NCBI GenBank assembly: GCA_030706405.1
Contig: JAUZOO010000009.1
Coordinates: 124,001 to 188,000 of the forward strand
Direction: 5' to 3'
Length of the DNA: 64,000 nucleotides
From: Bacteroidota bacterium
GTDB taxonomy: Bacteria > Bacteroidota > Bacteroidia > Bacteroidales > JAAUTT01
A program made the position numbers and the translations under genes. The notes beneath the pieces were generated by a model, which made no database searches, had not been told where the DNA came from, and saw only the letters and a list, made by a program, of their open reading frames with translations. Below, piece after piece: positions 1 through 64,000 of this stretch (its first letter is position 1; each line of letters opens with the position of its first letter).

Positions 1-900
1 GACAATTATTTTGTTCAGGGTTTCTATGGCAGATTTATAGTCTTTAGAGTTGATCTGGGCAGCTGCAAGGTTGTTACGGGCAATTAGGGAACCGGAACGG
101 ACTGTAATTGCTTTGTTGAAATCTTCATAAGCTCCGTTGTTATCTCCTGATAGATATTTGGCTTTCCCCCGGTTATTATAAGCCTCGTAATAGGCAGGGT
201 TTAACTCTAAAGCGTTAGAAAAATTGGCAATTGCTCCCTTTAAATCGGCAGTTTCTAATTTTATAATTCCTAAACTGTTAAAAGCCAATGCAAATTTAGG
301 TTGAAGTTCAATTGCTTTTTCAAAATCGGCAATGGCGCCTTGGTTGTTGTTTGTTTTGAATTTAGAATATCCCCTGTCATGAAAAGCATAAGCAAAGTCA
401 GGTTTTTTTTCAATAGCTAAGGAGAAATCGGCAATAGCATCTGTATATTTTTTTTTCGAGAGTTGGATAATCCCTTTGTAATAATAGACCATCGGTTCGG
501 TATAGCCATTATAAATGGCTTGGGTGAAATTTTGGAAGGCATCGTCGTAACGTAGTCTGAGAAATGCTATATATCCCTTGTTAAATAAGGCTTCACCGTC
601 GTTAGGATTAAGCGAAAGTGCTTTCTGAAAATCGGCTAAAGCATTTAGAGTATCGTTTTGTTGAAATTTTATCTTTCCTCGTTGAATATAAGCATAATAT
701 AAATTGGGGTCTAACTCAATACATCCGGTTAAAATACTAAAGGCTTCTGAATATTGTTTACTCTGAATAAGGGTTATAGCCTGGTTGTAATAATAAACCG
801 CTTTGTTGTCAAAGGTGATTGGTAAATTGCTGGTGCCCTGCGAATAAATTAAGGTTGTTGGTAAATAGAGCATTGCAATAGCTAAAAAAAATTGTTTCAT
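1..900 (-). CDS. TPR-repeat protein with signal peptide, truncated at window start
   Basis: Minus-strand frame open to the window edge, starting ATG at 900 (MKQFFLAIAMLYLPTTLIYSQG...), then repeated TPR signatures (FQKALSLNPNDGEALFNKGYIAF, FEKAIELQPKFALAFNSLGIIKL). Not in the ORF track because it runs off the edge. Confidence 0.85.
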   Translation of the reverse strand, partial: MKQFFLAIAMLYLPTTLIYSQGTSNLPITFDNKAVYYYNQAITLIQSKQYSEAFSILTGCIELDPNLYYAYIQRGKIKFQQNDTLNALADFQKALSLNPNDGEALFNKGYIAFLRLRYDDAFQNFTQAIYNGYTEPMVYYYKGIIQLSKKKYTDAIADFSLAIEKKPDFAYAFHDRGYSKFKTNNNQGAIADFEKAIELQPKFALAFNSLGIIKLETADLKGAIANFSNALELNPAYYEAYNNRGKAKYLSGDNNGAYEDFNKAITVRSGSLIARNNLAAAQINSKDYKSAIETLNKIIV

Positions 901-1061
901 GAACAAGGTTATTAACGTTTTTTACTGATATTTGAAGAGCGTTTTCTGCGTATATATCTTAATATGCTGAAAAACTAAAAGTATAAAAAACAAATATATT
1001 AAGCGAAAGAGTTCTTCATTTATTTTTTCGTATATTTAATAATAAATTTTAATATTCTTCA

Positions 1062-1409
1062 ATGGTAACGGACTTGACCTACCTTAAGAGTTCGGCTGAT
1101 AATAATCCGGAATTGATTAAGGAGATGATAGCGATTTTTATTGAGCAGGTAGAAGGGTATATTCGGGAAATTCAGAAACTTCTCAATGATAAAAACTATG
1201 TTGCATTGGGCAGATTAGCACATAAAGCAAAATCGTCCATTGCTATTGTGGGGATGAACGAACTTGCTGCAGACCTTAAAAAGTTGGAAATACTCACCAA
1301 TGAAGGTTTGGAAGAAACGATATACCCGATTATTGTTGAACGGTTTAGAGTTGAATGTCAACTGGCAATTTGTGAACTTCAAAAATATATTTTAACGTTG
1401 GAGGTATAA
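1062..1409 (+). CDS. HPt (histidine phosphotransfer) domain protein
   Basis: 115 aa helical protein with HPt-like motif LAHKAKSSIAIVGMNELAADLKKLE containing the candidate phospho-His. Confidence 0.75.
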   Translation: MVTDLTYLKSSADNNPELIKEMIAIFIEQVEGYIREIQKLLNDKNYVALGRLAHKAKSSIAIVGMNELAADLKKLEILTNEGLEETIYPIIVERFRVECQLAICELQKYILTLEV

Positions 1410-1444
1410 TTTTTCCAACTTTTTTAAACCTAAATTTAAACGCC

Positions 1445-1789
1445 ATGATGAGGATTGAGCAAATTAACGGGTGTTATGTTGTTACTTTTAACGATATAAG
1501 CAAGTTTAATGCATTGATAACGGATATGGTTAAAGAGCAGCTAAATTCTCTTTTCAGTAAGCCGGATGTTAAACTGATATTAAACCTTAAAGGGGTTAAA
1601 TATATTGATAGTACAGGTTTTGGAGTTTTTCTTTCGGTCATGAAAACGGCCCGTCTAAGTAAAGGAGAATTTAAAATTTGTGGTATCGAAAATGACGCTA
1701 TGGTGTTGTTTAAAATACTTCAATTAAACAACGTTTTTGAGATTTATGATAATTTGGAGGTTTGTCTCAATAGCTTTGCCAACAAGTAA
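1445..1789 (+). CDS. STAS-domain protein (anti-sigma factor antagonist-like)
   Basis: 114 aa, LILNLKGVKYIDSTGFGVFLSVMKTARLSKGEFKICGI typical of SpoIIAA/STAS with D-S-T-G motif. Confidence 0.85.
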   Translation: MMRIEQINGCYVVTFNDISKFNALITDMVKEQLNSLFSKPDVKLILNLKGVKYIDSTGFGVFLSVMKTARLSKGEFKICGIENDAMVLFKILQLNNVFEIYDNLEVCLNSFANK

Positions 1790-1823
1790 AAAGGCGGATA
1801 ATTTATCCGCCTTTTTACTTGTT
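1781..1823. terminator. Bidirectional hairpin terminator, 20-bp perfect stem, 3-nt loop
   Basis: aacaagtaaaaaggcggata-att-tatccgcctttttacttgtt, between convergent genes; the left arm contains the STAS stop codon. Confidence 0.85.
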
Positions 1824-1837
1824 GTATGTCGGTAGAG

Positions 1838-2140
1838 CTATACAGTTATTACAGAATTGTATTGGCCAATTCCGTTGGGAGAATGTTTGTCTGCTTCCGG
1901 GTCATTTATCCAAATACTATTGTTTATTAAATATTTAAATTCGTATTCTTGTCCGCAATTCAGCGAAAATGTTTGAGTAAAACTTCCACTTTTTAGCTTT
2001 TTCATCGATTCAACATTGGGATTCCAATTGTTAAAATTTCCCAGAACTTTTATCGAATTGATACTGTCTAGAACTTCTTGAGTCGTACTAAAAGTTACCT
2101 TGCAAATACCGTTTTTTAAGTACTGTTTTTTAATACTCAT
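1838..2140 (-). CDS. Stand-alone CBM48/AMPK-type glycogen-binding domain protein
   Basis: VTFSTTQEV...IKVLGNFNNWNP...MKKLKSGSFTQTFSLNCGQEYEFKYLINNSIWINDPEADKHSPNGIGQYNSVITV is a typical isoamylase-N/CBM48 pattern. Confidence 0.8.
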   Translation of the reverse strand: MSIKKQYLKNGICKVTFSTTQEVLDSINSIKVLGNFNNWNPNVESMKKLKSGSFTQTFSLNCGQEYEFKYLINNSIWINDPEADKHSPNGIGQYNSVITV

Positions 2141-2185
2141 AGGGTTTGTTTTTAATATTAAATTTGTATTATGACATGAATAGCT

Positions 2186-3415
2186 TTATATCAATATTGT
2201 TTTTTTGCTTTTCTTCATTTCTGTTTGGGTTAAGATAAAGCGGTTTAGCCGTATCGTAAAATCATTTAAAATATTCATATAATTGATAAAGGCTTCGTAC
2301 GGAGATTCGTACGGTTTTTTGATGGTGAGATCTTTTTTGCCCGAAAAAAATTTGTTACCCATATAATAAAAATGATCACTTGCCTGTAAGTACAGCCAGT
2401 CTTGTAATAGTCTGGAGTCGGAACAAAGCTCGATTTTTTTATCCAAAGCATAAAGTTTATCAAAAGCTTCCTGCTGTAATTCATTTTTAAGGAGGGAGCT
2501 TAAATCCTTGTCACTGGTCAATAATTGAGGATACGACACGTCAATGGCCGATATAGGCTGGATATGCTCCGCTATTTCTGTAGGGGTCATGAATTTATAA
2601 TCCGAGTCCGTAAATATTTTTTCAGAAAATGATTCCAGAAACTTGAAAATTCCGGAATCCTTTTTGTGATAAGTCCCAAATGTTTCATAATTCATAAGAA
2701 GGGTAATAACTTCTTCATTATGATTTATTTGGTTTAGCCAGTGAACATACTTATCGGCAGTTAAAGGCCATTGATTCCAGCTCCGGTTTGAAAAACGAAG
2801 CATTATATCGTCACTCAACTGTGGGTTTCGTAGTAGAACTTTTAGTCTGGGGTTTATGGCGTTACAATAAGCGTAATTGGGACTCTTCCATTGAAGAAAA
2901 TCCATCTCACCTTCAGTAATAATTGACTTAAAGCCCATCTCTGCAATTGTCGCACCAATTTCATTCGAGTAAATTAGGTCGGTATTTTTAAAGCTTTTGG
3001 GTTGATGTCCGAAAAGTTCTTCAATTATGTTAGCATGGGCTTTTACCTGATTTTTGAAATTATCCTTATGACTTAAGGATACTAAAGAGTGTGAATAGGT
3101 TTCAGCCAGAAACTCAACGCATCCGGTATTGGCCAGACGTTGGAAACTCTCGATAACTTCCGGGGCATATAATAAAAACTGGTCAATAACAATACCAGAT
3201 ATAGAAAATGAGACTTTAAACTTGCCATTATGCTTTTGTATCAGCTTCAATAATAAATCGTTGGTTGGTAAATAGCTGTGCGTGGCAATCTTTCGGATAT
3301 TCAATTCATTCGTATAATCATCGTAGAAATAAGGATCGTTACCAATATCGAAAAAGTGAACCTTACGAAACCGAAAGGGTTGATGAATAGTAAAATTTAA
3401 GCAAATAGTCCTCAT
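2186..3415 (-). CDS. GH57-family alpha-amylase-like glycosidase
   Basis: MRTICLNFTIHQPFRFRKVHFFDIGNDPYFYDDYTNELNIRKIATHSYLPTN, LLMNYETFGTYH and FLAETYSHSLVSL resemble GH57 (retaining, N-terminal polysaccharide deacetylase-like barrel). Confidence 0.8.
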   Translation of the reverse strand: MRTICLNFTIHQPFRFRKVHFFDIGNDPYFYDDYTNELNIRKIATHSYLPTNDLLLKLIQKHNGKFKVSFSISGIVIDQFLLYAPEVIESFQRLANTGCVEFLAETYSHSLVSLSHKDNFKNQVKAHANIIEELFGHQPKSFKNTDLIYSNEIGATIAEMGFKSIITEGEMDFLQWKSPNYAYCNAINPRLKVLLRNPQLSDDIMLRFSNRSWNQWPLTADKYVHWLNQINHNEEVITLLMNYETFGTYHKKDSGIFKFLESFSEKIFTDSDYKFMTPTEIAEHIQPISAIDVSYPQLLTSDKDLSSLLKNELQQEAFDKLYALDKKIELCSDSRLLQDWLYLQASDHFYYMGNKFFSGKKDLTIKKPYESPYEAFINYMNILNDFTIRLNRFILTQTEMKKSKKTILI

Positions 3416-3712
3416 AGCAGTGATATTATTGTTACTGTTAATTTAATTATTTTTTACCAAACATGATTGATTATTTGTAATTATTCATGCAAAATATATT
3501 TATTCTAAAGAGTGATTTTAAAGTATAAATTAAGATTTAAAATAAATATGAATGTTTGTTAAGTATTTAAATTTTAGTTATATATTAAATATTAAGATGC
3601 ATAAATCTGTGCCGCTTTTGAAAGCTGACAATTGAAAGTATATACCCAAAAACAGTTGTATTCTTTCGTCTTTTTTTCTATCTTTATTATACAACTTTAA
3701 ATATTTACAATT

Positions 3713-4012
3713 ATGGCTAGCATATTTGAACTTCTGAAAGTGGCATTAAATTCATCAGACCGGTACGTAGTTGTAGATGCCAATGGTAAAAATCATGAAT
3801 TAAATGAAGAAGTAGCCGGAACACCAAAGTTTATATCTAAAAAGGAATCAATTGCGGAAATCCTATTCGACAAATCTGAAGTTGATGCTAATGATATAAA
3901 GGAACTGAATGAGATATTTACGGGTGTTATTAATACGCTGAATGCCCCGGAATTAGTGGAATTTGCAAATGCTAATGAAATACGGATACCTACACCCGAC
4001 TTGGGCGAATAG
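3713..4012 (+). CDS. Hypothetical protein, 99 aa
   Basis: Intact ORF in coding-like context followed by a hairpin terminator; no family recognised. Confidence 0.6.
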   Translation: MASIFELLKVALNSSDRYVVVDANGKNHELNEEVAGTPKFISKKESIAEILFDKSEVDANDIKELNEIFTGVINTLNAPELVEFANANEIRIPTPDLGE

Positions 4013-4020
4013 TAGTGTTA

Positions 4021-4062
4021 AAAGCGGGATTGGCTTAGAAAATTTTAAAACATTCCCGCTTT
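4021..4062 (+). terminator. Hairpin terminator
   Basis: AAAGCGGGA...TCCCGCTTT followed by gtttt, immediately after the 99-aa ORF stop. Confidence 0.65.
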
Positions 4063-4571
4063 GTTTTAGGTTATAGGGTAACGAGGATTAATGTTAAGGT
4101 AAGTTGGTTGACTATTCTATAAAAGGTTTTGAAAGGAATGATGAAAACGGGTTTAAATTTGCTATTAGGCAAGGAGAGGAGCGCTTGAGTTTGCAATATT
4201 GACGTTAAAAAATTATTTAAGGTCTGACCTGGGAAAAAATTAGGAAGCTATTTTTGAAAGCATTACTCTAATAGGAGAGGGGTTTGGTAAAAATTATCTT
4301 ATTGTTTACCGCAAAAACTTATTTTAAGGGAGTGCATCATTGGTTATGTTAGTTTTTAACTATTTTAATGGTTTTGTGGATATTCCGATTAAATTTCTTC
4401 TGTTTGTGGAACTTTTGATATAGATTTATTAAATTTGTTACTGAATTAAGAGGAAGCAGATGTTTTGTGTTGGCCTTTAAAGCTGCAGAATAGAATGTTC
4501 TTTTTTATTGCTAAAAGGGTATTGCAATGCAATATTTGAGTTGAAATTTATAAACCATTAAACGTTGAACT

Positions 4572-4919
4572 ATGAAAAAAATTGAGGCCATAATTCGTAA
4601 ATCAAGGTTTGAAGATGTTAGAAAAGCTTTGCATGAAGCTGATATTGACTTTCTTTCCTGGTGGGATGTAAGAGGACAGGGTACGGCCAAACAAGGGCTT
4701 ATATTCAGAGGTGTTTCATATGATGTAACGGAAATTGACAGGGTATTTTTATCGTTTGTAGTTAGGGATATTAATGTCGAAAAATCCGTTAATGCAATCC
4801 TTAAAAAAGCGTATACCGGCGAGAGTGGGGACGGACGTATTTTTATAATACCAATAGAACAATCTATTCGTATTCGTACCGGAGACCGCGGTGATGAATC
4901 GTTGTATGACAAAAAATAA
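4572..4919 (+). CDS. P-II family nitrogen regulatory protein
   Basis: MKKIEAIIRKSRFEDVRKALHEADIDFLSWWDVRGQG...TGESGDGRIFIIPIEQSIRIRTGDRGDESL has the PII signatures; no amtB neighbour. Confidence 0.92.
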   Translation: MKKIEAIIRKSRFEDVRKALHEADIDFLSWWDVRGQGTAKQGLIFRGVSYDVTEIDRVFLSFVVRDINVEKSVNAILKKAYTGESGDGRIFIIPIEQSIRIRTGDRGDESLYDKK

Positions 4920-4937
4920 TTTGATATTGAAATAGAG

Positions 4938-4995
4938 GATATCATAAACATAAAAGGCATCTCAATATTGAGATGCCTTTTATGTTTATGATATC
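4938..4995. terminator. 58-bp perfect palindrome, probable bidirectional terminator
   Basis: GATATCATAAACATAAAAGGCATCTCAAT|ATTGAGATGCCTTTTATGTTTATGATATC: 29-bp perfect inverted repeat with no spacer between convergent genes. Confidence 0.8.
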
Positions 4996-4999
4996 AATA

Positions 5000-5932
5000 T
5001 TATCGTTTGGGTGAATTATCGGAACATTCAAGAACAATCATTTTACAGGCATTGGTATTGTTCAAACGACACGATTTATGAAAATAAAAACAGGCATTTC
5101 CCTTGTCATTCATTTTTAGATAGGTCATGCCTAAATTGTAATAAGTTACAGGATTGTTGGGGTTAAGCTCATCTGATTTGATAAAGTCATCAATAGATTC
5201 TTTATAATTTTCCATCTGGTAGTTTGCCAATCCCCTACTGTGATAGGCGGTAGCGCTTTGTGGATCGAAACCGATGGCTTTGTTAAATGCTTCAATCGCG
5301 TTATCAAGTAGAGATAGGTTAAGAAAGGAAATTCCCCGGTTAAAATTTATTCCAAAGGAGTTAAAATTGGCATTTAAGGAAATAACTTTTTCAAAGTCAA
5401 GAAGAGCTCTGGCGTATTTTCCTGTAGAGTTGTTTAGTAGACCCCGCGCATAGTAAAATTCAGGATTTTGAGGTTGATGAAGAATGACTTCATCGAGAAT
5501 CCTATAAGCTTCTTTGGAGTTTCCCTGCTGATCCATAACTTTGGCCTTTCCTACAATAGCCTTATCCGGTTTATCTTTTGACCGTGAAGCTTCGTTATAG
5601 GCTTGAAGAGCCTTAGTATAGTCTTTCATGTTGAAAAGAACGTCTCCTTTAAGTGTTAAGGCTCGCCCGTTATCTGGGGTTAACTTCAACGCTTGCTCAA
5701 CATCCTTTTTTGCTTCCTGATAATTGCCAAGATCTATTTTAGCTTCAGCGCGACCACATAAGGCATCAATATTGTTGGGTTGGTTAATTAGAAAACGGTT
5801 ATAGTCTTGTATTGCCCCCTCAAAATTACGTTTACTAAGTTTTTCATTGCCCGATTCCAGAAAGGATCCAACCTGAGCCTGCGTTTGGATAACCACAATA
5901 AGTAAAAAGAATGAAAGCGCATATTTAATCAT
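5000..5932 (-). CDS. TPR-repeat secreted protein
   Basis: ORF track 5000..5995; likely start is the internal ATG giving MIKYALSFFLLIVVIQTQAQ (signal peptide) followed by multiple TPR units. Confidence 0.85.
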   Translation of the reverse strand: MIKYALSFFLLIVVIQTQAQVGSFLESGNEKLSKRNFEGAIQDYNRFLINQPNNIDALCGRAEAKIDLGNYQEAKKDVEQALKLTPDNGRALTLKGDVLFNMKDYTKALQAYNEASRSKDKPDKAIVGKAKVMDQQGNSKEAYRILDEVILHQPQNPEFYYARGLLNNSTGKYARALLDFEKVISLNANFNSFGINFNRGISFLNLSLLDNAIEAFNKAIGFDPQSATAYHSRGLANYQMENYKESIDDFIKSDELNPNNPVTYYNLGMTYLKMNDKGNACFYFHKSCRLNNTNACKMIVLECSDNSPKR

Positions 5933-5984
5933 AATGGAGCAATTTGGATCTACATCCGGGGTGGATGTTTGACATAAGTATTTG

Positions 5985-6401
5985 TTATTCACCAATTATT
6001 TTCACCAGTACCCTTTTCTTACGCATGCCGTCAAATTCGCCGTAAAAAATTTGTTCCCAAGGGCCAAAGTCAAGTTTGCTCTCGGTTAGAGCTACCAAAA
6101 CTTCACGCCCCATAATAGTTCGTTTCAGATGGGCATCAGCATTATCCTCAAAGCCATTGTGTTTGTATTGGGAATGGGGCTTTTCGGGGGCAAGTTTTTC
6201 AAGCCACACCTCAAAGTCCTGAAGAAGTCCAGATTCGTCATCGTTAATAAAAACACTGGAAGAAATGTGCATGGCGTTTATCAGTACCAACCCTTCTTTC
6301 ATCCCGCTTTCTCGAACACAATCTTCAATCTGACGGGTAATATTTATAAATGCCCTCCGGCTATTTACGTTGAACCAAAGTTCTTTGCGATAGCTTTTCA
6401 T
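5985..6401 (-). CDS. YjbQ/UPF0047 family protein (secondary thiamine-phosphate synthase-like)
   Basis: [36 protein letters not shown]...[48 protein letters not shown]. Confidence 0.88.
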
Positions 6402-6468
6402 GTTGTTGGTTTTAAGGTTAAGACCATGCAGATTTAAAAAATCGCATGGTCTTTATACGGAAAGAATT

Positions 6469-8214
6469 TTATTTCAGTTTTAAATCGACAATAATATTCT
6501 TGATTTTTTCATCAAGTAGTTGATTTGCTTTTTCAAATTCTTTAACATCTGAAAGATTACTCCTTACCCCAAAGTAAAATTTAATTTTAGGCTCGGTACC
6601 TGAAGGCCGAATGGATATTTTTGAGCCATCTTTGGTGATAAACTGTAAAACATTTGATTTAGGCAGGTCTATTTCTGTTTCAGTTCCTTTTGCCACATCA
6701 AAAGCTTTGCGTTTTTGATAATCGAGGATGGAGGTTACATCTGACCCGTTGATTTGTTGGGGCGGAGACTGACGAAAATTGTCCATCATCTTTTGGATTT
6801 CTTCAGCACCTTCTTTGCCTTTCTTTGTTACAGAAAGTAGTGATTCTTTATAAAGCCCAAATTTTCCGTAGATGTCGAGCAGTAATCCATACAAGGTTTT
6901 ATTCTGGGTTTTAGCCCAAGCTGCTGCTTCAGCAATGAGAGCGCAAGCCATGATGGCATCTTTATCGCGAACAAATTCTCCGGCGAGGTATCCGTAGCTT
7001 TCTTCTCCACCTCCAATAAAAGTGGCTTTTCCTTCGTTTTGTTTAATAACTTCAGCGATATATTTAAATCCGGTAAGTACGTCGTAGCAAGGAACTTCGA
7101 AAGCTTTGGCCATATCAGCAATCAGCTCAGTGGTAACGATAGTTTTAACCAAGTATTCTTTGCCTTTGAGCTTCCCATTTTCTTTCCATTTGGTAAGAAG
7201 GTAGAAAATAAGGATAGATGCAGCCTGATTGCCGTTGAGTAGAATTACTTCGTTGTTATTGTTACGTACGGCAATACCCACGCGGTCGGCATCGGGGTCG
7301 GTTGCCATCACTAAATCAGCTCCGGTTTCTTTGGCTTTTTCGATAGCCATGTTGAGAGCTGCTGATTCTTCGGGGTTTGGTGAAACAATGGTAGGGAAGT
7401 TTCCATCAGGAATATCCTGTTCCGGAACATGGATAATATTTTTGAAGCCCATTTTTTGCAATACCATAGGAACCAGTTTTACTCCCGTTCCGTGAAGCGG
7501 GGTATAGACAATTTTCATGTCGGCATTCTGGGCTATGGATTCGGGCGACAGAGACAAAGCCTTGATTTTATCGGTATAGATTTCGTCGATTTCGTTACCG
7601 ATAATGGTAATATTTTCTTTCGGACCATTAAATTTGACCTCTTTAATATCGGTAATTTTATTTACCTCGTCGATGATGTTATTGTCGTGCGGAGGAACAA
7701 CCTGTCCTCCATCATTCCAATAGGCCTTATAGCCATTGTACTCCTTAGGGTTATGCGAAGCTGTGAGTACGATACCGCTCTGGCATCCTAGATGGCGGAT
7801 GGCAAACGATAGTTCGGGAGTGGGGCGTAAAGCCTCAAAAAGGAAAACTTTAAAACCATTTCCGGCAAAGATTCCGGCTGCAGCTTCAGCAAACAAACGG
7901 CTGTTGTTACGGCTGTCATGTGCAATTGCCACTTTTATTTCGGGCAAATCTTTAAATTCTTTCTTCAAATAATTAGATAATCCTTGTGTTGCAGTTCCTA
8001 CGGTGTAGATGTTCATACGGTTAGAACCAACACCCATAATACCACGTAAGCCACCGGTCCCAAATTCGAGGTCTCGATAGAAACTGTCTATAAGTTCATT
8101 TTCATTATTTTCGAGAAGGTATTTAACCTGATTTCGGGTTTCGTTGTCGTAATTTTCGGAAAGCCAAAGTTGAGCTTTTTCCTTTACTGACGTAAGTATG
8201 TCCTGGTTGCTCAT
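6469..8214 (-). CDS. Phospho-sugar mutase (phosphoglucomutase/phosphomannomutase)
   Basis: TASHNPKEYNGYKAYWNDGGQVVPPHD, ATDPDADRVGIAV, GGGEESYGYLAGEFVRDKDAI, IRPSGTEPKIKFYF. Confidence 0.95.
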   Translation of the reverse strand: MSNQDILTSVKEKAQLWLSENYDNETRNQVKYLLENNENELIDSFYRDLEFGTGGLRGIMGVGSNRMNIYTVGTATQGLSNYLKKEFKDLPEIKVAIAHDSRNNSRLFAEAAAGIFAGNGFKVFLFEALRPTPELSFAIRHLGCQSGIVLTASHNPKEYNGYKAYWNDGGQVVPPHDNNIIDEVNKITDIKEVKFNGPKENITIIGNEIDEIYTDKIKALSLSPESIAQNADMKIVYTPLHGTGVKLVPMVLQKMGFKNIIHVPEQDIPDGNFPTIVSPNPEESAALNMAIEKAKETGADLVMATDPDADRVGIAVRNNNNEVILLNGNQAASILIFYLLTKWKENGKLKGKEYLVKTIVTTELIADMAKAFEVPCYDVLTGFKYIAEVIKQNEGKATFIGGGEESYGYLAGEFVRDKDAIMACALIAEAAAWAKTQNKTLYGLLLDIYGKFGLYKESLLSVTKKGKEGAEEIQKMMDNFRQSPPQQINGSDVTSILDYQKRKAFDVAKGTETEIDLPKSNVLQFITKDGSKISIRPSGTEPKIKFYFGVRSNLSDVKEFEKANQLLDEKIKNIIVDLKLK

Positions 8215-8219
8215 ATAAG

Positions 8220-9089
8220 TTAGTTTGAGTTAATTAAGCTATTTAAGCATTTATAAAGACTTGTTTTCCAATAAGGAATATCAATATTAAAAGTACTTTT
8301 TATTTTTGATTTATTAAATACGCTGAATGCCGGACGTTTAGCTGGAGTAGGGTAATCTTTTGATTCTATTGGTTTTACAATACATCTGGTTTGTGCAAAA
8401 TTTTGAATTTCCCATGCGAAATCATACCAACTGCATACCCCTTCGTTTGAAAAATGATAAATGCCAGGTTTAGCCCCGTTTGTATTTGTATTTTGGATGA
8501 TAGAAAGAATTGCCGAAGCTAAATCTTCAGCGTAAGTAGGAGTTCCAATCTGGTCAAAAACCACTGAAATTTCGGGACGATCGGAACCAAGGCGTAGCAT
8601 GGTTTTAACAAAATTATTTCCAAAGGTCGAATAGAGCCAAGCTGTTCGGATTACCAGTGATTTGTTGTATTTAAGAGCTTCTTCTTCTCCTTGGGCTTTG
8701 GTGCGACCGTATGCCGATGTCGGGCTGACTGACAAATCTTCGGTATACGGGGTGCAAGCCATCCCGTTAAAAACATAATCGGTTGACACATGGATTAATA
8801 CAGCGTCGATTTGAGCTGCTACGGTTGCGAGATTTTTTACAGCATCACGATTAAGCTTGGTAGCTAATTCTAGATCGTTTTCGGCTTTGTCAACCGCTGT
8901 ATAGGCGGCGCAGTTAACAATATAGTTGAATTGATTTTGGTTGCACAATGATTCTAAAGCAGAAAAATTGGTAATGTCCAAATTGTCAACGTCGGTAAAG
9001 GTGAACTCCCAATCGGAGTGATTAATCGATAATTTCCGAAATTCGTTTCCTAATTGGCCGTTGGCTCCGGTTATCAGAATTTTGGTCAT
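8220..9089 (-). CDS. rfbD: dTDP-4-dehydrorhamnose reductase
   Basis: ILITGANGQLGNEF, VSTDYVFNG, YGRTKAQGE, GIYHFSNEGVCSWYDFA. Confidence 0.95.
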   Translation of the reverse strand: MTKILITGANGQLGNEFRKLSINHSDWEFTFTDVDNLDITNFSALESLCNQNQFNYIVNCAAYTAVDKAENDLELATKLNRDAVKNLATVAAQIDAVLIHVSTDYVFNGMACTPYTEDLSVSPTSAYGRTKAQGEEEALKYNKSLVIRTAWLYSTFGNNFVKTMLRLGSDRPEISVVFDQIGTPTYAEDLASAILSIIQNTNTNGAKPGIYHFSNEGVCSWYDFAWEIQNFAQTRCIVKPIESKDYPTPAKRPAFSVFNKSKIKSTFNIDIPYWKTSLYKCLNSLINSN

Positions 9090-9095
9090 AACATA

Positions 9096-9650
9096 TTAAA
9101 ATGTAAAGTTGGAACTGATATTTTTTAATAAAGGGTGAATCTTGTCTTTGGGAGAGAGAACTTCTTTTCCTTGCTCTATTTTCCAGTCAATGCCTAATTC
9201 CGGATCATTATAAAGAATACCTCCTTCGGAGGCCGGATGGTAAAGGTTGTCACACTTGTACATCACTACGGCTGTTGGGCTAAGCACCGAAAAGCCATGG
9301 GCAAATCCTTGCGGAATATAAAGTTGGCGTTTATTATCGGACGAAAGCTCAATTCCGAACCATTTGCCAAAAGTGGGCGAACCTTGGCGGATGTCGACGG
9401 CTACATCATAAATTTTTCCATCTAATACCCGTACCAATTTAGTTTGAGCATGGGGATTCTTCTGATAATGTAATCCCCGGATAACACCATACGAGGACTT
9501 CGATTGGTTGTCTTGTACAAATTTGGTGGTTATCCCCTGTTGTTGAAGTTTTTCTTCCTGGTAACTTTCAAAAAAATATCCTCGGTCGTCTTCAAATACT
9601 TTGGGCTCAATAATAAATAAACCGGGAAGTTCTGTTGCAATAACCTTCAT
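9096..9650 (-). CDS. rfbC: dTDP-4-dehydrorhamnose 3,5-epimerase
   Basis: DDRGYFFESYQEEKL...FVQDNQSKSSYGVIRGLHYQKNPHAQTKLVRVLDGKIYDVAVDIRQGSPTFG. Confidence 0.97.
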   Translation of the reverse strand: MKVIATELPGLFIIEPKVFEDDRGYFFESYQEEKLQQQGITTKFVQDNQSKSSYGVIRGLHYQKNPHAQTKLVRVLDGKIYDVAVDIRQGSPTFGKWFGIELSSDNKRQLYIPQGFAHGFSVLSPTAVVMYKCDNLYHPASEGGILYNDPELGIDWKIEQGKEVLSPKDKIHPLLKNISSNFTF

Positions 9651-9652
9651 TT

Positions 9653-10543
9653 TTATTTTTTATCGATAGTTATAATTTCTTCTGTAGCAATTTTTTGCAA
9701 ATACTCGCCATATTGATTCTTTTTAAGCGGTTCGGCAAGTTTGAGTAATTGCTCTTTGTTAATAAAACCGCGTTTGTAAGCGATTTCTTCGAGACACGAA
9801 ACTTTTAATCCTTGTCGCTGTTCGATGGTATAAATAAAGTTGGAGGCCTGCAATAAACTTTCGTGTGTTCCTGTGTCTAGCCATGCCATGCCACGTCCCA
9901 TGAGTTCAACTTTTAAGCGTTTCTCGTCCAGATATAATCTGTTAAGATCGGTAATTTCTAGTTCGCCGCGGGGCGATGGCTTTAATGATTTGGCTTTTGA
10001 AACCACATCGTTGCTGTAAAAATATAAGCCGGTTACAGCATAATTAGACTTAGGTTGAAGTGGTTTTTCTTCTAAGCTGAGTACGTTTCCTTGCTCGTCA
10101 AACTCTGCAACGCCATATCGTTCAGGATCTTTAACATAATATCCGAAAACGACAGCTCCGTCTTGTAATTTTGCAGTTTCAAGTAAGGTTTTGCCAAAGG
10201 AATATCCGTAGAAAATATTGTCGCCTAAAACCAAGCAAACACTGTCGTTCCCTATAAATTCTTCACCAATGATAAAAGCTTGCGCCAAGCCATCGGGCGA
10301 AGGTTGTATAGCATAGGTAAGTTCTAGACCTAATTGGGAGCCGTCTTTCAATAAGTCCTGATAAAGGTGAATATCCTTGGGCGTGGAAATAATCAAAATT
10401 TCGCTGATGCCGGCAAGCATCAGTACTGATAATGGATAGTAAATCATTGGCTTATCGTAAACCGGGACGATTTGTTTCGAAATAGCCTGTGTTATTGGGT
10501 ATAACCGGGTACCTGATCCGCCAGCGAGAATAATACCTTTCAT
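9653..10543 (-). CDS. rfbA: Glucose-1-phosphate thymidylyltransferase
   Basis: [67 protein letters not shown]. Confidence 0.97.
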
Positions 10544-10559
10544 GATAGAAGATTTGAAA

Positions 10560-11498
10560 TTAAGCTTTTAATAGTTCTTTGAAATAAGCGATGGTTTTAG
10601 TTAATCCTTCTTCGAGCCTTACTTCCGGCATCCAATCGAGTTTTTCTTTTGCTAAAGAAATGTCCGGTTGACGTTGAATAGGATCATCCTGAGGAAGAGG
10701 CATGTAAATAAGTTTTGAACTTGAACCTGTTAAGCGGATAACCATTTCGGCAAGCTGAAGAATGGTGAATTCGCCGGGATTCCCAATGTTTACCGGACCG
10801 ATAAATTCGTCAGGGGCATTCATCATTCGAATCATTCCTTCAACGAGATCGTCTACATATTGAAAACTTCGGGTTTGTGATCCATCGCCATAGATGGTAA
10901 TGTCTTCATTATTTAAGGCCTGAACGATGAAATTAGAAACTACACGGCCGTCGTGCGGGTGCATTTTAGGTCCATAGGTGTTGAATATCCGTATAATTTT
11001 AATGCGGACATCATTCTGGTGGTGATAGTTCATAAACAGCGATTCAGCACATCGTTTACCCTCGTCGTAACACGAGCGGATGCCAATTGGGTTTACGTTA
11101 CCCCAGTAGTCTTCGGTTTGAGGATGAATTGACGGGTCGCCATATACTTCGCTGGTCGAGGCCTGAAGGATTTTAGCCCGGGTGCGCTTGGCAAGCCCCA
11201 GCATATTAATAGCACCCATTACGGATGTCTTGATGGTTTTAATACCATTATACTGATAATGAATGGGAGATGCCGGGCATGCAAGGTTAAAGATTTCGTC
11301 AACTTCTGCATAATACGGTGTTGTAACATCGTGCCTTACCAGTTCAAAGTGAGGGTGCCCTATCAGATGCAGGATATTATTTTTATTACCTGTAAAATAG
11401 TTGTCGAGACAGATAATATCGTTTCCTTCGTTTAACAGTCGTTCACAAAGGTGGGAACCGATAAATCCAGCTCCCCCGGAGATCAGAATACGCTTCAT
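10560..11498 (-). CDS. UDP-glucuronate decarboxylase (UDP-xylose synthase-like SDR)
   Basis: [15 protein letters not shown]...[35 protein letters not shown]...[10 protein letters not shown] is the UXS signature. Confidence 0.92.
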
Positions 11499-12829
11499 TA
11501 ATATTGTTTTATTGTTTGTCGCCCTATACTATAATAGGTATACCCCATTTCATCCATTTCAGAGGGCTCAAAAATATTTCGGCCATCAAAAATAAGCTTA
11601 TTTTTCATTAGTCGTTCCATTACCTTATAATTAGGAAGTCTGAATTCCGGCCATTCGGTGGCAATAATAAGGGCATCAACATCGAGCAGGGCATCGTAGG
11701 CATCTCTTGCAAAAGAGACGGAACCGTCCAGAATTCTGTCTGCTTCGTGCATGGCAACGGGATCGTAGGCTTTGACAATCGCTTTAGCTTTTAATAAGTT
11801 GTCAATAAGTACCAATGAAGGAGCCTCGCGCATGTCGTCGGTCTTGGGTTTAAATGATAATCCCCAGATGGCGAAACGTTTTCCTTCCAGGTTTGATCCA
11901 AAATGGTTGACGATTTTTTGAAATAAGACAGTTTTTTGATTGTCATTAACCGTTTCTACAGCATTTAGAATATTTAAGGTGTAATTATTTTCCTTTCCAA
12001 TCTTTATCAGAGCCTTTACATCTTTAGGAAAACAAGAACCTCCATAACCGATGCCTGGGTAAATAAATTTGTGGCCAATTCGCGGATCGCTGCCAATTCC
12101 TTTACGAACGCTGTTTACGTCAGCCCCAACGAGTTCGCATAAATTGGCGATGTCGTTCATGAAACTGATTTTAGTTGCGAGCATAGCATTGGCGGCATAT
12201 TTGGTCATTTCGGCCGAGGCAATGTCCATAAAGAACAGCGGATGTCCGTTAATTAAGAAGGGTTTATAGAGACGATCCATAATTTTTCGGGATTTTTCCG
12301 ATTCAACACCAACAACAATCCGATCGGGTTTCAGAAAATCTTCAATGGCATTTCCTTCTTTTAAAAACTCGGGGTTAGATGCCACATCAAAAGAAACTGA
12401 GACATTCCGTTTTTCTATTTCAGCCTCAATTACAGACTTTACTTTTTGGGCTGTACCAATGGGCACTGTACTTTTATTGACAATAACCATATAATGGTCG
12501 ATATGCTGACCGATTTCCTTTGCTACGCCTAAGACATACGAAAGATCGGCACTACCATCTTCATCTGGGGGAGTACCAACAGCAATAAAAACCACATCAG
12601 TGTCAACAAGGCTTTCTTTAAGGTTCGAAGTAAAAGATAACCGGCCAATTTCTTTGTTTTTAATAACGATTTGTTCCAGTCCGGGCTCGTAAATAGGGAT
12701 AATACCATTATTTAATTTTTCCACTTTATTCTGGTCAATATCAACACAGGTGACGGTCAATCCGGTTTCTGCAAAGCAAGTCCCGGTTACTAAACCGACA
12801 TAGCCTGTTCCAACAATTGCAATTTTCAT
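11498..12829 (-). CDS. UDP-glucose 6-dehydrogenase
   Basis: [61 protein letters not shown]. Shares one base with the next gene's start (translational coupling). Confidence 0.96.
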
Positions 12830-12985
12830 AGGTCATTTTTTATTTAGTACGGCAAAAATAGATTTATTTTAAACATTTCGTTTCGCTAATAAATAATGAT
12901 GTAAAATAAATTATTGATAATTATTCGGCAAAAACCATATAAAAATATTAATTTTATTGGGATTTTGAATACCATAAGTGTCGCT

Positions 12986-13360
12986 ATGTGTGAAGTAGAT
13001 AACAAGAAAAAAATACTGGTAGTTGATGATGATGCAACCATCAGATTTCTATTGAAGAGTTTGTTGCGTGATTATGAAGTGTTTGCAATGGAGGATGGGT
13101 TTGATGCCTTAGCATGGTTAAATATGAATATGCCCGATCTGATAGTTATGGATATGGAAATGCCAGCCATTGACGGACGAAAGTTATTGAAGCGGATTAA
13201 GTCGAGTTATAAACATCGGCATATACCGGTAGTTGTGATGTCGGCCACGGATAGCCAGATAATTCAAAGTTCGTTTTATAAATTAGGAGCTTCCGATTTT
13301 ATAATAAAACCATTTGTGGGATGCGATTTTGTTTCGCGGATTAAAGAAGCAATGAACTAA
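12986..13360 (+). CDS. Single-domain response regulator (receiver only)
   Basis: ILVVDDDATIRFLLKSLL...DLIVMDMEMPAIDGRKLLKRIK...IPVVVMSATDS...ASDFIIKPF; no output domain. ORF track starts at 12914; MCEVDNKKK at 12986 is the likelier start. Confidence 0.9.
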   Translation: MCEVDNKKKILVVDDDATIRFLLKSLLRDYEVFAMEDGFDALAWLNMNMPDLIVMDMEMPAIDGRKLLKRIKSSYKHRHIPVVVMSATDSQIIQSSFYKLGASDFIIKPFVGCDFVSRIKEAMN

Positions 13361-13480
13361 GAATGTGTTATATTTATACATATTTTTTGGCCTTTTAGAC
13401 TTTGAATTAAAAAATAAATAATAATTTTGCACCTTATTTTTTAAATAATGTCTAACTTATTAATTATTAATTAATTTTAA

Positions 13481-15454
13481 ATGATCGACAAGAACGAAGA
13501 ATTAGAAAACGAACTGATCGACAAAAACGAATCAGCTGAAACAGAAGGTGGAGTTGAAGAAACTGATGCCGAAGAAACTGTAGAAGTAGAAGATGAAGAC
13601 GAAGAAATCGTTGACGAAGATGCTGACGAAGTAGCAGCAAACATTCTGAAATTGAAAAGTGAACAAGTATCTCTTGAAAATTTCGATTGGAGCAAGTACA
13701 ACAATAAGTGGGACGTTTACTCAAAAGATGAACGTGACCAACTTTCGACAATGTACGACAAAACCTTATCAACTATCGTTGAGAACGAATGTGTTGACGG
13801 TACTGTGATTGCCATGAACAAACGCGAAGTTGTAATCAACATTGGTTACAAATCTGAAGGCGTTGTGAGCTTGAACGAATTCCGCTATAACCCAGAATTG
13901 AAGGTTGGCGATAAGGTTGAAGTTTATGTAGAAAGCCAAGAAGACAAAAAAGGACAATTACTTCTTTCGCACAAGAAAGCCCGCGCTATGCGTTCATGGG
14001 ATCGCGTAAATGCAGCGCTCGAAAACGACGAAGTAATTCAGGGTTATATCAAGTGCCGTACTAAGGGTGGTATGATTGTCGATGTATTCGGCATCGAAGC
14101 CTTCTTACCCGGTTCGCAAATTGATGTTAAACCTATCCGCGATTACGATATTTTTGTGGGTAAAACTATGGAATTCAAGGTTGTTAAAATTAACCACGAA
14201 TTCAAAAACGTTGTTGTTTCTCACAAAGCCCTCATCGAGGCTGAACTCGAACAACAAAAGAAAGAAATCATTGCCAAGCTCGAAAAAGGCCAGGTACTCG
14301 AAGGTACGGTTAAGAACATTACCTCCTACGGTGTATTTATCGACCTCGGTGGCGTTGATGGTCTTATCCATATCACCGACCTCTCTTGGGGCCGCGTAAA
14401 CCATCCGGAAGAAATCGTTCAACTCGACCAGAAATTGAACGTTGTAATTCTCGATTTTGACGATGCCAAGAAACGTATTGCTCTTGGTTTAAAACAACTT
14501 ACTCCTCATCCATGGGATTCGCTTAGCGCCGAACTTAAAGTTGGAGATAAAGTAACTGGTAAAGTTGTAGTTATTGCAGACTACGGAGCTTTTGTAGAAA
14601 TTGCAACCGGAGTTGAAGGTTTGATCCACGTATCAGAAATGTCTTGGTCTCAACATCTGCGTAGCGCTCAGGAATTCCTGAAAGTTGGAGACGAAGTTGA
14701 AGCAGTTATCTTGACTCTTGATCGTGACGAACGTAAAATGTCGCTCGGTATCAAACAACTCAAAACTGATCCTTGGGATAACATCGAAACCCGCTATGCT
14801 GTTAGCTCGAAGCATAAAGCTAAGGTTCGTAATTTCACCAACTTTGGTGTATTTGTTGAAATCGAAGAAGGTGTTGATGGACTTATCCATATTTCAGACT
14901 TATCGTGGACCAAGAAAATTAAACATCCGGCTGAATTCACCCAGGTTGGTGATGAAATCGATGTTGTGGTTCTCGAAATCGACAAGGATAACCGTCGCTT
15001 AAGTCTCGGTCATAAACAGCTAGAAGAAAATCCATGGGATGTATTCGAAACTATTTTTACGGTTGATTCAATTCACGAAGGTACCGTTGTTGAAATCTTC
15101 GACAAAGGCGCTATCGTTGCCCTTCCTTATGGTGTTGAAGGCTTTGTAACTCCAAAACACTTAGTTAAGGAAGATGGTACTTCTGCCAAAGTTGACGAAA
15201 AACTTGAATTCAAGGTTATCGAATTCAACAAATCGGCAAAACGTATCATTCTCTCTCATAGCAGGGTTTTTGAAGATGTGAAAAAAGCTGAAGATTCGGC
15301 CAGCAAAAAACAAGTTGCTGACGAAACTAAAAAGGCTACCAAAAAACTGAAAAGCAACCTCGAAAAAACCACCCTTGGTGATATTTCTGAGTTGGCTGCT
15401 TTGAAGGAAGAAATGGAAGAGCAACAGAAAAAAGCCCTTCAAAAGGATAAATAA
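13481..15454 (+). CDS. rpsA: 30S ribosomal protein S1
   Basis: 657 aa with multiple S1 OB-folds (GTVKNITSYGVFIDLGGVDGLIHITDLSWGRVNHPEE etc.) and a strongly acidic N-terminal extension. Confidence 0.96.
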   Translation: MIDKNEELENELIDKNESAETEGGVEETDAEETVEVEDEDEEIVDEDADEVAANILKLKSEQVSLENFDWSKYNNKWDVYSKDERDQLSTMYDKTLSTIVENECVDGTVIAMNKREVVINIGYKSEGVVSLNEFRYNPELKVGDKVEVYVESQEDKKGQLLLSHKKARAMRSWDRVNAALENDEVIQGYIKCRTKGGMIVDVFGIEAFLPGSQIDVKPIRDYDIFVGKTMEFKVVKINHEFKNVVVSHKALIEAELEQQKKEIIAKLEKGQVLEGTVKNITSYGVFIDLGGVDGLIHITDLSWGRVNHPEEIVQLDQKLNVVILDFDDAKKRIALGLKQLTPHPWDSLSAELKVGDKVTGKVVVIADYGAFVEIATGVEGLIHVSEMSWSQHLRSAQEFLKVGDEVEAVILTLDRDERKMSLGIKQLKTDPWDNIETRYAVSSKHKAKVRNFTNFGVFVEIEEGVDGLIHISDLSWTKKIKHPAEFTQVGDEIDVVVLEIDKDNRRLSLGHKQLEENPWDVFETIFTVDSIHEGTVVEIFDKGAIVALPYGVEGFVTPKHLVKEDGTSAKVDEKLEFKVIEFNKSAKRIILSHSRVFEDVKKAEDSASKKQVADETKKATKKLKSNLEKTTLGDISELAALKEEMEEQQKKALQKDK

Positions 15455-15482
15455 GATTTCGAAATAATTAATAAACAGCACA

Positions 15483-15830
15483 ATGGAATTCAAGATTGAA
15501 AAACTGGAGAAATATACAATGATTCAGGTGCTTGAAGAGAAATTGGATACGCATATTGCACCTACATTGAAATCGGAATTGGTTTTGATTTCAGGCAATG
15601 GCGAGAAAAATATTATCCTCAACCTGAGTAAATGCAGATATTGTGATTCATCCGGATTAAGTGCAATCTTGGTTGCTAACAGATTGTGTAAAAATGCAGG
15701 CGGAACGTTTGTGCTTACAGGCCTGAACGAAGCCGTTGAGCGTTTAATTACAATCTCTCAGCTAGATACGGTTTTAAGTATTACAAATTCAATTGAAGAA
15801 GCTGTTGCATTAATTCATCGGACATCATAA
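15483..15830 (+). CDS. STAS-domain protein (anti-sigma factor antagonist-like)
   Basis: IILNLSKCRYCDSSGLSAILVANRLCKNAGGTFVLTGL; DSSG phospho-acceptor motif. Confidence 0.88.
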   Translation: MEFKIEKLEKYTMIQVLEEKLDTHIAPTLKSELVLISGNGEKNIILNLSKCRYCDSSGLSAILVANRLCKNAGGTFVLTGLNEAVERLITISQLDTVLSITNSIEEAVALIHRTS

Positions 15831-15837
15831 CCATAAA

Positions 15838-16749
15838 ATGGCTTTCACTGTTACAATATTAGGGAGCAGTTCTGCTTTACCTACATCTAACAGATCTTTA
15901 ACCGCTCATGTGCTCAATGCAGATGAGCGGTTTTTTCTGATAGACTGTGGAGAGGGAACACAATTACAGTTACGCAGGTTTAAAGCCAAATTAGGTCGTC
16001 TGGATCATATTTTTATTACCCATCTGCATGGTGATCATGTGCTTGGATTACCAGGGCTTATTTCGTCCCTTAATCTTTTGGGGCGTACCAATGATCTGCA
16101 TATTTATGCCCACCCCGATCTTAAAAAGATTTTAAATCAATTACTCGCTCATTTTTTTACCCATCTTAATTTTACTATCGTTTATCATCTTTTAAATAGT
16201 TGTTCGTTCGAACAGATTTATGAGGATAGCAAGATGACAGTACACAGCTTTCCTCTGAAACACAGAATACCCACCTGTGGATTCATTTTTCGACAGAAAC
16301 CCCGTCTTCTCAATATCCGTAAGGATATGATTGAGTTCTATAAAATTCCGGTAAAACAAATATATGCCATAAAATGTGGGGAGGACTATATGACAGATGA
16401 GGGGATTATTATTCCAAACTCGTCTCTGACTTTTGAAGCTTCGCACCCAAAGGCTTATGCATTTTGTTCAGATACAGCCTATAACGAAGATATTATCCCT
16501 TATATTAAAGATGTTGATTTATTGTATCACGAGGCAACCTTTGCCGACGAAGACCACCCACGAGCAATTGAAACGTTTCATTCCACTGCATCGCAAGCCG
16601 CAAGTATAGCTCGTTTGGCAAATGCAAAGCGTTTAGTTATTGGTCATTTTTCGGCCAGATATAAGGATATTACTCCTCTGTTGGAGCAGGCACGTACGAT
16701 ATTTCCAGTTACTGACGCAGCTGATGATGGACTGATGTTTGATATTTAA
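15838..16749 (+). CDS. rnz: Ribonuclease Z
   Basis: IDCGEGTQLQLRRFKAKLGRLDHIFITHLHGDHVLGLPGLISSL; HEATFADEDHPRAIETFHSTASQAASIA. Confidence 0.95.
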   Translation: MAFTVTILGSSSALPTSNRSLTAHVLNADERFFLIDCGEGTQLQLRRFKAKLGRLDHIFITHLHGDHVLGLPGLISSLNLLGRTNDLHIYAHPDLKKILNQLLAHFFTHLNFTIVYHLLNSCSFEQIYEDSKMTVHSFPLKHRIPTCGFIFRQKPRLLNIRKDMIEFYKIPVKQIYAIKCGEDYMTDEGIIIPNSSLTFEASHPKAYAFCSDTAYNEDIIPYIKDVDLLYHEATFADEDHPRAIETFHSTASQAASIARLANAKRLVIGHFSARYKDITPLLEQARTIFPVTDAADDGLMFDI

Positions 16750-16791
16750 CGGTTTTTTTTCATCCCTTCTGGTTACCTACCCAATAATCTT

Positions 16792-16799
16792 TATCTTTG
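16792..16799 (+). promoter_or_regulatory. Bacteroidota-type -7 promoter element TATCTTTG upstream of guaA
   Basis: tatctttg 24 nt before the guaA ATG; matches the TAnnTTTG consensus. Confidence 0.5.
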
Positions 16800-16822
16800 C
16801 AGCATTTTAAAGCCTGATACAA

Positions 16823-18352
16823 ATGTTGGAAAAGATTATCATTCTTGACTTTGGTTCGCAATATACCCAGTTAATTGCCCGCCGTGTCCGCGAACTCAAT
16901 GTTTACTGTGAAATACATCCTTTTAATAAGAAAATACAAATTGATTCGTCCGTAAAGGGGGTGATTCTTTCTGGTAGTCCGTTTTCAGTACGTGATGCTA
17001 ATGCCCCAATTCCAGATTTAGAAGGGATAAAGGGAAAACTTCCGTTGCTTGGTGTATGTTACGGAGCTCAATATCTTTCGCATTACTACGGTGGAGAGGT
17101 TCTACCTTCGTCAACCCGAGAGTATGGAAGAGCTCATTTGCAGTATATCAAAGACAGTAATCAGTTGCTTTCCGGAATTTCGGCTCATTCGCAGGTTTGG
17201 ATGTCGCATGGCGATACCATTGCCCGTATTCCTGATAATTATGATATTATAGCCAGCACTGCCGATGTTAAGGTTTGCGCTTATCAGGCTAAGGACGAAG
17301 TGACTTTTGGATTGCAATTTCACCCAGAAGTTTATCATACAACCGAGGGATTAAACATATTGAAAAATTTTGTAGTTGGTATTTGCGGATGTGAACAAGC
17401 ATGGACACCAGCTTCATTTATTGAGTCGACCGTAAACTCTCTTAAACAAAAATTAGGCAACGATAAAGTTGTGCTCGGATTGTCTGGAGGTGTCGATTCT
17501 TCGGTGGCTGCAGTTCTTATTCATCGGGCTATTGGAGTAAACCTTACCTGTATTTTTGTCGATAATGGCTTATTGCGTAAAAACGAGTACGCAAAAGTAT
17601 TAGATTCATACAAACATTTGGGATTGAATGTTATTGGAGTTGATGCTGGTCAAAAATTTATGGATGACTTAAAAGGGGTTACTGACCCCGAAAAGAAACG
17701 TAAAATTATTGGTCGGGATTTCATTGAAGTTTTTGATGCAGAAGCTCATAAGTTGCAGGATGTAAAATGGTTAGGTCAGGGTACAATCTATCCGGATGTG
17801 ATTGAATCCGTTTCGGTTAATGGCCCTTCTGCTACCATTAAATCGCATCATAATGTTGGGGGGTTGCCCGAAACAATGAAACTTAAAGTTGTAGAGCCTT
17901 TAAATCTTCTTTTTAAAGACGAAGTTCGTCGCGTTGGCCGGGCTTTGGAAATACCATCAGATATTCTTAATCGTCATCCCTTCCCTGGTCCAGGACTTGG
18001 AATTCGTATTTTGGGCGATGTAACCGCTGAAAAAGTCCGTATTCTACAGGATGTTGACGATATTTTTATCGAAGGCCTCAAATCAAACGGCTTGTACGAT
18101 CAGGTTTGGCAGGCAGGAGCAATGCTATTGCCAGTACAATCGGTTGGCGTGATGGGCGATGAGCGTACCTACGAAAATGTAGTAGCCCTCAGGGCTGTGT
18201 CCTCCACCGATGGAATGACTGCCGATTGGTGTCATCTTCCTTACGAGTTCTTGGCAAAGGTATCGAACGATATTATTAATAAAGTGAAAGGCGTTAACCG
18301 CGTGGTTTATGATATTAGTTCCAAGCCGCCGGCAACCATTGAGTGGGAATAA
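16823..18352 (+). CDS. guaA: GMP synthase (glutamine-hydrolysing)
   Basis: [69 protein letters not shown]. Confidence 0.98.
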
Positions 18353-18387
18353 ATATTACAAAATAAATAACTTCAAATAGTTAACAT

Positions 18388-18418
18388 CGTTGCGAAGTGA
18401 ATATTATGCTTCGCAACG
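18388..18418 (+). terminator. Hairpin terminator after guaA
   Basis: CGTTGCGAAG...CTTCGCAACG followed by gtttaattt. Confidence 0.65.
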
Positions 18419-18469
18419 GTTTAATTTAGTAAAGAAGACTTTGGCGAAGTCTCTTTCTAATCCGACATC

Positions 18470-19063
18470 ATGCTCACCTGGATTCAAAACAACTTTATTG
18501 AATTTTTTGGCGTTGTTACCGGCCTCGTTTACATCTTTTTTTCTATCCGGCAAAATATTTGGTTATGGCCTTTGGGCATTGCAACTTCGGCCTTATATAT
18601 TGTAGTTTTTTTAAAAGCCAGATTGTATGCCGATATGGGGTTGCAGGTTTATTATTTGTTAGTGAGCCTCTATGGCTGGTATCATTGGATTTATGGGGCA
18701 AAGGAACAGCATCGGGAGGAGTTGCCTGTTATATCAACTTCTTTGCAAATGGGTTTAAGGCTTGTCGGTGCTGGAATGCTGATGTATTGGCCGATTTATT
18801 TTATCCTGATAAAGCTCCATTCATCTTTGCCAATATTTGATGCGTTTACCTTTGTAACCAGCATTGTTGCAACTTGGATGCTGGCTCGTAAATATATTGA
18901 GCAATGGTGGATTTGGGTTGTAACCGATGCTATCTATATCGGAATGTATATTGTTAAAGGACTTTATCTTACCACGGCACTTTATGCACTTTATACCATT
19001 TTAGCGGTTATTGGTTATTATGAATGGAAGAAAAAAATGAAAACGGAGAGTGCTTTACCGTGA
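18470..19063 (+). CDS. pnuC: Nicotinamide mononucleotide/riboside transporter PnuC family
   Basis: IEFFGVVTGLVYIFFSIRQNIWLWPLGIATSALYIVVFLKARLYADMGLQVYYLLVSLYGWYHW. Confidence 0.93.
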   Translation: MLTWIQNNFIEFFGVVTGLVYIFFSIRQNIWLWPLGIATSALYIVVFLKARLYADMGLQVYYLLVSLYGWYHWIYGAKEQHREELPVISTSLQMGLRLVGAGMLMYWPIYFILIKLHSSLPIFDAFTFVTSIVATWMLARKYIEQWWIWVVTDAIYIGMYIVKGLYLTTALYALYTILAVIGYYEWKKKMKTESALP

Positions 19064-19109
19064 ATTGCGAAGAAGTGATTAGTATATAATATATTCAAAA
19101 ATAAAGAAA

Positions 19110-20282
19110 TTGGAAACCGGAAAGATTGAATTTGAATTAGTTGCAAAAACCTTTAAGGGTCTGGAAGAAGTTCTTGCTGATGAGTTGATTCGGCTGGGGG
19201 CTGCCGATGTCAAGGTATTGAACCGGGCCGTAAGCTTTAAAGGCGATAACGCGATGATGTATAAAGCCAACTTATGGCTGCGTACAGCGCTGAAAGTATT
19301 AAAGCCTATCGGAACCTTCAAGGCGCGTAGCGAGGTAGAGTTGTATAATGGGATTTCTCAAATCGATTGGAGCGAATACTTTACCGTTGACGATACATTT
19401 GCCATTGATACAATGGTTAGTTCTCCTTATTTCAATCATTCGCAGTTTGTTGCATTAAAATCGAAAGATGCAATTGTTGATCAGTTTCGCGAAAAATTTA
19501 ACAAGCGTCCATCCGTTGATTCGGACAATCCGATGATCATGATAAATATTCATCTTACAGAGGATGAATGTGTTGTTTCTATGGACAGTTCCGGAGATTC
19601 GCTTCACCGACGCGGATATCGCCTTAATTCGACCATAGCACCTATCAACGAGGTGTTGGCAGCGGGTATGATACTTCTTTCGGGATGGGACGGTAATTCA
19701 AATTTTATCGACCCGATGTGTGGTTCCGGGACACTTCCCATAGAAGCAGCTCTTATTGCCTACAATATCCCCCCCGGAATTTTCCGCAAAAGTTTTGCTT
19801 TTGAAAATTGGAAGGACTTTGATTCCGACCTTTTTGAGGAAATCTATAACGATGATTCTGATTCTCGTGAATTTCAGCACCAGATTATTGGGGCAGATAT
19901 TTCGGCAGGAGCTATACGTATAGCCAACGAGAATGCTAAAAATGCATTTCTTACTAATAAAATAAAGTTTGAAGTAAAAGCATTTGAAGGACACTATCCG
20001 CCAGATGGAGAGGGGATTATGATAATGAATCCTCCTTATGGCGAGCGTATAAAGAAAAATAACATTCAGGAATTTTACCAAACTATAGGCAGCCAGTTAA
20101 AACGTCATTTTTCAGGTTTTGACGTCTGGATCATTAGCAGTAACAAAGATGCTTTGGATTATATTGGTTTGCACCCATCGAAAAAGGTAACACTTTACAA
20201 CGGAGCAATCGAATGTAAATATCAACGGTTTGCCATGTATTCCGGATCTAAAAGAACCCGAAAGCCTGAAGAAGAGGAATAG
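19110..20282 (+). CDS. THUMP-domain class I SAM-dependent RNA methyltransferase (RlmL/Trm-like)
   Basis: FELVAKTFKGLEEVLADELIRLGA; DPMCGSGTLPIEAALIAYNIPPG; MNPPYGERI. TTG start. Confidence 0.92.
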   Translation: METGKIEFELVAKTFKGLEEVLADELIRLGAADVKVLNRAVSFKGDNAMMYKANLWLRTALKVLKPIGTFKARSEVELYNGISQIDWSEYFTVDDTFAIDTMVSSPYFNHSQFVALKSKDAIVDQFREKFNKRPSVDSDNPMIMINIHLTEDECVVSMDSSGDSLHRRGYRLNSTIAPINEVLAAGMILLSGWDGNSNFIDPMCGSGTLPIEAALIAYNIPPGIFRKSFAFENWKDFDSDLFEEIYNDDSDSREFQHQIIGADISAGAIRIANENAKNAFLTNKIKFEVKAFEGHYPPDGEGIMIMNPPYGERIKKNNIQEFYQTIGSQLKRHFSGFDVWIISSNKDALDYIGLHPSKKVTLYNGAIECKYQRFAMYSGSKRTRKPEEEE

Positions 20283-20328
20283 TTTAATTGTAATTAATTG
20301 ATTGTAAGTTTTGTGTAAATTGACTTGT

Positions 20329-20372
20329 TTTTGAGAATAAATAAACATAACAAAGTTTATTTATTCTCAAAA
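20329..20372 (+). terminator. All-A/T-rich 18-bp perfect stem hairpin
   Basis: TTTTGAGAATAAATAAAC-ataacaaa-GTTTATTTATTCTCAAAA between the RNA methyltransferase gene and the SiaB-like promoter. Confidence 0.5.
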
Positions 20373-20394
20373 GTTTGAGTAGATAGTTTTTTGT

Positions 20395-20402
20395 TATCTT
20401 TG
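20395..20402 (+). promoter_or_regulatory. -7 promoter element TATCTTTG with -33 TTTG at 20374-20377
   Basis: TTTG-17 nt-TATCTTTG arrangement typical of Bacteroidota primary-sigma promoters. Confidence 0.5.
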
Positions 20403-20451
20403 TTATTCACAGAAAGGGTTAACCCAAAAACAACCGATTAGCAGGCTTTAT

Positions 20452-21000
20452 ATGGGCTTTGATATTAATGAATATTTTGCGGTTTTGGCAGGAACTAATA
20501 GTTTACTTTCTTATAAAGGAAAGGTTACTATACAGGTTGTTAGTAGCCTTTTAGATGAAGTGGAAAGAAAATTAACTGAATTAGACGAAGAGCCAAGGAT
20601 TCGTAAAAAAGTTTATAATATTTTGGTAGAATGCCTGCAAAATTTGTATCATCATGTTGAAGATGTTGCATTGCCTGGAGAAATTTTGGAGGAAGGAAAT
20701 ATGGCTATTTTGGTGATAAAAAAAGTGGATAATCAATATAAAATAACTACTGGTAATTTTGTTCGTGTTAAACGGATAAAACCGCTTAAAAGTAAAATTG
20801 ATAAGATTAATTCGCTTACCCAAGATGAAATCAAGGACATGTATAAATTTATACTCAACCATCAGCGCTTAAACGTGAAGGGTGGTGGAGGTCTTGGTCT
20901 TTTGGATATTGCCCGGAGAACTGGAAATAAGTTTGATTATACTTTTCATGTAATAGATGAGCGGTATAATTTTTTTAATTTGGATGTGTATGTTTCTTAA
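20452..21000 (+). CDS. SiaB-family (DUF6272) histidine kinase-like/serine kinase protein
   Basis: KKVYNILVECLQNLYHH (ATPase N-box-like), GGGGLGLLDIARRTGNKFDYTFHVID (G-box); followed directly by a SiaC-like gene. Confidence 0.8.
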   Translation: MGFDINEYFAVLAGTNSLLSYKGKVTIQVVSSLLDEVERKLTELDEEPRIRKKVYNILVECLQNLYHHVEDVALPGEILEEGNMAILVIKKVDNQYKITTGNFVRVKRIKPLKSKIDKINSLTQDEIKDMYKFILNHQRLNVKGGGGLGLLDIARRTGNKFDYTFHVIDERYNFFNLDVYVS

Positions 21001-21025
21001 GTAAAGAAATAAAGAATTAGCGATT

Positions 21026-21403
21026 ATGGAATCACTTCTAATTGAAGGAACTGCGAAAACACCAACCGTACGTTTTGATGCAAATCAAGGTTTGGTGGAG
21101 ATTAAGGGAAGGTCTATTCCCGAGAATTCAATCGAATTTTATAAACCATTGGTGGATTGGCTTGAGACTTATTCTAAAGAAGCCAAGCCTCAAACAAAGG
21201 TTAATATCCAACTGGAATATTTTAATACCAGTTCATCCAAATGTATTCTTGATGTGTTTAAGAAACTGGAGACGGTTTATAAGAATAACCGGGAAGTTGT
21301 AATTAACTGGTATTATGAAGAGGATGATGAAGATATGCTCGAAGCAGGAGAGGATTATGAATCTATAATCCGGGTTCCTTTCAAAATGATAGAGATTGTA
21401 TAA
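21026..21403 (+). CDS. SiaC-family (DUF1987) regulatory phosphoprotein
   Basis: TPTVRFDANQGLVEIKGRSIPENSIEFYKPLVDWLETY...LEYFNTSSSKCILDVFKKLE is the DUF1987/SiaC pattern. Confidence 0.87.
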   Translation: MESLLIEGTAKTPTVRFDANQGLVEIKGRSIPENSIEFYKPLVDWLETYSKEAKPQTKVNIQLEYFNTSSSKCILDVFKKLETVYKNNREVVINWYYEEDDEDMLEAGEDYESIIRVPFKMIEIV

Positions 21404-21419
21404 TAAAATTATTAAGGTG

Positions 21420-24400
21420 TCAGTTAATTTCGTTGGTACCTGTTAACTTTTCGATAAATTGCTCGGCCTTGTCGAGCAATTTTTTTATAACCCTGTAGTA
21501 AAGAAATCCGTATCCGATAGCAATAGTTCCCCAGATAACCATTAGGTTTACCCATAACGTATCTATATAGTATCCAAAAATCATTTTGCGTGGAGCGTAA
21601 AAGTGGGCTTTAACCATCGGGTATTCAGGGTCTAAATAAATAGGATTCTCTTTTTGAAAAAGTTCACCCTTGAATTCTACAATCCGATCTACATCGTTGC
21701 GGTTGGTTACAAATTCAGTAAGTTTTTCGTTGTAGTAGTGTTGCTTCAGATATTGCAATTTTTCTTTAAGCTCAGGAGTTTGTTCCATGTCATAAACAAT
21801 ACTATCTTTCTCGTCGCTGGCTTTGTTGTATATTTTTATGTAATATTTGTTAAGTTGTGAAAGATAGATATTAGTCTTCGTTAGTAAAGCAGACGTAATT
21901 TGTTTATTGTTAAGTTTTTCGATATCGTTGAATTTGAGTAAAGGGTTAACATCATTTTCTTTTTGTAATTCGTTAGCGAGTATCTTCAGGTTGTTGTTAA
22001 ATTTTTCGGAATTCTCCGGATGATTCATTTGCAGTGTTAAATAATCGACTTTATTTTTGAGGTTTTTTACCCAGAAGTTCTTTTTGAATTCGGCCATGCT
22101 CATGGCTTTTTCGTAAGGATAAAAGAGCTTTTCGTAATCATTTTCTGCAAATTGATGAACTGCCAAGGCCTCATAGGCCCAACGCGCAGTGATTAATTCT
22201 CCGTAAAAAGGAACAAACTGGGGATTAGATATGGCTGGGTTTAGCCGGTCGTATTTAACAATAACTCCGCTGAGTATGATTTGAGGTATGACCAGAAACG
22301 GAATCAAAATATAAATGGTAACAACCGTTTTAAAGCTATCGGAAATGATGAGCCCTACAATGTTAGCTACTGCCCACGAACTAAAAAGGACAAGCCAATA
22401 CACTCCAAACATTCCTTTTATTTGAATGATGGAATTTCCAGCCAATACAAAAAGAAATGCCTGTATTGTCGAAATAATAAACAAAACGGTAATTTTCGAT
22501 AACAGGTAACCCGACCAGCTTAGGTTAAGAAAAGCTTCACGATTGAGGATTTTCCGGTCCTTGATAATCTCTTCTGCACTTACTGACAATCCTATGAAAA
22601 TGGCGATAACCACCGACATGAATATATAAACCGGAAGATTACTGTTGCTACCAAACGTGTAGTCGGATTGATAAGAAACATTAAAATATCGGATTAAAAA
22701 CGACAGGATAATAGCTAATACGGGAGGTTCTAAAATGTTTATAATTAGATATTGGGTATTGGCTAATTTTGATAAAATATCCCGTTTTACAAATACCTGA
22801 AATTGTTTGAAGAACCCGGGGATTTTGAAAGAAGCCTTAGGTATTTCAGCTTGAATAGAGGAAAGAGTGTGCTTGGCCTTAACGTATTTTTCAAAATGAA
22901 GACTCCATTCCTTGGGCGTTATTTTTCTGGTAAGTGTTATTTTACCATATTCATCGAGCACTCGCGATTCGATAATATTGAAAAGTTGTTCGGGATTAAC
23001 ATTTCCACAGATGTGGCATTCGCTTTCGTTCCAGTTGGCGTGATGTATTTTCGATTTAAAATAGATGATAGATTCAATGGGGTCGCCGTCGTAAATCAGA
23101 TAACCGCCGGTGTCGAGCAGCAGTAACTTATCAAACATTTTAAAAATATCCGACGATGGCTGGTGGATGACCGCAAATACAAGTTTCCCTTTTAACGATA
23201 AGTCCTTTAGCAGGTCCATGATATTCTCCGAATCGCGCGACGATAGCCCTGAAGTTGGTTCGTCGAGGAATAAGATGCTAGGCTCGCGGATGAGTTCAAG
23301 GGCAATGTTAAGACGTTTGCGCTGTCCTCCGCTTATTTTTTTGTTTAACGGCGAGCCAACTTTCATATCTTTAATGTCACATAAGCCGATGTTGTTGAGC
23401 ATATCGTAAACCAAGTCGGTTACCTCGTTGTTGGTTTTATCGTCGAAACAGAGCAGGGCATTGTAATACAGGTTTTCGAAAACGGTGAGCTCTTCGATAA
23501 GCAGATCGTCCTGCGAAACATAACCGATAATTCCTTCAATCTTATGCTTTTCGGAATGGATGTTAATCCCGTTTACATAAACATAGCCTGACGACGGAGC
23601 TTTCGAACCGTTTAGTACACTAAGTAAGGTTGATTTTCCCGAACCGCTGGCCCCCATAATACCTACAAGTTTGCCCGATTCCTCGGTAAAGTTCATTTTT
23701 TGAAGTCCAATGGCTCCGCCTTTGAATTTATATTCGAGGTCTTTTACTTTAAACAGGAGCTTAGAGTCTTGCAGTTCATCATAGAAAAAGGCTACTACAT
23801 CGCTATAATAAATGGGTTTAATTTGCGGGTTGCGGATACTCGAACCGTTGGTAAATACATAAATTCTGTCGCTAGCCAGCAATTGTCCGTTAAGGTACAA
23901 CTCTCCATTGCCTGTGTAACGGATGAGGAACATGTTAACGCTTGCAATTTGTAAAACATTCACTTCGCCTTCGAGCAATTCAGAATAAAAATGCCGCGTT
24001 GCACTGTTAGCGTAGTTGTTATTACTACTGATAGATACAATCTTGTTGGAATCGGGTAGCTGATCTGAGGTGTTTAATACAAAGTTGCGAATCAGTTCAA
24101 ATTCGTGAAGGGGAATGTTGAAAATATCTGATACCGTGGTGATAAATTGAAGTTCTTGCTCCGCAATGGTTTCTTGTGCCGGAATGTCCGATTTGATAAG
24201 TTCAAGAAGTTGAACCAGAACGAATATTTTCTGTTTTTGAGTGAGTTCTTCGTTAATTTCGGTACAAATGAGCAATACTCTTACGGAGCTTGATGAAGTC
24301 CGTTTATTGCTGCGGGCAACCTCCGATAGTTTTTGTTGATGTTTGGCATGATAATCATCAAAAAATTTAAGATATTCTTGTACAATCTTAGAGTTGAGCT

Positions 24401-24509
24401 GGCGTTTTAAGAAATTTTCGACCAACGTGCGTTGGTCGTGCCGGTTACTTTGAGGGCGCGAAATAATTGCAAACAACTGCATTAACGCTTTCAGGATTTG
24501 TTCACTCAT
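21420..24509 (-). CDS. ABCG-type ABC transporter, fused ATPase-permease with N-terminal helical (TerB-like?) extension
   Basis: GIMGASGSGKSTLLSVLNG (Walker A), SGGQRKRLNIALELIREPSILFLDEPTSGLSSRDS (signature/Walker B), C-terminal TM segments and long extracytoplasmic insertion. Confidence 0.9.
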   Translation of the reverse strand: MSEQILKALMQLFAIISRPQSNRHDQRTLVENFLKRQLNSKIVQEYLKFFDDYHAKHQQKLSEVARSNKRTSSSSVRVLLICTEINEELTQKQKIFVLVQLLELIKSDIPAQETIAEQELQFITTVSDIFNIPLHEFELIRNFVLNTSDQLPDSNKIVSISSNNNYANSATRHFYSELLEGEVNVLQIASVNMFLIRYTGNGELYLNGQLLASDRIYVFTNGSSIRNPQIKPIYYSDVVAFFYDELQDSKLLFKVKDLEYKFKGGAIGLQKMNFTEESGKLVGIMGASGSGKSTLLSVLNGSKAPSSGYVYVNGINIHSEKHKIEGIIGYVSQDDLLIEELTVFENLYYNALLCFDDKTNNEVTDLVYDMLNNIGLCDIKDMKVGSPLNKKISGGQRKRLNIALELIREPSILFLDEPTSGLSSRDSENIMDLLKDLSLKGKLVFAVIHQPSSDIFKMFDKLLLLDTGGYLIYDGDPIESIIYFKSKIHHANWNESECHICGNVNPEQLFNIIESRVLDEYGKITLTRKITPKEWSLHFEKYVKAKHTLSSIQAEIPKASFKIPGFFKQFQVFVKRDILSKLANTQYLIINILEPPVLAIILSFLIRYFNVSYQSDYTFGSNSNLPVYIFMSVVIAIFIGLSVSAEEIIKDRKILNREAFLNLSWSGYLLSKITVLFIISTIQAFLFVLAGNSIIQIKGMFGVYWLVLFSSWAVANIVGLIISDSFKTVVTIYILIPFLVIPQIILSGVIVKYDRLNPAISNPQFVPFYGELITARWAYEALAVHQFAENDYEKLFYPYEKAMSMAEFKKNFWVKNLKNKVDYLTLQMNHPENSEKFNNNLKILANELQKENDVNPLLKFNDIEKLNNKQITSALLTKTNIYLSQLNKYYIKIYNKASDEKDSIVYDMEQTPELKEKLQYLKQHYYNEKLTEFVTNRNDVDRIVEFKGELFQKENPIYLDPEYPMVKAHFYAPRKMIFGYYIDTLWVNLMVIWGTIAIGYGFLYYRVIKKLLDKAEQFIEKLTGTNEIN

Positions 24510-24753
24510 AACAGCTGACTATCTTCTAAAATCAAAAAAACGAATTTACAATGCTATCCTCCTAACGGGTAGCAGGAGTTAGCAAATGGATTTACGAATA
24601 TAGTTTTATTTTGAATTTTTTCGACATTGTCAGACGAAAGGCTGCAAGGTAAACACATCTATTCGTCTAATCCGTAGTTTGAAAACTTGTATCTAATTAC
24701 TTATAATTTAATGTTTTTTAGGGGTTTAATACGGTTATTGGAGAAAGACGAAT

Positions 24754-26937
24754 CTATAAATTGGAGGAAATGAACTCAGTCATTTTTTTATAAAGGTTAG
24801 AACGGGTGTTTCCTCCATAAATGCTGTGGTTTTTATCGGGATAGATGGCCATATCGAAGTCCTTCCCGGCCTGTATGAGTTTTTCGGAGAATACCATCGA
24901 GTTTTGTAGATGAACGTTATCGTCGGCAGAACCATGGATGAGCAGGAATTTTCCTGTCAGTTTGTCGGCAAAATTGATCGGAGAATTGTTGTCATATCCT
25001 TTGGGGTTTTCTTCCGGGGTACGCATAAACCGTTCAGTGTAAACCGAGTCGTAGAATCTCCAATTGGTTACAGGGGCAACGGCAATCCCCATTCTGAAAA
25101 GTCCGTTGCCTTTGGTCATGCAAAGCGAGCTCATATAACCACCATAGCTCCATCCGAAAATTCCGATGCGGGCTCCGTCCACGTAAGGCAGCGATGCGAG
25201 GTAGCGGGCTGCGTTGAGCTGGTCTTCGGTTTCGAGTTTGCCAAGTCGCATATAAGTGCATTTTTTGAAGGTTTCGCCCCGTCCGTCGGTGCCGCGATTG
25301 TCCACGCAAACAACCATATAGCCTTTCTGGGCAAGCAATTCAAACCAAGCACCTCTGTCGTCCCATTCGTTTTTCACAATTTGAGATTCGGGACCACCGT
25401 AAACATACATGAACACCGGATATTTTTTTGACGGGTCGAATCCTGCTGGTTTTATAGCATAAGCGTTCAGTAAAATGTTATCGGAGGTTGGGATGGTTAT
25501 GAACTCTTTTTTGACAAACCCAAATTCGTTGATCCGCGTTGCAAGGTCTTTATTGTCTTCCAAGGTCCTGATTTGATTTCCATTTTCCGAATATAGCGTC
25601 GTTTGTGGTGGGGTATTAGCGTCCGACCAGGTGTTTATAAAATATTTGAATGAGTGGCTGAACTCAGCTTTGTTGAAACCTCTTTGTTTCGATAGTTTTA
25701 ACTTTCCTAAGCCGTCGGCTCCGATGACATAAACGTCGCGTTCAAGGGGCGAGGATTCGGTGCTGGTGAAATAGATGGTGCCTGATTTTTGGTTAATTCC
25801 CAGCAGTTCATCAATATCAAAATTTCCTTTGGTGACTTGGTTTACGAGCTTACCATCCATCGAATATCGATACAAGTGGTTAAAGCCATCGCGTTCGCTG
25901 AATACGAGGAAATGTTTTTGATCGTTCATAAAGGTTATAAAGTTATCGGTGACCTGCGAGATGAAGTATTTGTTGGAGTCGGAATATATTTTGTTCGATT
26001 TTCCGGAAACTGCATCGGCAAGCAATACGTCGATTTTATTTTGGAGCCTGTTTAGCTGAAGGATGCAGAGTTTGGCGGCATCAGCACTCCATTTAATTCG
26101 CGGGATGTATTGATCTTTTTCTTTGCCTACGTCCATTGTCGAAGTTTTTTGAGAGCCAAAATCAAAAACATGAACGCTCACCACTGAATTTTCTTCGCCA
26201 GCTTTTGGGTATTTATAGCTGTAAAGGGTAGGATATAGATCGTTGTAAATAGGTAATGTATACATTTTAACACGGCTTTCGTCAAAACGCATATAGGCAA
26301 GTTTTAAGCCATCTGGCGACCACTCGAATCCTTTCGAAAAGCTGAACTCTTCTTCATAAACCCAATCGGGCGCACCGTTAATGATTTCGTTAAACTTGCC
26401 ATCATTGGTTATCTGGGTCTCTTTCCATGTTTTTAGGTCAACTATATAAATGTTGTTGTCTCTTACAAAAGCTACTTTATCGCCGGCAGGGGAGAGGTTG
26501 GCAAGTTGCTGTTTCCCGTTTTGTGAAATAGCTTTTAAAGTTTTTGTTTTAATATCAAACAAATAGTAATCAGCCACAAACGAATGCCGATAAATGGATT
26601 CTTCGTTGGTAGATATTAATATTTTTTCTTCGTTATTGCTGAATTCGTACCCCGACAGATCTGAAATTCCGTTTTTTTGTTTCCAGTCAGCCGAAAATAG
26701 GGTATCTATTGTCCGGCCGTCGGCATACCGGTGACGGATGATGTATTTCTCGTCATCAAGAACGGTGTAATGCTCCCCGTCTTTCATCGACCGGATTTCG
26801 TCTATTGTTTTGGGATAAAACAGGCGACTGGAAACCGCATCGTCGATCTGAATTTTTTTTGGAGCAGGTTGTGCTGGCAAATATTGAGTTAAAGAGATGG
26901 CAGATGTTGCAAGAAATAGCACTATTTTATTCAACAT
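24754..26937 (-). CDS. S9 family prolyl oligopeptidase (dipeptidyl peptidase IV-like)
   Basis: GIFGWSYGGYMSSLCMTKGNGLFRMGIAVAPVTNWRFYDSVYTERFM...LLIHGSADDNVHLQN. Likely start MLNKIVLFLATSAIS at 26937 (signal peptide). Confidence 0.94.
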   Translation of the reverse strand: MLNKIVLFLATSAISLTQYLPAQPAPKKIQIDDAVSSRLFYPKTIDEIRSMKDGEHYTVLDDEKYIIRHRYADGRTIDTLFSADWKQKNGISDLSGYEFSNNEEKILISTNEESIYRHSFVADYYLFDIKTKTLKAISQNGKQQLANLSPAGDKVAFVRDNNIYIVDLKTWKETQITNDGKFNEIINGAPDWVYEEEFSFSKGFEWSPDGLKLAYMRFDESRVKMYTLPIYNDLYPTLYSYKYPKAGEENSVVSVHVFDFGSQKTSTMDVGKEKDQYIPRIKWSADAAKLCILQLNRLQNKIDVLLADAVSGKSNKIYSDSNKYFISQVTDNFITFMNDQKHFLVFSERDGFNHLYRYSMDGKLVNQVTKGNFDIDELLGINQKSGTIYFTSTESSPLERDVYVIGADGLGKLKLSKQRGFNKAEFSHSFKYFINTWSDANTPPQTTLYSENGNQIRTLEDNKDLATRINEFGFVKKEFITIPTSDNILLNAYAIKPAGFDPSKKYPVFMYVYGGPESQIVKNEWDDRGAWFELLAQKGYMVVCVDNRGTDGRGETFKKCTYMRLGKLETEDQLNAARYLASLPYVDGARIGIFGWSYGGYMSSLCMTKGNGLFRMGIAVAPVTNWRFYDSVYTERFMRTPEENPKGYDNNSPINFADKLTGKFLLIHGSADDNVHLQNSMVFSEKLIQAGKDFDMAIYPDKNHSIYGGNTRSNLYKKMTEFISSNL

Positions 26938-27051
26938 AAAGCAAATATTAATAATTAAACGAGTTTTATCCGTAAATCCGCATTGTTCGTGAAATCGGAG
27001 ATCCTTATTTTCGGAGATAAATATAAGTATTCTCTGTAAGGAATAAATAGT

Positions 27052-27059
27052 TATCTTTG
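27052..27059 (+). promoter_or_regulatory. -7 promoter element TATCTTTG upstream of thrS
   Basis: ttatctttgcg 28 nt upstream of the probable thrS ATG at 27087. Confidence 0.45.
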
Positions 27060-27086
27060 CGTACTTTTTTTGTAAAAAATTCAACA

Positions 27087-29027
27087 ATGATAAAGATTAC
27101 GTTACCTGACCAATCGGTTCGAGAATACCAGGAAGGTGTTACCGGGTACGAAATAGCCTCAAGCCTGAGCAACAGTCTGGCTAAAGAAGTCCTTGCCATA
27201 ACCGTTAATGGCGAAGTTTGGGACGTTACCCGTCCCATTAAAACAGACGCTTCTATAAAATTGCATAAATGGGACGATGCCGAAGGAAAACATGCTTTCT
27301 GGCATTCCTCAGCCCACCTTATGGCCGAAGCGCTCGAAGCGCTTTACCCCGGAGTGAAATTTGGTATTGGTCCGGCCATCGAAAACGGGTTCTATTATGA
27401 TATTGATCTCGGAGAGCAATCTATTTCGGATACAGATCTTCCGAAGATTGAAGCTAAAATGCTGGAACTGGCCAGAACCAAAGCGCCCTACGTGCGTACC
27501 GAAGTAAGCAAGGCCGACGCCATGACTTTTTTCGGGGGTAAGGGCGAAATTTATAAGACAGAACTCATCTCCGAACTTGCAGATGGTACCATCTCGTTTT
27601 ATAAGCAAGGTAATTTTACCGACCTTTGCCGTGGACCGCATTTGCCCGAAACCGGTCTTATTAAAGCCATAAAATTACTTAGTGTAGCAGGTGCTTACTG
27701 GCGAGGAAGTGAAAAGAACAAACAACTTACACGTATTTATGGTATCTCGTTTCCGAAGCAAAAAATGCTCGACGAATACCTCGAACTTCTTGAACAGGCT
27801 AAACTGCGTGACCACCGTAAACTGGGCAAAGAACTCGAATTGTTTGCCTTCTCTCAGAAAGTAGGACAGGGGTTACCTCTGTGGTTGCCTAAAGGTGCCA
27901 AACTACGGGAAAATTTAGAGCTTTTTCTTCGTAAGGTTCAACGTGAATATGGTTACGACCAGGTAATAACCCCGCATATAGGTAACAAGGAACTTTATGT
28001 GACATCCGGTCATTACGAAAAATATGGGAAAGATTCGTTCCAGCCCATCACCACACCGGCCGAAGGCGAAGAATTTTTGCTCAAACCGATGAACTGCCCG
28101 CACCACTGTGAGATTTATAAAACTAAACCTCGGTCGTACAAGGATTTACCATTGCGCTTTGCCGAGTTTGGTACAGTTTATCGTTACGAACAAAGTGGTG
28201 AACTTCACGGATTAACGCGGGTTCGTGGTTTTACCCAAGATGATGCCCATCTTTTTTGCCGTCCGGATCAGATTAAAGAAGAATTCTGCAAGGTTATTGA
28301 TATTATCTTCAGAATTTTTAAGGCACTTGATTTTAAGGATTTTATAGCACAAGTATCGTTGCGCGATCCTAATAACAAGGAAAAATATATTGGTAGCGAC
28401 GAAAACTGGGAAAAGGCCGAATCGGCAATCATCGAAGCTGCTGCCGAAAAAGGACTAAATACCATTGTAGAATATGGCGAAGCTGCTTTTTATGGACCCA
28501 AACTCGACTTCATGGTGAAGGATGCTATCGGCCGCAAATGGCAGCTCGGAACTATTCAGGTGGACTACAATCTTCCGGAACGTTTTGAATTGGAATATGT
28601 TGGTGCCGACAATCAACGCCATCGTCCGGTGATGATTCACCGTGCACCGTTTGGTTCAATGGAACGTTTTGTAGCGGTTTTACTTGAACATACCGCCGGG
28701 AAATTCCCGCTTTGGCTTACTCCCGATCAGGTTGTGGTATTGCCTATTAGCGAAAAATATGAGGATTACGCAAAAAAAGTTTTTACTTTTCTAAATAATT
28801 GCGATATTCGCACCTTATTAGACGACCGCAACGAAAAAATAGGTAAGAAAATCAGGGACAACGAGTTAAAACGTATTCCATACCTGCTCATCGTAGGCGA
28901 AAAAGAAGCTGAAAGTGAATCCGTTGCAGTTCGTAAACAAGGCGAAGGCGATAAAGGCTCGATGACATTGAAAGAATTTGCCAGTTTCATCGAAAGCGAA
29001 GTTGCCGGACAATTACAAGAGTTGTAA
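27087..29027 (+). CDS. thrS: Threonine-tRNA ligase
   Basis: TGS domain [110 protein letters not shown] track starts at upstream TTG 27057. Confidence 0.98.
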
Positions 29028-29062
29028 TTAATTTTAAATATTAACCTTAAACTATTAATTAT

Positions 29063-29629
29063 TTGGAAAATAGACCTGCAAGAAGGATGCTGAATTTCGC
29101 CCCTAAAAATCAGGAGGCGAAAAATGCAATTAACGAAAGCATCAGAGCTAAGCAAGTCCGTTTGGTAGGTGAAAACATTGAGAATCCCGGGGTTTTTGCT
29201 ACCAGTGAAGCCCTGAGAATGGCTCGTGAACTTGAGCTCGACCTCGTTGAGATTTCGCCAAATGCCGATCCTCCGGTTTGCAAGATCATCGACTACCAAA
29301 AGTTTCTTTATCAGCAGAAAAAGAAACAAAAAGAGATGAAAGCTAAAACCGTTAAAGTGGTGGTTAAAGAGATTCGTTTCGGACCGAATACCGACGATCA
29401 CGATTACAACTTTAAGCTCAAGCATGCTATAAACTTTTTGGAAGATGGCTCTAAAGTAAAAGCTTTTGTATTTTTCAAAGGCCGCTCAATCCTTTATAAG
29501 GAACAGGGCGAAATCCTGTTGTTGCGTTTCGCTCAGGAACTTGAAGAATATGGAAAAGTAGAACAATTGCCAAAACTTGAAGGAAAGCGAATGATTATGA
29601 CGCTTTCTCCAAAACCAAAGAAGAAATAA
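29063..29629 (+). CDS. infC: Translation initiation factor IF-3
   Basis: [69 protein letters not shown]; non-ATG (TTG) start. Confidence 0.97.
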
Positions 29630-29656
29630 TTTTAACAATTATAAATAGTAGTACGA

Positions 29657-29854
29657 ATGCCTAAGACAAAAACAATTTCCGGTGCAAAGAAAAGATTTGT
29701 ACTCACCGGATCAGGAAAGATTAAACGCAAACAAGCATTCAAGCGTCACATTCTGACCAAAAAAACAACAAAACAGAAACGCCGCCTTACCGGTTTCTCG
29801 CTTGTTGCGAAAACAGACGAACGGAATGTTAAGCTTATGTTGTGCATGAAGTAG
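29657..29854 (+). CDS. rpmI: 50S ribosomal protein L35
   Basis: [44 protein letters not shown]. Confidence 0.97.
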
Positions 29855-29955
29855 TTTATCTTCCAAATCAAATTATTTACTTAGTGTTAAACCAGAATGA
29901 TTAGCCTTTAAGTGTCTGAAATAAACAGACCGCTAACGTTCGAAAAAGAAAAAGT

Positions 29956-30306
29956 ATGCCAAGATCAGTAAATTCAGTTGCATCAAGGGCTCGCAGGAAA
30001 AAAATCCTCAAGCTGACGAAAGGTAACTTCCTTTCGCGTAAAAATGTATGGACCGTAGCCAAGAACACTTGGGAAAAAGGTCAACAATTTGCTTACCGTG
30101 ACCGTAAAGCAAAAAAACGCAGTTTCCGCGGAATGTGGATTCAACGTATCAACGCAGCAGTTCGTCCTTACGATTTGTCGTATTCCGAATTCATCGGCAA
30201 GCTCAACAAAATGGGTGTAGCTTTAAACCGTAAAGTATTGGCCGACCTCGCCATGAATCATCCTCAGGCTTTCGAAGCTGTGGTAAACAAGGTAAAAGGA
30301 GCTTAA
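29956..30306 (+). CDS. rplT: 50S ribosomal protein L20
   Basis: [70 protein letters not shown]. Confidence 0.98.
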
Positions 30307-30323
30307 TTCTATTGATAAAGCAT

Positions 30324-30356
30324 AAAAATGGGAAGCATTACCGGCTTCCCATTTTT
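30324..30356 (+). terminator. Hairpin terminator after rplT
   Basis: AAAAATGGGAAGC-attaccg-GCTTCCCATTTTT. Confidence 0.85.
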
Positions 30357-30442
30357 TATTTCTTTTAACTTTTTTTAATACCCACGCTTTTATCATCTAA
30401 TTTCAAAATCATTACTTTTATCCAAACTTTATTTCCAAGCGC

Positions 30443-31159
30443 ATGAATATTGCATTAATCGGTTATGGAAAAATGGGCAAAGAAATTGAACAGATTTGCC
30501 TCGAACGCAATCACACCGTTTCTTTAATTATAGACATCAACAATCAGGCTGATTTTACCGTTGAAAATCTTAAGAAAGCCGATGTTGCTATTGAGTTTTC
30601 CAAGCCTGAAACAGCCCTTGCCAATATCCGTAAATGCTTTGAAGCCGATGTGCCTGTTGTTTGTGGAACTACCGGCTGGCTCGAACATTTTGATAGCATT
30701 GTAAAAGAAAGTAACGAATCCGGTAAAGGATTTTTCTATACCTCCAATTATAGCCTTGGCGTTAACATCTTTTTTAAGATGAACCAGTTTTTGGCTAAAA
30801 TCATGAATAACTTTCCGCAATACGAAGTGGAAATGGAAGAAGTTCACCATACCCAAAAACTCGATGCTCCATCTGGAACAGCTATTTCTCTGGCTCACGA
30901 TATTATCAAAGACCTTGACCGGAAGCAAAATTGGCAGCTTGACGGTCAGGATAACGCCGAAGCGCTTAAGATTACTGCCGTCCGCCGTGATACTGTTCCC
31001 GGTATTCATACCGTTAAATATGAATCGCCTGTCGATTTTATTGAAATGACCCACAGTGCTAAAAGTCGTAAAGGTTTTGCCCTCGGAGCTGTAGTGGCTG
31101 CTGAATTTATGGCTGGGAAAAAAGGCGCATTTTCGATGGATGACCTCCTGAAGTTTTAA
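30443..31159 (+). CDS. dapB: 4-hydroxy-tetrahydrodipicolinate reductase
   Basis: MNIALIGYGKMGKEIEQ; CGTTGWLEH; EEVHHTQKLDAPSGTAISLA. Confidence 0.97.
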   Translation: MNIALIGYGKMGKEIEQICLERNHTVSLIIDINNQADFTVENLKKADVAIEFSKPETALANIRKCFEADVPVVCGTTGWLEHFDSIVKESNESGKGFFYTSNYSLGVNIFFKMNQFLAKIMNNFPQYEVEMEEVHHTQKLDAPSGTAISLAHDIIKDLDRKQNWQLDGQDNAEALKITAVRRDTVPGIHTVKYESPVDFIEMTHSAKSRKGFALGAVVAAEFMAGKKGAFSMDDLLKF

Positions 31160-31195
31160 ACATTAGCCCTAAAATAACAGACTAATAATATTATT

Positions 31196-32584
31196 ATGGT
31201 TTTTTTAAAGAATAAGTACGTTAAATTCGGTATAGCCGGTTTCCTTTATCTGCTTTGGGTAATTTGGGTAGGATGTTTTTGGCTGTTGCTCGGACTCGGG
31301 GTGATTTTTGATATTTATGTAACGAAAAAAATAAATTGGACACCTTGGAAGAAACGGGGAGTGAAAAATAGTACCGTTGTAGAATGGATTGATGCCTTGA
31401 TATTTGCCGTTATTGCTGTTACGTTTATCAATATTTTCTTTTTTCAAAATTACAAGATTCCGACAGGTTCGATGGAAAAAAGCCTGCTGATTGGCGATCA
31501 TCTTTACGTTACTAAATTGAAATACGGACCAAAGATTCCCAATACGCCTATAGCTTTTCCGTTTACTCAGAATACATTGCCGTTGACTAAGAGTACTAAG
31601 TCGTACCTCGACTGGCCTAATTGGGGCTATAAAAGGATTGCGGGTTTTACTCATGTTAAAAACGATGATATTGTAGTTTTTAACTTCCCCGAAGGTGATA
31701 CTGTTGTGGTTGAAATGGCTGCATCAAGCTATTATTCGATAGTTCGGGATTTTGCAGACCAATTCAGGTTGAAAGACCAACAAGAAAATGTTCCGGCACG
31801 TTCTACAGCAGAATATCTCAGCCTTGGACGTCAATATGTCTGGAAAAATTATGAAGTTGTATCCCGCCCGGTTGACCGTTGCGATAATTACATTAAACGT
31901 TGTGTTGCTGTTGCCGGAGATACTTTAAGGGTTATTAACGGGCAGGTATTTATTAACCGTAGTCCTCAGCAACATTTTGAGGATATGCAGTACAAATACC
32001 TTATAAAAACGGATGGTTCGCGAATAAACCCACAAGCTTTGGATCGGTTAGGAATTTATCCGAGTGATGTAGAAACGTCGGGAGACGATTATATCATTCC
32101 ACTTTCGAATGATAAAGCCAATGAACTTCGCAAGTTTAGCAATGTGAAATCTGTTAATAGGATAATAACTCCGCGCGGAACGTATGCCAGTGAGATATTT
32201 CCTCATAACTCGCATTATCGTTGGAATGTAGACAATTTTGGTCCGTTATGGATTCCAAAGAAAGGTACAACTGTAAAGCTTACAATGGATAATATTTGTT
32301 TGTACGAGCGTGTTATTGAGGCTTACGAACATAATAAACTGGAAGTTAAGAATAATACTATTTATATTAATGGAAAGGCGGCCTCGGCCTATACTTTCAA
32401 GATGGATTATTATTTTATGATGGGAGATAATCGTCATAACTCTGCCGACTCTCGGTATTGGGGCTTTGTTCCCGAAGACCATATTGTCGGAGCTCCCCGG
32501 TTTATATGGCTTTCGCTCGATCCAACCAAAAGTTTTCCTGCTAATATACGATGGAGCCGAATGTTCCGCTCCGCATCACGATAA
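31196..32584 (+). CDS. lepB: Signal peptidase I
   Basis: YKIPTGSMEKSLLIGDHLYVTKLKYGPKIPNTP; NYIKRCVAVAGDTLRVINGQVFIN; MMGDNRHNSADSRYWGFVPEDHIVG. Confidence 0.97.
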   Translation: MVFLKNKYVKFGIAGFLYLLWVIWVGCFWLLLGLGVIFDIYVTKKINWTPWKKRGVKNSTVVEWIDALIFAVIAVTFINIFFFQNYKIPTGSMEKSLLIGDHLYVTKLKYGPKIPNTPIAFPFTQNTLPLTKSTKSYLDWPNWGYKRIAGFTHVKNDDIVVFNFPEGDTVVVEMAASSYYSIVRDFADQFRLKDQQENVPARSTAEYLSLGRQYVWKNYEVVSRPVDRCDNYIKRCVAVAGDTLRVINGQVFINRSPQQHFEDMQYKYLIKTDGSRINPQALDRLGIYPSDVETSGDDYIIPLSNDKANELRKFSNVKSVNRIITPRGTYASEIFPHNSHYRWNVDNFGPLWIPKKGTTVKLTMDNICLYERVIEAYEHNKLEVKNNTIYINGKAASAYTFKMDYYFMMGDNRHNSADSRYWGFVPEDHIVGAPRFIWLSLDPTKSFPANIRWSRMFRSASR

Positions 32585-32631
32585 ACGACAAAACCCGGCC
32601 TAAAGCCGGGTTTTGTCGTTTATCGTGATGC
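32573..32631 (+). terminator. Hairpin terminator, 27-bp perfect stem overlapping lepB stop codon
   Basis: GCATCACGATAAACGACAAAACCCGGC-ctaaa-GCCGGGTTTTGTCGTTTATCGTGATGC. Confidence 0.85.
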
Positions 32632-32784
32632 ATAGTACAATCAGGCATACCCCTGTTAAATTTTGTTAAATGAGGCGTCAACCGGGAACTTTATGGATTT
32701 TTGGCCGTTATTTTGTAAGCTGATAAGAAAACTTACTTAAACTAAAGTAATTATTGTTAAATAACTCATTTAATTCTAAGTGCT

Positions 32785-34251
32785 ATGAGAACAAAAAGAT
32801 TTTTTGGAATGATATTGATTGCTGCTATGGGTGGTTTTGTTGCTTTGTTTGCCCATACTAAATTAGTAGATCGTCCACGTATTGCGGTGTCTGCCGAAAA
32901 TCCTGCTGCATCTTTTGCTGCATTTCGCGGAGCCCCGGGGAATAATCCGGTAGATTTTACGTATGCTGCCGAAAAGTCAGTTCACTCGGTAGTGCATGTC
33001 AAAGTTACAGCAATGGAACGGGGCTCTTCTTCGTCGAATAATCCGTTTTTTGATTTTTTCTTTGGTAATCCTTATTCCGAATCTAAGCCACAACCGGTTT
33101 CGGGGTATGGTTCCGGGGTAATTATTTCGAACGATGGTTATATTGTAACCAACAATCACGTGATTGAGTCGGCTGATGAAATTGAAGTTACACTTAACGA
33201 TAAGCGGCATTATAAAGCCGAAGTAGTGGGCCGTGACCCTGAAACCGACCTTGCTGTTATTAGAATCAAGGAAAAAGATCTGCCGTTTATAACTTATGGT
33301 AATTCTGATGAATTAAAAATAGGCGAGTGGGTGCTTGCAGTTGGCAATCCTTATAACCTTACATCTACAGTTACAGCAGGTATTGTAAGTGCCAAGGCTC
33401 GTAACCTTAATCTTTTAAGCGGCGGGGGACAAAGTCGTGAAAGAAATAATGCAACTATTGAATCGTTTATACAAACGGATGCTGCCGTAAATCCTGGCAA
33501 TAGCGGAGGAGCGCTGGTTAATACTCGTGGCGAATTGGTGGGTATTAATACGGCAATAGCTTCTCCTACAGGTAGCTATATTGGAAATTCGTTTGCTATT
33601 CCGGTAACTATCGTAAAAAAAGTTGTTGCAGACCTTATTGAATATGGTAAAGTTCAACGGGCATTGTTGGGCGTTGAAATTAAAGATGTAGATTCTGAAC
33701 TGGCCAAAGATGAAGGCCTTGATAAAATAGAAGGAGTTTATGTTGGCAGGGTTCGCGAAGATGGGGCTGCAGCTAAGGCCGGAATTAAAAAAGGCGACGT
33801 AATTCTTTCTGTAAATGGCACAAAAGTTAACAGTCCCTCGGAATTACAGGAACAAGTAAGCAAGTACCGGCCTAACGATAAAGTGGAAATAGTTATCAAC
33901 AGAGAAAATAAAGAGAAACAAATTAGCGTTACTTTACGTAACATAGACGGTAATACCAAAATGGTAGATAAAGATGAAGTAGCAACGCTGTTGGGCGCCA
34001 AATTTGTAGAAGCTTCTCAATCCGAAAAATCTAAGCTTGGTATCAAAAACGGAGTTAAGGTGATTAATGTTGGGACAGGAAAACTTCGTTCTGCTGGAGT
34101 TGAAAAAGATTTTATTATTATCAGTGTTAATAACCAGCCTGTTAATACGGTTGATGATTTGAAGCAAATTGTCTCGGGAATTAAAGGCGGTGTTTATATT
34201 GAAGGAATTTATCCGAATGGATTGGTATCTTATTATGCTTTTGGGATTTAA
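32785..34251 (+). CDS. DegP/DegQ-family (Do-like) periplasmic serine protease with PDZ domains
   Basis: GSGVIISNDGYIVTNNHVIESADEIEVTL; DPETDLAVIRI; QTDAAVNPGNSGGALVNTRGELVGINTAI; PDZ repeats. Confidence 0.96.
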   Translation: MRTKRFFGMILIAAMGGFVALFAHTKLVDRPRIAVSAENPAASFAAFRGAPGNNPVDFTYAAEKSVHSVVHVKVTAMERGSSSSNNPFFDFFFGNPYSESKPQPVSGYGSGVIISNDGYIVTNNHVIESADEIEVTLNDKRHYKAEVVGRDPETDLAVIRIKEKDLPFITYGNSDELKIGEWVLAVGNPYNLTSTVTAGIVSAKARNLNLLSGGGQSRERNNATIESFIQTDAAVNPGNSGGALVNTRGELVGINTAIASPTGSYIGNSFAIPVTIVKKVVADLIEYGKVQRALLGVEIKDVDSELAKDEGLDKIEGVYVGRVREDGAAAKAGIKKGDVILSVNGTKVNSPSELQEQVSKYRPNDKVEIVINRENKEKQISVTLRNIDGNTKMVDKDEVATLLGAKFVEASQSEKSKLGIKNGVKVINVGTGKLRSAGVEKDFIIISVNNQPVNTVDDLKQIVSGIKGGVYIEGIYPNGLVSYYAFGI

Positions 34252-34266
34252 TAACAAACTATAAAC

Positions 34267-34310
34267 AATTGATGATAAGGTCTTGCCTAAACTGGGCTTT
34301 ATCATCAATT
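34267..34310 (+). terminator. Hairpin terminator after the Do-like protease gene
   Basis: AATTGATGATAA...TTATCATCAATT, followed by tattt. Confidence 0.6.
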
Positions 34311-34379
34311 TATTTCAACAGTATTGTTGAATTATACATTAAAAAGGTCTAAATTTGCACAAATTTTTGAGGGAATAGA

Positions 34380-35240
34380 ATGAGACAGCTAAAGATCACG
34401 AAGTCAATTACAAACAGGGAAAGTGCTTCTCTGGATAAATATTTGCAAGAGATAGGTAAAGAAGAATTAATTACCGTTGAAGAAGAAGTAGAGCTTGCAC
34501 AACGTATAAAAAAAGGTGATAGAGCTGCGCTGGAAAAATTAACGAGAGCTAATTTACGGTTTGTTGTTTCTGTGGCTAAACAATATCAAAATCAAGGCCT
34601 TAGCTTGCCTGACTTGATTAACGAAGGAAACCTTGGCCTTATTAAAGCGGCCGAGAAGTTTGATGAAACCCGCGGTTTTAAGTTTATTTCGTATGCCGTA
34701 TGGTGGATTCGTCAGTCTATCCTTCAGGCTCTTGCTGAGCAGTCTCGTATTGTCCGGTTACCCCTCAACCAGGTAGGTTCTTTAAATAAGATCAATAAGG
34801 CTTTCTCTAAATTTGAACAGGAAAACGAACGAACTCCGTCGCCCGAAGAATTGGCCGATGCTTTGGAACTTCCAAAGGAAAAGGTTTCAGATACCCTTCG
34901 TGTTTCAGGTCGCCACGTTTCGGTAGATGCCCCGTTTGTAGAAGGGGAAGATAACAGCTTGCTTGATGTATTGATTAATAACGATTCTCCGAATGCTGAC
35001 CGTCGTCTTATCAATGAATCCTTAAGCAAGGAAATTGACCGTGCTTTGGCAACACTTACCGAGCGCGAACGCGATATCATCAAATTGTTTTTCGGGATTG
35101 GTATTCAGGAAATGACCCTCGAAGAAATTGGTGAAAAATTTGGACTTACCCGCGAACGTGTACGCCAGATTAAAGAAAAGGCTATTCGCCGTCTGCGCCA
35201 CACTTCAAGAAGTAAATTATTGAAATCGTATTTGGGTTAA
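34380..35240 (+). CDS. rpoD: RNA polymerase primary sigma factor (RpoD/SigA, short Bacteroidota form)
   Basis: [84 protein letters not shown]. Confidence 0.96.
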
Positions 35241-35254
35241 CATATTTACAGATT

Positions 35255-35301
35255 AAAACAAAAAATCCCGGTGACTCATAATCATCGGGATTTTTTGTTT
35301 T
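35255..35301. terminator. Hairpin terminator between convergent rpoD and M13 peptidase genes
   Basis: AAAACAAAAAATCCCGGTGA-ctcataa-TCATCGGGATTTTTTGTTTT (20-bp stem, one G-T). Confidence 0.8.
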
Positions 35302-35305
35302 TGAT

Positions 35306-35333
35306 GTAGCTGTCTTTGGAACATGACAGCTAC
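35306..35333 (-). terminator. Second small hairpin downstream of the M13 peptidase gene
   Basis: GTAGCTGTC-N10-GACAGCTAC perfect 9-bp stem. Confidence 0.4.
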
Positions 35334-35344
35334 AATATTTTGTT

Positions 35345-37375
35345 TTACCAAATGACTGCCCTTTTTTCAGCAGGTAAATACATCGGATCGCCAGGTTGAA
35401 CATTAAAGGCTTTGTGAAATTCAGGTAGATTGGGCAATGGCCCGTTAACCCTGAAAAGTCCAAGCGAATGTACATCTTCTTTTGTTCTTCTTAGTATTTC
35501 TTTACTGGTAATATGTTGTCCCCAAACCCGTGCATAGGCAATAAAGAAACGTTGTTCCGGAGTGAATCCATCTGTTTTAGCCGGGGCAGGATTTTCCTGT
35601 AAAGCCTTCTTTAAAGCCGTGAAAGAGATGTTTAGCCCACCAAGGTCGGCAATGTTCTCGCCGAGGGTTAAATGGCCGTTGGCATGAACGGTATCGACTA
35701 CAACGAACGAGTCGAATTGTTTAGCTAAGGTTTCGGTGCGCTCTGTGAAGCGTTTTTTATCTTCGGAGGTCCACCATTGGTTAAGGTTTCCTTTTTTGTC
35801 GTATTGGGCTCCCTGGTCGTCAAAACCGTGGGTGATCTCGTGACCTATAACTACGCCGATAGCACCATAGTTTACGGCATCGTCGGCATCGGTATAGAAA
35901 AACGGAGGCTGGAGGATTCCTGCCGGAAAGCAAATCTCATTATCATTAGGGTTATAATACGCGTTAACGGTTTGCGGAGTCATTAACCATTTGTTATGGT
36001 CAACCGGTTTGTTAATCTGGTTAAGTTCATAGTTGAAATTAAACTTACGACCATTAAGTATATTTTGCAGGTATGAGCTTTTATTGATTGTGAGGCCCGA
36101 GTAATCGCGCCATTTATCAGGATAACCTATTTTTACACGGATTGCAGCCAATTTTTCGAGCGCTTTTTCTTTGGTTTCGTTACCCATCCAGTCGAGTTGT
36201 TTGATGCGTTCGCCCAAAGCAAACCGTAAGTTTTCGACCAGTTTTACCATGCGTTGTTTGGACGATGCCGGAAAATATTTTTCAACAAACATTTGTCCGA
36301 TAGGTTCACCAAGGATACTATTGGTTGTAGTTAAAACCCTACGCCAGCGCGGACGGATAACTTTTCGACCCGACATGAATTTGTCGTAAAATTCAAAATT
36401 TTGGTTGACAAAGTTTGAGCTTAAATAAGCGGCTGTATTGTCAATCAAGGTCCAAGTCAGGTATGCTTTCCAGTTTTCTATAGAAATGTTTTTAGCCATA
36501 TTATTGACTTCTTTAAAAAAATCGGGCTGGCCAACGTTAATATCTCCCGGATTAGCCAAGCCAATGCCGGTGAAGTATCCCTGCCAGTTGTAATTAGGCG
36601 CAAGATTTTGGACGTCGGAAAGTTTCATTTTGTGGTAATTGCCTTCCGGGTCGCGAAGTTCGAGACGAGTTTTGGAGGCTTTAGCCAATTGGGTTTCAAA
36701 GGCTATAATTTTAGAGGCCAATGTTTCGGCCTGTTTTACCGAATATCCTGCAAAGCCGAGCATTTTGCCAATGTGTTTAACATATTCTGTCTGGATTTCA
36801 CGCGAACGGGCGTCGGTGCCGGTATAATAATCGCGGTCGCCAAGGGCTAATCCGCCCTGAGCCAGTTGAGCAATGTACATTTCGCTGTTTTTGCTGTCGG
36901 CTTCGCCATAAAACGAGAATAATGGATAAATGTCCAAGGAGTGAAGGTGGATAATCAGCGCTTGGATGTCGTTGAAGTTTTTTGCCTTTTGAATTTTTTC
37001 GAGTTCGGGCTTTAATGGGGCAATTCCGGCTTTTTCGATACTCAGGGTGTCCATTCCGGCAGTGTAAAAATCGCCTATTTTTTGATCGATAGAACCTTGA
37101 GAACCGTGTTTTTGAGCGAGCTGTCCAACCAGTTCACGAAGCATTTTGTCGTTGTTCTCCTGTAATTTATCGAATGCTCCGTAACGACTATACTCGGCAG
37201 GCATTGGATTGTTTTTTAACCATCCGCCATTAGCAAATTCATAAAAGTTCTTGGCTGGATTGGTGGATACGTCCAAATCGTTAACGTTAATTCCTTTTAC
37301 CGGATCCTTTTTACCGGAAAACCCTGTAAACAGAACGGCTAAGGCCATTGCAGGCACAATTAGTTTGTTGTTCAT
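35345..37375 (-). CDS. M13-family metallopeptidase (neprilysin-like)
   Basis: GVVIGHEITHGFDDQGAQYDKKGNL (HExxH), LGENIADLGGLNISFTALKKAL; signal peptide from MNNKLIVPAMALAVLF (ORF track extends to 37456). Confidence 0.95.
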   Translation of the reverse strand: MNNKLIVPAMALAVLFTGFSGKKDPVKGINVNDLDVSTNPAKNFYEFANGGWLKNNPMPAEYSRYGAFDKLQENNDKMLRELVGQLAQKHGSQGSIDQKIGDFYTAGMDTLSIEKAGIAPLKPELEKIQKAKNFNDIQALIIHLHSLDIYPLFSFYGEADSKNSEMYIAQLAQGGLALGDRDYYTGTDARSREIQTEYVKHIGKMLGFAGYSVKQAETLASKIIAFETQLAKASKTRLELRDPEGNYHKMKLSDVQNLAPNYNWQGYFTGIGLANPGDINVGQPDFFKEVNNMAKNISIENWKAYLTWTLIDNTAAYLSSNFVNQNFEFYDKFMSGRKVIRPRWRRVLTTTNSILGEPIGQMFVEKYFPASSKQRMVKLVENLRFALGERIKQLDWMGNETKEKALEKLAAIRVKIGYPDKWRDYSGLTINKSSYLQNILNGRKFNFNYELNQINKPVDHNKWLMTPQTVNAYYNPNDNEICFPAGILQPPFFYTDADDAVNYGAIGVVIGHEITHGFDDQGAQYDKKGNLNQWWTSEDKKRFTERTETLAKQFDSFVVVDTVHANGHLTLGENIADLGGLNISFTALKKALQENPAPAKTDGFTPEQRFFIAYARVWGQHITSKEILRRTKEDVHSLGLFRVNGPLPNLPEFHKAFNVQPGDPMYLPAEKRAVIW

Positions 37376-37550
37376 TTTTGTACTATTTATTTTAATGATT
37401 ATTAGTTTGTTGTGTTTTATAAATGTTGAATATTTCGTATGATAAATTAAAATCACTGGTTGTTAAACAACTGCGGAAGATATGGGTTCAATATGAAAAA
37501 AAAGATGATTTTAGGCAGGGTGTTAACGGAATGGGTGTTATATAAAGCGA

Positions 37551-37583
37551 AACGGCCATTCGTTGTTATATCGAATGGCCGTT
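37551..37583 (-). terminator. Hairpin downstream of PKD lipoprotein gene
   Basis: AACGGCCATTCG-N9-CGAATGGCCGTT. Confidence 0.5.
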
Positions 37584-37593
37584 GGGGAAGGTT

Positions 37594-38283
37594 TTATTTT
37601 AAGTCTGTGGAATATACTCTGTGTTGCGAGGATTGAATGATAACCTGTCGTGGTGATACCGGAGCACTTTTTAATGAATGGCTTGTGGTATAGTCGACCC
37701 AAGCCGTAAAATAGGTAGTTGCCGAATTATCTATGTAAGGAGTTTCGATAAACCCGACATCCTCTTTGGCAAGTGTGTAGTTGTCGTGGTATTTTTGCCA
37801 CACATCGAGGTAATAATGGCCGGGTGCAAGTCCGCCAATCAGGGCAATACCATCCTTGACGGTATAAGTTGCTGTTATTGGGTTCGATTGGTTTAGCCAG
37901 TTACTATAAGTGGCGTAGAGGGTTATGGTAGCCCCTTCAACGGCGTATTTTTTAGTGTATTCAAGAACCTGAATGGACAGTTGAGCTACTTCAATGGTGA
38001 TAGTGTAATAATTTACCATATCGTTTTTATACGCGGCTAATCTTACGGTGTATATGCCCGGGTGCTGGTAATAATGAGTAGGTTCCGGAATATTTGTGGT
38101 GAAGCCGTCACCAAAATCCCATTCAAAATCAGTGGCATTAGTTGAATAATTGATAAAAGAAACAACATCGCCGGTTGCAACCAGAGTTTGGGAGGCATCG
38201 AAGTCTGCCTTGGGTTCTAATACCGGGGTGCAACGTGCAAATAACAACATTGCTGAGACTAATAGTAAAGCTATTTTTTTCAT
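37594..38283 (-). CDS. PKD-domain cell-surface protein, probable lipoprotein
   Basis: MKKIALLLVSAMLLFARC (signal), VSFINYSTNATDFEWDFGDGFTTNIPEPTHYYQHPGIYTVRLAAY = PKD domain. Confidence 0.82.
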   Translation of the reverse strand: MKKIALLLVSAMLLFARCTPVLEPKADFDASQTLVATGDVVSFINYSTNATDFEWDFGDGFTTNIPEPTHYYQHPGIYTVRLAAYKNDMVNYYTITIEVAQLSIQVLEYTKKYAVEGATITLYATYSNWLNQSNPITATYTVKDGIALIGGLAPGHYYLDVWQKYHDNYTLAKEDVGFIETPYIDNSATTYFTAWVDYTTSHSLKSAPVSPRQVIIQSSQHRVYSTDLK

Positions 38284-38358
38284 AGTTGGAGATTTTATTA
38301 TAAAGAGAGGCAAATCTTATGCCAGACAGAAGTGTCTCTTGGGCAGAAACAAATAAAA

Positions 38359-38381
38359 AGGCCGGACAAGTGCCCGGCCTT
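38359..38381 (-). terminator. Hairpin terminator downstream of araA
   Basis: Minus strand AAGGCCGGGCACTTGTCCGGCCTTTTTATTTG. Confidence 0.8.
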
Positions 38382-38402
38382 ACTTTTGAGAGAATGATAT
38401 TA

Positions 38403-39908
38403 TTATAATCCTTTAGCAAGCATATAATACATTTCGTTCCATTGAAGTTCTTTTTTGAACTGAGAAACGCAGGTGTCTTTGTCGATGTGCAGGAATTCAA
38501 CTCCGGCCATTTCGGCAAAGTCTTCGATGAATTCGGCAGTGATTGCCTGGCTAAATGCGCTGTGGTGAGCACCTCCGGCATAAATCCATGCAGCAGCCGA
38601 AGTTTTAAGGTCGGGCTGAGGAATCCATAATGCGCTTGCAACTGGCAGCTTAGGCATTTTTTCGTCAGGAATAACACAGTCGAGCGAGTTGGTAATAATG
38701 CGGAAGCGGTTACCCATGTCCACAAGGGTGGTGTTGATAGCCGGACCTGCAGGGGTGTTGAATACCAAACGGGCAGGAGCATCTTTACCGCCGATACCCA
38801 ATGGGTGAACTTCGAGGCGAGGTTTGTCCGAAGCAATGGTAGGACAAACTTCGAGCATGTGAGAACCAAGAGCTTTCGGTCCGCTAGGATCGAGGTGGTA
38901 AGTGTAATCTTCCATGAACGAACAACCGCCGTTAAGACCATGTCCCATTACTTTGAGTGCACGTACCAGCGCCGATTGTTTCCAGTCGCCTTCGGCACCA
39001 AAACCGAAGCCCGAAGCCATCATACGTTGCGATGCCAAACCTGGCAACTGAGCCAAACCGTTCAGGTCTTCAAAAGTGTTGGTATATGCGCCGAATCCAC
39101 CTTCGGTTAAGAATTTACGAAGCGCAATTTCAAGACGTGCCTGGTAGCGAACATTTTCATAGTATTTGCCACCTTGTTGTCCGTCTTTGGCAACGTCATA
39201 AGTCTGATCGTATTCTTTTAAAAGGGCATCAATATCGTTGTTGGAAACGCTATTCACAATTTTAACAAGGTCGCCAACGCCAAAGGTGTTAACCGAAAGC
39301 CCGAATTTAATTTGAGCTTCTACTTTGTCGCCTTCGGTAACGGCAACTTCACGCATGTTGTCGCCAAAGCGGGCAACTTTCATGTTTTGGAAATCGTACC
39401 ATGCGGCAGCAGCACGGGTCCATACGCCAATACGTTCCTGAACTTCGGCTTCTTTCCAGTGTCCAACAACCACTTTACGGTTTATGCGCAAACGGGTCAT
39501 GATGAAACCATGTTCGCGGTCGCCGTGTGCCGACTGATTCAGGTTCATGAAGTCCATGTCGATTTCGCTCCATGGCAGGTTTTGGTTGTATTGGGTGTGA
39601 AGGTGAAGAATAGGTTTGTTAAGAATCTTCAGCCCGTTAATCCACATCTTGGAAGGCGAAAAGGTGTGGCACCAGGTGATAATACCGATACAGTTGCGGC
39701 TTGAATTAGCGTCAATACACAAGTTGGTAATTTCTTCGGGACTTTTAAGCACCGGTTTGAAAACTACGGTTACCGGAATCTGAGCCGATTTATTGAAAAA
39801 GTCGGCAATTTCTTTTGAGTGTTCCGCAACCTGAGCTAATGTTTCCGGTCCGTATAAATGCTGGCTACCTGTGGCAAACCAAACTTCTAATTTTTTAAGG
39901 TCAATCAT
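38403..39908 (-). CDS. araA: L-arabinose isomerase
   Basis: [85 protein letters not shown]. Confidence 0.98.
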
Positions 39909-40238
39909 TGTTTAGTGTTTTATGAATTATTTAGTTTTTGAAATGATAATACAGCACAATATTACGAAACGAATTGAAAAAATAAAACGTTTTTTTTACA
40001 CTTTTTAACTTATTCGCTAACATTCTTTTGCATGAAGCGTGTTGTGATATAATACCGATTTGGCACTCAATATTTAACGTGTATGCTGCTCTGTAAATTT
40101 CAGGGTTGTCAGATGAGTAGGGAACCTATCTGTTTGTTTTGGATTTTGTGATTCCTTTGGTAACTTCGTTCTTTATAGGAGTGAATATCTCAAAAACTAC
40201 CTTTAATAAACAACTTACTTACTATTTAAAATTGCAAA

Positions 40239-40922
40239 ATGATGAAAAAGGTTATCCTGTTACTTTTGTTTACCGGTATTAATGTTTCATTGCTGTTTTC
40301 ACAAATTGATGAGAAGATGTCCAATGCTTATCTCGAATATAAAATTGTGAAGAACAGAGAAATGTATAATGGTTCAGACTATTCGAGAATAGAGGGTTCA
40401 GCCTATTTTCCGGAAGAGTTTGTTAATGGCAAAGTGTTTTTATTGACGGGCGATTCGTTGCGGGTATCGCTGCGATACGATCTTTTTCAGGACCAGGTTG
40501 AATTTAAAGATAAAGAGAAAATATTGTGGCTCGCTCCTGCGAATGTTAAGTCAGTACAGGTGGCAGACGAAATGATGGAAGTACACAATTATATGAAAGG
40601 AGATAAAGCTGTAACCGGCTATTTTGTCTGTGTTAAATGCGGAAAAAATTCGTTACTGAAAAAGCAATCTGTACGGTTTGTTTCGGCAGATGCTCCAAAG
40701 GCTTTTCAGGAAACCCGCCCCGCCCGGTTTGAAAAAAACGACGACGAATATTATTTAAAAACCGCCGATGGTCAGTTTTTTAAGGCTAAAAACAAAAGTG
40801 ACCTGGAAGACAATTTTGCTGGGAAACAACAGGTAAGTGCATTCATCAAAACCAATAAGATAAAAGCTGGGAAAGAAAAAGACTTGTTAAAACTGGTAGA
40901 CTATCTCAATACACTCGATTAA
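40239..40922 (+). CDS. Hypothetical secreted protein
   Basis: 227 aa, MMKKVILLLLFTGINVSLLFSQ signal peptide; family not recognised. Confidence 0.7.
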   Translation: MMKKVILLLLFTGINVSLLFSQIDEKMSNAYLEYKIVKNREMYNGSDYSRIEGSAYFPEEFVNGKVFLLTGDSLRVSLRYDLFQDQVEFKDKEKILWLAPANVKSVQVADEMMEVHNYMKGDKAVTGYFVCVKCGKNSLLKKQSVRFVSADAPKAFQETRPARFEKNDDEYYLKTADGQFFKAKNKSDLEDNFAGKQQVSAFIKTNKIKAGKEKDLLKLVDYLNTLD

Positions 40923-41209
40923 TCATTGTTGAAATGCCGCGGATTGTATGCTGTAGAATGTATGCAATCCGTGACATTTTTTGTTTATGTAGAATGATTC
41001 TAATTTTTACTTTTTTGTTTAATTTATATCGGTATTTATTGTGGGTTTTAAAGATTCGTGCTATTTTGTAAACGTCTTAACCGGAATGACGTTCAGAATG
41101 TTGGGTTAATAGAAGAGATGAGATGGCGTAAAGCCTTGTTGAACGTTGGCTGTAAAGGTTGAGATGGATTAGATACTTAAGCATAAAGTTAACCAAAACT
41201 ATATTGATT

Positions 41210-41890
41210 ATGGCAAGACAACTCTATCAACGTGATTCTGCAGCATTTCATCTGAATGCCACCCGTCGGCACATTCGTTTGGCCCGCCAGCAAAAAGGAG
41301 CCGAAGGTTTTGCTGATGCAATCCAACCCTTTTTCCTCGACCTTCAGGAAAAACAAAAGCTTACCGTGCAGGCCAATCAACAGCGCGAAGATACTTACGA
41401 TGACATTATGTACGCCGATCAGGCTCTTGACGATGCCATCCGTACCACGTACGAAACCTGCAAGCAGTACGACCGTAACCATCCGGGCGAGGCGCTGGTG
41501 CTGAAAATATTTCCTAATGGAACGTTTTCAGAGATCGTTAACATGCCTTATGCCGAGGAGCCATTGGCTGCCGATCGTATCGCCGTCTCCATCGAAAACC
41601 TTGGAGAGAAACATCCTGTGTATTCTTTAGTGGCTGATTTGCGGGCTAAGATAGCAGGTGTAAATGCTACGCTCGAAGCCTATAAGCAAAACCTCACGCA
41701 TCTAACCCATGCACAGGTTGCTGAAGAAGCTTCCAAAGCCTCGTTGCGCCAGCAATATGAATTTAACTACCTGGATGCTCGCAAGCAATTAGGTACAACG
41801 TATGCCGAACGCATTTTTCCACAACTGAGTGTGCGTAGCAAAACCACCACCGAAGAAGAAGCTGCTACCGCAACCTCCGCAACAAAATAG
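41210..41890 (+). CDS. Uncharacterised helical protein adjacent to repeat array 1
   Basis: Likely start MARQLYQRDSAAFHL (track start 41159). Charged helical sequence with FADAIQPFFLDLQEK...YADQALDDAIRTTYETCKQYDRNHPGEA and a low-complexity acidic/Thr tail. Confidence 0.75.
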   Translation: MARQLYQRDSAAFHLNATRRHIRLARQQKGAEGFADAIQPFFLDLQEKQKLTVQANQQREDTYDDIMYADQALDDAIRTTYETCKQYDRNHPGEALVLKIFPNGTFSEIVNMPYAEEPLAADRIAVSIENLGEKHPVYSLVADLRAKIAGVNATLEAYKQNLTHLTHAQVAEEASKASLRQQYEFNYLDARKQLGTTYAERIFPQLSVRSKTTTEEEAATATSATK

Positions 41891-41936
41891 GAAGGCTTAA
41901 AAAGGCGCAGCAATGTATTGTTGCTCGTTCATAACG

Positions 41937-42187
41937 CTTTAAAAGTACGTTACCTCACCGTGTAACGTACTTTTTTTGTTTTGGTGTGGCGCTACCACGT
42001 GTTGCAGCGTACTTTTAAGATTTAGATGCATATTACCACTGATTGTAGCCTGTATCTCAACCTTTAAAAGCGACCCGTATTCCGTAGCAGACTACTTGCC
42101 AAGCTTTAAAAGCTCGTAACATTTCGGCGTAATGTGCTTTTAAAGCTTGAATAATGCTCTGCGTTCCGCGGTAATGCGTTTTGAGGA
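41937..42187. repeat. Degenerate tandem array, 42-bp period, inverted-repeat units (array 1)
   Basis: CTTTAAAAG-type unit starts at 41937, 42062, 42104 and 42146 (spacing 125, 42, 42). Best unit 42104-42145 CTTTAAAAGCTCGTAACATTTCGGCGTAATGTGCTTTTAAAG. A unit at 41979 shares GTACTTTTAA at the same offset. Confidence 0.75.
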
Positions 42188-42262
42188 CTTGGAAGCAGTT
42201 GACAACAAAAAGTTTTGTTGTTTTTGTTTGGAGGGGAAGTGATAATTGTGAAATATTTGTAA

Positions 42263-42295
42263 AAGAACCAAGAACCAAGAACCAAGAACCAAGAA
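42263..42295. repeat. Heptanucleotide microsatellite (AAGAACC)4 plus partial copy
   Basis: aagaacc aagaacc aagaacc aagaacc aagaa directly upstream of the GH28 ATG at 42307. Confidence 0.95.
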
Positions 42296-42306
42296 ATTTG
42301 CATTAT

Positions 42307-43722
42307 ATGAATTCAAAAAGCTCTCGCAGAAATTTTTTAAGAACTGCCGGACAGGGAATAATAGCCGTGCCTCTGGCTGCATCATTAACAAGTTTTACCG
42401 AAGATTCCGGTTCTGGGGTATCGGGTCGGAAAGAACTTCTCACTCCAAAAAATAATGGCATTAGCTTAAACATTCGCGATTTTGGAGCTGTTGGCGATGG
42501 CGTAACCAAGGATACTGCGGCGATACAGCAAGCCATTGATCGTTGCTGGGTGCTGGGTGGAGGCGAAGTCATTGTCCCTTCCGGAAATTACCTCACAGGA
42601 GCTGTTGCCTTAAAATCGAACGTTACACTTCGGCTCGAGAAAGATGCCATTCTTTCAGGTTCCGCTGAATTCGCCGACTATCCGGTAATGCAGGTTCGCT
42701 GGGAAGGAAAATGGATTCAGGGGCACGTTGGTTTAATTTACGCCATTGATGCTGAAAATATAGGTATTGTCGGGTCGGGAAAAATTGCAGGAAATCATGT
42801 ATTGGGAGGTCGTCCCAATACTCAGAATCCGTTGCGCCATCCGGCACTGATCGAACCCATGGGATGTAAAAATATTCGGTTCGAAGGTTTCTCAACCGAT
42901 TATCACCTGATGTGGTCGCTCCATCCGACATATTGCGAAAATATCATAATTAAAAGCCTTACCATACGGAGTACCGGTGGAAATGGAGACGGCATCGACA
43001 TTGATTCGTGCAAAAATGTACGCATCGATGGCTGTGATATTGCTACCGGCGATGATTGCATTTCGCTTAAATCGGGACGCGGCATGGAAGGTTATACGTT
43101 GCTCAGAACTACCGAGAATGTTGAAATTACCAACTGTACCTTTGCCGATTCTATTTTTGCGTGCATCGGTATTGGTAGCGAAACGTCGGGAGGCATACGC
43201 AATGTGCACATAAAAAATTGTAGGTTCACGGCAGCCAAAACGCATGCTATCTACATTAAAAGTCGTCCGGGACGCGGGGCGTTCATCGAAAATATTATTG
43301 CCGAAGATCTCGACGTTGAGCGAACTCAGGGTGGTTTTCTGCGGTTTAATATCCTTGCCAGCGGTATACAGGATCAGAATCCTGTTCCCGGCGACGAAGG
43401 TATTCCTACAATTAAGAATTTCAGGTTTTCCCGAATCCGGGTAAAAGACGTACCTGTGCTGGTTGATGGAACCTTTATCCATCCTTCGAAACCGCTTGAT
43501 GGATTTATTTTTGAGGATGTGAGCGGAACCTGTTTCAAGGGAATAACTTTGGCAAACATAAAAAAAGCCGTCATAAGGAATCTTAACGTTACCGGATATA
43601 GCGGTCCGCTGATTGGTATCAATAATGTTTCCGGTAAAGGGCTTGATGGAGCTGTTGCGATTGCTCCTCCCAAGATTCCCGATCCCGTTTCTGTTGGTAA
43701 TCCACCGTATCAGCTTAAATAA
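42307..43722 (+). CDS. GH28-like pectate/polygalacturonase family protein, Tat signal
   Basis: MNSKSSRRNFLRTAGQGIIAVPLAASL (twin-arginine); NIRDFGAVGDGVTKDTAAIQQAIDRCWVLGGGEVIVPSGNYLTG; GDGIDIDSCKNVRIDGCDIATGDDCISLKSG. Track start 42181 is upstream of the real start. Confidence 0.93.
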   Translation: MNSKSSRRNFLRTAGQGIIAVPLAASLTSFTEDSGSGVSGRKELLTPKNNGISLNIRDFGAVGDGVTKDTAAIQQAIDRCWVLGGGEVIVPSGNYLTGAVALKSNVTLRLEKDAILSGSAEFADYPVMQVRWEGKWIQGHVGLIYAIDAENIGIVGSGKIAGNHVLGGRPNTQNPLRHPALIEPMGCKNIRFEGFSTDYHLMWSLHPTYCENIIIKSLTIRSTGGNGDGIDIDSCKNVRIDGCDIATGDDCISLKSGRGMEGYTLLRTTENVEITNCTFADSIFACIGIGSETSGGIRNVHIKNCRFTAAKTHAIYIKSRPGRGAFIENIIAEDLDVERTQGGFLRFNILASGIQDQNPVPGDEGIPTIKNFRFSRIRVKDVPVLVDGTFIHPSKPLDGFIFEDVSGTCFKGITLANIKKAVIRNLNVTGYSGPLIGINNVSGKGLDGAVAIAPPKIPDPVSVGNPPYQLK

Positions 43723-43984
43723 GGATGGTTATGAATCTTAAATTTTGAATAATGGCTTCATTCAAATGCTTGTATATTTGTTAATAAGTTGTAAAGTAGT
43801 TGTAGAACATTATTTTTTAACATTTAATGTTATTCTAAAGGTTAACGTAATGATTTGTTGATGTAAAATGATGAATATATTAAACTAATGGTAAATAAGG
43901 CTTAAGGTTTAACTAACAAATAGGGGATACTTTTGGATATATTGAAAAATAAACCATTAAATCTCAAATTTAACTCTTTTTGTT

Positions 43985-45631
43985 ATGAATCAAGTAAGTT
44001 TTATTAAGGTTCCGGACATGCTTGAACAGCGCAGTCATGTGAATTTCATTCAGACATTAAATCCTTTGAAATGGGCGGTTGCCATGTTTGTGGGAACAAC
44101 CCTGTTGTCAGCCTGTCAGAAGAATGACAACGGGTCGTCAACAACGGAAGCTTCTCCTGTTTTCGGTACATATATTACCGGCGATTTTCATCAGCATACT
44201 ACGTATACTGATGGCTCTTGGTCGATAGGGTATGTTATGGCTAAAAATAATAGTTATAATCTGGATTTTTGGGTTAACAGTGAACATGGAGGCGGATTTA
44301 CCACTAACGGGGCCGCATCGGGTACAGATAAAAATACAACTAAATATTGGGACCAGTACACCCCTAATCCGATTCTCGGAACCGTAGTTATGAGTGGAGC
44401 CCACCAAGTAATGTGGCGCTGGCAGTGTATCCGCGATTCATCATTTAAACAGGTACTCGCGGCTCGGGCATTGTATTCATCTAAAGTGATTTTTCAGGGA
44501 CTCGAAATGAATGTTCCTGGTCATGAACATGCCAGTACAGGAATTCTTACCAATCAGTTTGTCACCAATCCGAATGTTAATCCTATTGCTGAATTCGAAT
44601 ATCGTTTTGATAATAATGATGCTGACGTTACTGGCGGATTGACCCAGGGATGGACAAAAAGTACCAATACCGGTCATGCCAAGGCTTTGGAAGCTATTTC
44701 GTGGCTGCAAACCAACCATCGTTATCGTAGTTGGGTGATTCCGGCACATCCGGAACGGAAAAACTTATATTCTATTTCTGATTTTCGCGATTTAAACAAT
44801 GCCGGACCGGATGTATTTTTTGGATTTGAAAGTATGCCAGGCCATCAGAAAGTTGCCGACCGTGGTGAGTATAAAGCTGCAAGCGGCACTTATGGTACCT
44901 GTACTTACGGTGGAGTTGGTAAAATGTCGGCACAGGTTGGCGGATTATGGGATGCTATGTTAAGCGAAGGCCGTCATTTTTGGTTATTTGCCAATTCTGA
45001 TTTCCACGATACCATTGGGGATTTTTATCCGGGTGAATATCAAAAGAATTATATCTCTGTAAAGTCGAAAGACCCGCAGGCTATTGTTGACGGGATGCGT
45101 TCGGGGAATGTTTTCATTGTTGCCGGAAACCTTATCGACGGACTTCAGTATTCAATCGGAAGCGCTGTGATGGGACAAACGTATAATGCCAACGATAATT
45201 CCGTTACTATTAAAATCAGGGTTCATGATAATGATAAACTTAACCACCTTGATATTATTGGCGGCTCATGGACAGGCTATGTTTATAAAGGCGATGCCAA
45301 ATATACTGTTGACGATGTAACTGCTACGACTAAAGTTGTTGCTCGTTTTGGATCAACGGCGGCAGCAGCAGATGCTAATGGTATTGCTACCCAAACCTGG
45401 AACGATAACGGTGGGTGGAAGGAAATGTCGTTTACTGTTTTGGCAACCAGTGATATGTATTACCGTTTGCGTGGTACCAACTGGGGACTAAATGTTACCA
45501 ACCAAACCGATAATGTTGGCAATCCGTTGGCCGACAATCTGATTGTTAATACGCGTGCCGAAGCTCTTAAAGATCTATGGTTTTATTCAAACCCTATTTG
45601 GGTAAAAGCTAAAGGAAGCAAAAAGAAATAA
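43985..45631 (+). CDS. PHP-domain (CehA/McbA-like) metallohydrolase, probable lipoprotein
   Basis: LLSACQKNDNGSS lipobox; GTYITGDFHQHTTYTDGSWSIGYVMAKNNSYNLDFWVNSEHGG; HPERKN; LFANSDFHDT. Confidence 0.82.
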   Translation: MNQVSFIKVPDMLEQRSHVNFIQTLNPLKWAVAMFVGTTLLSACQKNDNGSSTTEASPVFGTYITGDFHQHTTYTDGSWSIGYVMAKNNSYNLDFWVNSEHGGGFTTNGAASGTDKNTTKYWDQYTPNPILGTVVMSGAHQVMWRWQCIRDSSFKQVLAARALYSSKVIFQGLEMNVPGHEHASTGILTNQFVTNPNVNPIAEFEYRFDNNDADVTGGLTQGWTKSTNTGHAKALEAISWLQTNHRYRSWVIPAHPERKNLYSISDFRDLNNAGPDVFFGFESMPGHQKVADRGEYKAASGTYGTCTYGGVGKMSAQVGGLWDAMLSEGRHFWLFANSDFHDTIGDFYPGEYQKNYISVKSKDPQAIVDGMRSGNVFIVAGNLIDGLQYSIGSAVMGQTYNANDNSVTIKIRVHDNDKLNHLDIIGGSWTGYVYKGDAKYTVDDVTATTKVVARFGSTAAAADANGIATQTWNDNGGWKEMSFTVLATSDMYYRLRGTNWGLNVTNQTDNVGNPLADNLIVNTRAEALKDLWFYSNPIWVKAKGSKKK

Positions 45632-45645
45632 GTGGAATAAAAAAT

Positions 45646-45678
45646 AAAAGCGCCATTCCTGACCTGAGTGGCGCTTTT
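45646..45678. terminator. Bidirectional hairpin terminator
   Basis: AAAAGCGCCA-N13-TGGCGCTTTT between convergent genes. Confidence 0.8.
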
Positions 45679-45700
45679 TGTATGTTTAAAGGTGGTGTTA

Positions 45701-46216
45701 TTATTTTAGCTGAGCTTTAATTATATTAACCATTTTTTGAAATTCTTCTTCGGAGTAACCGACACTTTGAAAAACAATCTTTCCTTCCTTATTGATGACA
45801 ATATTCCGGGGAATATATTTGGAAGCAAATAAGTTGTAGATTGAAGCTTGAGGGTCGGGGAAGATAGGGAACGTAAAACCTTTCACTTTTTTGAAGGCGT
45901 CCATTTCTTCGCGGGAATGTTTTCGGCCGAAAGCCAGAATCATAAATTTATCGGTTTTGAGCGGTTGCCATAAAAGCGATTCTACTTTAGGCATTTCCAA
46001 CATGCATGGGCCGCACCATGTGGCAAAGAAGTTTAGAAGTACAACTTTCCCTTTGTAATCAGCAATTTTAAGGAGTTGACCATTATCCTGTGCAAATGAA
46101 AATGATGGAACATCCTGTCCGATTTTAGTCAGGGTTGAAGCTTTTTCGTCGTCCTGACCAAAAGAGTTGCCAGCAACGAATATCAGAAGAACGAAAAAAA
46201 GAAGGTTTTTCATCAT
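45701..46216 (-). CDS. TlpA-like thioredoxin-family protein, secreted
   Basis: YKGKVVLLNFFATWCGPCMLEMPKVESL; signal peptide MMKNLLFFVLLIFVAGNSFGQ. Confidence 0.93.
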   Translation of the reverse strand: MMKNLLFFVLLIFVAGNSFGQDDEKASTLTKIGQDVPSFSFAQDNGQLLKIADYKGKVVLLNFFATWCGPCMLEMPKVESLLWQPLKTDKFMILAFGRKHSREEMDAFKKVKGFTFPIFPDPQASIYNLFASKYIPRNIVINKEGKIVFQSVGYSEEEFQKMVNIIKAQLK

Positions 46217-46252
46217 AGGGAGTTTTATAGGGTTAAAGAAGATTAGATTGAA

Positions 46253-46307
46253 AAACGCGAAGAAGCAATGTTGGGCACTTGTCCGGAAAATTGACTTCTT
46301 CGCGTTT
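46253..46307 (-). terminator. Hairpin terminator between lpd and the TlpA-like gene
   Basis: AAACGCGAAGAAG...CTTCTTCGCGTTT, minus-strand T-tail. Confidence 0.75.
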
Positions 46308-46318
46308 GTTTATGGATA

Positions 46319-47710
46319 TTAAATATGGATAACCTCGTCGTAAGCAGCCGCAGCGGCCTCCATAATGGCTTCGCTCATGGTCGGGTGCGGGTGAATCGAT
46401 TTAATGATTTCGTGACCTGTGGTTTCGAGGTTACGGGCAACTACCAGTTCGGCAATCATCTCGGTAACGTTGGCTCCAATCATGTGAGCGCCCAAAACTT
46501 CGCCATATTTGGCATCGAAAATGAGTTTGATAAAACCTTCCTTAGCTCCGGCAGCACTGGCTTTGCCCGATGCCGTGAAGGGGAATTTACCGACTTTGAT
46601 TTCGTACCCGGCTTCTTTGGCCGCTTTTTCGGAATAACCTACCGATGCTACTTCGGGTGTGGTGTAAGTACATCCGGGGATGTTTTTGTAGTTGATAGGA
46701 TGCGGGTTGAGTCCGGCAATCTTTTCAACGCAGGTGATACCTTCGGCCGAAGCCACATGGGCCAGGGCTGGAGTAGCGATGATATCACCAATGGCATATA
46801 CGCCTGCAACATTGGTGCGGTAATAATCGTCAACTTTGATGCGGCCTTTTTCGACCTGGATGCCAAGTTCTTCCAAACCGATATTTTCGATGTTGGGAGC
46901 AATACCAACAGCCGAAAGCACTACTTCAGCTTCAAAATATTCTTCGCCTTTGGGGGTTTTTACTTTTACCTTGCAAAGAGGTCCGGAAGTATCAACGGAT
47001 TCGACAGTCGAACTGGTAAGAACGGTCATTCCGCCTTTCTTGAATGATTTTTCGAGTGTCTTGGAGATTTCTTCGTCTTCCAAAGGAACAATGTTGGGGA
47101 GAAATTCAACCAGGGTTACTTTGGTGCCGATGGAATTGTAGAAATAGGCAAATTCGCTGCCAATAGCTCCCGAACCCACAACCAGCAGAGAAGCGGGTTG
47201 CTTTGTCAGGTTAAGTGCCTGACGGTAGCCGATAATTTTTACGCCGTCCTGTTTAAGGTTTGGCAGTTCGCGCGAGCGTGCTCCGGTTGCAACGATGATA
47301 TGGTCGGCCGAAACTTCTGTTTTTTTGCCGTCTTTATCAGTAACTTCAATGGTTTTGTTGTTCAGCAGTTTTCCATTGCCGAAGATGGCATCAATTTTAT
47401 TCTTTTTAAAGAGGAATTGGATTCCTTTACTCATGCCTTCGGCTACACCACGGCTACGTTGTATTATTTTGGTAAAATCGGGTTTTGCTGCACCTTCGAT
47501 GCTGATTCCGTAGTCGGCTGCATGTTGGGTGTATTCGTAAACCTGAGCACTTTTTAATAATGATTTGGTGGGGATACATCCCCAGTTGAGGCAAATTCCT
47601 CCGAGGTTTTCGCGTTCAACAACGGCAACCTTTAAACCAAGTTGAGTGGCTCTGATAGCTGCTACATAACCGCCGGGGCCGCTTCCGAGAACTATTAAAT
47701 CGTATTTCAT
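46319..47710 (-). CDS. lpdA: Dihydrolipoyl dehydrogenase
   Basis: MKYDLIVLGSGPGGYVAAIRATQLGLKVAVVERENLGGICLNWGCIPTKSLL; HPHPTMSEAIMEAA. Confidence 0.98.
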   Translation of the reverse strand: MKYDLIVLGSGPGGYVAAIRATQLGLKVAVVERENLGGICLNWGCIPTKSLLKSAQVYEYTQHAADYGISIEGAAKPDFTKIIQRSRGVAEGMSKGIQFLFKKNKIDAIFGNGKLLNNKTIEVTDKDGKKTEVSADHIIVATGARSRELPNLKQDGVKIIGYRQALNLTKQPASLLVVGSGAIGSEFAYFYNSIGTKVTLVEFLPNIVPLEDEEISKTLEKSFKKGGMTVLTSSTVESVDTSGPLCKVKVKTPKGEEYFEAEVVLSAVGIAPNIENIGLEELGIQVEKGRIKVDDYYRTNVAGVYAIGDIIATPALAHVASAEGITCVEKIAGLNPHPINYKNIPGCTYTTPEVASVGYSEKAAKEAGYEIKVGKFPFTASGKASAAGAKEGFIKLIFDAKYGEVLGAHMIGANVTEMIAELVVARNLETTGHEIIKSIHPHPTMSEAIMEAAAAAYDEVIHI

Positions 47711-47776
47711 AAATTGGAAAATTAATGTGTAATGTACTAATGTTTATAGTGTTGTATTCGTTTAGTGTCTAATGGC

Positions 47777-48838
47777 TTACCAGCCCATGAAGTAACCGGT
47801 AAGTCCACAAATTAAACCAATTAAAAGATTAATTCCTTTCATCAGGAAAAAATTTCGTTTCGATTCTGCCAGCAGTGGAAGTGAACTGTGCCCGTCCTGA
47901 ACGATGGAGTTTGCCAGAAGTATACTGAACGGAATACTGCCATTGTAAAACAAGGTAACAAAAATAAGGTGTGGCCCCGATTCCGGAATGATTCCTACTA
48001 CCAGCGCCAGTATTAATACGGTAAGGTAATTGTGCTGTAACCATGGGGTGATGTCCATATAGTTAATCAGCAGTTCAATACCCAGAAGAGCACCGAACGT
48101 CCAGAGAAAAATGCGGACAAAGTGTTTTTTAATGATATGTCCCCAAAGATGGTCTTCGAGAAAATGCTCATCAACTAATAAAAGGATATATAACGCCCCC
48201 AAGCTTAGTCCCATGAAAAGTAAATTTTCGATGCCCCAGTCGGAGTGACTTTCGGCAGTTTTATGGGCTAATTCATGACCGCTATGCTCAAACTGTCCGG
48301 TTACGATGCCAAACAGAAAAAGTAACAGTCCAAGAATGAGGATGGAGCGTTGGAATGAAATATTCTTCAGGTTTTTAAGGATATTTCTCCACGAATGCTG
48401 TTGTTGTACCGTTTCGTGCGAGTGAATAACCATGTGCGTTTTGCCGGGATAAGGTACTTTACATTTTTTAACAAAAAGGTTGATAATTATCCCCGACAAA
48501 ATGGCAATAACGAATACTATGATGTTGAGCAGGATGGCGGTTTTGGGAAACATGGAAATCATCACAAACGATTCGTCGCCGGTAGAAGCGATCATGGCTG
48601 CTGTTAAGGCTCCAAAGTTCAGGAGGTTATGGGTGAACATTGACACCGCGGCAAATCCCCCGATACATCCGGGAACGAGTCCGAGTAACGCCGCAACAAT
48701 AAGTTGTTTAAATTTCGATTGTGCGAGTTTTTGCCCCCACTGTCCGTTGGAAACGATGTTAAAATATTCGATTAACAACATCATTACTAGTACCAGACTG
48801 GTAATCATGATGGTTTGTCTCAGTATATCGATCAGCAT
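47777..48838 (-). CDS. Putative 10-TM heavy-metal (manganese-type) transporter
   Basis: Polytopic; VPGCIGGFAAVSMFTHNLLNFGALTAAMIASTGDESFVMISMFPK resembles the ArsP_2/putative Mn transporter family. Confidence 0.78.
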   Translation of the reverse strand: MLIDILRQTIMITSLVLVMMLLIEYFNIVSNGQWGQKLAQSKFKQLIVAALLGLVPGCIGGFAAVSMFTHNLLNFGALTAAMIASTGDESFVMISMFPKTAILLNIIVFVIAILSGIIINLFVKKCKVPYPGKTHMVIHSHETVQQQHSWRNILKNLKNISFQRSILILGLLLFLFGIVTGQFEHSGHELAHKTAESHSDWGIENLLFMGLSLGALYILLLVDEHFLEDHLWGHIIKKHFVRIFLWTFGALLGIELLINYMDITPWLQHNYLTVLILALVVGIIPESGPHLIFVTLFYNGSIPFSILLANSIVQDGHSSLPLLAESKRNFFLMKGINLLIGLICGLTGYFMGW

Positions 48839-49056
48839 GCTGTTTATTAAAGCTTGTGTTAAATTTAGGAGTAGTCCGGTTGTTTTAATTTATCGGAAGA
48901 TCTGCTCCTAGTTTGTCAAATGGATTAAACAAACAAAGTTAGCGAAATTTCATTCCGCCAGTCGGCTCGTTATTTAATTTACATTAAAATGCCTTAAGCT
49001 ATCAATTTGTTCATTCTAAGTTGTTAATTTTAATAGGAATATTATTTGACAATTCA

Positions 49057-51279
49057 ATGCGTGTTAAGGTTTTTATAATAAGCTGTTTGTTGTTTGCACT
49101 TGGGCTTACAGTTTCTTCGCAGGAGCTTCCGTCTAAGCGTCCCAAAGTGGGACTTGTGCTTAGTGGCGGCGGGGCAAAGGGGCTTGCTCATATCGGGGTA
49201 ATTAAAGTTTTGGAAGAAGCCGGCGTCCCCATCGATTATATTGGAGGTACCAGTATGGGCGCGATTATTGGTGGGCTTTATGCCATGGGTTATTCGGTAC
49301 CCCAGCTCGATTCCATTGTCCGAAGTATTGATTGGGAAGATTTGCTGACGGACAAGGTTCTTCGGCAGAACCTGGCGATGATCGAAAAGGACGAAGATGT
49401 CAAATACCTTTTTTCGTTTCCTATCCGCGATAAAAAAATAGCGTTGCCCTCGGGGATTGTTGCCGGGCAGAACATTTCAAGCTATCTGTCTAATCTTACG
49501 TCTCCGGTTTATAAAATTAAAGATTTTGCCAAGCTCCCGATTCCCTATCTGTGTTTGGCTACCGATATTGAGCGGGGGAAACCTGTAATTTTAAAAAAAG
49601 GTAACCTTGCCGAAGCTATGCGCGCTTCCATGGCCATACCTACCGTTTTTACCCCCGAAATCATCGACAGCATGGCCTTGCTCGATGGCGGGTTAATCAA
49701 TAATTTTCCGGTGGAAGAGGTGAAGAAAATGGGAGCCGACATTATTATTGGTGTCGATGTTGGTTTTCGGTTTTATAAACAAAATGAACTTAACTCGATG
49801 GTGAAGATCATTGAACAGTCTATTTTTATGCACAGTCTCGATCATAAAATCGATAATAACCAGAAATGTAAGATTTTGATTAAGCCAAATATGCTGGGAT
49901 TCAATATGTCGAGTTTCGGGAAAAAAGATTCGCTTATACTTAGAGGGGAACGTGCCGCAAGGCAACAGTTTGTTGCTCTTAAACAGCTTGCTGATTACCT
50001 GCATTCTTTTAAAGATACGATTACAAAACCTTCTCCAATTAAGCCGGTTGACAGGATTGATGTGAAGGATGTGGATGTTGTCGGGCTTTCGGATATCCCC
50101 AAAGATTTTGTTTTAAGTAAACTGCCGTTCGATGTCCCGTCGAAGGTTGAACTCCCAGATATTAACAGTTTTATTGAACAGTTATACGGTACACGTTTTT
50201 TTGAGCGGATAACTTACGATTTAGAACCAATGGACGATGGCATAAAATTATATTTTAGAGTTATCGAACGAAATACCAACTATTTCAGGGCAGGACTTCA
50301 TTTCGACCGCGAATCGAAAACTACCCTGTTGCTGAATACCACTTTTCGCAATAAATTGCTTCGGGGCTCAAAAATTTCGGTTGATTTGGCTTTGGGCGAA
50401 AACCCGTCGTTAAGTGCCCTTTTCTATAAAAATACAGGTTGGAACCCGCGAAATTATTTTGGGGCCCGTTCAAAACTGGCGCCGGACTACGGTCTTAGGA
50501 TTCAGGCGCATAGTCTGGAAGTTTTTCAATACAGCGGCAACAAACGGTTAGCCAGCTTTACCTTTTCCGATGTTACCTCAGACGTGTTTTTGCAGGCCAA
50601 TGTCTCAAATAATGACATTTTTAATTTAGGCGTTCAGGGCGATTTTTCGATGCTGTCAGGGAAAGTCAACTCTCAAAGTAACCTCGAGTCGAGTTATTAT
50701 TACCTTAATTTTTATGGTTTGTATAAGAAGGATTCGTACGACCAGGCTTATTATCCGTCGCGTGGCGCTAGAATTACATCGGAAGTGAAGTTTTGTAAAG
50801 GCTTATCGGAGAATGTACAGGCCAACCAATGGTTTTGGCAGGTTACGTTTCGTTCCAACATTATACTGCCGGTGAGCAGCCGTTTTTGCCTGAATAATGG
50901 TTTTACTTTCGGAACGCTCTTTGGCGATAGCATTCCGTCACACTACCAGTTTTTTATGGGAGGGATGACTAACTCCGGAATGAGGGGCGTAATTCCTTTT
51001 GTGGGGCTCGATTTTATGCAACTCACCAACCGTAATGCAGTAGCTGAGCGACTCGATTTTCAATGGGAGGCGTGGAAGGATAACTTTTTAATTCTGCGGG
51101 CTAATGCCGGAAAGGTATCAGCTTTTCGCAAATCGCTGCTCAATACCGACGATATAGCCTTTGGATATGGTGCTGCCTGGGGCTTTCGTAGTCCTATCGG
51201 TCCCATGGAGCTTTCGTTGATGACTTCGAACAAAAATCCTAAGCTGTTATGGTTTATTAATATCGGGTATTCGTTTTAA
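49057..51279 (+). CDS. Patatin-like phospholipase fused to POTRA and Omp85/BamA-type barrel (type Vd-like)
   Basis: PKVGLVLSGGGAKGLAHIGVIKVLEEAGVPIDYIGGTSMGAIIGGLYAMGY (GxSxG), LLDGGLINNFPVEEV (Asp dyad), C-terminal barrel PLSLMTSNKNPKLLWFINIGYSF-type end. Confidence 0.9.
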   Translation: MRVKVFIISCLLFALGLTVSSQELPSKRPKVGLVLSGGGAKGLAHIGVIKVLEEAGVPIDYIGGTSMGAIIGGLYAMGYSVPQLDSIVRSIDWEDLLTDKVLRQNLAMIEKDEDVKYLFSFPIRDKKIALPSGIVAGQNISSYLSNLTSPVYKIKDFAKLPIPYLCLATDIERGKPVILKKGNLAEAMRASMAIPTVFTPEIIDSMALLDGGLINNFPVEEVKKMGADIIIGVDVGFRFYKQNELNSMVKIIEQSIFMHSLDHKIDNNQKCKILIKPNMLGFNMSSFGKKDSLILRGERAARQQFVALKQLADYLHSFKDTITKPSPIKPVDRIDVKDVDVVGLSDIPKDFVLSKLPFDVPSKVELPDINSFIEQLYGTRFFERITYDLEPMDDGIKLYFRVIERNTNYFRAGLHFDRESKTTLLLNTTFRNKLLRGSKISVDLALGENPSLSALFYKNTGWNPRNYFGARSKLAPDYGLRIQAHSLEVFQYSGNKRLASFTFSDVTSDVFLQANVSNNDIFNLGVQGDFSMLSGKVNSQSNLESSYYYLNFYGLYKKDSYDQAYYPSRGARITSEVKFCKGLSENVQANQWFWQVTFRSNIILPVSSRFCLNNGFTFGTLFGDSIPSHYQFFMGGMTNSGMRGVIPFVGLDFMQLTNRNAVAERLDFQWEAWKDNFLILRANAGKVSAFRKSLLNTDDIAFGYGAAWGFRSPIGPMELSLMTSNKNPKLLWFINIGYSF

Positions 51280-51338
51280 TTCCGGAGACTGAGCTTAAAA
51301 CAAAATAGTATCTTTACACCTTCATAAATTTAATCTAA

Positions 51339-51776
51339 ATGCGGGATAATAAAGAAGATATACGCTGGATTCAAAGGTTTGTCAATTTCAGTAAAGCATT
51401 TGCACAATTAGAGCGATTTATTGCCAGGGAGGATTTAAATGAAATGGAAGAGCAAGGTTTGATAAAGGCTTTTGAATATACATATGAGCTAAGCTGGAAA
51501 ACCTTGCAGGATTTACTCAAAGAAAAAGGTTACAAAGATATTACAGGCCCTCGTCCGGTTGTTGAACAAAGTTTTCAGGACGGATATATTGTTGATGGAC
51601 GAGGTTGGATGAAAATGCATCAAAGCCGGAATTTAACCAGTCATACTTACGACGAGGAAACTGCTGAAGAGATAATACGGGAAATTCGGGAAACCTATTT
51701 TGGTTTATTGAAAGATTTGCGTGATAGGCTCGAAAATGAACGTTCCACCAACCCCAATACTTTATTTAATGAATAG
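51339..51776 (+). CDS. HepT-like (HI0074 family) HEPN toxin
   Basis: GLIKAFEYTYELSWKTLQDLLKEKGY; RNLTSHTY = R-x4-H-x-Y HEPN motif; overlaps the nucleotidyltransferase gene by 8 nt. Confidence 0.87.
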   Translation: MRDNKEDIRWIQRFVNFSKAFAQLERFIAREDLNEMEEQGLIKAFEYTYELSWKTLQDLLKEKGYKDITGPRPVVEQSFQDGYIVDGRGWMKMHQSRNLTSHTYDEETAEEIIREIRETYFGLLKDLRDRLENERSTNPNTLFNE

Positions 51777-52089
51777 TTCTGATTACGGGTTGGTTGCTTC
51801 CGATTTAATTGCCATATTGTCTGAATTGTCGAAAAATGATAATATTGACGAGGTGATATTGTTTGGGTCCAGGGCTAAAGGTTCTTATCATACCGGTTCG
51901 GACATTGATTTGGCTTTGAAGGGAAATAATATCGGGATTAATGATATTTTGGATCTGTCGATAGAATTGGATAAGTTACTCTTACCTTATAAAATAGATT
52001 TGGTTATCTATAAAAGGATTAAGGAAAAAGCGTTAATTGAACATATTGACCGGGTAGGGGTAAAATTATACCAACGAAGCAATGCTTAG
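51769..52089 (+). CDS. MntA-like minimal nucleotidyltransferase antitoxin
   Basis: DEVILFGSRAKGSYHTGSDIDLALKG: GSx10DxD motif; start ATG overlaps the HepT-like stop (track start 51721). Confidence 0.88.
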   Translation: MNSSDYGLVASDLIAILSELSKNDNIDEVILFGSRAKGSYHTGSDIDLALKGNNIGINDILDLSIELDKLLLPYKIDLVIYKRIKEKALIEHIDRVGVKLYQRSNA

Positions 52090-52123
52090 AAGTTATTTCC
52101 AAACATTACTTCGGTCGATATTA

Positions 52124-52813
52124 TCAGGCAATAGCCTTGGCAATTAAAAATGCGGCAGCACTTGCTACAGCGCCGATCAGGGTTGTTTTTATTGCACCGA
52201 GTATTGGCGATTGGCCTATCAGTTTGCTTTTGATGTAGCCGAATGTGAAAAGTGCTATTAACGTTACGATTACCGAGATATAAAGCCCCTGTATGGGCGT
52301 TGACGTAAAGAAATAAGCCGAGAGAGGCACCAATCCGCCAATTACGTACGACAAGGCAATAACCAATGCACTTTTGCTGGCCTGACTGATTTCGGGTTCT
52401 TCCAGACCGAGTTCAAAACGCATCATAAAATCGACCCATTTATCGGAATTTTTAGCAAGGTCGTTTACCACACCTTCCTGGTTTTCGGGCGAAATTCCAT
52501 ATTCCGAAAGGATTTCACGGATTTCGAGTTTCTCGCGTTCCGTCCAATTCTCTACTTCCCAGTATTCGCGTTTACGTTCGGCGTGATAATGGTGATAATC
52601 GGTTGTTCCTGCAAGGTAACCTCCCAATCCCATGGCTATGGAACCTGCTACAATCTCGGCCATACCTGCTGTTATGATGATGGTGTTAGAGGCAATTGCC
52701 CCGGTAAGCCCTGCGGTAAGGGCAAACGGAACAGTAAGCCCGTCGGACATACCAATAACAATATCTCTTACCATTTGGGAACCTGTAAAATGCGCTTCGT
52801 TATGTTCGCTCAT
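52124..52813 (-). CDS. VIT1/CCC1-family transporter
   Basis: VRDIVIGMSDGLTVPFALTAGLTGAIASNTIIITAGMAEIVAGSIAMGLGGYLAGTTDYHHY. Confidence 0.93.
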   Translation of the reverse strand: MSEHNEAHFTGSQMVRDIVIGMSDGLTVPFALTAGLTGAIASNTIIITAGMAEIVAGSIAMGLGGYLAGTTDYHHYHAERKREYWEVENWTEREKLEIREILSEYGISPENQEGVVNDLAKNSDKWVDFMMRFELGLEEPEISQASKSALVIALSYVIGGLVPLSAYFFTSTPIQGLYISVIVTLIALFTFGYIKSKLIGQSPILGAIKTTLIGAVASAAAFLIAKAIA

Positions 52814-52887
52814 GAACGTATGTTTTAAAGTTTTAATCTTTTGGGTTAATATTGGAAAAAAGAATATTCATTATTTAATTAATCTTC

Positions 52888-55428
52888 CTACCGCCACTCG
52901 TGTTTGGGGTAACGGCCTTTGAGTTCTTTTTTAACGTCGTGGTACGAGTTCTTCCAAAAGTAATCGAGGTCGCGGGTTATTTGTACCGGACGACGGCTTG
53001 GGGCGAGAATCTCGAAAACTACCGATACTTTTCCTTCGGCAACGGTTACCGGTAGTGGTAAATCGTAAAGTGCCTGAACGGTTTCGGAGAGGATCACGTC
53101 GCCTTTGTCATCGTAACGAAGTTTAACCGGATATTTGCGTCGCGGAAGGTTGATGGTTGTTGGAGCAACTACGTCAACGGTGGCAAGTTGTTCGTAGCTA
53201 AACCAGGCTTTTAATGTAGGCCACAGGTTGCAACGCTGCACGTCTTTCACGCTTCGGCAGTGATAAACGGTTTGTTGGATGATGAATTCCTTTGCTTCGT
53301 CGTCGATAGCCGGGATGCCGTAATGCGGGGCATGTTTGGCTGCAAAGTTTACGCGGCGAACGAAATGCTCCACATCTTCGTCCCATTGCGGAAAATCGAT
53401 ATGCCCCCCGAGGATAGCCTCCATAAGCAGCCGCGATGCTATTTCGTCGTCATTTATATCGGATGTTTCGCGTCGTAAAACCAAACCGTTGAGGCTAAAT
53501 TCGGTAATTCGCACCACTTTTTTCTGTTCTGCATCAAAAAGTTCGGTGATGGTTTTATCGGAACCGTGCATGTTGAGGTTGGCAAGCCAGCTTTCGTCTA
53601 CTTCGGAAACTTTTTGCAGGAAAAGCTGCACGCCCGTTGGTGATTTGGTTTCTTCCATTTCGGTGGCTACCATGATGCGGGCATTTTGGACGATGCTGTC
53701 GCGATGAAGCTTTCCGCTTTTACCGTACATCATCTGGCATGTGGGCGAATTAAATCGGTGACGGATAGCCAGATGGTCGATGAAGCCTGTGAAAATACAC
53801 TCGCGGAGCAGTGCCGCTTCCTCGGGCGAAATGTTTTCGTTGGGTAGCTTTTTATCTTTTTTAGATGAAGGCTGTGCCCGGTGCAATAGTTGCAGGGCAA
53901 GCTGTCCGGTTTGGCGTGCTGTGTTGGCGTTAATGCCCAGTCGGCTGCAATCGGAATGCCGGAATTGACGTGTTCCAGCCCAAAGCCAGGCGTTTAATTC
54001 AAAAAGAAGGTCGGAGCTGGGATTGCCAAATTCGTGTTCTCGCTCTTGCAAGATAACCTGATCGGTAGTGTTGTAAAATATCCCTGATGACTGGGCAATG
54101 GCTGCCACCACGCAGGCTGCAGGGATGCAATCGAGCTTAACCGCGTGCATCAGCATACTTCCAAAGCGGGGATGAAGGTTGAGGCTGGCAATCTCTTTTC
54201 CCAACGGCGTGACTTCGTTGTTGTCGTCAATGGCATCGAGGTTTTGGAGCAGTTGACGTGCGTTTTCGATGGCGGAAGAAGCCGGGGCTTCAATCCAGGC
54301 AAAGCGGTCGAGCGGGCCATTTCCCGAAGCCAGCAGCCCAAGTATCGTTTCCGATAAATCGAGCCGGTGTATTTCGGGCGTATCTTGTAAAACTTTATTC
54401 TGATGTTCAAATTCGCTCCAAAGTCGTACGCAGGTTCCCGGGGCTGTTCGACCGGCGCGACCGGCTCGCTGGCTTGCCGATGACTGACTTATCTTTTCGA
54501 CAAAAAGGGTGTTGATGCCCCGTTTGGGATCGAAACGGGCTACACGCGCCAATCCGCTGTCGATAACTAATCGTATGCCGGGAATCGTTAATGACGTTTC
54601 GGCTACATTGGTGGTTACAATAATCTTGCGGCCTCCTTCGCGAACGGCTTTGTCTTGTTCGTCTTTGGTGAGTGAACCGTATAGCGGATAAATTTCAAAA
54701 TGTTGTAGTGACTGTCGTCGCTGTATCGATTCGAGTGCCTTTTTAATTTCGAAAGCACCGGGCATGAAAATCAATGCGCTGCCTTCGGTAAACAGCGGAA
54801 GTGCGGCTTCGAGCTGAAGCGCAGCAAAGTCCCAAACGGTTTCGTAAGGCTTCGGTTGCCGGTAAAGAATTTCTACCGGATAAGCCCGGCCTTCGGTTTC
54901 GAGAACAGGGCAGGGGTGAAGGTATTCTTTTAAACGCTCCGTCTCCAGCGTGGCCGACATCACCACCAGTTTAAGATCGGGGCGGTGTTGTTGCTGAAGT
55001 TTTAAGGCAAGGGCAAGACTGATGTCGGTTTCGAGGTGGCGTTCGTGAAATTCGTCGAAGATGATAGCTCCGGCTTCGTTTAAAAGATCGTTGCGCAATA
55101 AGCGGTTCAGTAAAATACCTTCGGTAACGAACAGCAGGCGGGTATTTGCACTTTGGGCATTTTCGAGGCGTACCTGGTAACCTACCTCGTCGCCAAGCGG
55201 ACGTAGCCGTTGCCCGGCCACAAACGATGCCAGCATGCGGGCCGCAATGCGCCGGGGTTGCAATACAATCACGGTCTTTTGGGCCGGTATCACATCGTCC
55301 AGCAGAAATTGCGGGATTAACGTCGATTTTCCCGAACCTGCCGGGGCACGAAGTATGCAACGATTGCTTTGGGACAATGTCTCAACAAATTCGTTGCGGA
55401 TAAGCTGTATGGGTAAATTTGCCTCCAT
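52888..55428 (-). CDS. hrpB: ATP-dependent helicase HrpB
   Basis: RAPAGSGKSTLIPQFLLDD, FDEFHERHLETDISLALAL, VMSATLETERL, TNVAETSLTIPGIRLVIDSGLARVARFDPKRGINTLFVEKISQSSASQRAGRAGR. Confidence 0.95.
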   Translation of the reverse strand: MEANLPIQLIRNEFVETLSQSNRCILRAPAGSGKSTLIPQFLLDDVIPAQKTVIVLQPRRIAARMLASFVAGQRLRPLGDEVGYQVRLENAQSANTRLLFVTEGILLNRLLRNDLLNEAGAIIFDEFHERHLETDISLALALKLQQQHRPDLKLVVMSATLETERLKEYLHPCPVLETEGRAYPVEILYRQPKPYETVWDFAALQLEAALPLFTEGSALIFMPGAFEIKKALESIQRRQSLQHFEIYPLYGSLTKDEQDKAVREGGRKIIVTTNVAETSLTIPGIRLVIDSGLARVARFDPKRGINTLFVEKISQSSASQRAGRAGRTAPGTCVRLWSEFEHQNKVLQDTPEIHRLDLSETILGLLASGNGPLDRFAWIEAPASSAIENARQLLQNLDAIDDNNEVTPLGKEIASLNLHPRFGSMLMHAVKLDCIPAACVVAAIAQSSGIFYNTTDQVILQEREHEFGNPSSDLLFELNAWLWAGTRQFRHSDCSRLGINANTARQTGQLALQLLHRAQPSSKKDKKLPNENISPEEAALLRECIFTGFIDHLAIRHRFNSPTCQMMYGKSGKLHRDSIVQNARIMVATEMEETKSPTGVQLFLQKVSEVDESWLANLNMHGSDKTITELFDAEQKKVVRITEFSLNGLVLRRETSDINDDEIASRLLMEAILGGHIDFPQWDEDVEHFVRRVNFAAKHAPHYGIPAIDDEAKEFIIQQTVYHCRSVKDVQRCNLWPTLKAWFSYEQLATVDVVAPTTINLPRRKYPVKLRYDDKGDVILSETVQALYDLPLPVTVAEGKVSVVFEILAPSRRPVQITRDLDYFWKNSYHDVKKELKGRYPKHEWR

Positions 55429-55503
55429 ATAGCTGCAAAGATAGCAATCGGAAGGATTTCGGCGACTTTCTGTTTAACTATGAAAGTAATCCGGTTTGTA
55501 ACA

Positions 55504-55842
55504 TCAAATCGAAATTACTTTATTTGCTTCGATTTGTAATGTTAGAATATCTTCCATTGTTCCAATATGTCCAACTTTTACATTGTTGATAAGCCCATAA
55601 TAATTAAGACAGGTTTTGCAGGCAATTAATTGAACTCCTTTACCTTCCATTATAGCTAATGAATCCAGCACCGGCGAGTCTTCACATATCAGTTTTACTC
55701 CTTCGCCATAAAATAAAAGTGCAGCAGGAAGTTTTTTTTCATCTTTTAGTAAACCCAAATAATTTTTTATAAGTGCTTTACTAAGATCTTCGGGCGCAGT
55801 TCCCATCCCGTTATTGCTAAGTAATATAACTGTTGTTTTCAT
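55504..55842 (-). CDS. DsrE-domain YedF-like selenium-metabolism protein
   Basis: MKTTVILLSNNGMGTAPEDLSKALIKNYLGLL...GVQLIACKTCLNYYGL; adjacent to selD. Confidence 0.83.
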   Translation of the reverse strand: MKTTVILLSNNGMGTAPEDLSKALIKNYLGLLKDEKKLPAALLFYGEGVKLICEDSPVLDSLAIMEGKGVQLIACKTCLNYYGLINNVKVGHIGTMEDILTLQIEANKVISI

Positions 55843-55859
55843 AGGTATATATGTTGTTT

Positions 55860-56900
55860 TTATATCACTTTAATTAAAATATCGGACCGAGGGACCAAAT
55901 ACCCCAAAGCCTGGGCTTCGATATTGTTTTCTTTCAAGATTGCCTCAACTTCGTTAACGGCACCATCTTCAACCGCAATTAACAAACCTCCGCTGGTTTG
56001 CGGGTCGCATAAAACAAGTTTGTTGTTTTCGTCCTTAAGTTGAATGTTATGCCCATAACTATCCCAGTTACGGTGCGTACCACCAGGGATACAGTTTTGA
56101 GCAATGTATTCTTCCAAACCTGAAAACCGAGGTATATGATCAAATTCGATGATAGCCGAAAGGTTACTTCCCTGGCACATTTCGGTGAGATGGCCTAATA
56201 ATCCGAAACCAGTTACATCGGTCATGGCGGTAATACCTTTAATTTTGGCAAATACCTGTCCAATCGTATTTAGTTTCGTCATCGATTCTGTTGCCACATG
56301 GGCGTGTTCCGCTTTAAGCTTACCTTGCTTTTGGGCTGTGGTAAAAATGCCAACTCCAATAGGTTTGGTAAGGTAAAGTTTGCATCCTTCGGAGGCAGTA
56401 TTGTTTTGTTTTAACTGATCGATAGCCACCTGCCCGGTTACGGCCAAACCGAAAATAGGTTCGGGACTATCAATGCTATGACCTCCTGCCAAAATTATTC
56501 CTGCCTCTTTACAAGCCTGTCGACCACCATCAACAACTAATTGGGCAATTTCGGGGGTAATCTTATTAATTGGCCAACCTAAAATAGCAACTGCCAGCAA
56601 TGGTTTTCCTCCCATAGCATAGATGTCGCTAATGGCATTGGTTGCGGCTATCTTTCCAAAGGTAAACGGATCATCAACGATAGGCATGAAGAAATCGGTG
56701 GTGCTGATAATGGCCATTCCGTTACCGATGTCGTACACCGCAGCGTCGTCAAGGCTTTCGTTTCCTACCAGTAACTTAGGATCGACAATCGGATCGACAT
56801 TGCTGTGCAAAATGGTGCTCAATACCTTGGGCGAAATTTTACATCCACAACCGGCGCCGTGACTATATTGGGTTAGTTTTATATCATTCATGTTGTTCAT
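55860..56900 (-). CDS. selD: Selenide, water dikinase
   Basis: [18 protein letters not shown] (Cys in place of Sec), [38 protein letters not shown]. Confidence 0.97.
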
Positions 56901-57909
56901 AATAATTTAAAATTGCTTTTGTGTTTTCAACAGGATTGGTATCGTTTTGAGGTATGATAAAAACCTTTTCCGGATCGCGAAAATTCATTCCTTTCAAATA
57001 AGTTTTATCGTAATAGTTAAGGGCTATAATAGCCACTTCATAAAAATTCCGTTCGCTCAAATAATGAAAGGCTTCTTTTACTTTCTGACCATCGAGCCGT
57101 TTGGAAATTTTGCGGATTGATTCGGCTAATGATTCGATATCCGTATCCGCATATTCGGTTACCAGGAGTTTAGCCCTTTCTTCTTTGGGAATATCCAAAA
57201 AGTATAAACGACTATTCCGCATCTGATCATAAAGGTTCATGGGAATGTTTACCCCTCCAATGTTATGGCTTTCGTCTTCGAGCCAGATAGGCCGGGAATA
57301 GTCTAAATTTCGCCATACCTCGAAAAGGTTATTTTCGAATTGCTCCACGGTAGGCTGTGCTTGCTCTGCCATAGCTCCAAATGCCGATCCTTTGTGTTTG
57401 GCCAGATATTCGAGGTCCACGGCCTGTAATCCTAAGCCTTGAAGTTGCTTAATGACATGCGTTTTTCCACTGCCAGTATACCCGCCAACAATTCTGAGGT
57501 CGAAAGGAATGTCGAATGTACTGTGTAAATGAGTCCGGTAAGCTTTGTAACCTCCGGTGATAACCGATACATCGGTAAAACCATTGTCGTAAAGATGTTG
57601 GGCAAACGAATGACTACGCATTCCTCCACGCCAGCAATGGATTACCACTTTTCCATCCGGGGCTACGGTTTCCGATTGAGTAATGAAATCCGTAAGTTTA
57701 GGATTGACGTACCGATAGCCAAGTTCTAAAGCTTTCTCTTTCGACTGTTGTACATAAACCGTTCCGACATGAGCCCGTTCATCGTCCGAAAAAAGCGGGA
57801 TATTTACTGCACCCGGAATATGTCCTTTCGCGAACTCTCCGGGAGAACGAACATCAATTAAAGGAATTCCCGTTTTTAAAAAATCTGCTATTTCGATTTC
57901 TTGAACCAT
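56884..57909 (-). CDS. mnmH: tRNA 2-selenouridine synthase
   Basis: [68 protein letters not shown]; overlaps selD start by 17 bp. Confidence 0.96.
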
Positions 57910-58138
57910 AAGGGTGACAAAAATACATCTTTTTTAATGGCGAGGATTCTGATATACAACTTTAAATAAGCAAGCATTGCGAGAAATGTTTTTTTGTAAA
58001 TTAACAATAATCCATATCCGTCAATATTTAATCCATCTCAATCCTTCCCTTTCATTATCTTTGTCGGTCGAATTGCATAAATAGCTTATGCGTTGCGATG
58101 TAAACTTTGAAATAAACATTACCAAACATTAATAAACA

Positions 58139-58936
58139 TTGAGGTACTTCGTTCATATCTCGTATAATGGCATCAATTACCGTGGCTGGCAGCGACAAAA
58201 GGAGGTTATTGGAGTAAGAGAGGTATTTGAATCCAACCTTGAACGAGTTCTCAAAGAACCCATTGAATGCATTGGATGTGGCAGGACCGATGCGCTGGTA
58301 CATGCCAGTCAATTCTTTTTTCACTTTGATGTACAAAAGGAGTGGGACTTCGATTTAGTGTTCCGCCTTAATAAAATGTTGCCAAGAGACATTTCCGTCT
58401 TTGATATTATCCGGGTTGAGGACAAACAGCATGCACGTTACGATGCTGTTAGCCGTACTTACGATTATTTTATCCACACGTATAAAGATTCTTTCTTAAA
58501 TGAGCGAAGTTCCCTTTATTTGGAGCGTAATTTAGATATCGATAAGATGAACCAGGCGGTAAAGCTTATTCCGAAATATTCCGACTTTTATTCCTTTTGC
58601 CTGGCACCCCAAAAACAACCCGGTACTGTTTGTCGAATCTCTTCCGCTAAACTATTCTCCGATCATAATGTCGACCGATTACGGTTTCAAATCACTTCAA
58701 ATCGTTTTTTACGAGGAATGATACGGATAATTGTACGAAGGCTGCTCGATATAGGAACCGGAAAATTATCCGTTAAGGAGTTTGAGGACTTATTGATGAA
58801 TAGAATAGATAATACTGATACCAAACCGGCATATCCACAAGGTCTTTATCTTACCAAAGTAACATATCCTTATTTAGATCTTCCTCCACGAACCGATGTG
58901 ACAAGTGGTAACCTTAACGAATGGATAGAAATTTAA
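58139..58936 (+). CDS. truA: tRNA pseudouridine synthase A
   Basis: YFVHISYNGINYRGWQRQKEVIGVREVFESNLERVLKEPIECIGCGRTDALVHASQF; TTG start. Confidence 0.95.
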   Translation: MRYFVHISYNGINYRGWQRQKEVIGVREVFESNLERVLKEPIECIGCGRTDALVHASQFFFHFDVQKEWDFDLVFRLNKMLPRDISVFDIIRVEDKQHARYDAVSRTYDYFIHTYKDSFLNERSSLYLERNLDIDKMNQAVKLIPKYSDFYSFCLAPQKQPGTVCRISSAKLFSDHNVDRLRFQITSNRFLRGMIRIIVRRLLDIGTGKLSVKEFEDLLMNRIDNTDTKPAYPQGLYLTKVTYPYLDLPPRTDVTSGNLNEWIEI

Positions 58937-59098
58937 ATTTCAGGTGAAAATTGATAAATAGCCGCTCGCAACTCAACGGCTTTGCCGGATTATGTAATTA
59001 ACATTCGTTCTAATTCTATAACTTTTTTTAACACACACCCGATTCCCTTTTTCACTATTTTTGGATGACTTGATTTTTTAACCTAAAAAGTTTTAATC

Positions 59099-59185
59099 AT
59101 GACTTCATTTATTCTTTTATTTCTTTTGGGGGTTGTTAGTGTGTTTTTATTGGGAGAATTGTTAGGAGAAGTTTTTACGAAATAA
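59099..59185 (+). CDS. Putative small membrane protein, 28 aa (below ORF-track cutoff)
   Basis: ATG...TAA translating MTSFILLFLLGVVSVFLLGELLGEVFTK, a single hydrophobic helix, in otherwise empty intergenic DNA. Confidence 0.45.
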   Translation: MTSFILLFLLGVVSVFLLGELLGEVFTK

Positions 59186-59329
59186 TAAATAAGCTCGGGT
59201 AAAAGATCCTTCCCGGAAACCATTTTGGAAATGCTTCTAAAGCATCCGGTAAAAAATTTCTTTTTTAAGGAATGCCCGATAAAAAAGAAAAAAGCATAAT
59301 TCCATACCTTTGCTTGTGGTTTAGGAATT

Positions 59330-60451
59330 ATGGAAAAAGAAACAACTCCATCTTATCGAAAAATAATTCATGTTGACATGGATGCTTTTTATGCATCTAT
59401 TGAGCAACGCGATAACCCTATGTATGCCGGAAAGCCGATTGTTGTGGGAGGCAGTCCGGAAGGACGGGGAGGAGTTGTTGCCACGGCATCGTACGAAGCA
59501 CGAAAATTTGGTATTCGTTCTGCTATGCCATGCAAAAAGGCTCAACAATTATGTCCGTATGTTTTGTTTGTTCGTCCCCGATTTGATGTTTACAAAGCCG
59601 TTTCTGTTCATATTCGCGAAATCTTTTCGCGCTATACCGATTTAATCGAACCCTTATCGCTCGATGAGGCCTATCTGGATGTTACCATTGATAAAAAAGG
59701 CATAGGATCGGCAATTGAAATAGCCAAAGAAATAAAACAATCCATAAAAGATGAACTGAACCTTACGGCATCTGCAGGAGTTTCCATTAATAAGTTTGTG
59801 GCTAAGATTGCATCGGATATGAATAAGCCCGATGGATTAACATTTATCGGTCCATCGAAAATAGAATCGTTTATGGAAAGTTTGCCTGTGGAAAAGTTTC
59901 ATGGTGTAGGAAAAGTTACTGCTCAAAAAATGAATAGAATGGGATTGTTTTCCGGTGCCGATCTAAAGAAGTTAACCGAGAATGATTTAATACGCAATTT
60001 TGGTAAGGCGGGGCATTTTTATTACAATATTGTAAGAGGAATCGACGATCGTCCGGTGGAACCTCATCGGGAAACCAAATCGGTAGGCGCTGAAGATACA
60101 TTCCCGGAAGATTTAACGACCCTCCCGGAGATGGAAGCTGAGCTTGACAAGATTGCATTGCTGGTTCATCAGCGGTTACTGAAACACAAACTAAAAGGAA
60201 GGACAATTACACTTAAAGTAAAATATCACGATTTTAAACAAATAACCCGAAACCATTCGCTGCCTGGCGCAACGAATGATTGGGATATAATTAAGAACAC
60301 GGCTTGCGAATTATTGAAGAATACCGATTTACAACAAATTAAAGTACGCTTACTCGGAATTACAGTTTCTAATTTTGGAATTCCATCAGCACGCATCAGT
60401 TTGCAACACGCGCAACAACTTCAACTGCCTTTTGAAGAAGAATTTTTATAG
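59330..60451 (+). CDS. dinB: DNA polymerase IV
   Basis: IIHVDMDAFYASIEQRDNPMYAGKPIVVGGSPEGRGGVVATASYEARKFGIRSAMP; SLDEAYLDVT; ASAGVSINKFVAKIASD. Confidence 0.97.
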   Translation: MEKETTPSYRKIIHVDMDAFYASIEQRDNPMYAGKPIVVGGSPEGRGGVVATASYEARKFGIRSAMPCKKAQQLCPYVLFVRPRFDVYKAVSVHIREIFSRYTDLIEPLSLDEAYLDVTIDKKGIGSAIEIAKEIKQSIKDELNLTASAGVSINKFVAKIASDMNKPDGLTFIGPSKIESFMESLPVEKFHGVGKVTAQKMNRMGLFSGADLKKLTENDLIRNFGKAGHFYYNIVRGIDDRPVEPHRETKSVGAEDTFPEDLTTLPEMEAELDKIALLVHQRLLKHKLKGRTITLKVKYHDFKQITRNHSLPGATNDWDIIKNTACELLKNTDLQQIKVRLLGITVSNFGIPSARISLQHAQQLQLPFEEEFL

Positions 60452-60568
60452 TTACTACTTCAAACTATGCGCGACTAACTAAAATATTTTCCGATTATAC
60501 TTCGTTTCAATAAAGGTTACCAATAGTATAACTTCGACAGATTGAACAACTATCTCTGGCGATATATA

Positions 60569-61459
60569 TTAATTCAAAATGCTATTCCAATCGGGCAAAT
60601 CTTCGAGGTTTAACAATCGGGCTTTGGATGGTTTTAACATTTCGTGCAGTTGATTAAATAAGTCTGTACCGGCTTTTATATAATCGTTAATGTTATCTTG
60701 ATCCATGCTTTTGGAGGCTAACGATTTTAAAATAGTTTCATACTTATCGTCCATGAGCAGTTGTAAGGCACAATCGAGACATTGAAAAAAGCGTATGGTA
60801 TTTAATAAATTAAGTTGGATATCTTCAGTTTCAACAAGTAAACAATAACGTCTTAACGTTACATAGCACGGCATTGGTATATAATCGGCAAATGCCATAC
60901 GATTATCTTTATTATTAAACTGTGGATTGAGAAACATTAGTTCGTCTAAAATGGCAAACGTAGTTTTAAAAATAAGCGTTGGATCGGTACCGGTTTTACA
61001 TTCTAATGCAATGATTTTAATTAAGTGGGCATTTTTTTCATCTTCGATACTCCGGCGGTTTTGGTACAATCCAATTATAGTATTTGTAATATTATTGGGA
61101 AGTACCTGATCAAATTTAAGATTTTCCGTATAGGAGATATCCTTAATGCTGCAAAAATCGATAAATGCCTTATAGGTAACCTCAATAGCTGTGTTCACAA
61201 AATTGAACAGAACATCGTGAGTGAAAATTTGCTTCCACGCCATCAGACTATCTTCGAACCTAAAGCCCGAGCGAAACATAATTTTTGCCCGATTTGAGCT
61301 AAACCCAATATCGATGAAAAGGTGTTTGATTCCATCGGGCATCGTCTCATAGTCGAAATTGCAACTTACCTCTGATGATTGGTTATCTGGCTCATCATTA
61401 GTAAGTATTTCAGTCCATATATAGTCGTTATAAAATGAATGTGGAGGGTTATTGGTCAT
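60569..61459 (-). CDS. Hypothetical protein, 296 aa
   Basis: Intact ORF with coding-like composition; no family recognised. Confidence 0.65.
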   Translation of the reverse strand: MTNNPPHSFYNDYIWTEILTNDEPDNQSSEVSCNFDYETMPDGIKHLFIDIGFSSNRAKIMFRSGFRFEDSLMAWKQIFTHDVLFNFVNTAIEVTYKAFIDFCSIKDISYTENLKFDQVLPNNITNTIIGLYQNRRSIEDEKNAHLIKIIALECKTGTDPTLIFKTTFAILDELMFLNPQFNNKDNRMAFADYIPMPCYVTLRRYCLLVETEDIQLNLLNTIRFFQCLDCALQLLMDDKYETILKSLASKSMDQDNINDYIKAGTDLFNQLHEMLKPSKARLLNLEDLPDWNSILN

Positions 61460-61490
61460 GTTGTATATTTTTTAATGATTTTATAAGAAA

Positions 61491-61520
61491 AAAACCCGGA
61501 AAGAGAGGTCTTTTTCCGGG
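61491..61520 (-). terminator. Hairpin terminator downstream of the 122-aa gene
   Basis: Minus strand CCCGGAAAAAGACCTCTCTTTCCGGGTTTTTTTC. Confidence 0.8.
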
Positions 61521-61544
61521 GTAAACAAGTGGGAAAGGCATTGT

Positions 61545-61913
61545 TTATTTCTCTGTAGCAGAGTTGTCGGCTTTTTTGGTTGTCCGTTTGCGATCGCTTT
61601 TACGGGTTCCGCCTGCTTTTTCATACTCAGGGCTATCGTAACCATACTTACTCCCAACGCTATTTAATACACGTTGTGACATGTCGGCCAGTTCTTTTTC
61701 GGCTTCCATCAAGTTTACCAACACACCATCTACTTCGGCCAAATGGCTGTTGTATTGGTCTGTAAAATCTACAACTCTGGCAATGGCATCGGCATAAGAC
61801 TGCGGATTAAGCTGGCTGCCAAAATCGAAATTTGGATCGATGGATTTAACTTTGTTGTTGCGCTCCTGAGCTTTTAATACTTCAAGTGATGTTGATCTTT
61901 TTCGGTACGACAT
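61545..61913 (-). CDS. Uncharacterised helical protein near repeat array 2
   Basis: 122 aa; SYADAIARVVDFTDQYNSHLAEVDGVLVNLMEAEKELADMSQRVLNSVGSKYGYDSPEYEKAGGTRKSDRKRTTKK, basic C-terminus, own terminator. Confidence 0.75.
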   Translation of the reverse strand: MSYRKRSTSLEVLKAQERNNKVKSIDPNFDFGSQLNPQSYADAIARVVDFTDQYNSHLAEVDGVLVNLMEAEKELADMSQRVLNSVGSKYGYDSPEYEKAGGTRKSDRKRTTKKADNSATEK

Positions 61914-62184
61914 AGTTTTAATTATTAAATGTTTACATTATAAAAAATAACTCACTTTATAAAAATAAATATTTTTTCGAAATATTGTGTCATCGTTAGG
62001 TTATTTTTTGTGCACAAAATGATGTAATACAATATATATTACCTGTTAACAAAGCGGTAATCCCTTGCAAATACAAGGTAAACCAAGCTTACTGATAGGG
62101 ATGGAAGAACTTGTAGGTTGGCATAAATTATTTTCAGTAACGAATCGTTTACAAGCTCAATTGAATGCTCGTCGATGAGGAAAT

Positions 62185-62420
62185 GTTCCTTGTTTTGTTA
62201 GTTGGGAAGGAAGGTTTGTAACAAACCCTTCTTCCTTTGTTAATCGGGAAGGAACCAAACTAACAAACCTTCCTTCCTTTGTTAGTTTGGAAGGAGTTTT
62301 TTTAACAAACGTTCCTTCTTTTGTTAGTTTGGAAGGAGTTTTTTTAACAAACGTTCCTTCTTTTGTTAATCGGGAAGGAACATTTGAGACGAAACAAGGA
62401 AGGTTTGTTGAAAGGAAAAC
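62185..62420. repeat. Tandem array, 42-bp unit, about 5.5 copies (array 2)
   Basis: Units 62185-62226, 62227-62268, 62269-62310, 62311-62352, 62353-62395, partial 62396-62420; e.g. GTTCCTTCTTTTGTTAGTTTGGAAGGAGTTTTTTTAACAAAC. Inverted CCTTC/GGAAGG pairs in each unit. Confidence 0.93.
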
Positions 62421-62457
62421 AGAGGCCAAAGCCCCGGAAATGTCTATTCTAACCGGG

Positions 62458-63366
62458 TTAAAAGGAATAACCGATTCCTATGCTTAGGTTATAACCAAAG
62501 TTTATAACTTCGTTTAGTCTGGTTTGTGGATTCTCGCCCGAGGTTAAATGTAACTCGTCTATTCCGTAGCCGGTATGTGCATAAAAGTACGACGATGCCA
62601 AGGTAATCTGTAGTTTTGAATAAAGGAGGTAATCAACCCCAAAACTGTTGCTTAGTTTATAACCATTGGCTGTATGCGAAAAGCTATCGGGATGTTTAAA
62701 GTCGGTAATAAGATTCCAATTAGCATTAGCCGAATAATCCAGTTGATTATAACGGAATATATATCCTAATTTTATCCTGGGACTTAATCTTATGCGAAAA
62801 TATGTTCCAATTCTTATACCCTTCCATAAGATAGAATAGTTGCTGTTTAAATCGGGAATAAGCGGATTTTCTTCATCATGCAACAGGTATAAGCGTTGTT
62901 TCTGAAAAATATAACCAACAGCAAAGTTGAACTGAAATATTTTACCCGAATAGATGCAATAACGAAGTTCGGGTATAAAAGAACGATTGTATCCTTTATT
63001 GGCATCAACATAAGTATAAAATGTTCGGTTGGTGTGGTTATTGCCCGAATAATCGGAATCCGATACTTTTCCTGAAACTGTTTGGGAATTGAATAAAGAG
63101 GCATAAAATGAAAATTTGTGCCAAAAATTCCATTCAAAGTCCAGATTTGAGGTTATTCCTATAATATCTTTCCAGATTAGTTCGGAATAAATGTTGGGGT
63201 TTTCTCCGTTCAGGTTTCCGGCGATGGACCAATGCAGGTTTTCGGACTGAATTCCTGACAAGAGCGATAAGCGAAAATGTTTTTGTTGGAAGATGGAATC
63301 TGATTGGGCCTGAGACTGGCAATGCCACAGCACGAATAGAACTGAAAGAATAAATTTTATAGGCAT
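62458..63366 (-). CDS. Putative outer-membrane beta-barrel protein
   Basis: Signal peptide MPIKFILSVLFVLWHCQSQAQ, alternating aromatic strands, C-terminal ...NLSIGIGYSF. Confidence 0.7.
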   Translation of the reverse strand: MPIKFILSVLFVLWHCQSQAQSDSIFQQKHFRLSLLSGIQSENLHWSIAGNLNGENPNIYSELIWKDIIGITSNLDFEWNFWHKFSFYASLFNSQTVSGKVSDSDYSGNNHTNRTFYTYVDANKGYNRSFIPELRYCIYSGKIFQFNFAVGYIFQKQRLYLLHDEENPLIPDLNSNYSILWKGIRIGTYFRIRLSPRIKLGYIFRYNQLDYSANANWNLITDFKHPDSFSHTANGYKLSNSFGVDYLLYSKLQITLASSYFYAHTGYGIDELHLTSGENPQTRLNEVINFGYNLSIGIGYSF

Positions 63367-63396
63367 TTTATTGTCTTTAATAATTCAAGTAAAAAA

Positions 63397-63431
63397 GAAC
63401 CGCAAAGAATGTGAATAACACTTTGCGGTTC
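63397..63431 (-). terminator. Hairpin terminator downstream of the polysaccharide lyase-like gene
   Basis: Minus strand GAACCGCAAAG...CTTTGCGGTTCTTTTTT; 11-bp perfect stem plus T-tail. Confidence 0.8.
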
Positions 63432-63473
63432 AAAAGGGATTCTCTTTATAATGTTAATGTTTAAGGTTGATTC

Positions 63474-64000
63474 CTAGGAATCCTTTTTCCACCAAAGGTT
63501 ATCGAAATAAATATAACCATCGGTTGAGGATTGCCAATAAGTTTCGCTACCGCCACGGAAAGTCATAAACCAAAGCGAGTTGATTAACCTTTTAGCATCG
63601 TTGGTAGTCCAGCGGATAGCCTGGTTAAGAATGGTGGTTCCATTAATTTTAATGGTAACCCAGCCATCTTTGTTACTACCGGTGTTGCTTTGGGCGAACA
63701 TATATACGGTGTACCACTGTGACCGGTTAATGCTTCCCGAAGATGGGTAAGATTTGCCGAAATTGTCACCGTATTGTCCGGGCTGATCCTTATAATATAC
63801 ATAAGGGTGGAAATAAACACGGTTACTATCATCCTGATACCACATGATGCGCAAGCTGCCACCATTGCCATCCCATGCAGGATCGCCGCCGGCATTGCCA
63901 TCACCGATTCCGAATCCAAAACCAACCTTACCACCACGACTCCAATCAAATTGGCTATGGTATTTAACATCAAAGGTAAGTTCGTATTGTTGTCCGTCCG
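63474..64000 (-). CDS. Polysaccharide lyase-like (PL14-type concanavalin fold) protein, truncated at window end
   Basis: Frame is open to the edge: DGQQYELTFDVKYHSQFDWSRGGKVGFGFGIGDGNAGGDPAWDGNGGSLRIMWYQDDSNRVYFHPYVYYKDQPGQYGDNF...YFDNLWWKKDS. Confidence 0.72.
   Translation of the reverse strand, partial: DGQQYELTFDVKYHSQFDWSRGGKVGFGFGIGDGNAGGDPAWDGNGGSLRIMWYQDDSNRVYFHPYVYYKDQPGQYGDNFGKSYPSSGSINRSQWYTVYMFAQSNTGSNKDGWVTIKINGTTILNQAIRWTTNDAKRLINSLWFMTFRGGSETYWQSSTDGYIYFDNLWWKKDS

Follow-up and report, generated by a model that had tools for sequence, protein, structure and literature searches.

Small helical proteins of several families adjoin private tandem arrays with a 21-bp step in Bacteroidota and other bacteria

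Introduction

Why should two tandem arrays in one stretch of a Bacteroidota genome have the same 42-bp period and unrelated unit sequences, and what ties each of them to the small protein gene beside it? Both arrays lie in the window, i.e., the whole 64,000-nucleotide stretch of DNA that was analysed here, whose features are listed in Table 1. The initial annotation had proposed a dispersed family of elements in which a protein and its repeat diverge together, following the logic of REP/RAYT without a transposase. Our analysis of the host genome and of homologous loci leaves almost no doubt about the anatomy of these loci: in several families, small proteins are accompanied by private arrays in which the step is conserved and the sequence is free.

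Table 1. Protein genes, arrays and terminator-like hairpin in the window
Feature	Position	Strand	Remarks
226-aa protein gene, from ATG at 41210 (243 aa if TTG at 41159 used)	41210..41890	+	predicted helical; orphan
Array 1	41938..42190	+	degenerate 42 bp (2 x 21), downstream of 243-aa gene
Intrinsic-terminator-like hairpin	61490..61522	-	directly 3' of 122-aa gene; -12.6 kcal, 26-51 nt past stop
122-aa protein gene	61545..61913	-	helical; basic tail; no named family
Array 2	62170..62400	-	non-coding, 21-bp step, alternating units form 42-bp super-repeat

Results

The two arrays of the window and their neighbouring proteins

Array 2 begins about 255 bp upstream of the 122-aa gene and extends to about 490 bp, and its 42-bp period is clear. 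TRF called positions 62186–62380 with a period of 42, 4.6 copies and 80% matches, and an ungapped repeat search found five copies spaced exactly 42 bp apart. In the orientation of the 122-aa gene, the array is made of two 21-bp units in alternation, TCCTTCCcgAtTAACAAAAGA and AGGAACGTTTGTTAaaaaAAC; the true step is 21 bp, and not the 42 bp first taken as basic. Array 1 was not called by TRF and has the period in degenerate form: its top self-similarity lags are 167, 42, 125 and 84 bp, and its local match at 41–43 bp was reached in none of 300 Markov shuffles. The observation that the unit sequences of the two arrays are unrelated holds. The dyads of array 1 are centred near 41958, 42040 and 42124, and the first of them, with its T-run, could well serve the 243-aa gene as an intrinsic terminator; this palindrome therefore needs no further explanation.

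The 122-aa protein is encoded once in the host genome. Its AlphaFold2 (AF2) model (pLDDT 87.5) has a short helix (residues 10–25), a 54-residue helix (37–90), a short third helix (95–99) and a disordered basic tail. No significant match was found in Pfam, NCBIfam, PADLOC or PHROGs, and a Foldseek search of the model against the PDB returned nothing significant. In an alignment of 44 sequences, conservation is highest in the C-terminal motif KYGxDSxEYExAGGxRxS, after which comes the basic tail. The 243-aa protein ends in a low-complexity Glu/Ala/Thr tail and has no relatives in 149 relative genomes, 396 genomes of the phylum, genome contigs, plasmids or viral contigs; its single-sequence AF2 model (pLDDT 56) is too poor for use. 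The support for its pairing with array 1 comes from this one locus only. A likeness between the two proteins, seen at first in their FADAI and YADAI stretches and charged tails, was not significant in profile comparison (probability 0.8%), and the two are at best members of separate families among several unrelated ones.

Upstream arrays in the 122-aa family

Relatives of the 122-aa protein were confirmed at 283 places among genome contigs, 80 of which were fetched for the analysis of their loci. They occur in 4 of the 149 relative genomes, the host counted, and in 17 of the 396 genomes of the phylum, several as weak matches. Their hosts are Bacteroidota, Cyanobacteria (mostly filamentous), Desulfobulbaceae, Verrucomicrobia and Anaerolineales. 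In Bacteroidota and filamentous Cyanobacteria, array-linked proteins without a family name are often present in several copies per genome. No member was found in phages or viral contigs, and the plasmid occurrences amount to one cyanobacterial megaplasmid. A close relative comes from the genus of the host, and its two entries (L003 and L008) were counted as one locus.

Among the first five homologous loci, three had a 42-bp array upstream, with unrelated sequences. At the 80 fetched loci, TRF detected periods of 21, 42, 63, 84, 105 and 126 bp close to the gene, and it found an upstream tandem array in 71 of 98 distinct loci; the remaining quarter or so had no array above threshold, some of them being cut by contig ends. 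When self-similarity was pooled over the 600-bp upstream regions of 78 homologues, it peaked at these same six multiples of 21 bp and nowhere else, and no comparable peaks appeared in the control regions (the gene, its downstream side, and 1.5–2.1 kb upstream). The median number of units per array is 8.5, and the median distance between array and start codon is 195 bp; the arrays of most loci could not be aligned with one another. A 21-bp array also lies 110 bp upstream of the gene for a remote homologue of 234 aa, found in a different order of the class. Conservation of the period alone explains how the two arrays of the window can have one period and unrelated sequences.

Arrays with the same step beside other protein families

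A comb scan for periods of 16–30 bp covered 864 kb of the host genome in stretches, i.e., 18% of it (464 kb, then 400 kb). The 464 kb yielded nine matches, eight of them at 21 bp and some of them coding coiled coils; the further 400 kb yielded three strong non-coding matches, each with a period of 21 bp, besides two borderline non-coding matches with periods of 20 and 22 bp. In the scanned 864 kb, 21 bp is the sole period that stands out among non-coding arrays, and every 21-bp array has its own sequence. Since both arrays of the window consist of 2 × 21 bp, their common 42-bp period is not a coincidence. By our own estimate from the genome scan, the background of 21-bp arrays is about 3% per 1.8-kb neighbourhood.

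Within the scanned 18% of the genome, the arrays are not placed at random and lie mostly beside small helical proteins. Non-coding arrays adjoin proteins of 245 aa (L121), 159 aa (L108), 133 aa (L168) and 205 aa (L160); two others (L118 and L158) have no small-protein neighbour of this kind. Arrays recur beside the relatives of these proteins. In the 159-aa family, which is absent from plasmids, 21 bp was the best comb period in most loci, and in the 245-aa family in 6 of 6; the 205-aa family gave a period of 20–22 bp in 24 of 30 loci, and the 133-aa family a 21-bp step in 6 of 6, with 4 above threshold. The signal was weak in a 253-aa family, with an array above threshold in 4 of 14 loci and none above threshold in the other 10. 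The side of the gene on which the array lies is largely typical of the family, mostly upstream for the 122-, 133- and 205-aa proteins, mostly downstream for the 159-aa proteins and mixed for the 245-aa proteins; the differing geometry of the two loci in the window, once counted against a link, does not weaken it.

Neither the 159-aa nor the 245-aa protein matched Pfam, PADLOC or PHROGs significantly, hhalign detected no homology among the array-linked families, and a known DNA-binding fold was found in none of the array-linked proteins tested. One architecture thus occurs in several families without detectable homology. A common host partner, a shared ancestor too remote to detect, or independent adoption of helical phasing may lie behind this.

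Divergence of the protein and its array

The similarity of arrays rises smoothly with the identity of the proteins beside them. Above about 80% protein identity, 89–100% of array pairs could be aligned; this fell to 16% at 70–80% identity, and lower identities almost never gave an alignment. Unit profiles had an excess correlation of 0.01 for proteins less than 35% identical, and this climbed to 0.63 for those more than 90% identical. The sequence that separates the array from the gene keeps its similarity longer than the array does. The proposal of a dispersed family with co-diverging protein and repeat is supported by this trend, by the arrays beside homologues across phyla and by the placement of the arrays found in the genome scan; the supposed homology of the 122- and 243-aa proteins is not supported.

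The strongest evidence tying the neighbouring protein to the unit is a pair of 159-aa paralogues in the host genome (L125 and L137). The proteins are 88% identical, and their downstream regions are unalignable past a terminator; the correlation between their unit motifs is nevertheless 0.65 (null 0.30 ± 0.07), which none of 400 permutations reached. A motif kept by selection while individual copies turn over would give such a picture. For this one pair, the units could also be alike simply through common descent.

Properties of the units

Coding was a possibility to be checked, since 21 bases make seven codons and coiled-coil genes of this genome have a 21-bp periodicity. With unit columns permuted as the control, a stop-free frame was no commoner than expected on the sense strand (46 loci, 42.8 ± 3.0 expected) or the antisense strand (42 loci, 40.2 ± 3.2 expected). 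Units do not vary preferentially at any codon position (4% of 53 loci at p < 0.05). Some loci have steps of 20–20.5 bp (periods of 41, 62 and 82 bp), and other loci steps of 21.5–22 bp (periods of 43 or 22 bp). A reading frame is lost at a step of 20 or 22 bp; because the step varies over 20–22 bp, it follows helical turns and not codons. The array step thus corresponds to two turns of the helix, give or take about 1 bp, rather than to seven codons.

The units are dyad-symmetric above chance in the 122-aa family (0.538 vs 0.475 ± 0.010) and in the other families (0.511 vs 0.441 ± 0.008), although this is not universal. Arrays of the 122-aa family have a weak TT..AA skeleton (information 5.03 vs a null of 3.83 ± 0.09) and AA/TT power at 4.2 bp (z 8.6). 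The skeleton is absent from the arrays of other families, and we rejected it as a general array code because it is confined to the 122-aa family. AA/TT phasing at 10.5 bp is absent from the 122-aa family arrays and present in other families (z 4.3); DNA curvature is thus probably no shared code.

Discussion

We see about an even chance that the arrays are helically phased tracts of cognate binding sites for the adjacent protein. Each locus has two parts, a gene for a small, mostly helical protein and an adjoining DNA tract in which about 5–12 copies (up to about 30) of a short, often dyad-symmetric motif recur every 21 bp. The protein, probably a dimer or oligomer formed through its long helix, would bind the units of its own array, and the 21-bp step would place all bound subunits on one face of the DNA, where they could join as one nucleoprotein patch, by analogy with sopC/parS-type centromeres or iteron tracts. 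Such a patch might serve as an autoregulatory or chromosome-anchoring site. The conserved basic C-terminal tail of the 122-aa family counts in favour of cognate sites. We hold more tentatively, at a little under an even chance, that several unrelated helical families each possess a private, helically phased array, so that one genome would contain many orthogonal centromere-like or nucleoprotein-scaffold systems, whose code would combine the 21-bp step with a rapidly changing motif that evolves together with the protein.

It is unlikely that the array instead acts as a repeat RNA, i.e., a leader, a 3′ UTR or a separate transcript, bound by the neighbouring protein as a scaffold or a TIGR-Tas-like guide array. 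About a third of the 122-family arrays fold better than column-permuted controls, many upstream arrays could sit in a long 5′ leader, and some degenerate arrays (L118 and L147) alternate conserved and variable blocks. However, the foldability of the arrays, somewhat better than that of permuted controls (mean z of −1.1 and −1.2 on the two strands), shows no strand preference (Wilcoxon p = 0.69). The arms of a unit match each other no better than arms of different units, so that within-unit covariation is absent and there is no sign of compensatory change. An intrinsic terminator parts the gene from the array in 10 of the 21 loci with downstream arrays, and neither an Rfam family nor a Nop domain was matched. 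The strand-equal folding, the lack of covariation, the terminators and the lack of an Rfam match favour a DNA-level site rather than RNA.

A step common to unrelated proteins may also point to a common host factor in place of the neighbouring protein. The array would then be part of a recombination, silencing or nucleoid module that accompanies passenger genes, comparable to attC sites and integron cassettes. At least four families without detectable homology have the same step, and array-linked families co-occur in the same genomes (159-aa with 253-aa, p = 4e-5; 159-aa with 205-aa, p = 5e-5). Nevertheless, the unit motifs are locus-specific within a genome and track the divergence of the neighbour, which a single sequence reader would not explain, and no integrase or other conserved neighbour gene was found beyond local synteny. 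We consider this explanation doubtful.

Functionless minisatellites arising neutrally from replication slippage would account for unit sequences that turn over fast, homogenise within an array and differ between loci; they are very improbable given the strict 21-bp step across phyla, the fixed gene side in most families, the tie to particular protein families and the unit motif kept between paralogues. That the arrays encode heptad-repeat peptides of 7 or 14 residues, as the open frames in the window array (a 90-aa ORF at 62157–62429 with repeats TPSKLTKEGTFVKK) and in L003 and the 21-bp periodicity of the host's coiled-coil genes L123 and L112 might suggest, was rejected as scarcely credible, since no conserved open frame runs through the arrays.

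Among known systems, the F plasmid centromere sopC consists of tandem 43-bp repeats with an inverted repeat in each, beside sopB. The loci described here resemble sopC/ParB centromeres in their tandem array of about 42 bp, the dyads in the unit, the adjoining small protein gene and a helical phasing that permits a multimeric nucleoprotein complex. They differ in having no ParA/ParB homologue, family match or conserved neighbour, and in being chromosomal, often in several copies per genome, with a locus-specific sequence and a 21-bp step. REP/RAYT systems comprise hundreds of dispersed copies of one sequence and a transposase-like protein (RAYT, Y1_Tnp-like). The logic of a dispersed protein–palindrome partnership with co-divergence and without a transposase applies here in part: our repeats form a tandem array next to a single gene, the array sequence differs from locus to locus, and neither window protein matches a RAYT-type or any other Pfam family at E ≤ 0.01. 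Unlike CRISPR, with its unique spacers and cas genes, these arrays have units end to end and no conserved neighbours.

In TIGR arrays, repeats of 8–12 nt alternate with 9-nt spacers and give 36-nt RNAs bound by a Nop-domain protein (PMC12045711). As in TIGR-Tas, a protein gene adjoins a long dual-unit array, and some arrays are palindromic; unlike TIGR-Tas, the step is 21 bp with deviations of only 1–2 bp, Pfam scans gave no match to a Nop domain, and the 122-aa model has no fold match in the PDB. Tandem repeats are also known in Bacteroidota from BrickBuilt and PgRS/464 of Porphyromonas gingivalis, with 23- and 41-nt repeats; these MITEs have terminal inverted repeats, share one sequence among many copies and lack a partner protein (PMC4596501), whereas our array sequences are locus-specific and not one repeat at many loci. 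Heptamer repeats such as TAACTGA occur in Beggiatoaceae, Cyanobacteria and Bacteroidetes with a 7-bp step, a fixed sequence and no known cognate protein (PMC4679880). They are likewise intergenic direct repeats upstream of genes in partly similar phyla, but the loci studied here have a 21-bp step, a variable sequence and a putative partner protein. We rejected TIGR, CRISPR, REP/RAYT and MITE identities, as the defining features that were examined are lacking.

No earlier description of 21-bp array loci was found in our search, which covered open-access literature. In Bacteroidota, Cyanobacteria and other bacteria, these loci appear to form a class not described before, in which a protein is paired with a binding array. 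Since the period is all that is conserved, such arrays are invisible to sequence searches, and proteins without a family name in the searched libraries are now linked to a DNA feature. If each protein binds its own array, these loci would offer a natural set of orthogonal protein–DNA pairs, and the function of entire families of hypothetical proteins would become easier to approach.

Arrays and protein variants at array-linked loci

At array-linked loci, the gene for a small, mostly helical protein adjoins a non-coding tandem array with a step of about 21 bp. The longest of all arrays seen, with ~30 copies at a 22-bp step, lies upstream of a 159-aa family gene (locus L149). The proteins at L154, L155 and L132, which belong to the 245- and 159-aa families, carry additional C-terminal stretches that by eye look like beta-rich domains. 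In Anabaena subtropica, a member of an array-linked family is apparently divided into two pieces by an in-frame stop (L036:3995-4390). In the L118 array, one of the two host arrays in the table, a pair of conserved blocks is interleaved with a pair of variable ones, each variable block spanning ~8-12 bp.

Additional features of the host genome and the window
Feature	Location	Strand	Context
Non-coding 42/21-bp array	L118:9730-9960		small helical protein absent alongside
Non-coding 42/21-bp array	L158:1072-1330		small helical protein absent alongside
Perfect heptamer array, AAGAACC x 4.7	window 42263-42295		immediately upstream of GH28-like gene
145-aa and 122-aa ORFs	window 51339-52089		mutually overlapping
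296-aa ORF	window 60569-61459	(-)	same strand as, and downstream of, the 122-aa gene

Within the window, the heptamer array is like the short tandem heptamer repeats on record in Cyanobacteria and Bacteroidetes (PMC4679880). The overlapping ORFs look, from their sequence, like a putative HEPN/MNT-type nucleotidyltransferase pair, and a Pfam search with the 296-aa ORF returned zero matches.

Distribution of array-linked families among genomes

Most array-linked families are held by the same few genomes (G003, G096, G110, G033 and G043), each family in several copies, and this concentration suggests a host requirement in common.
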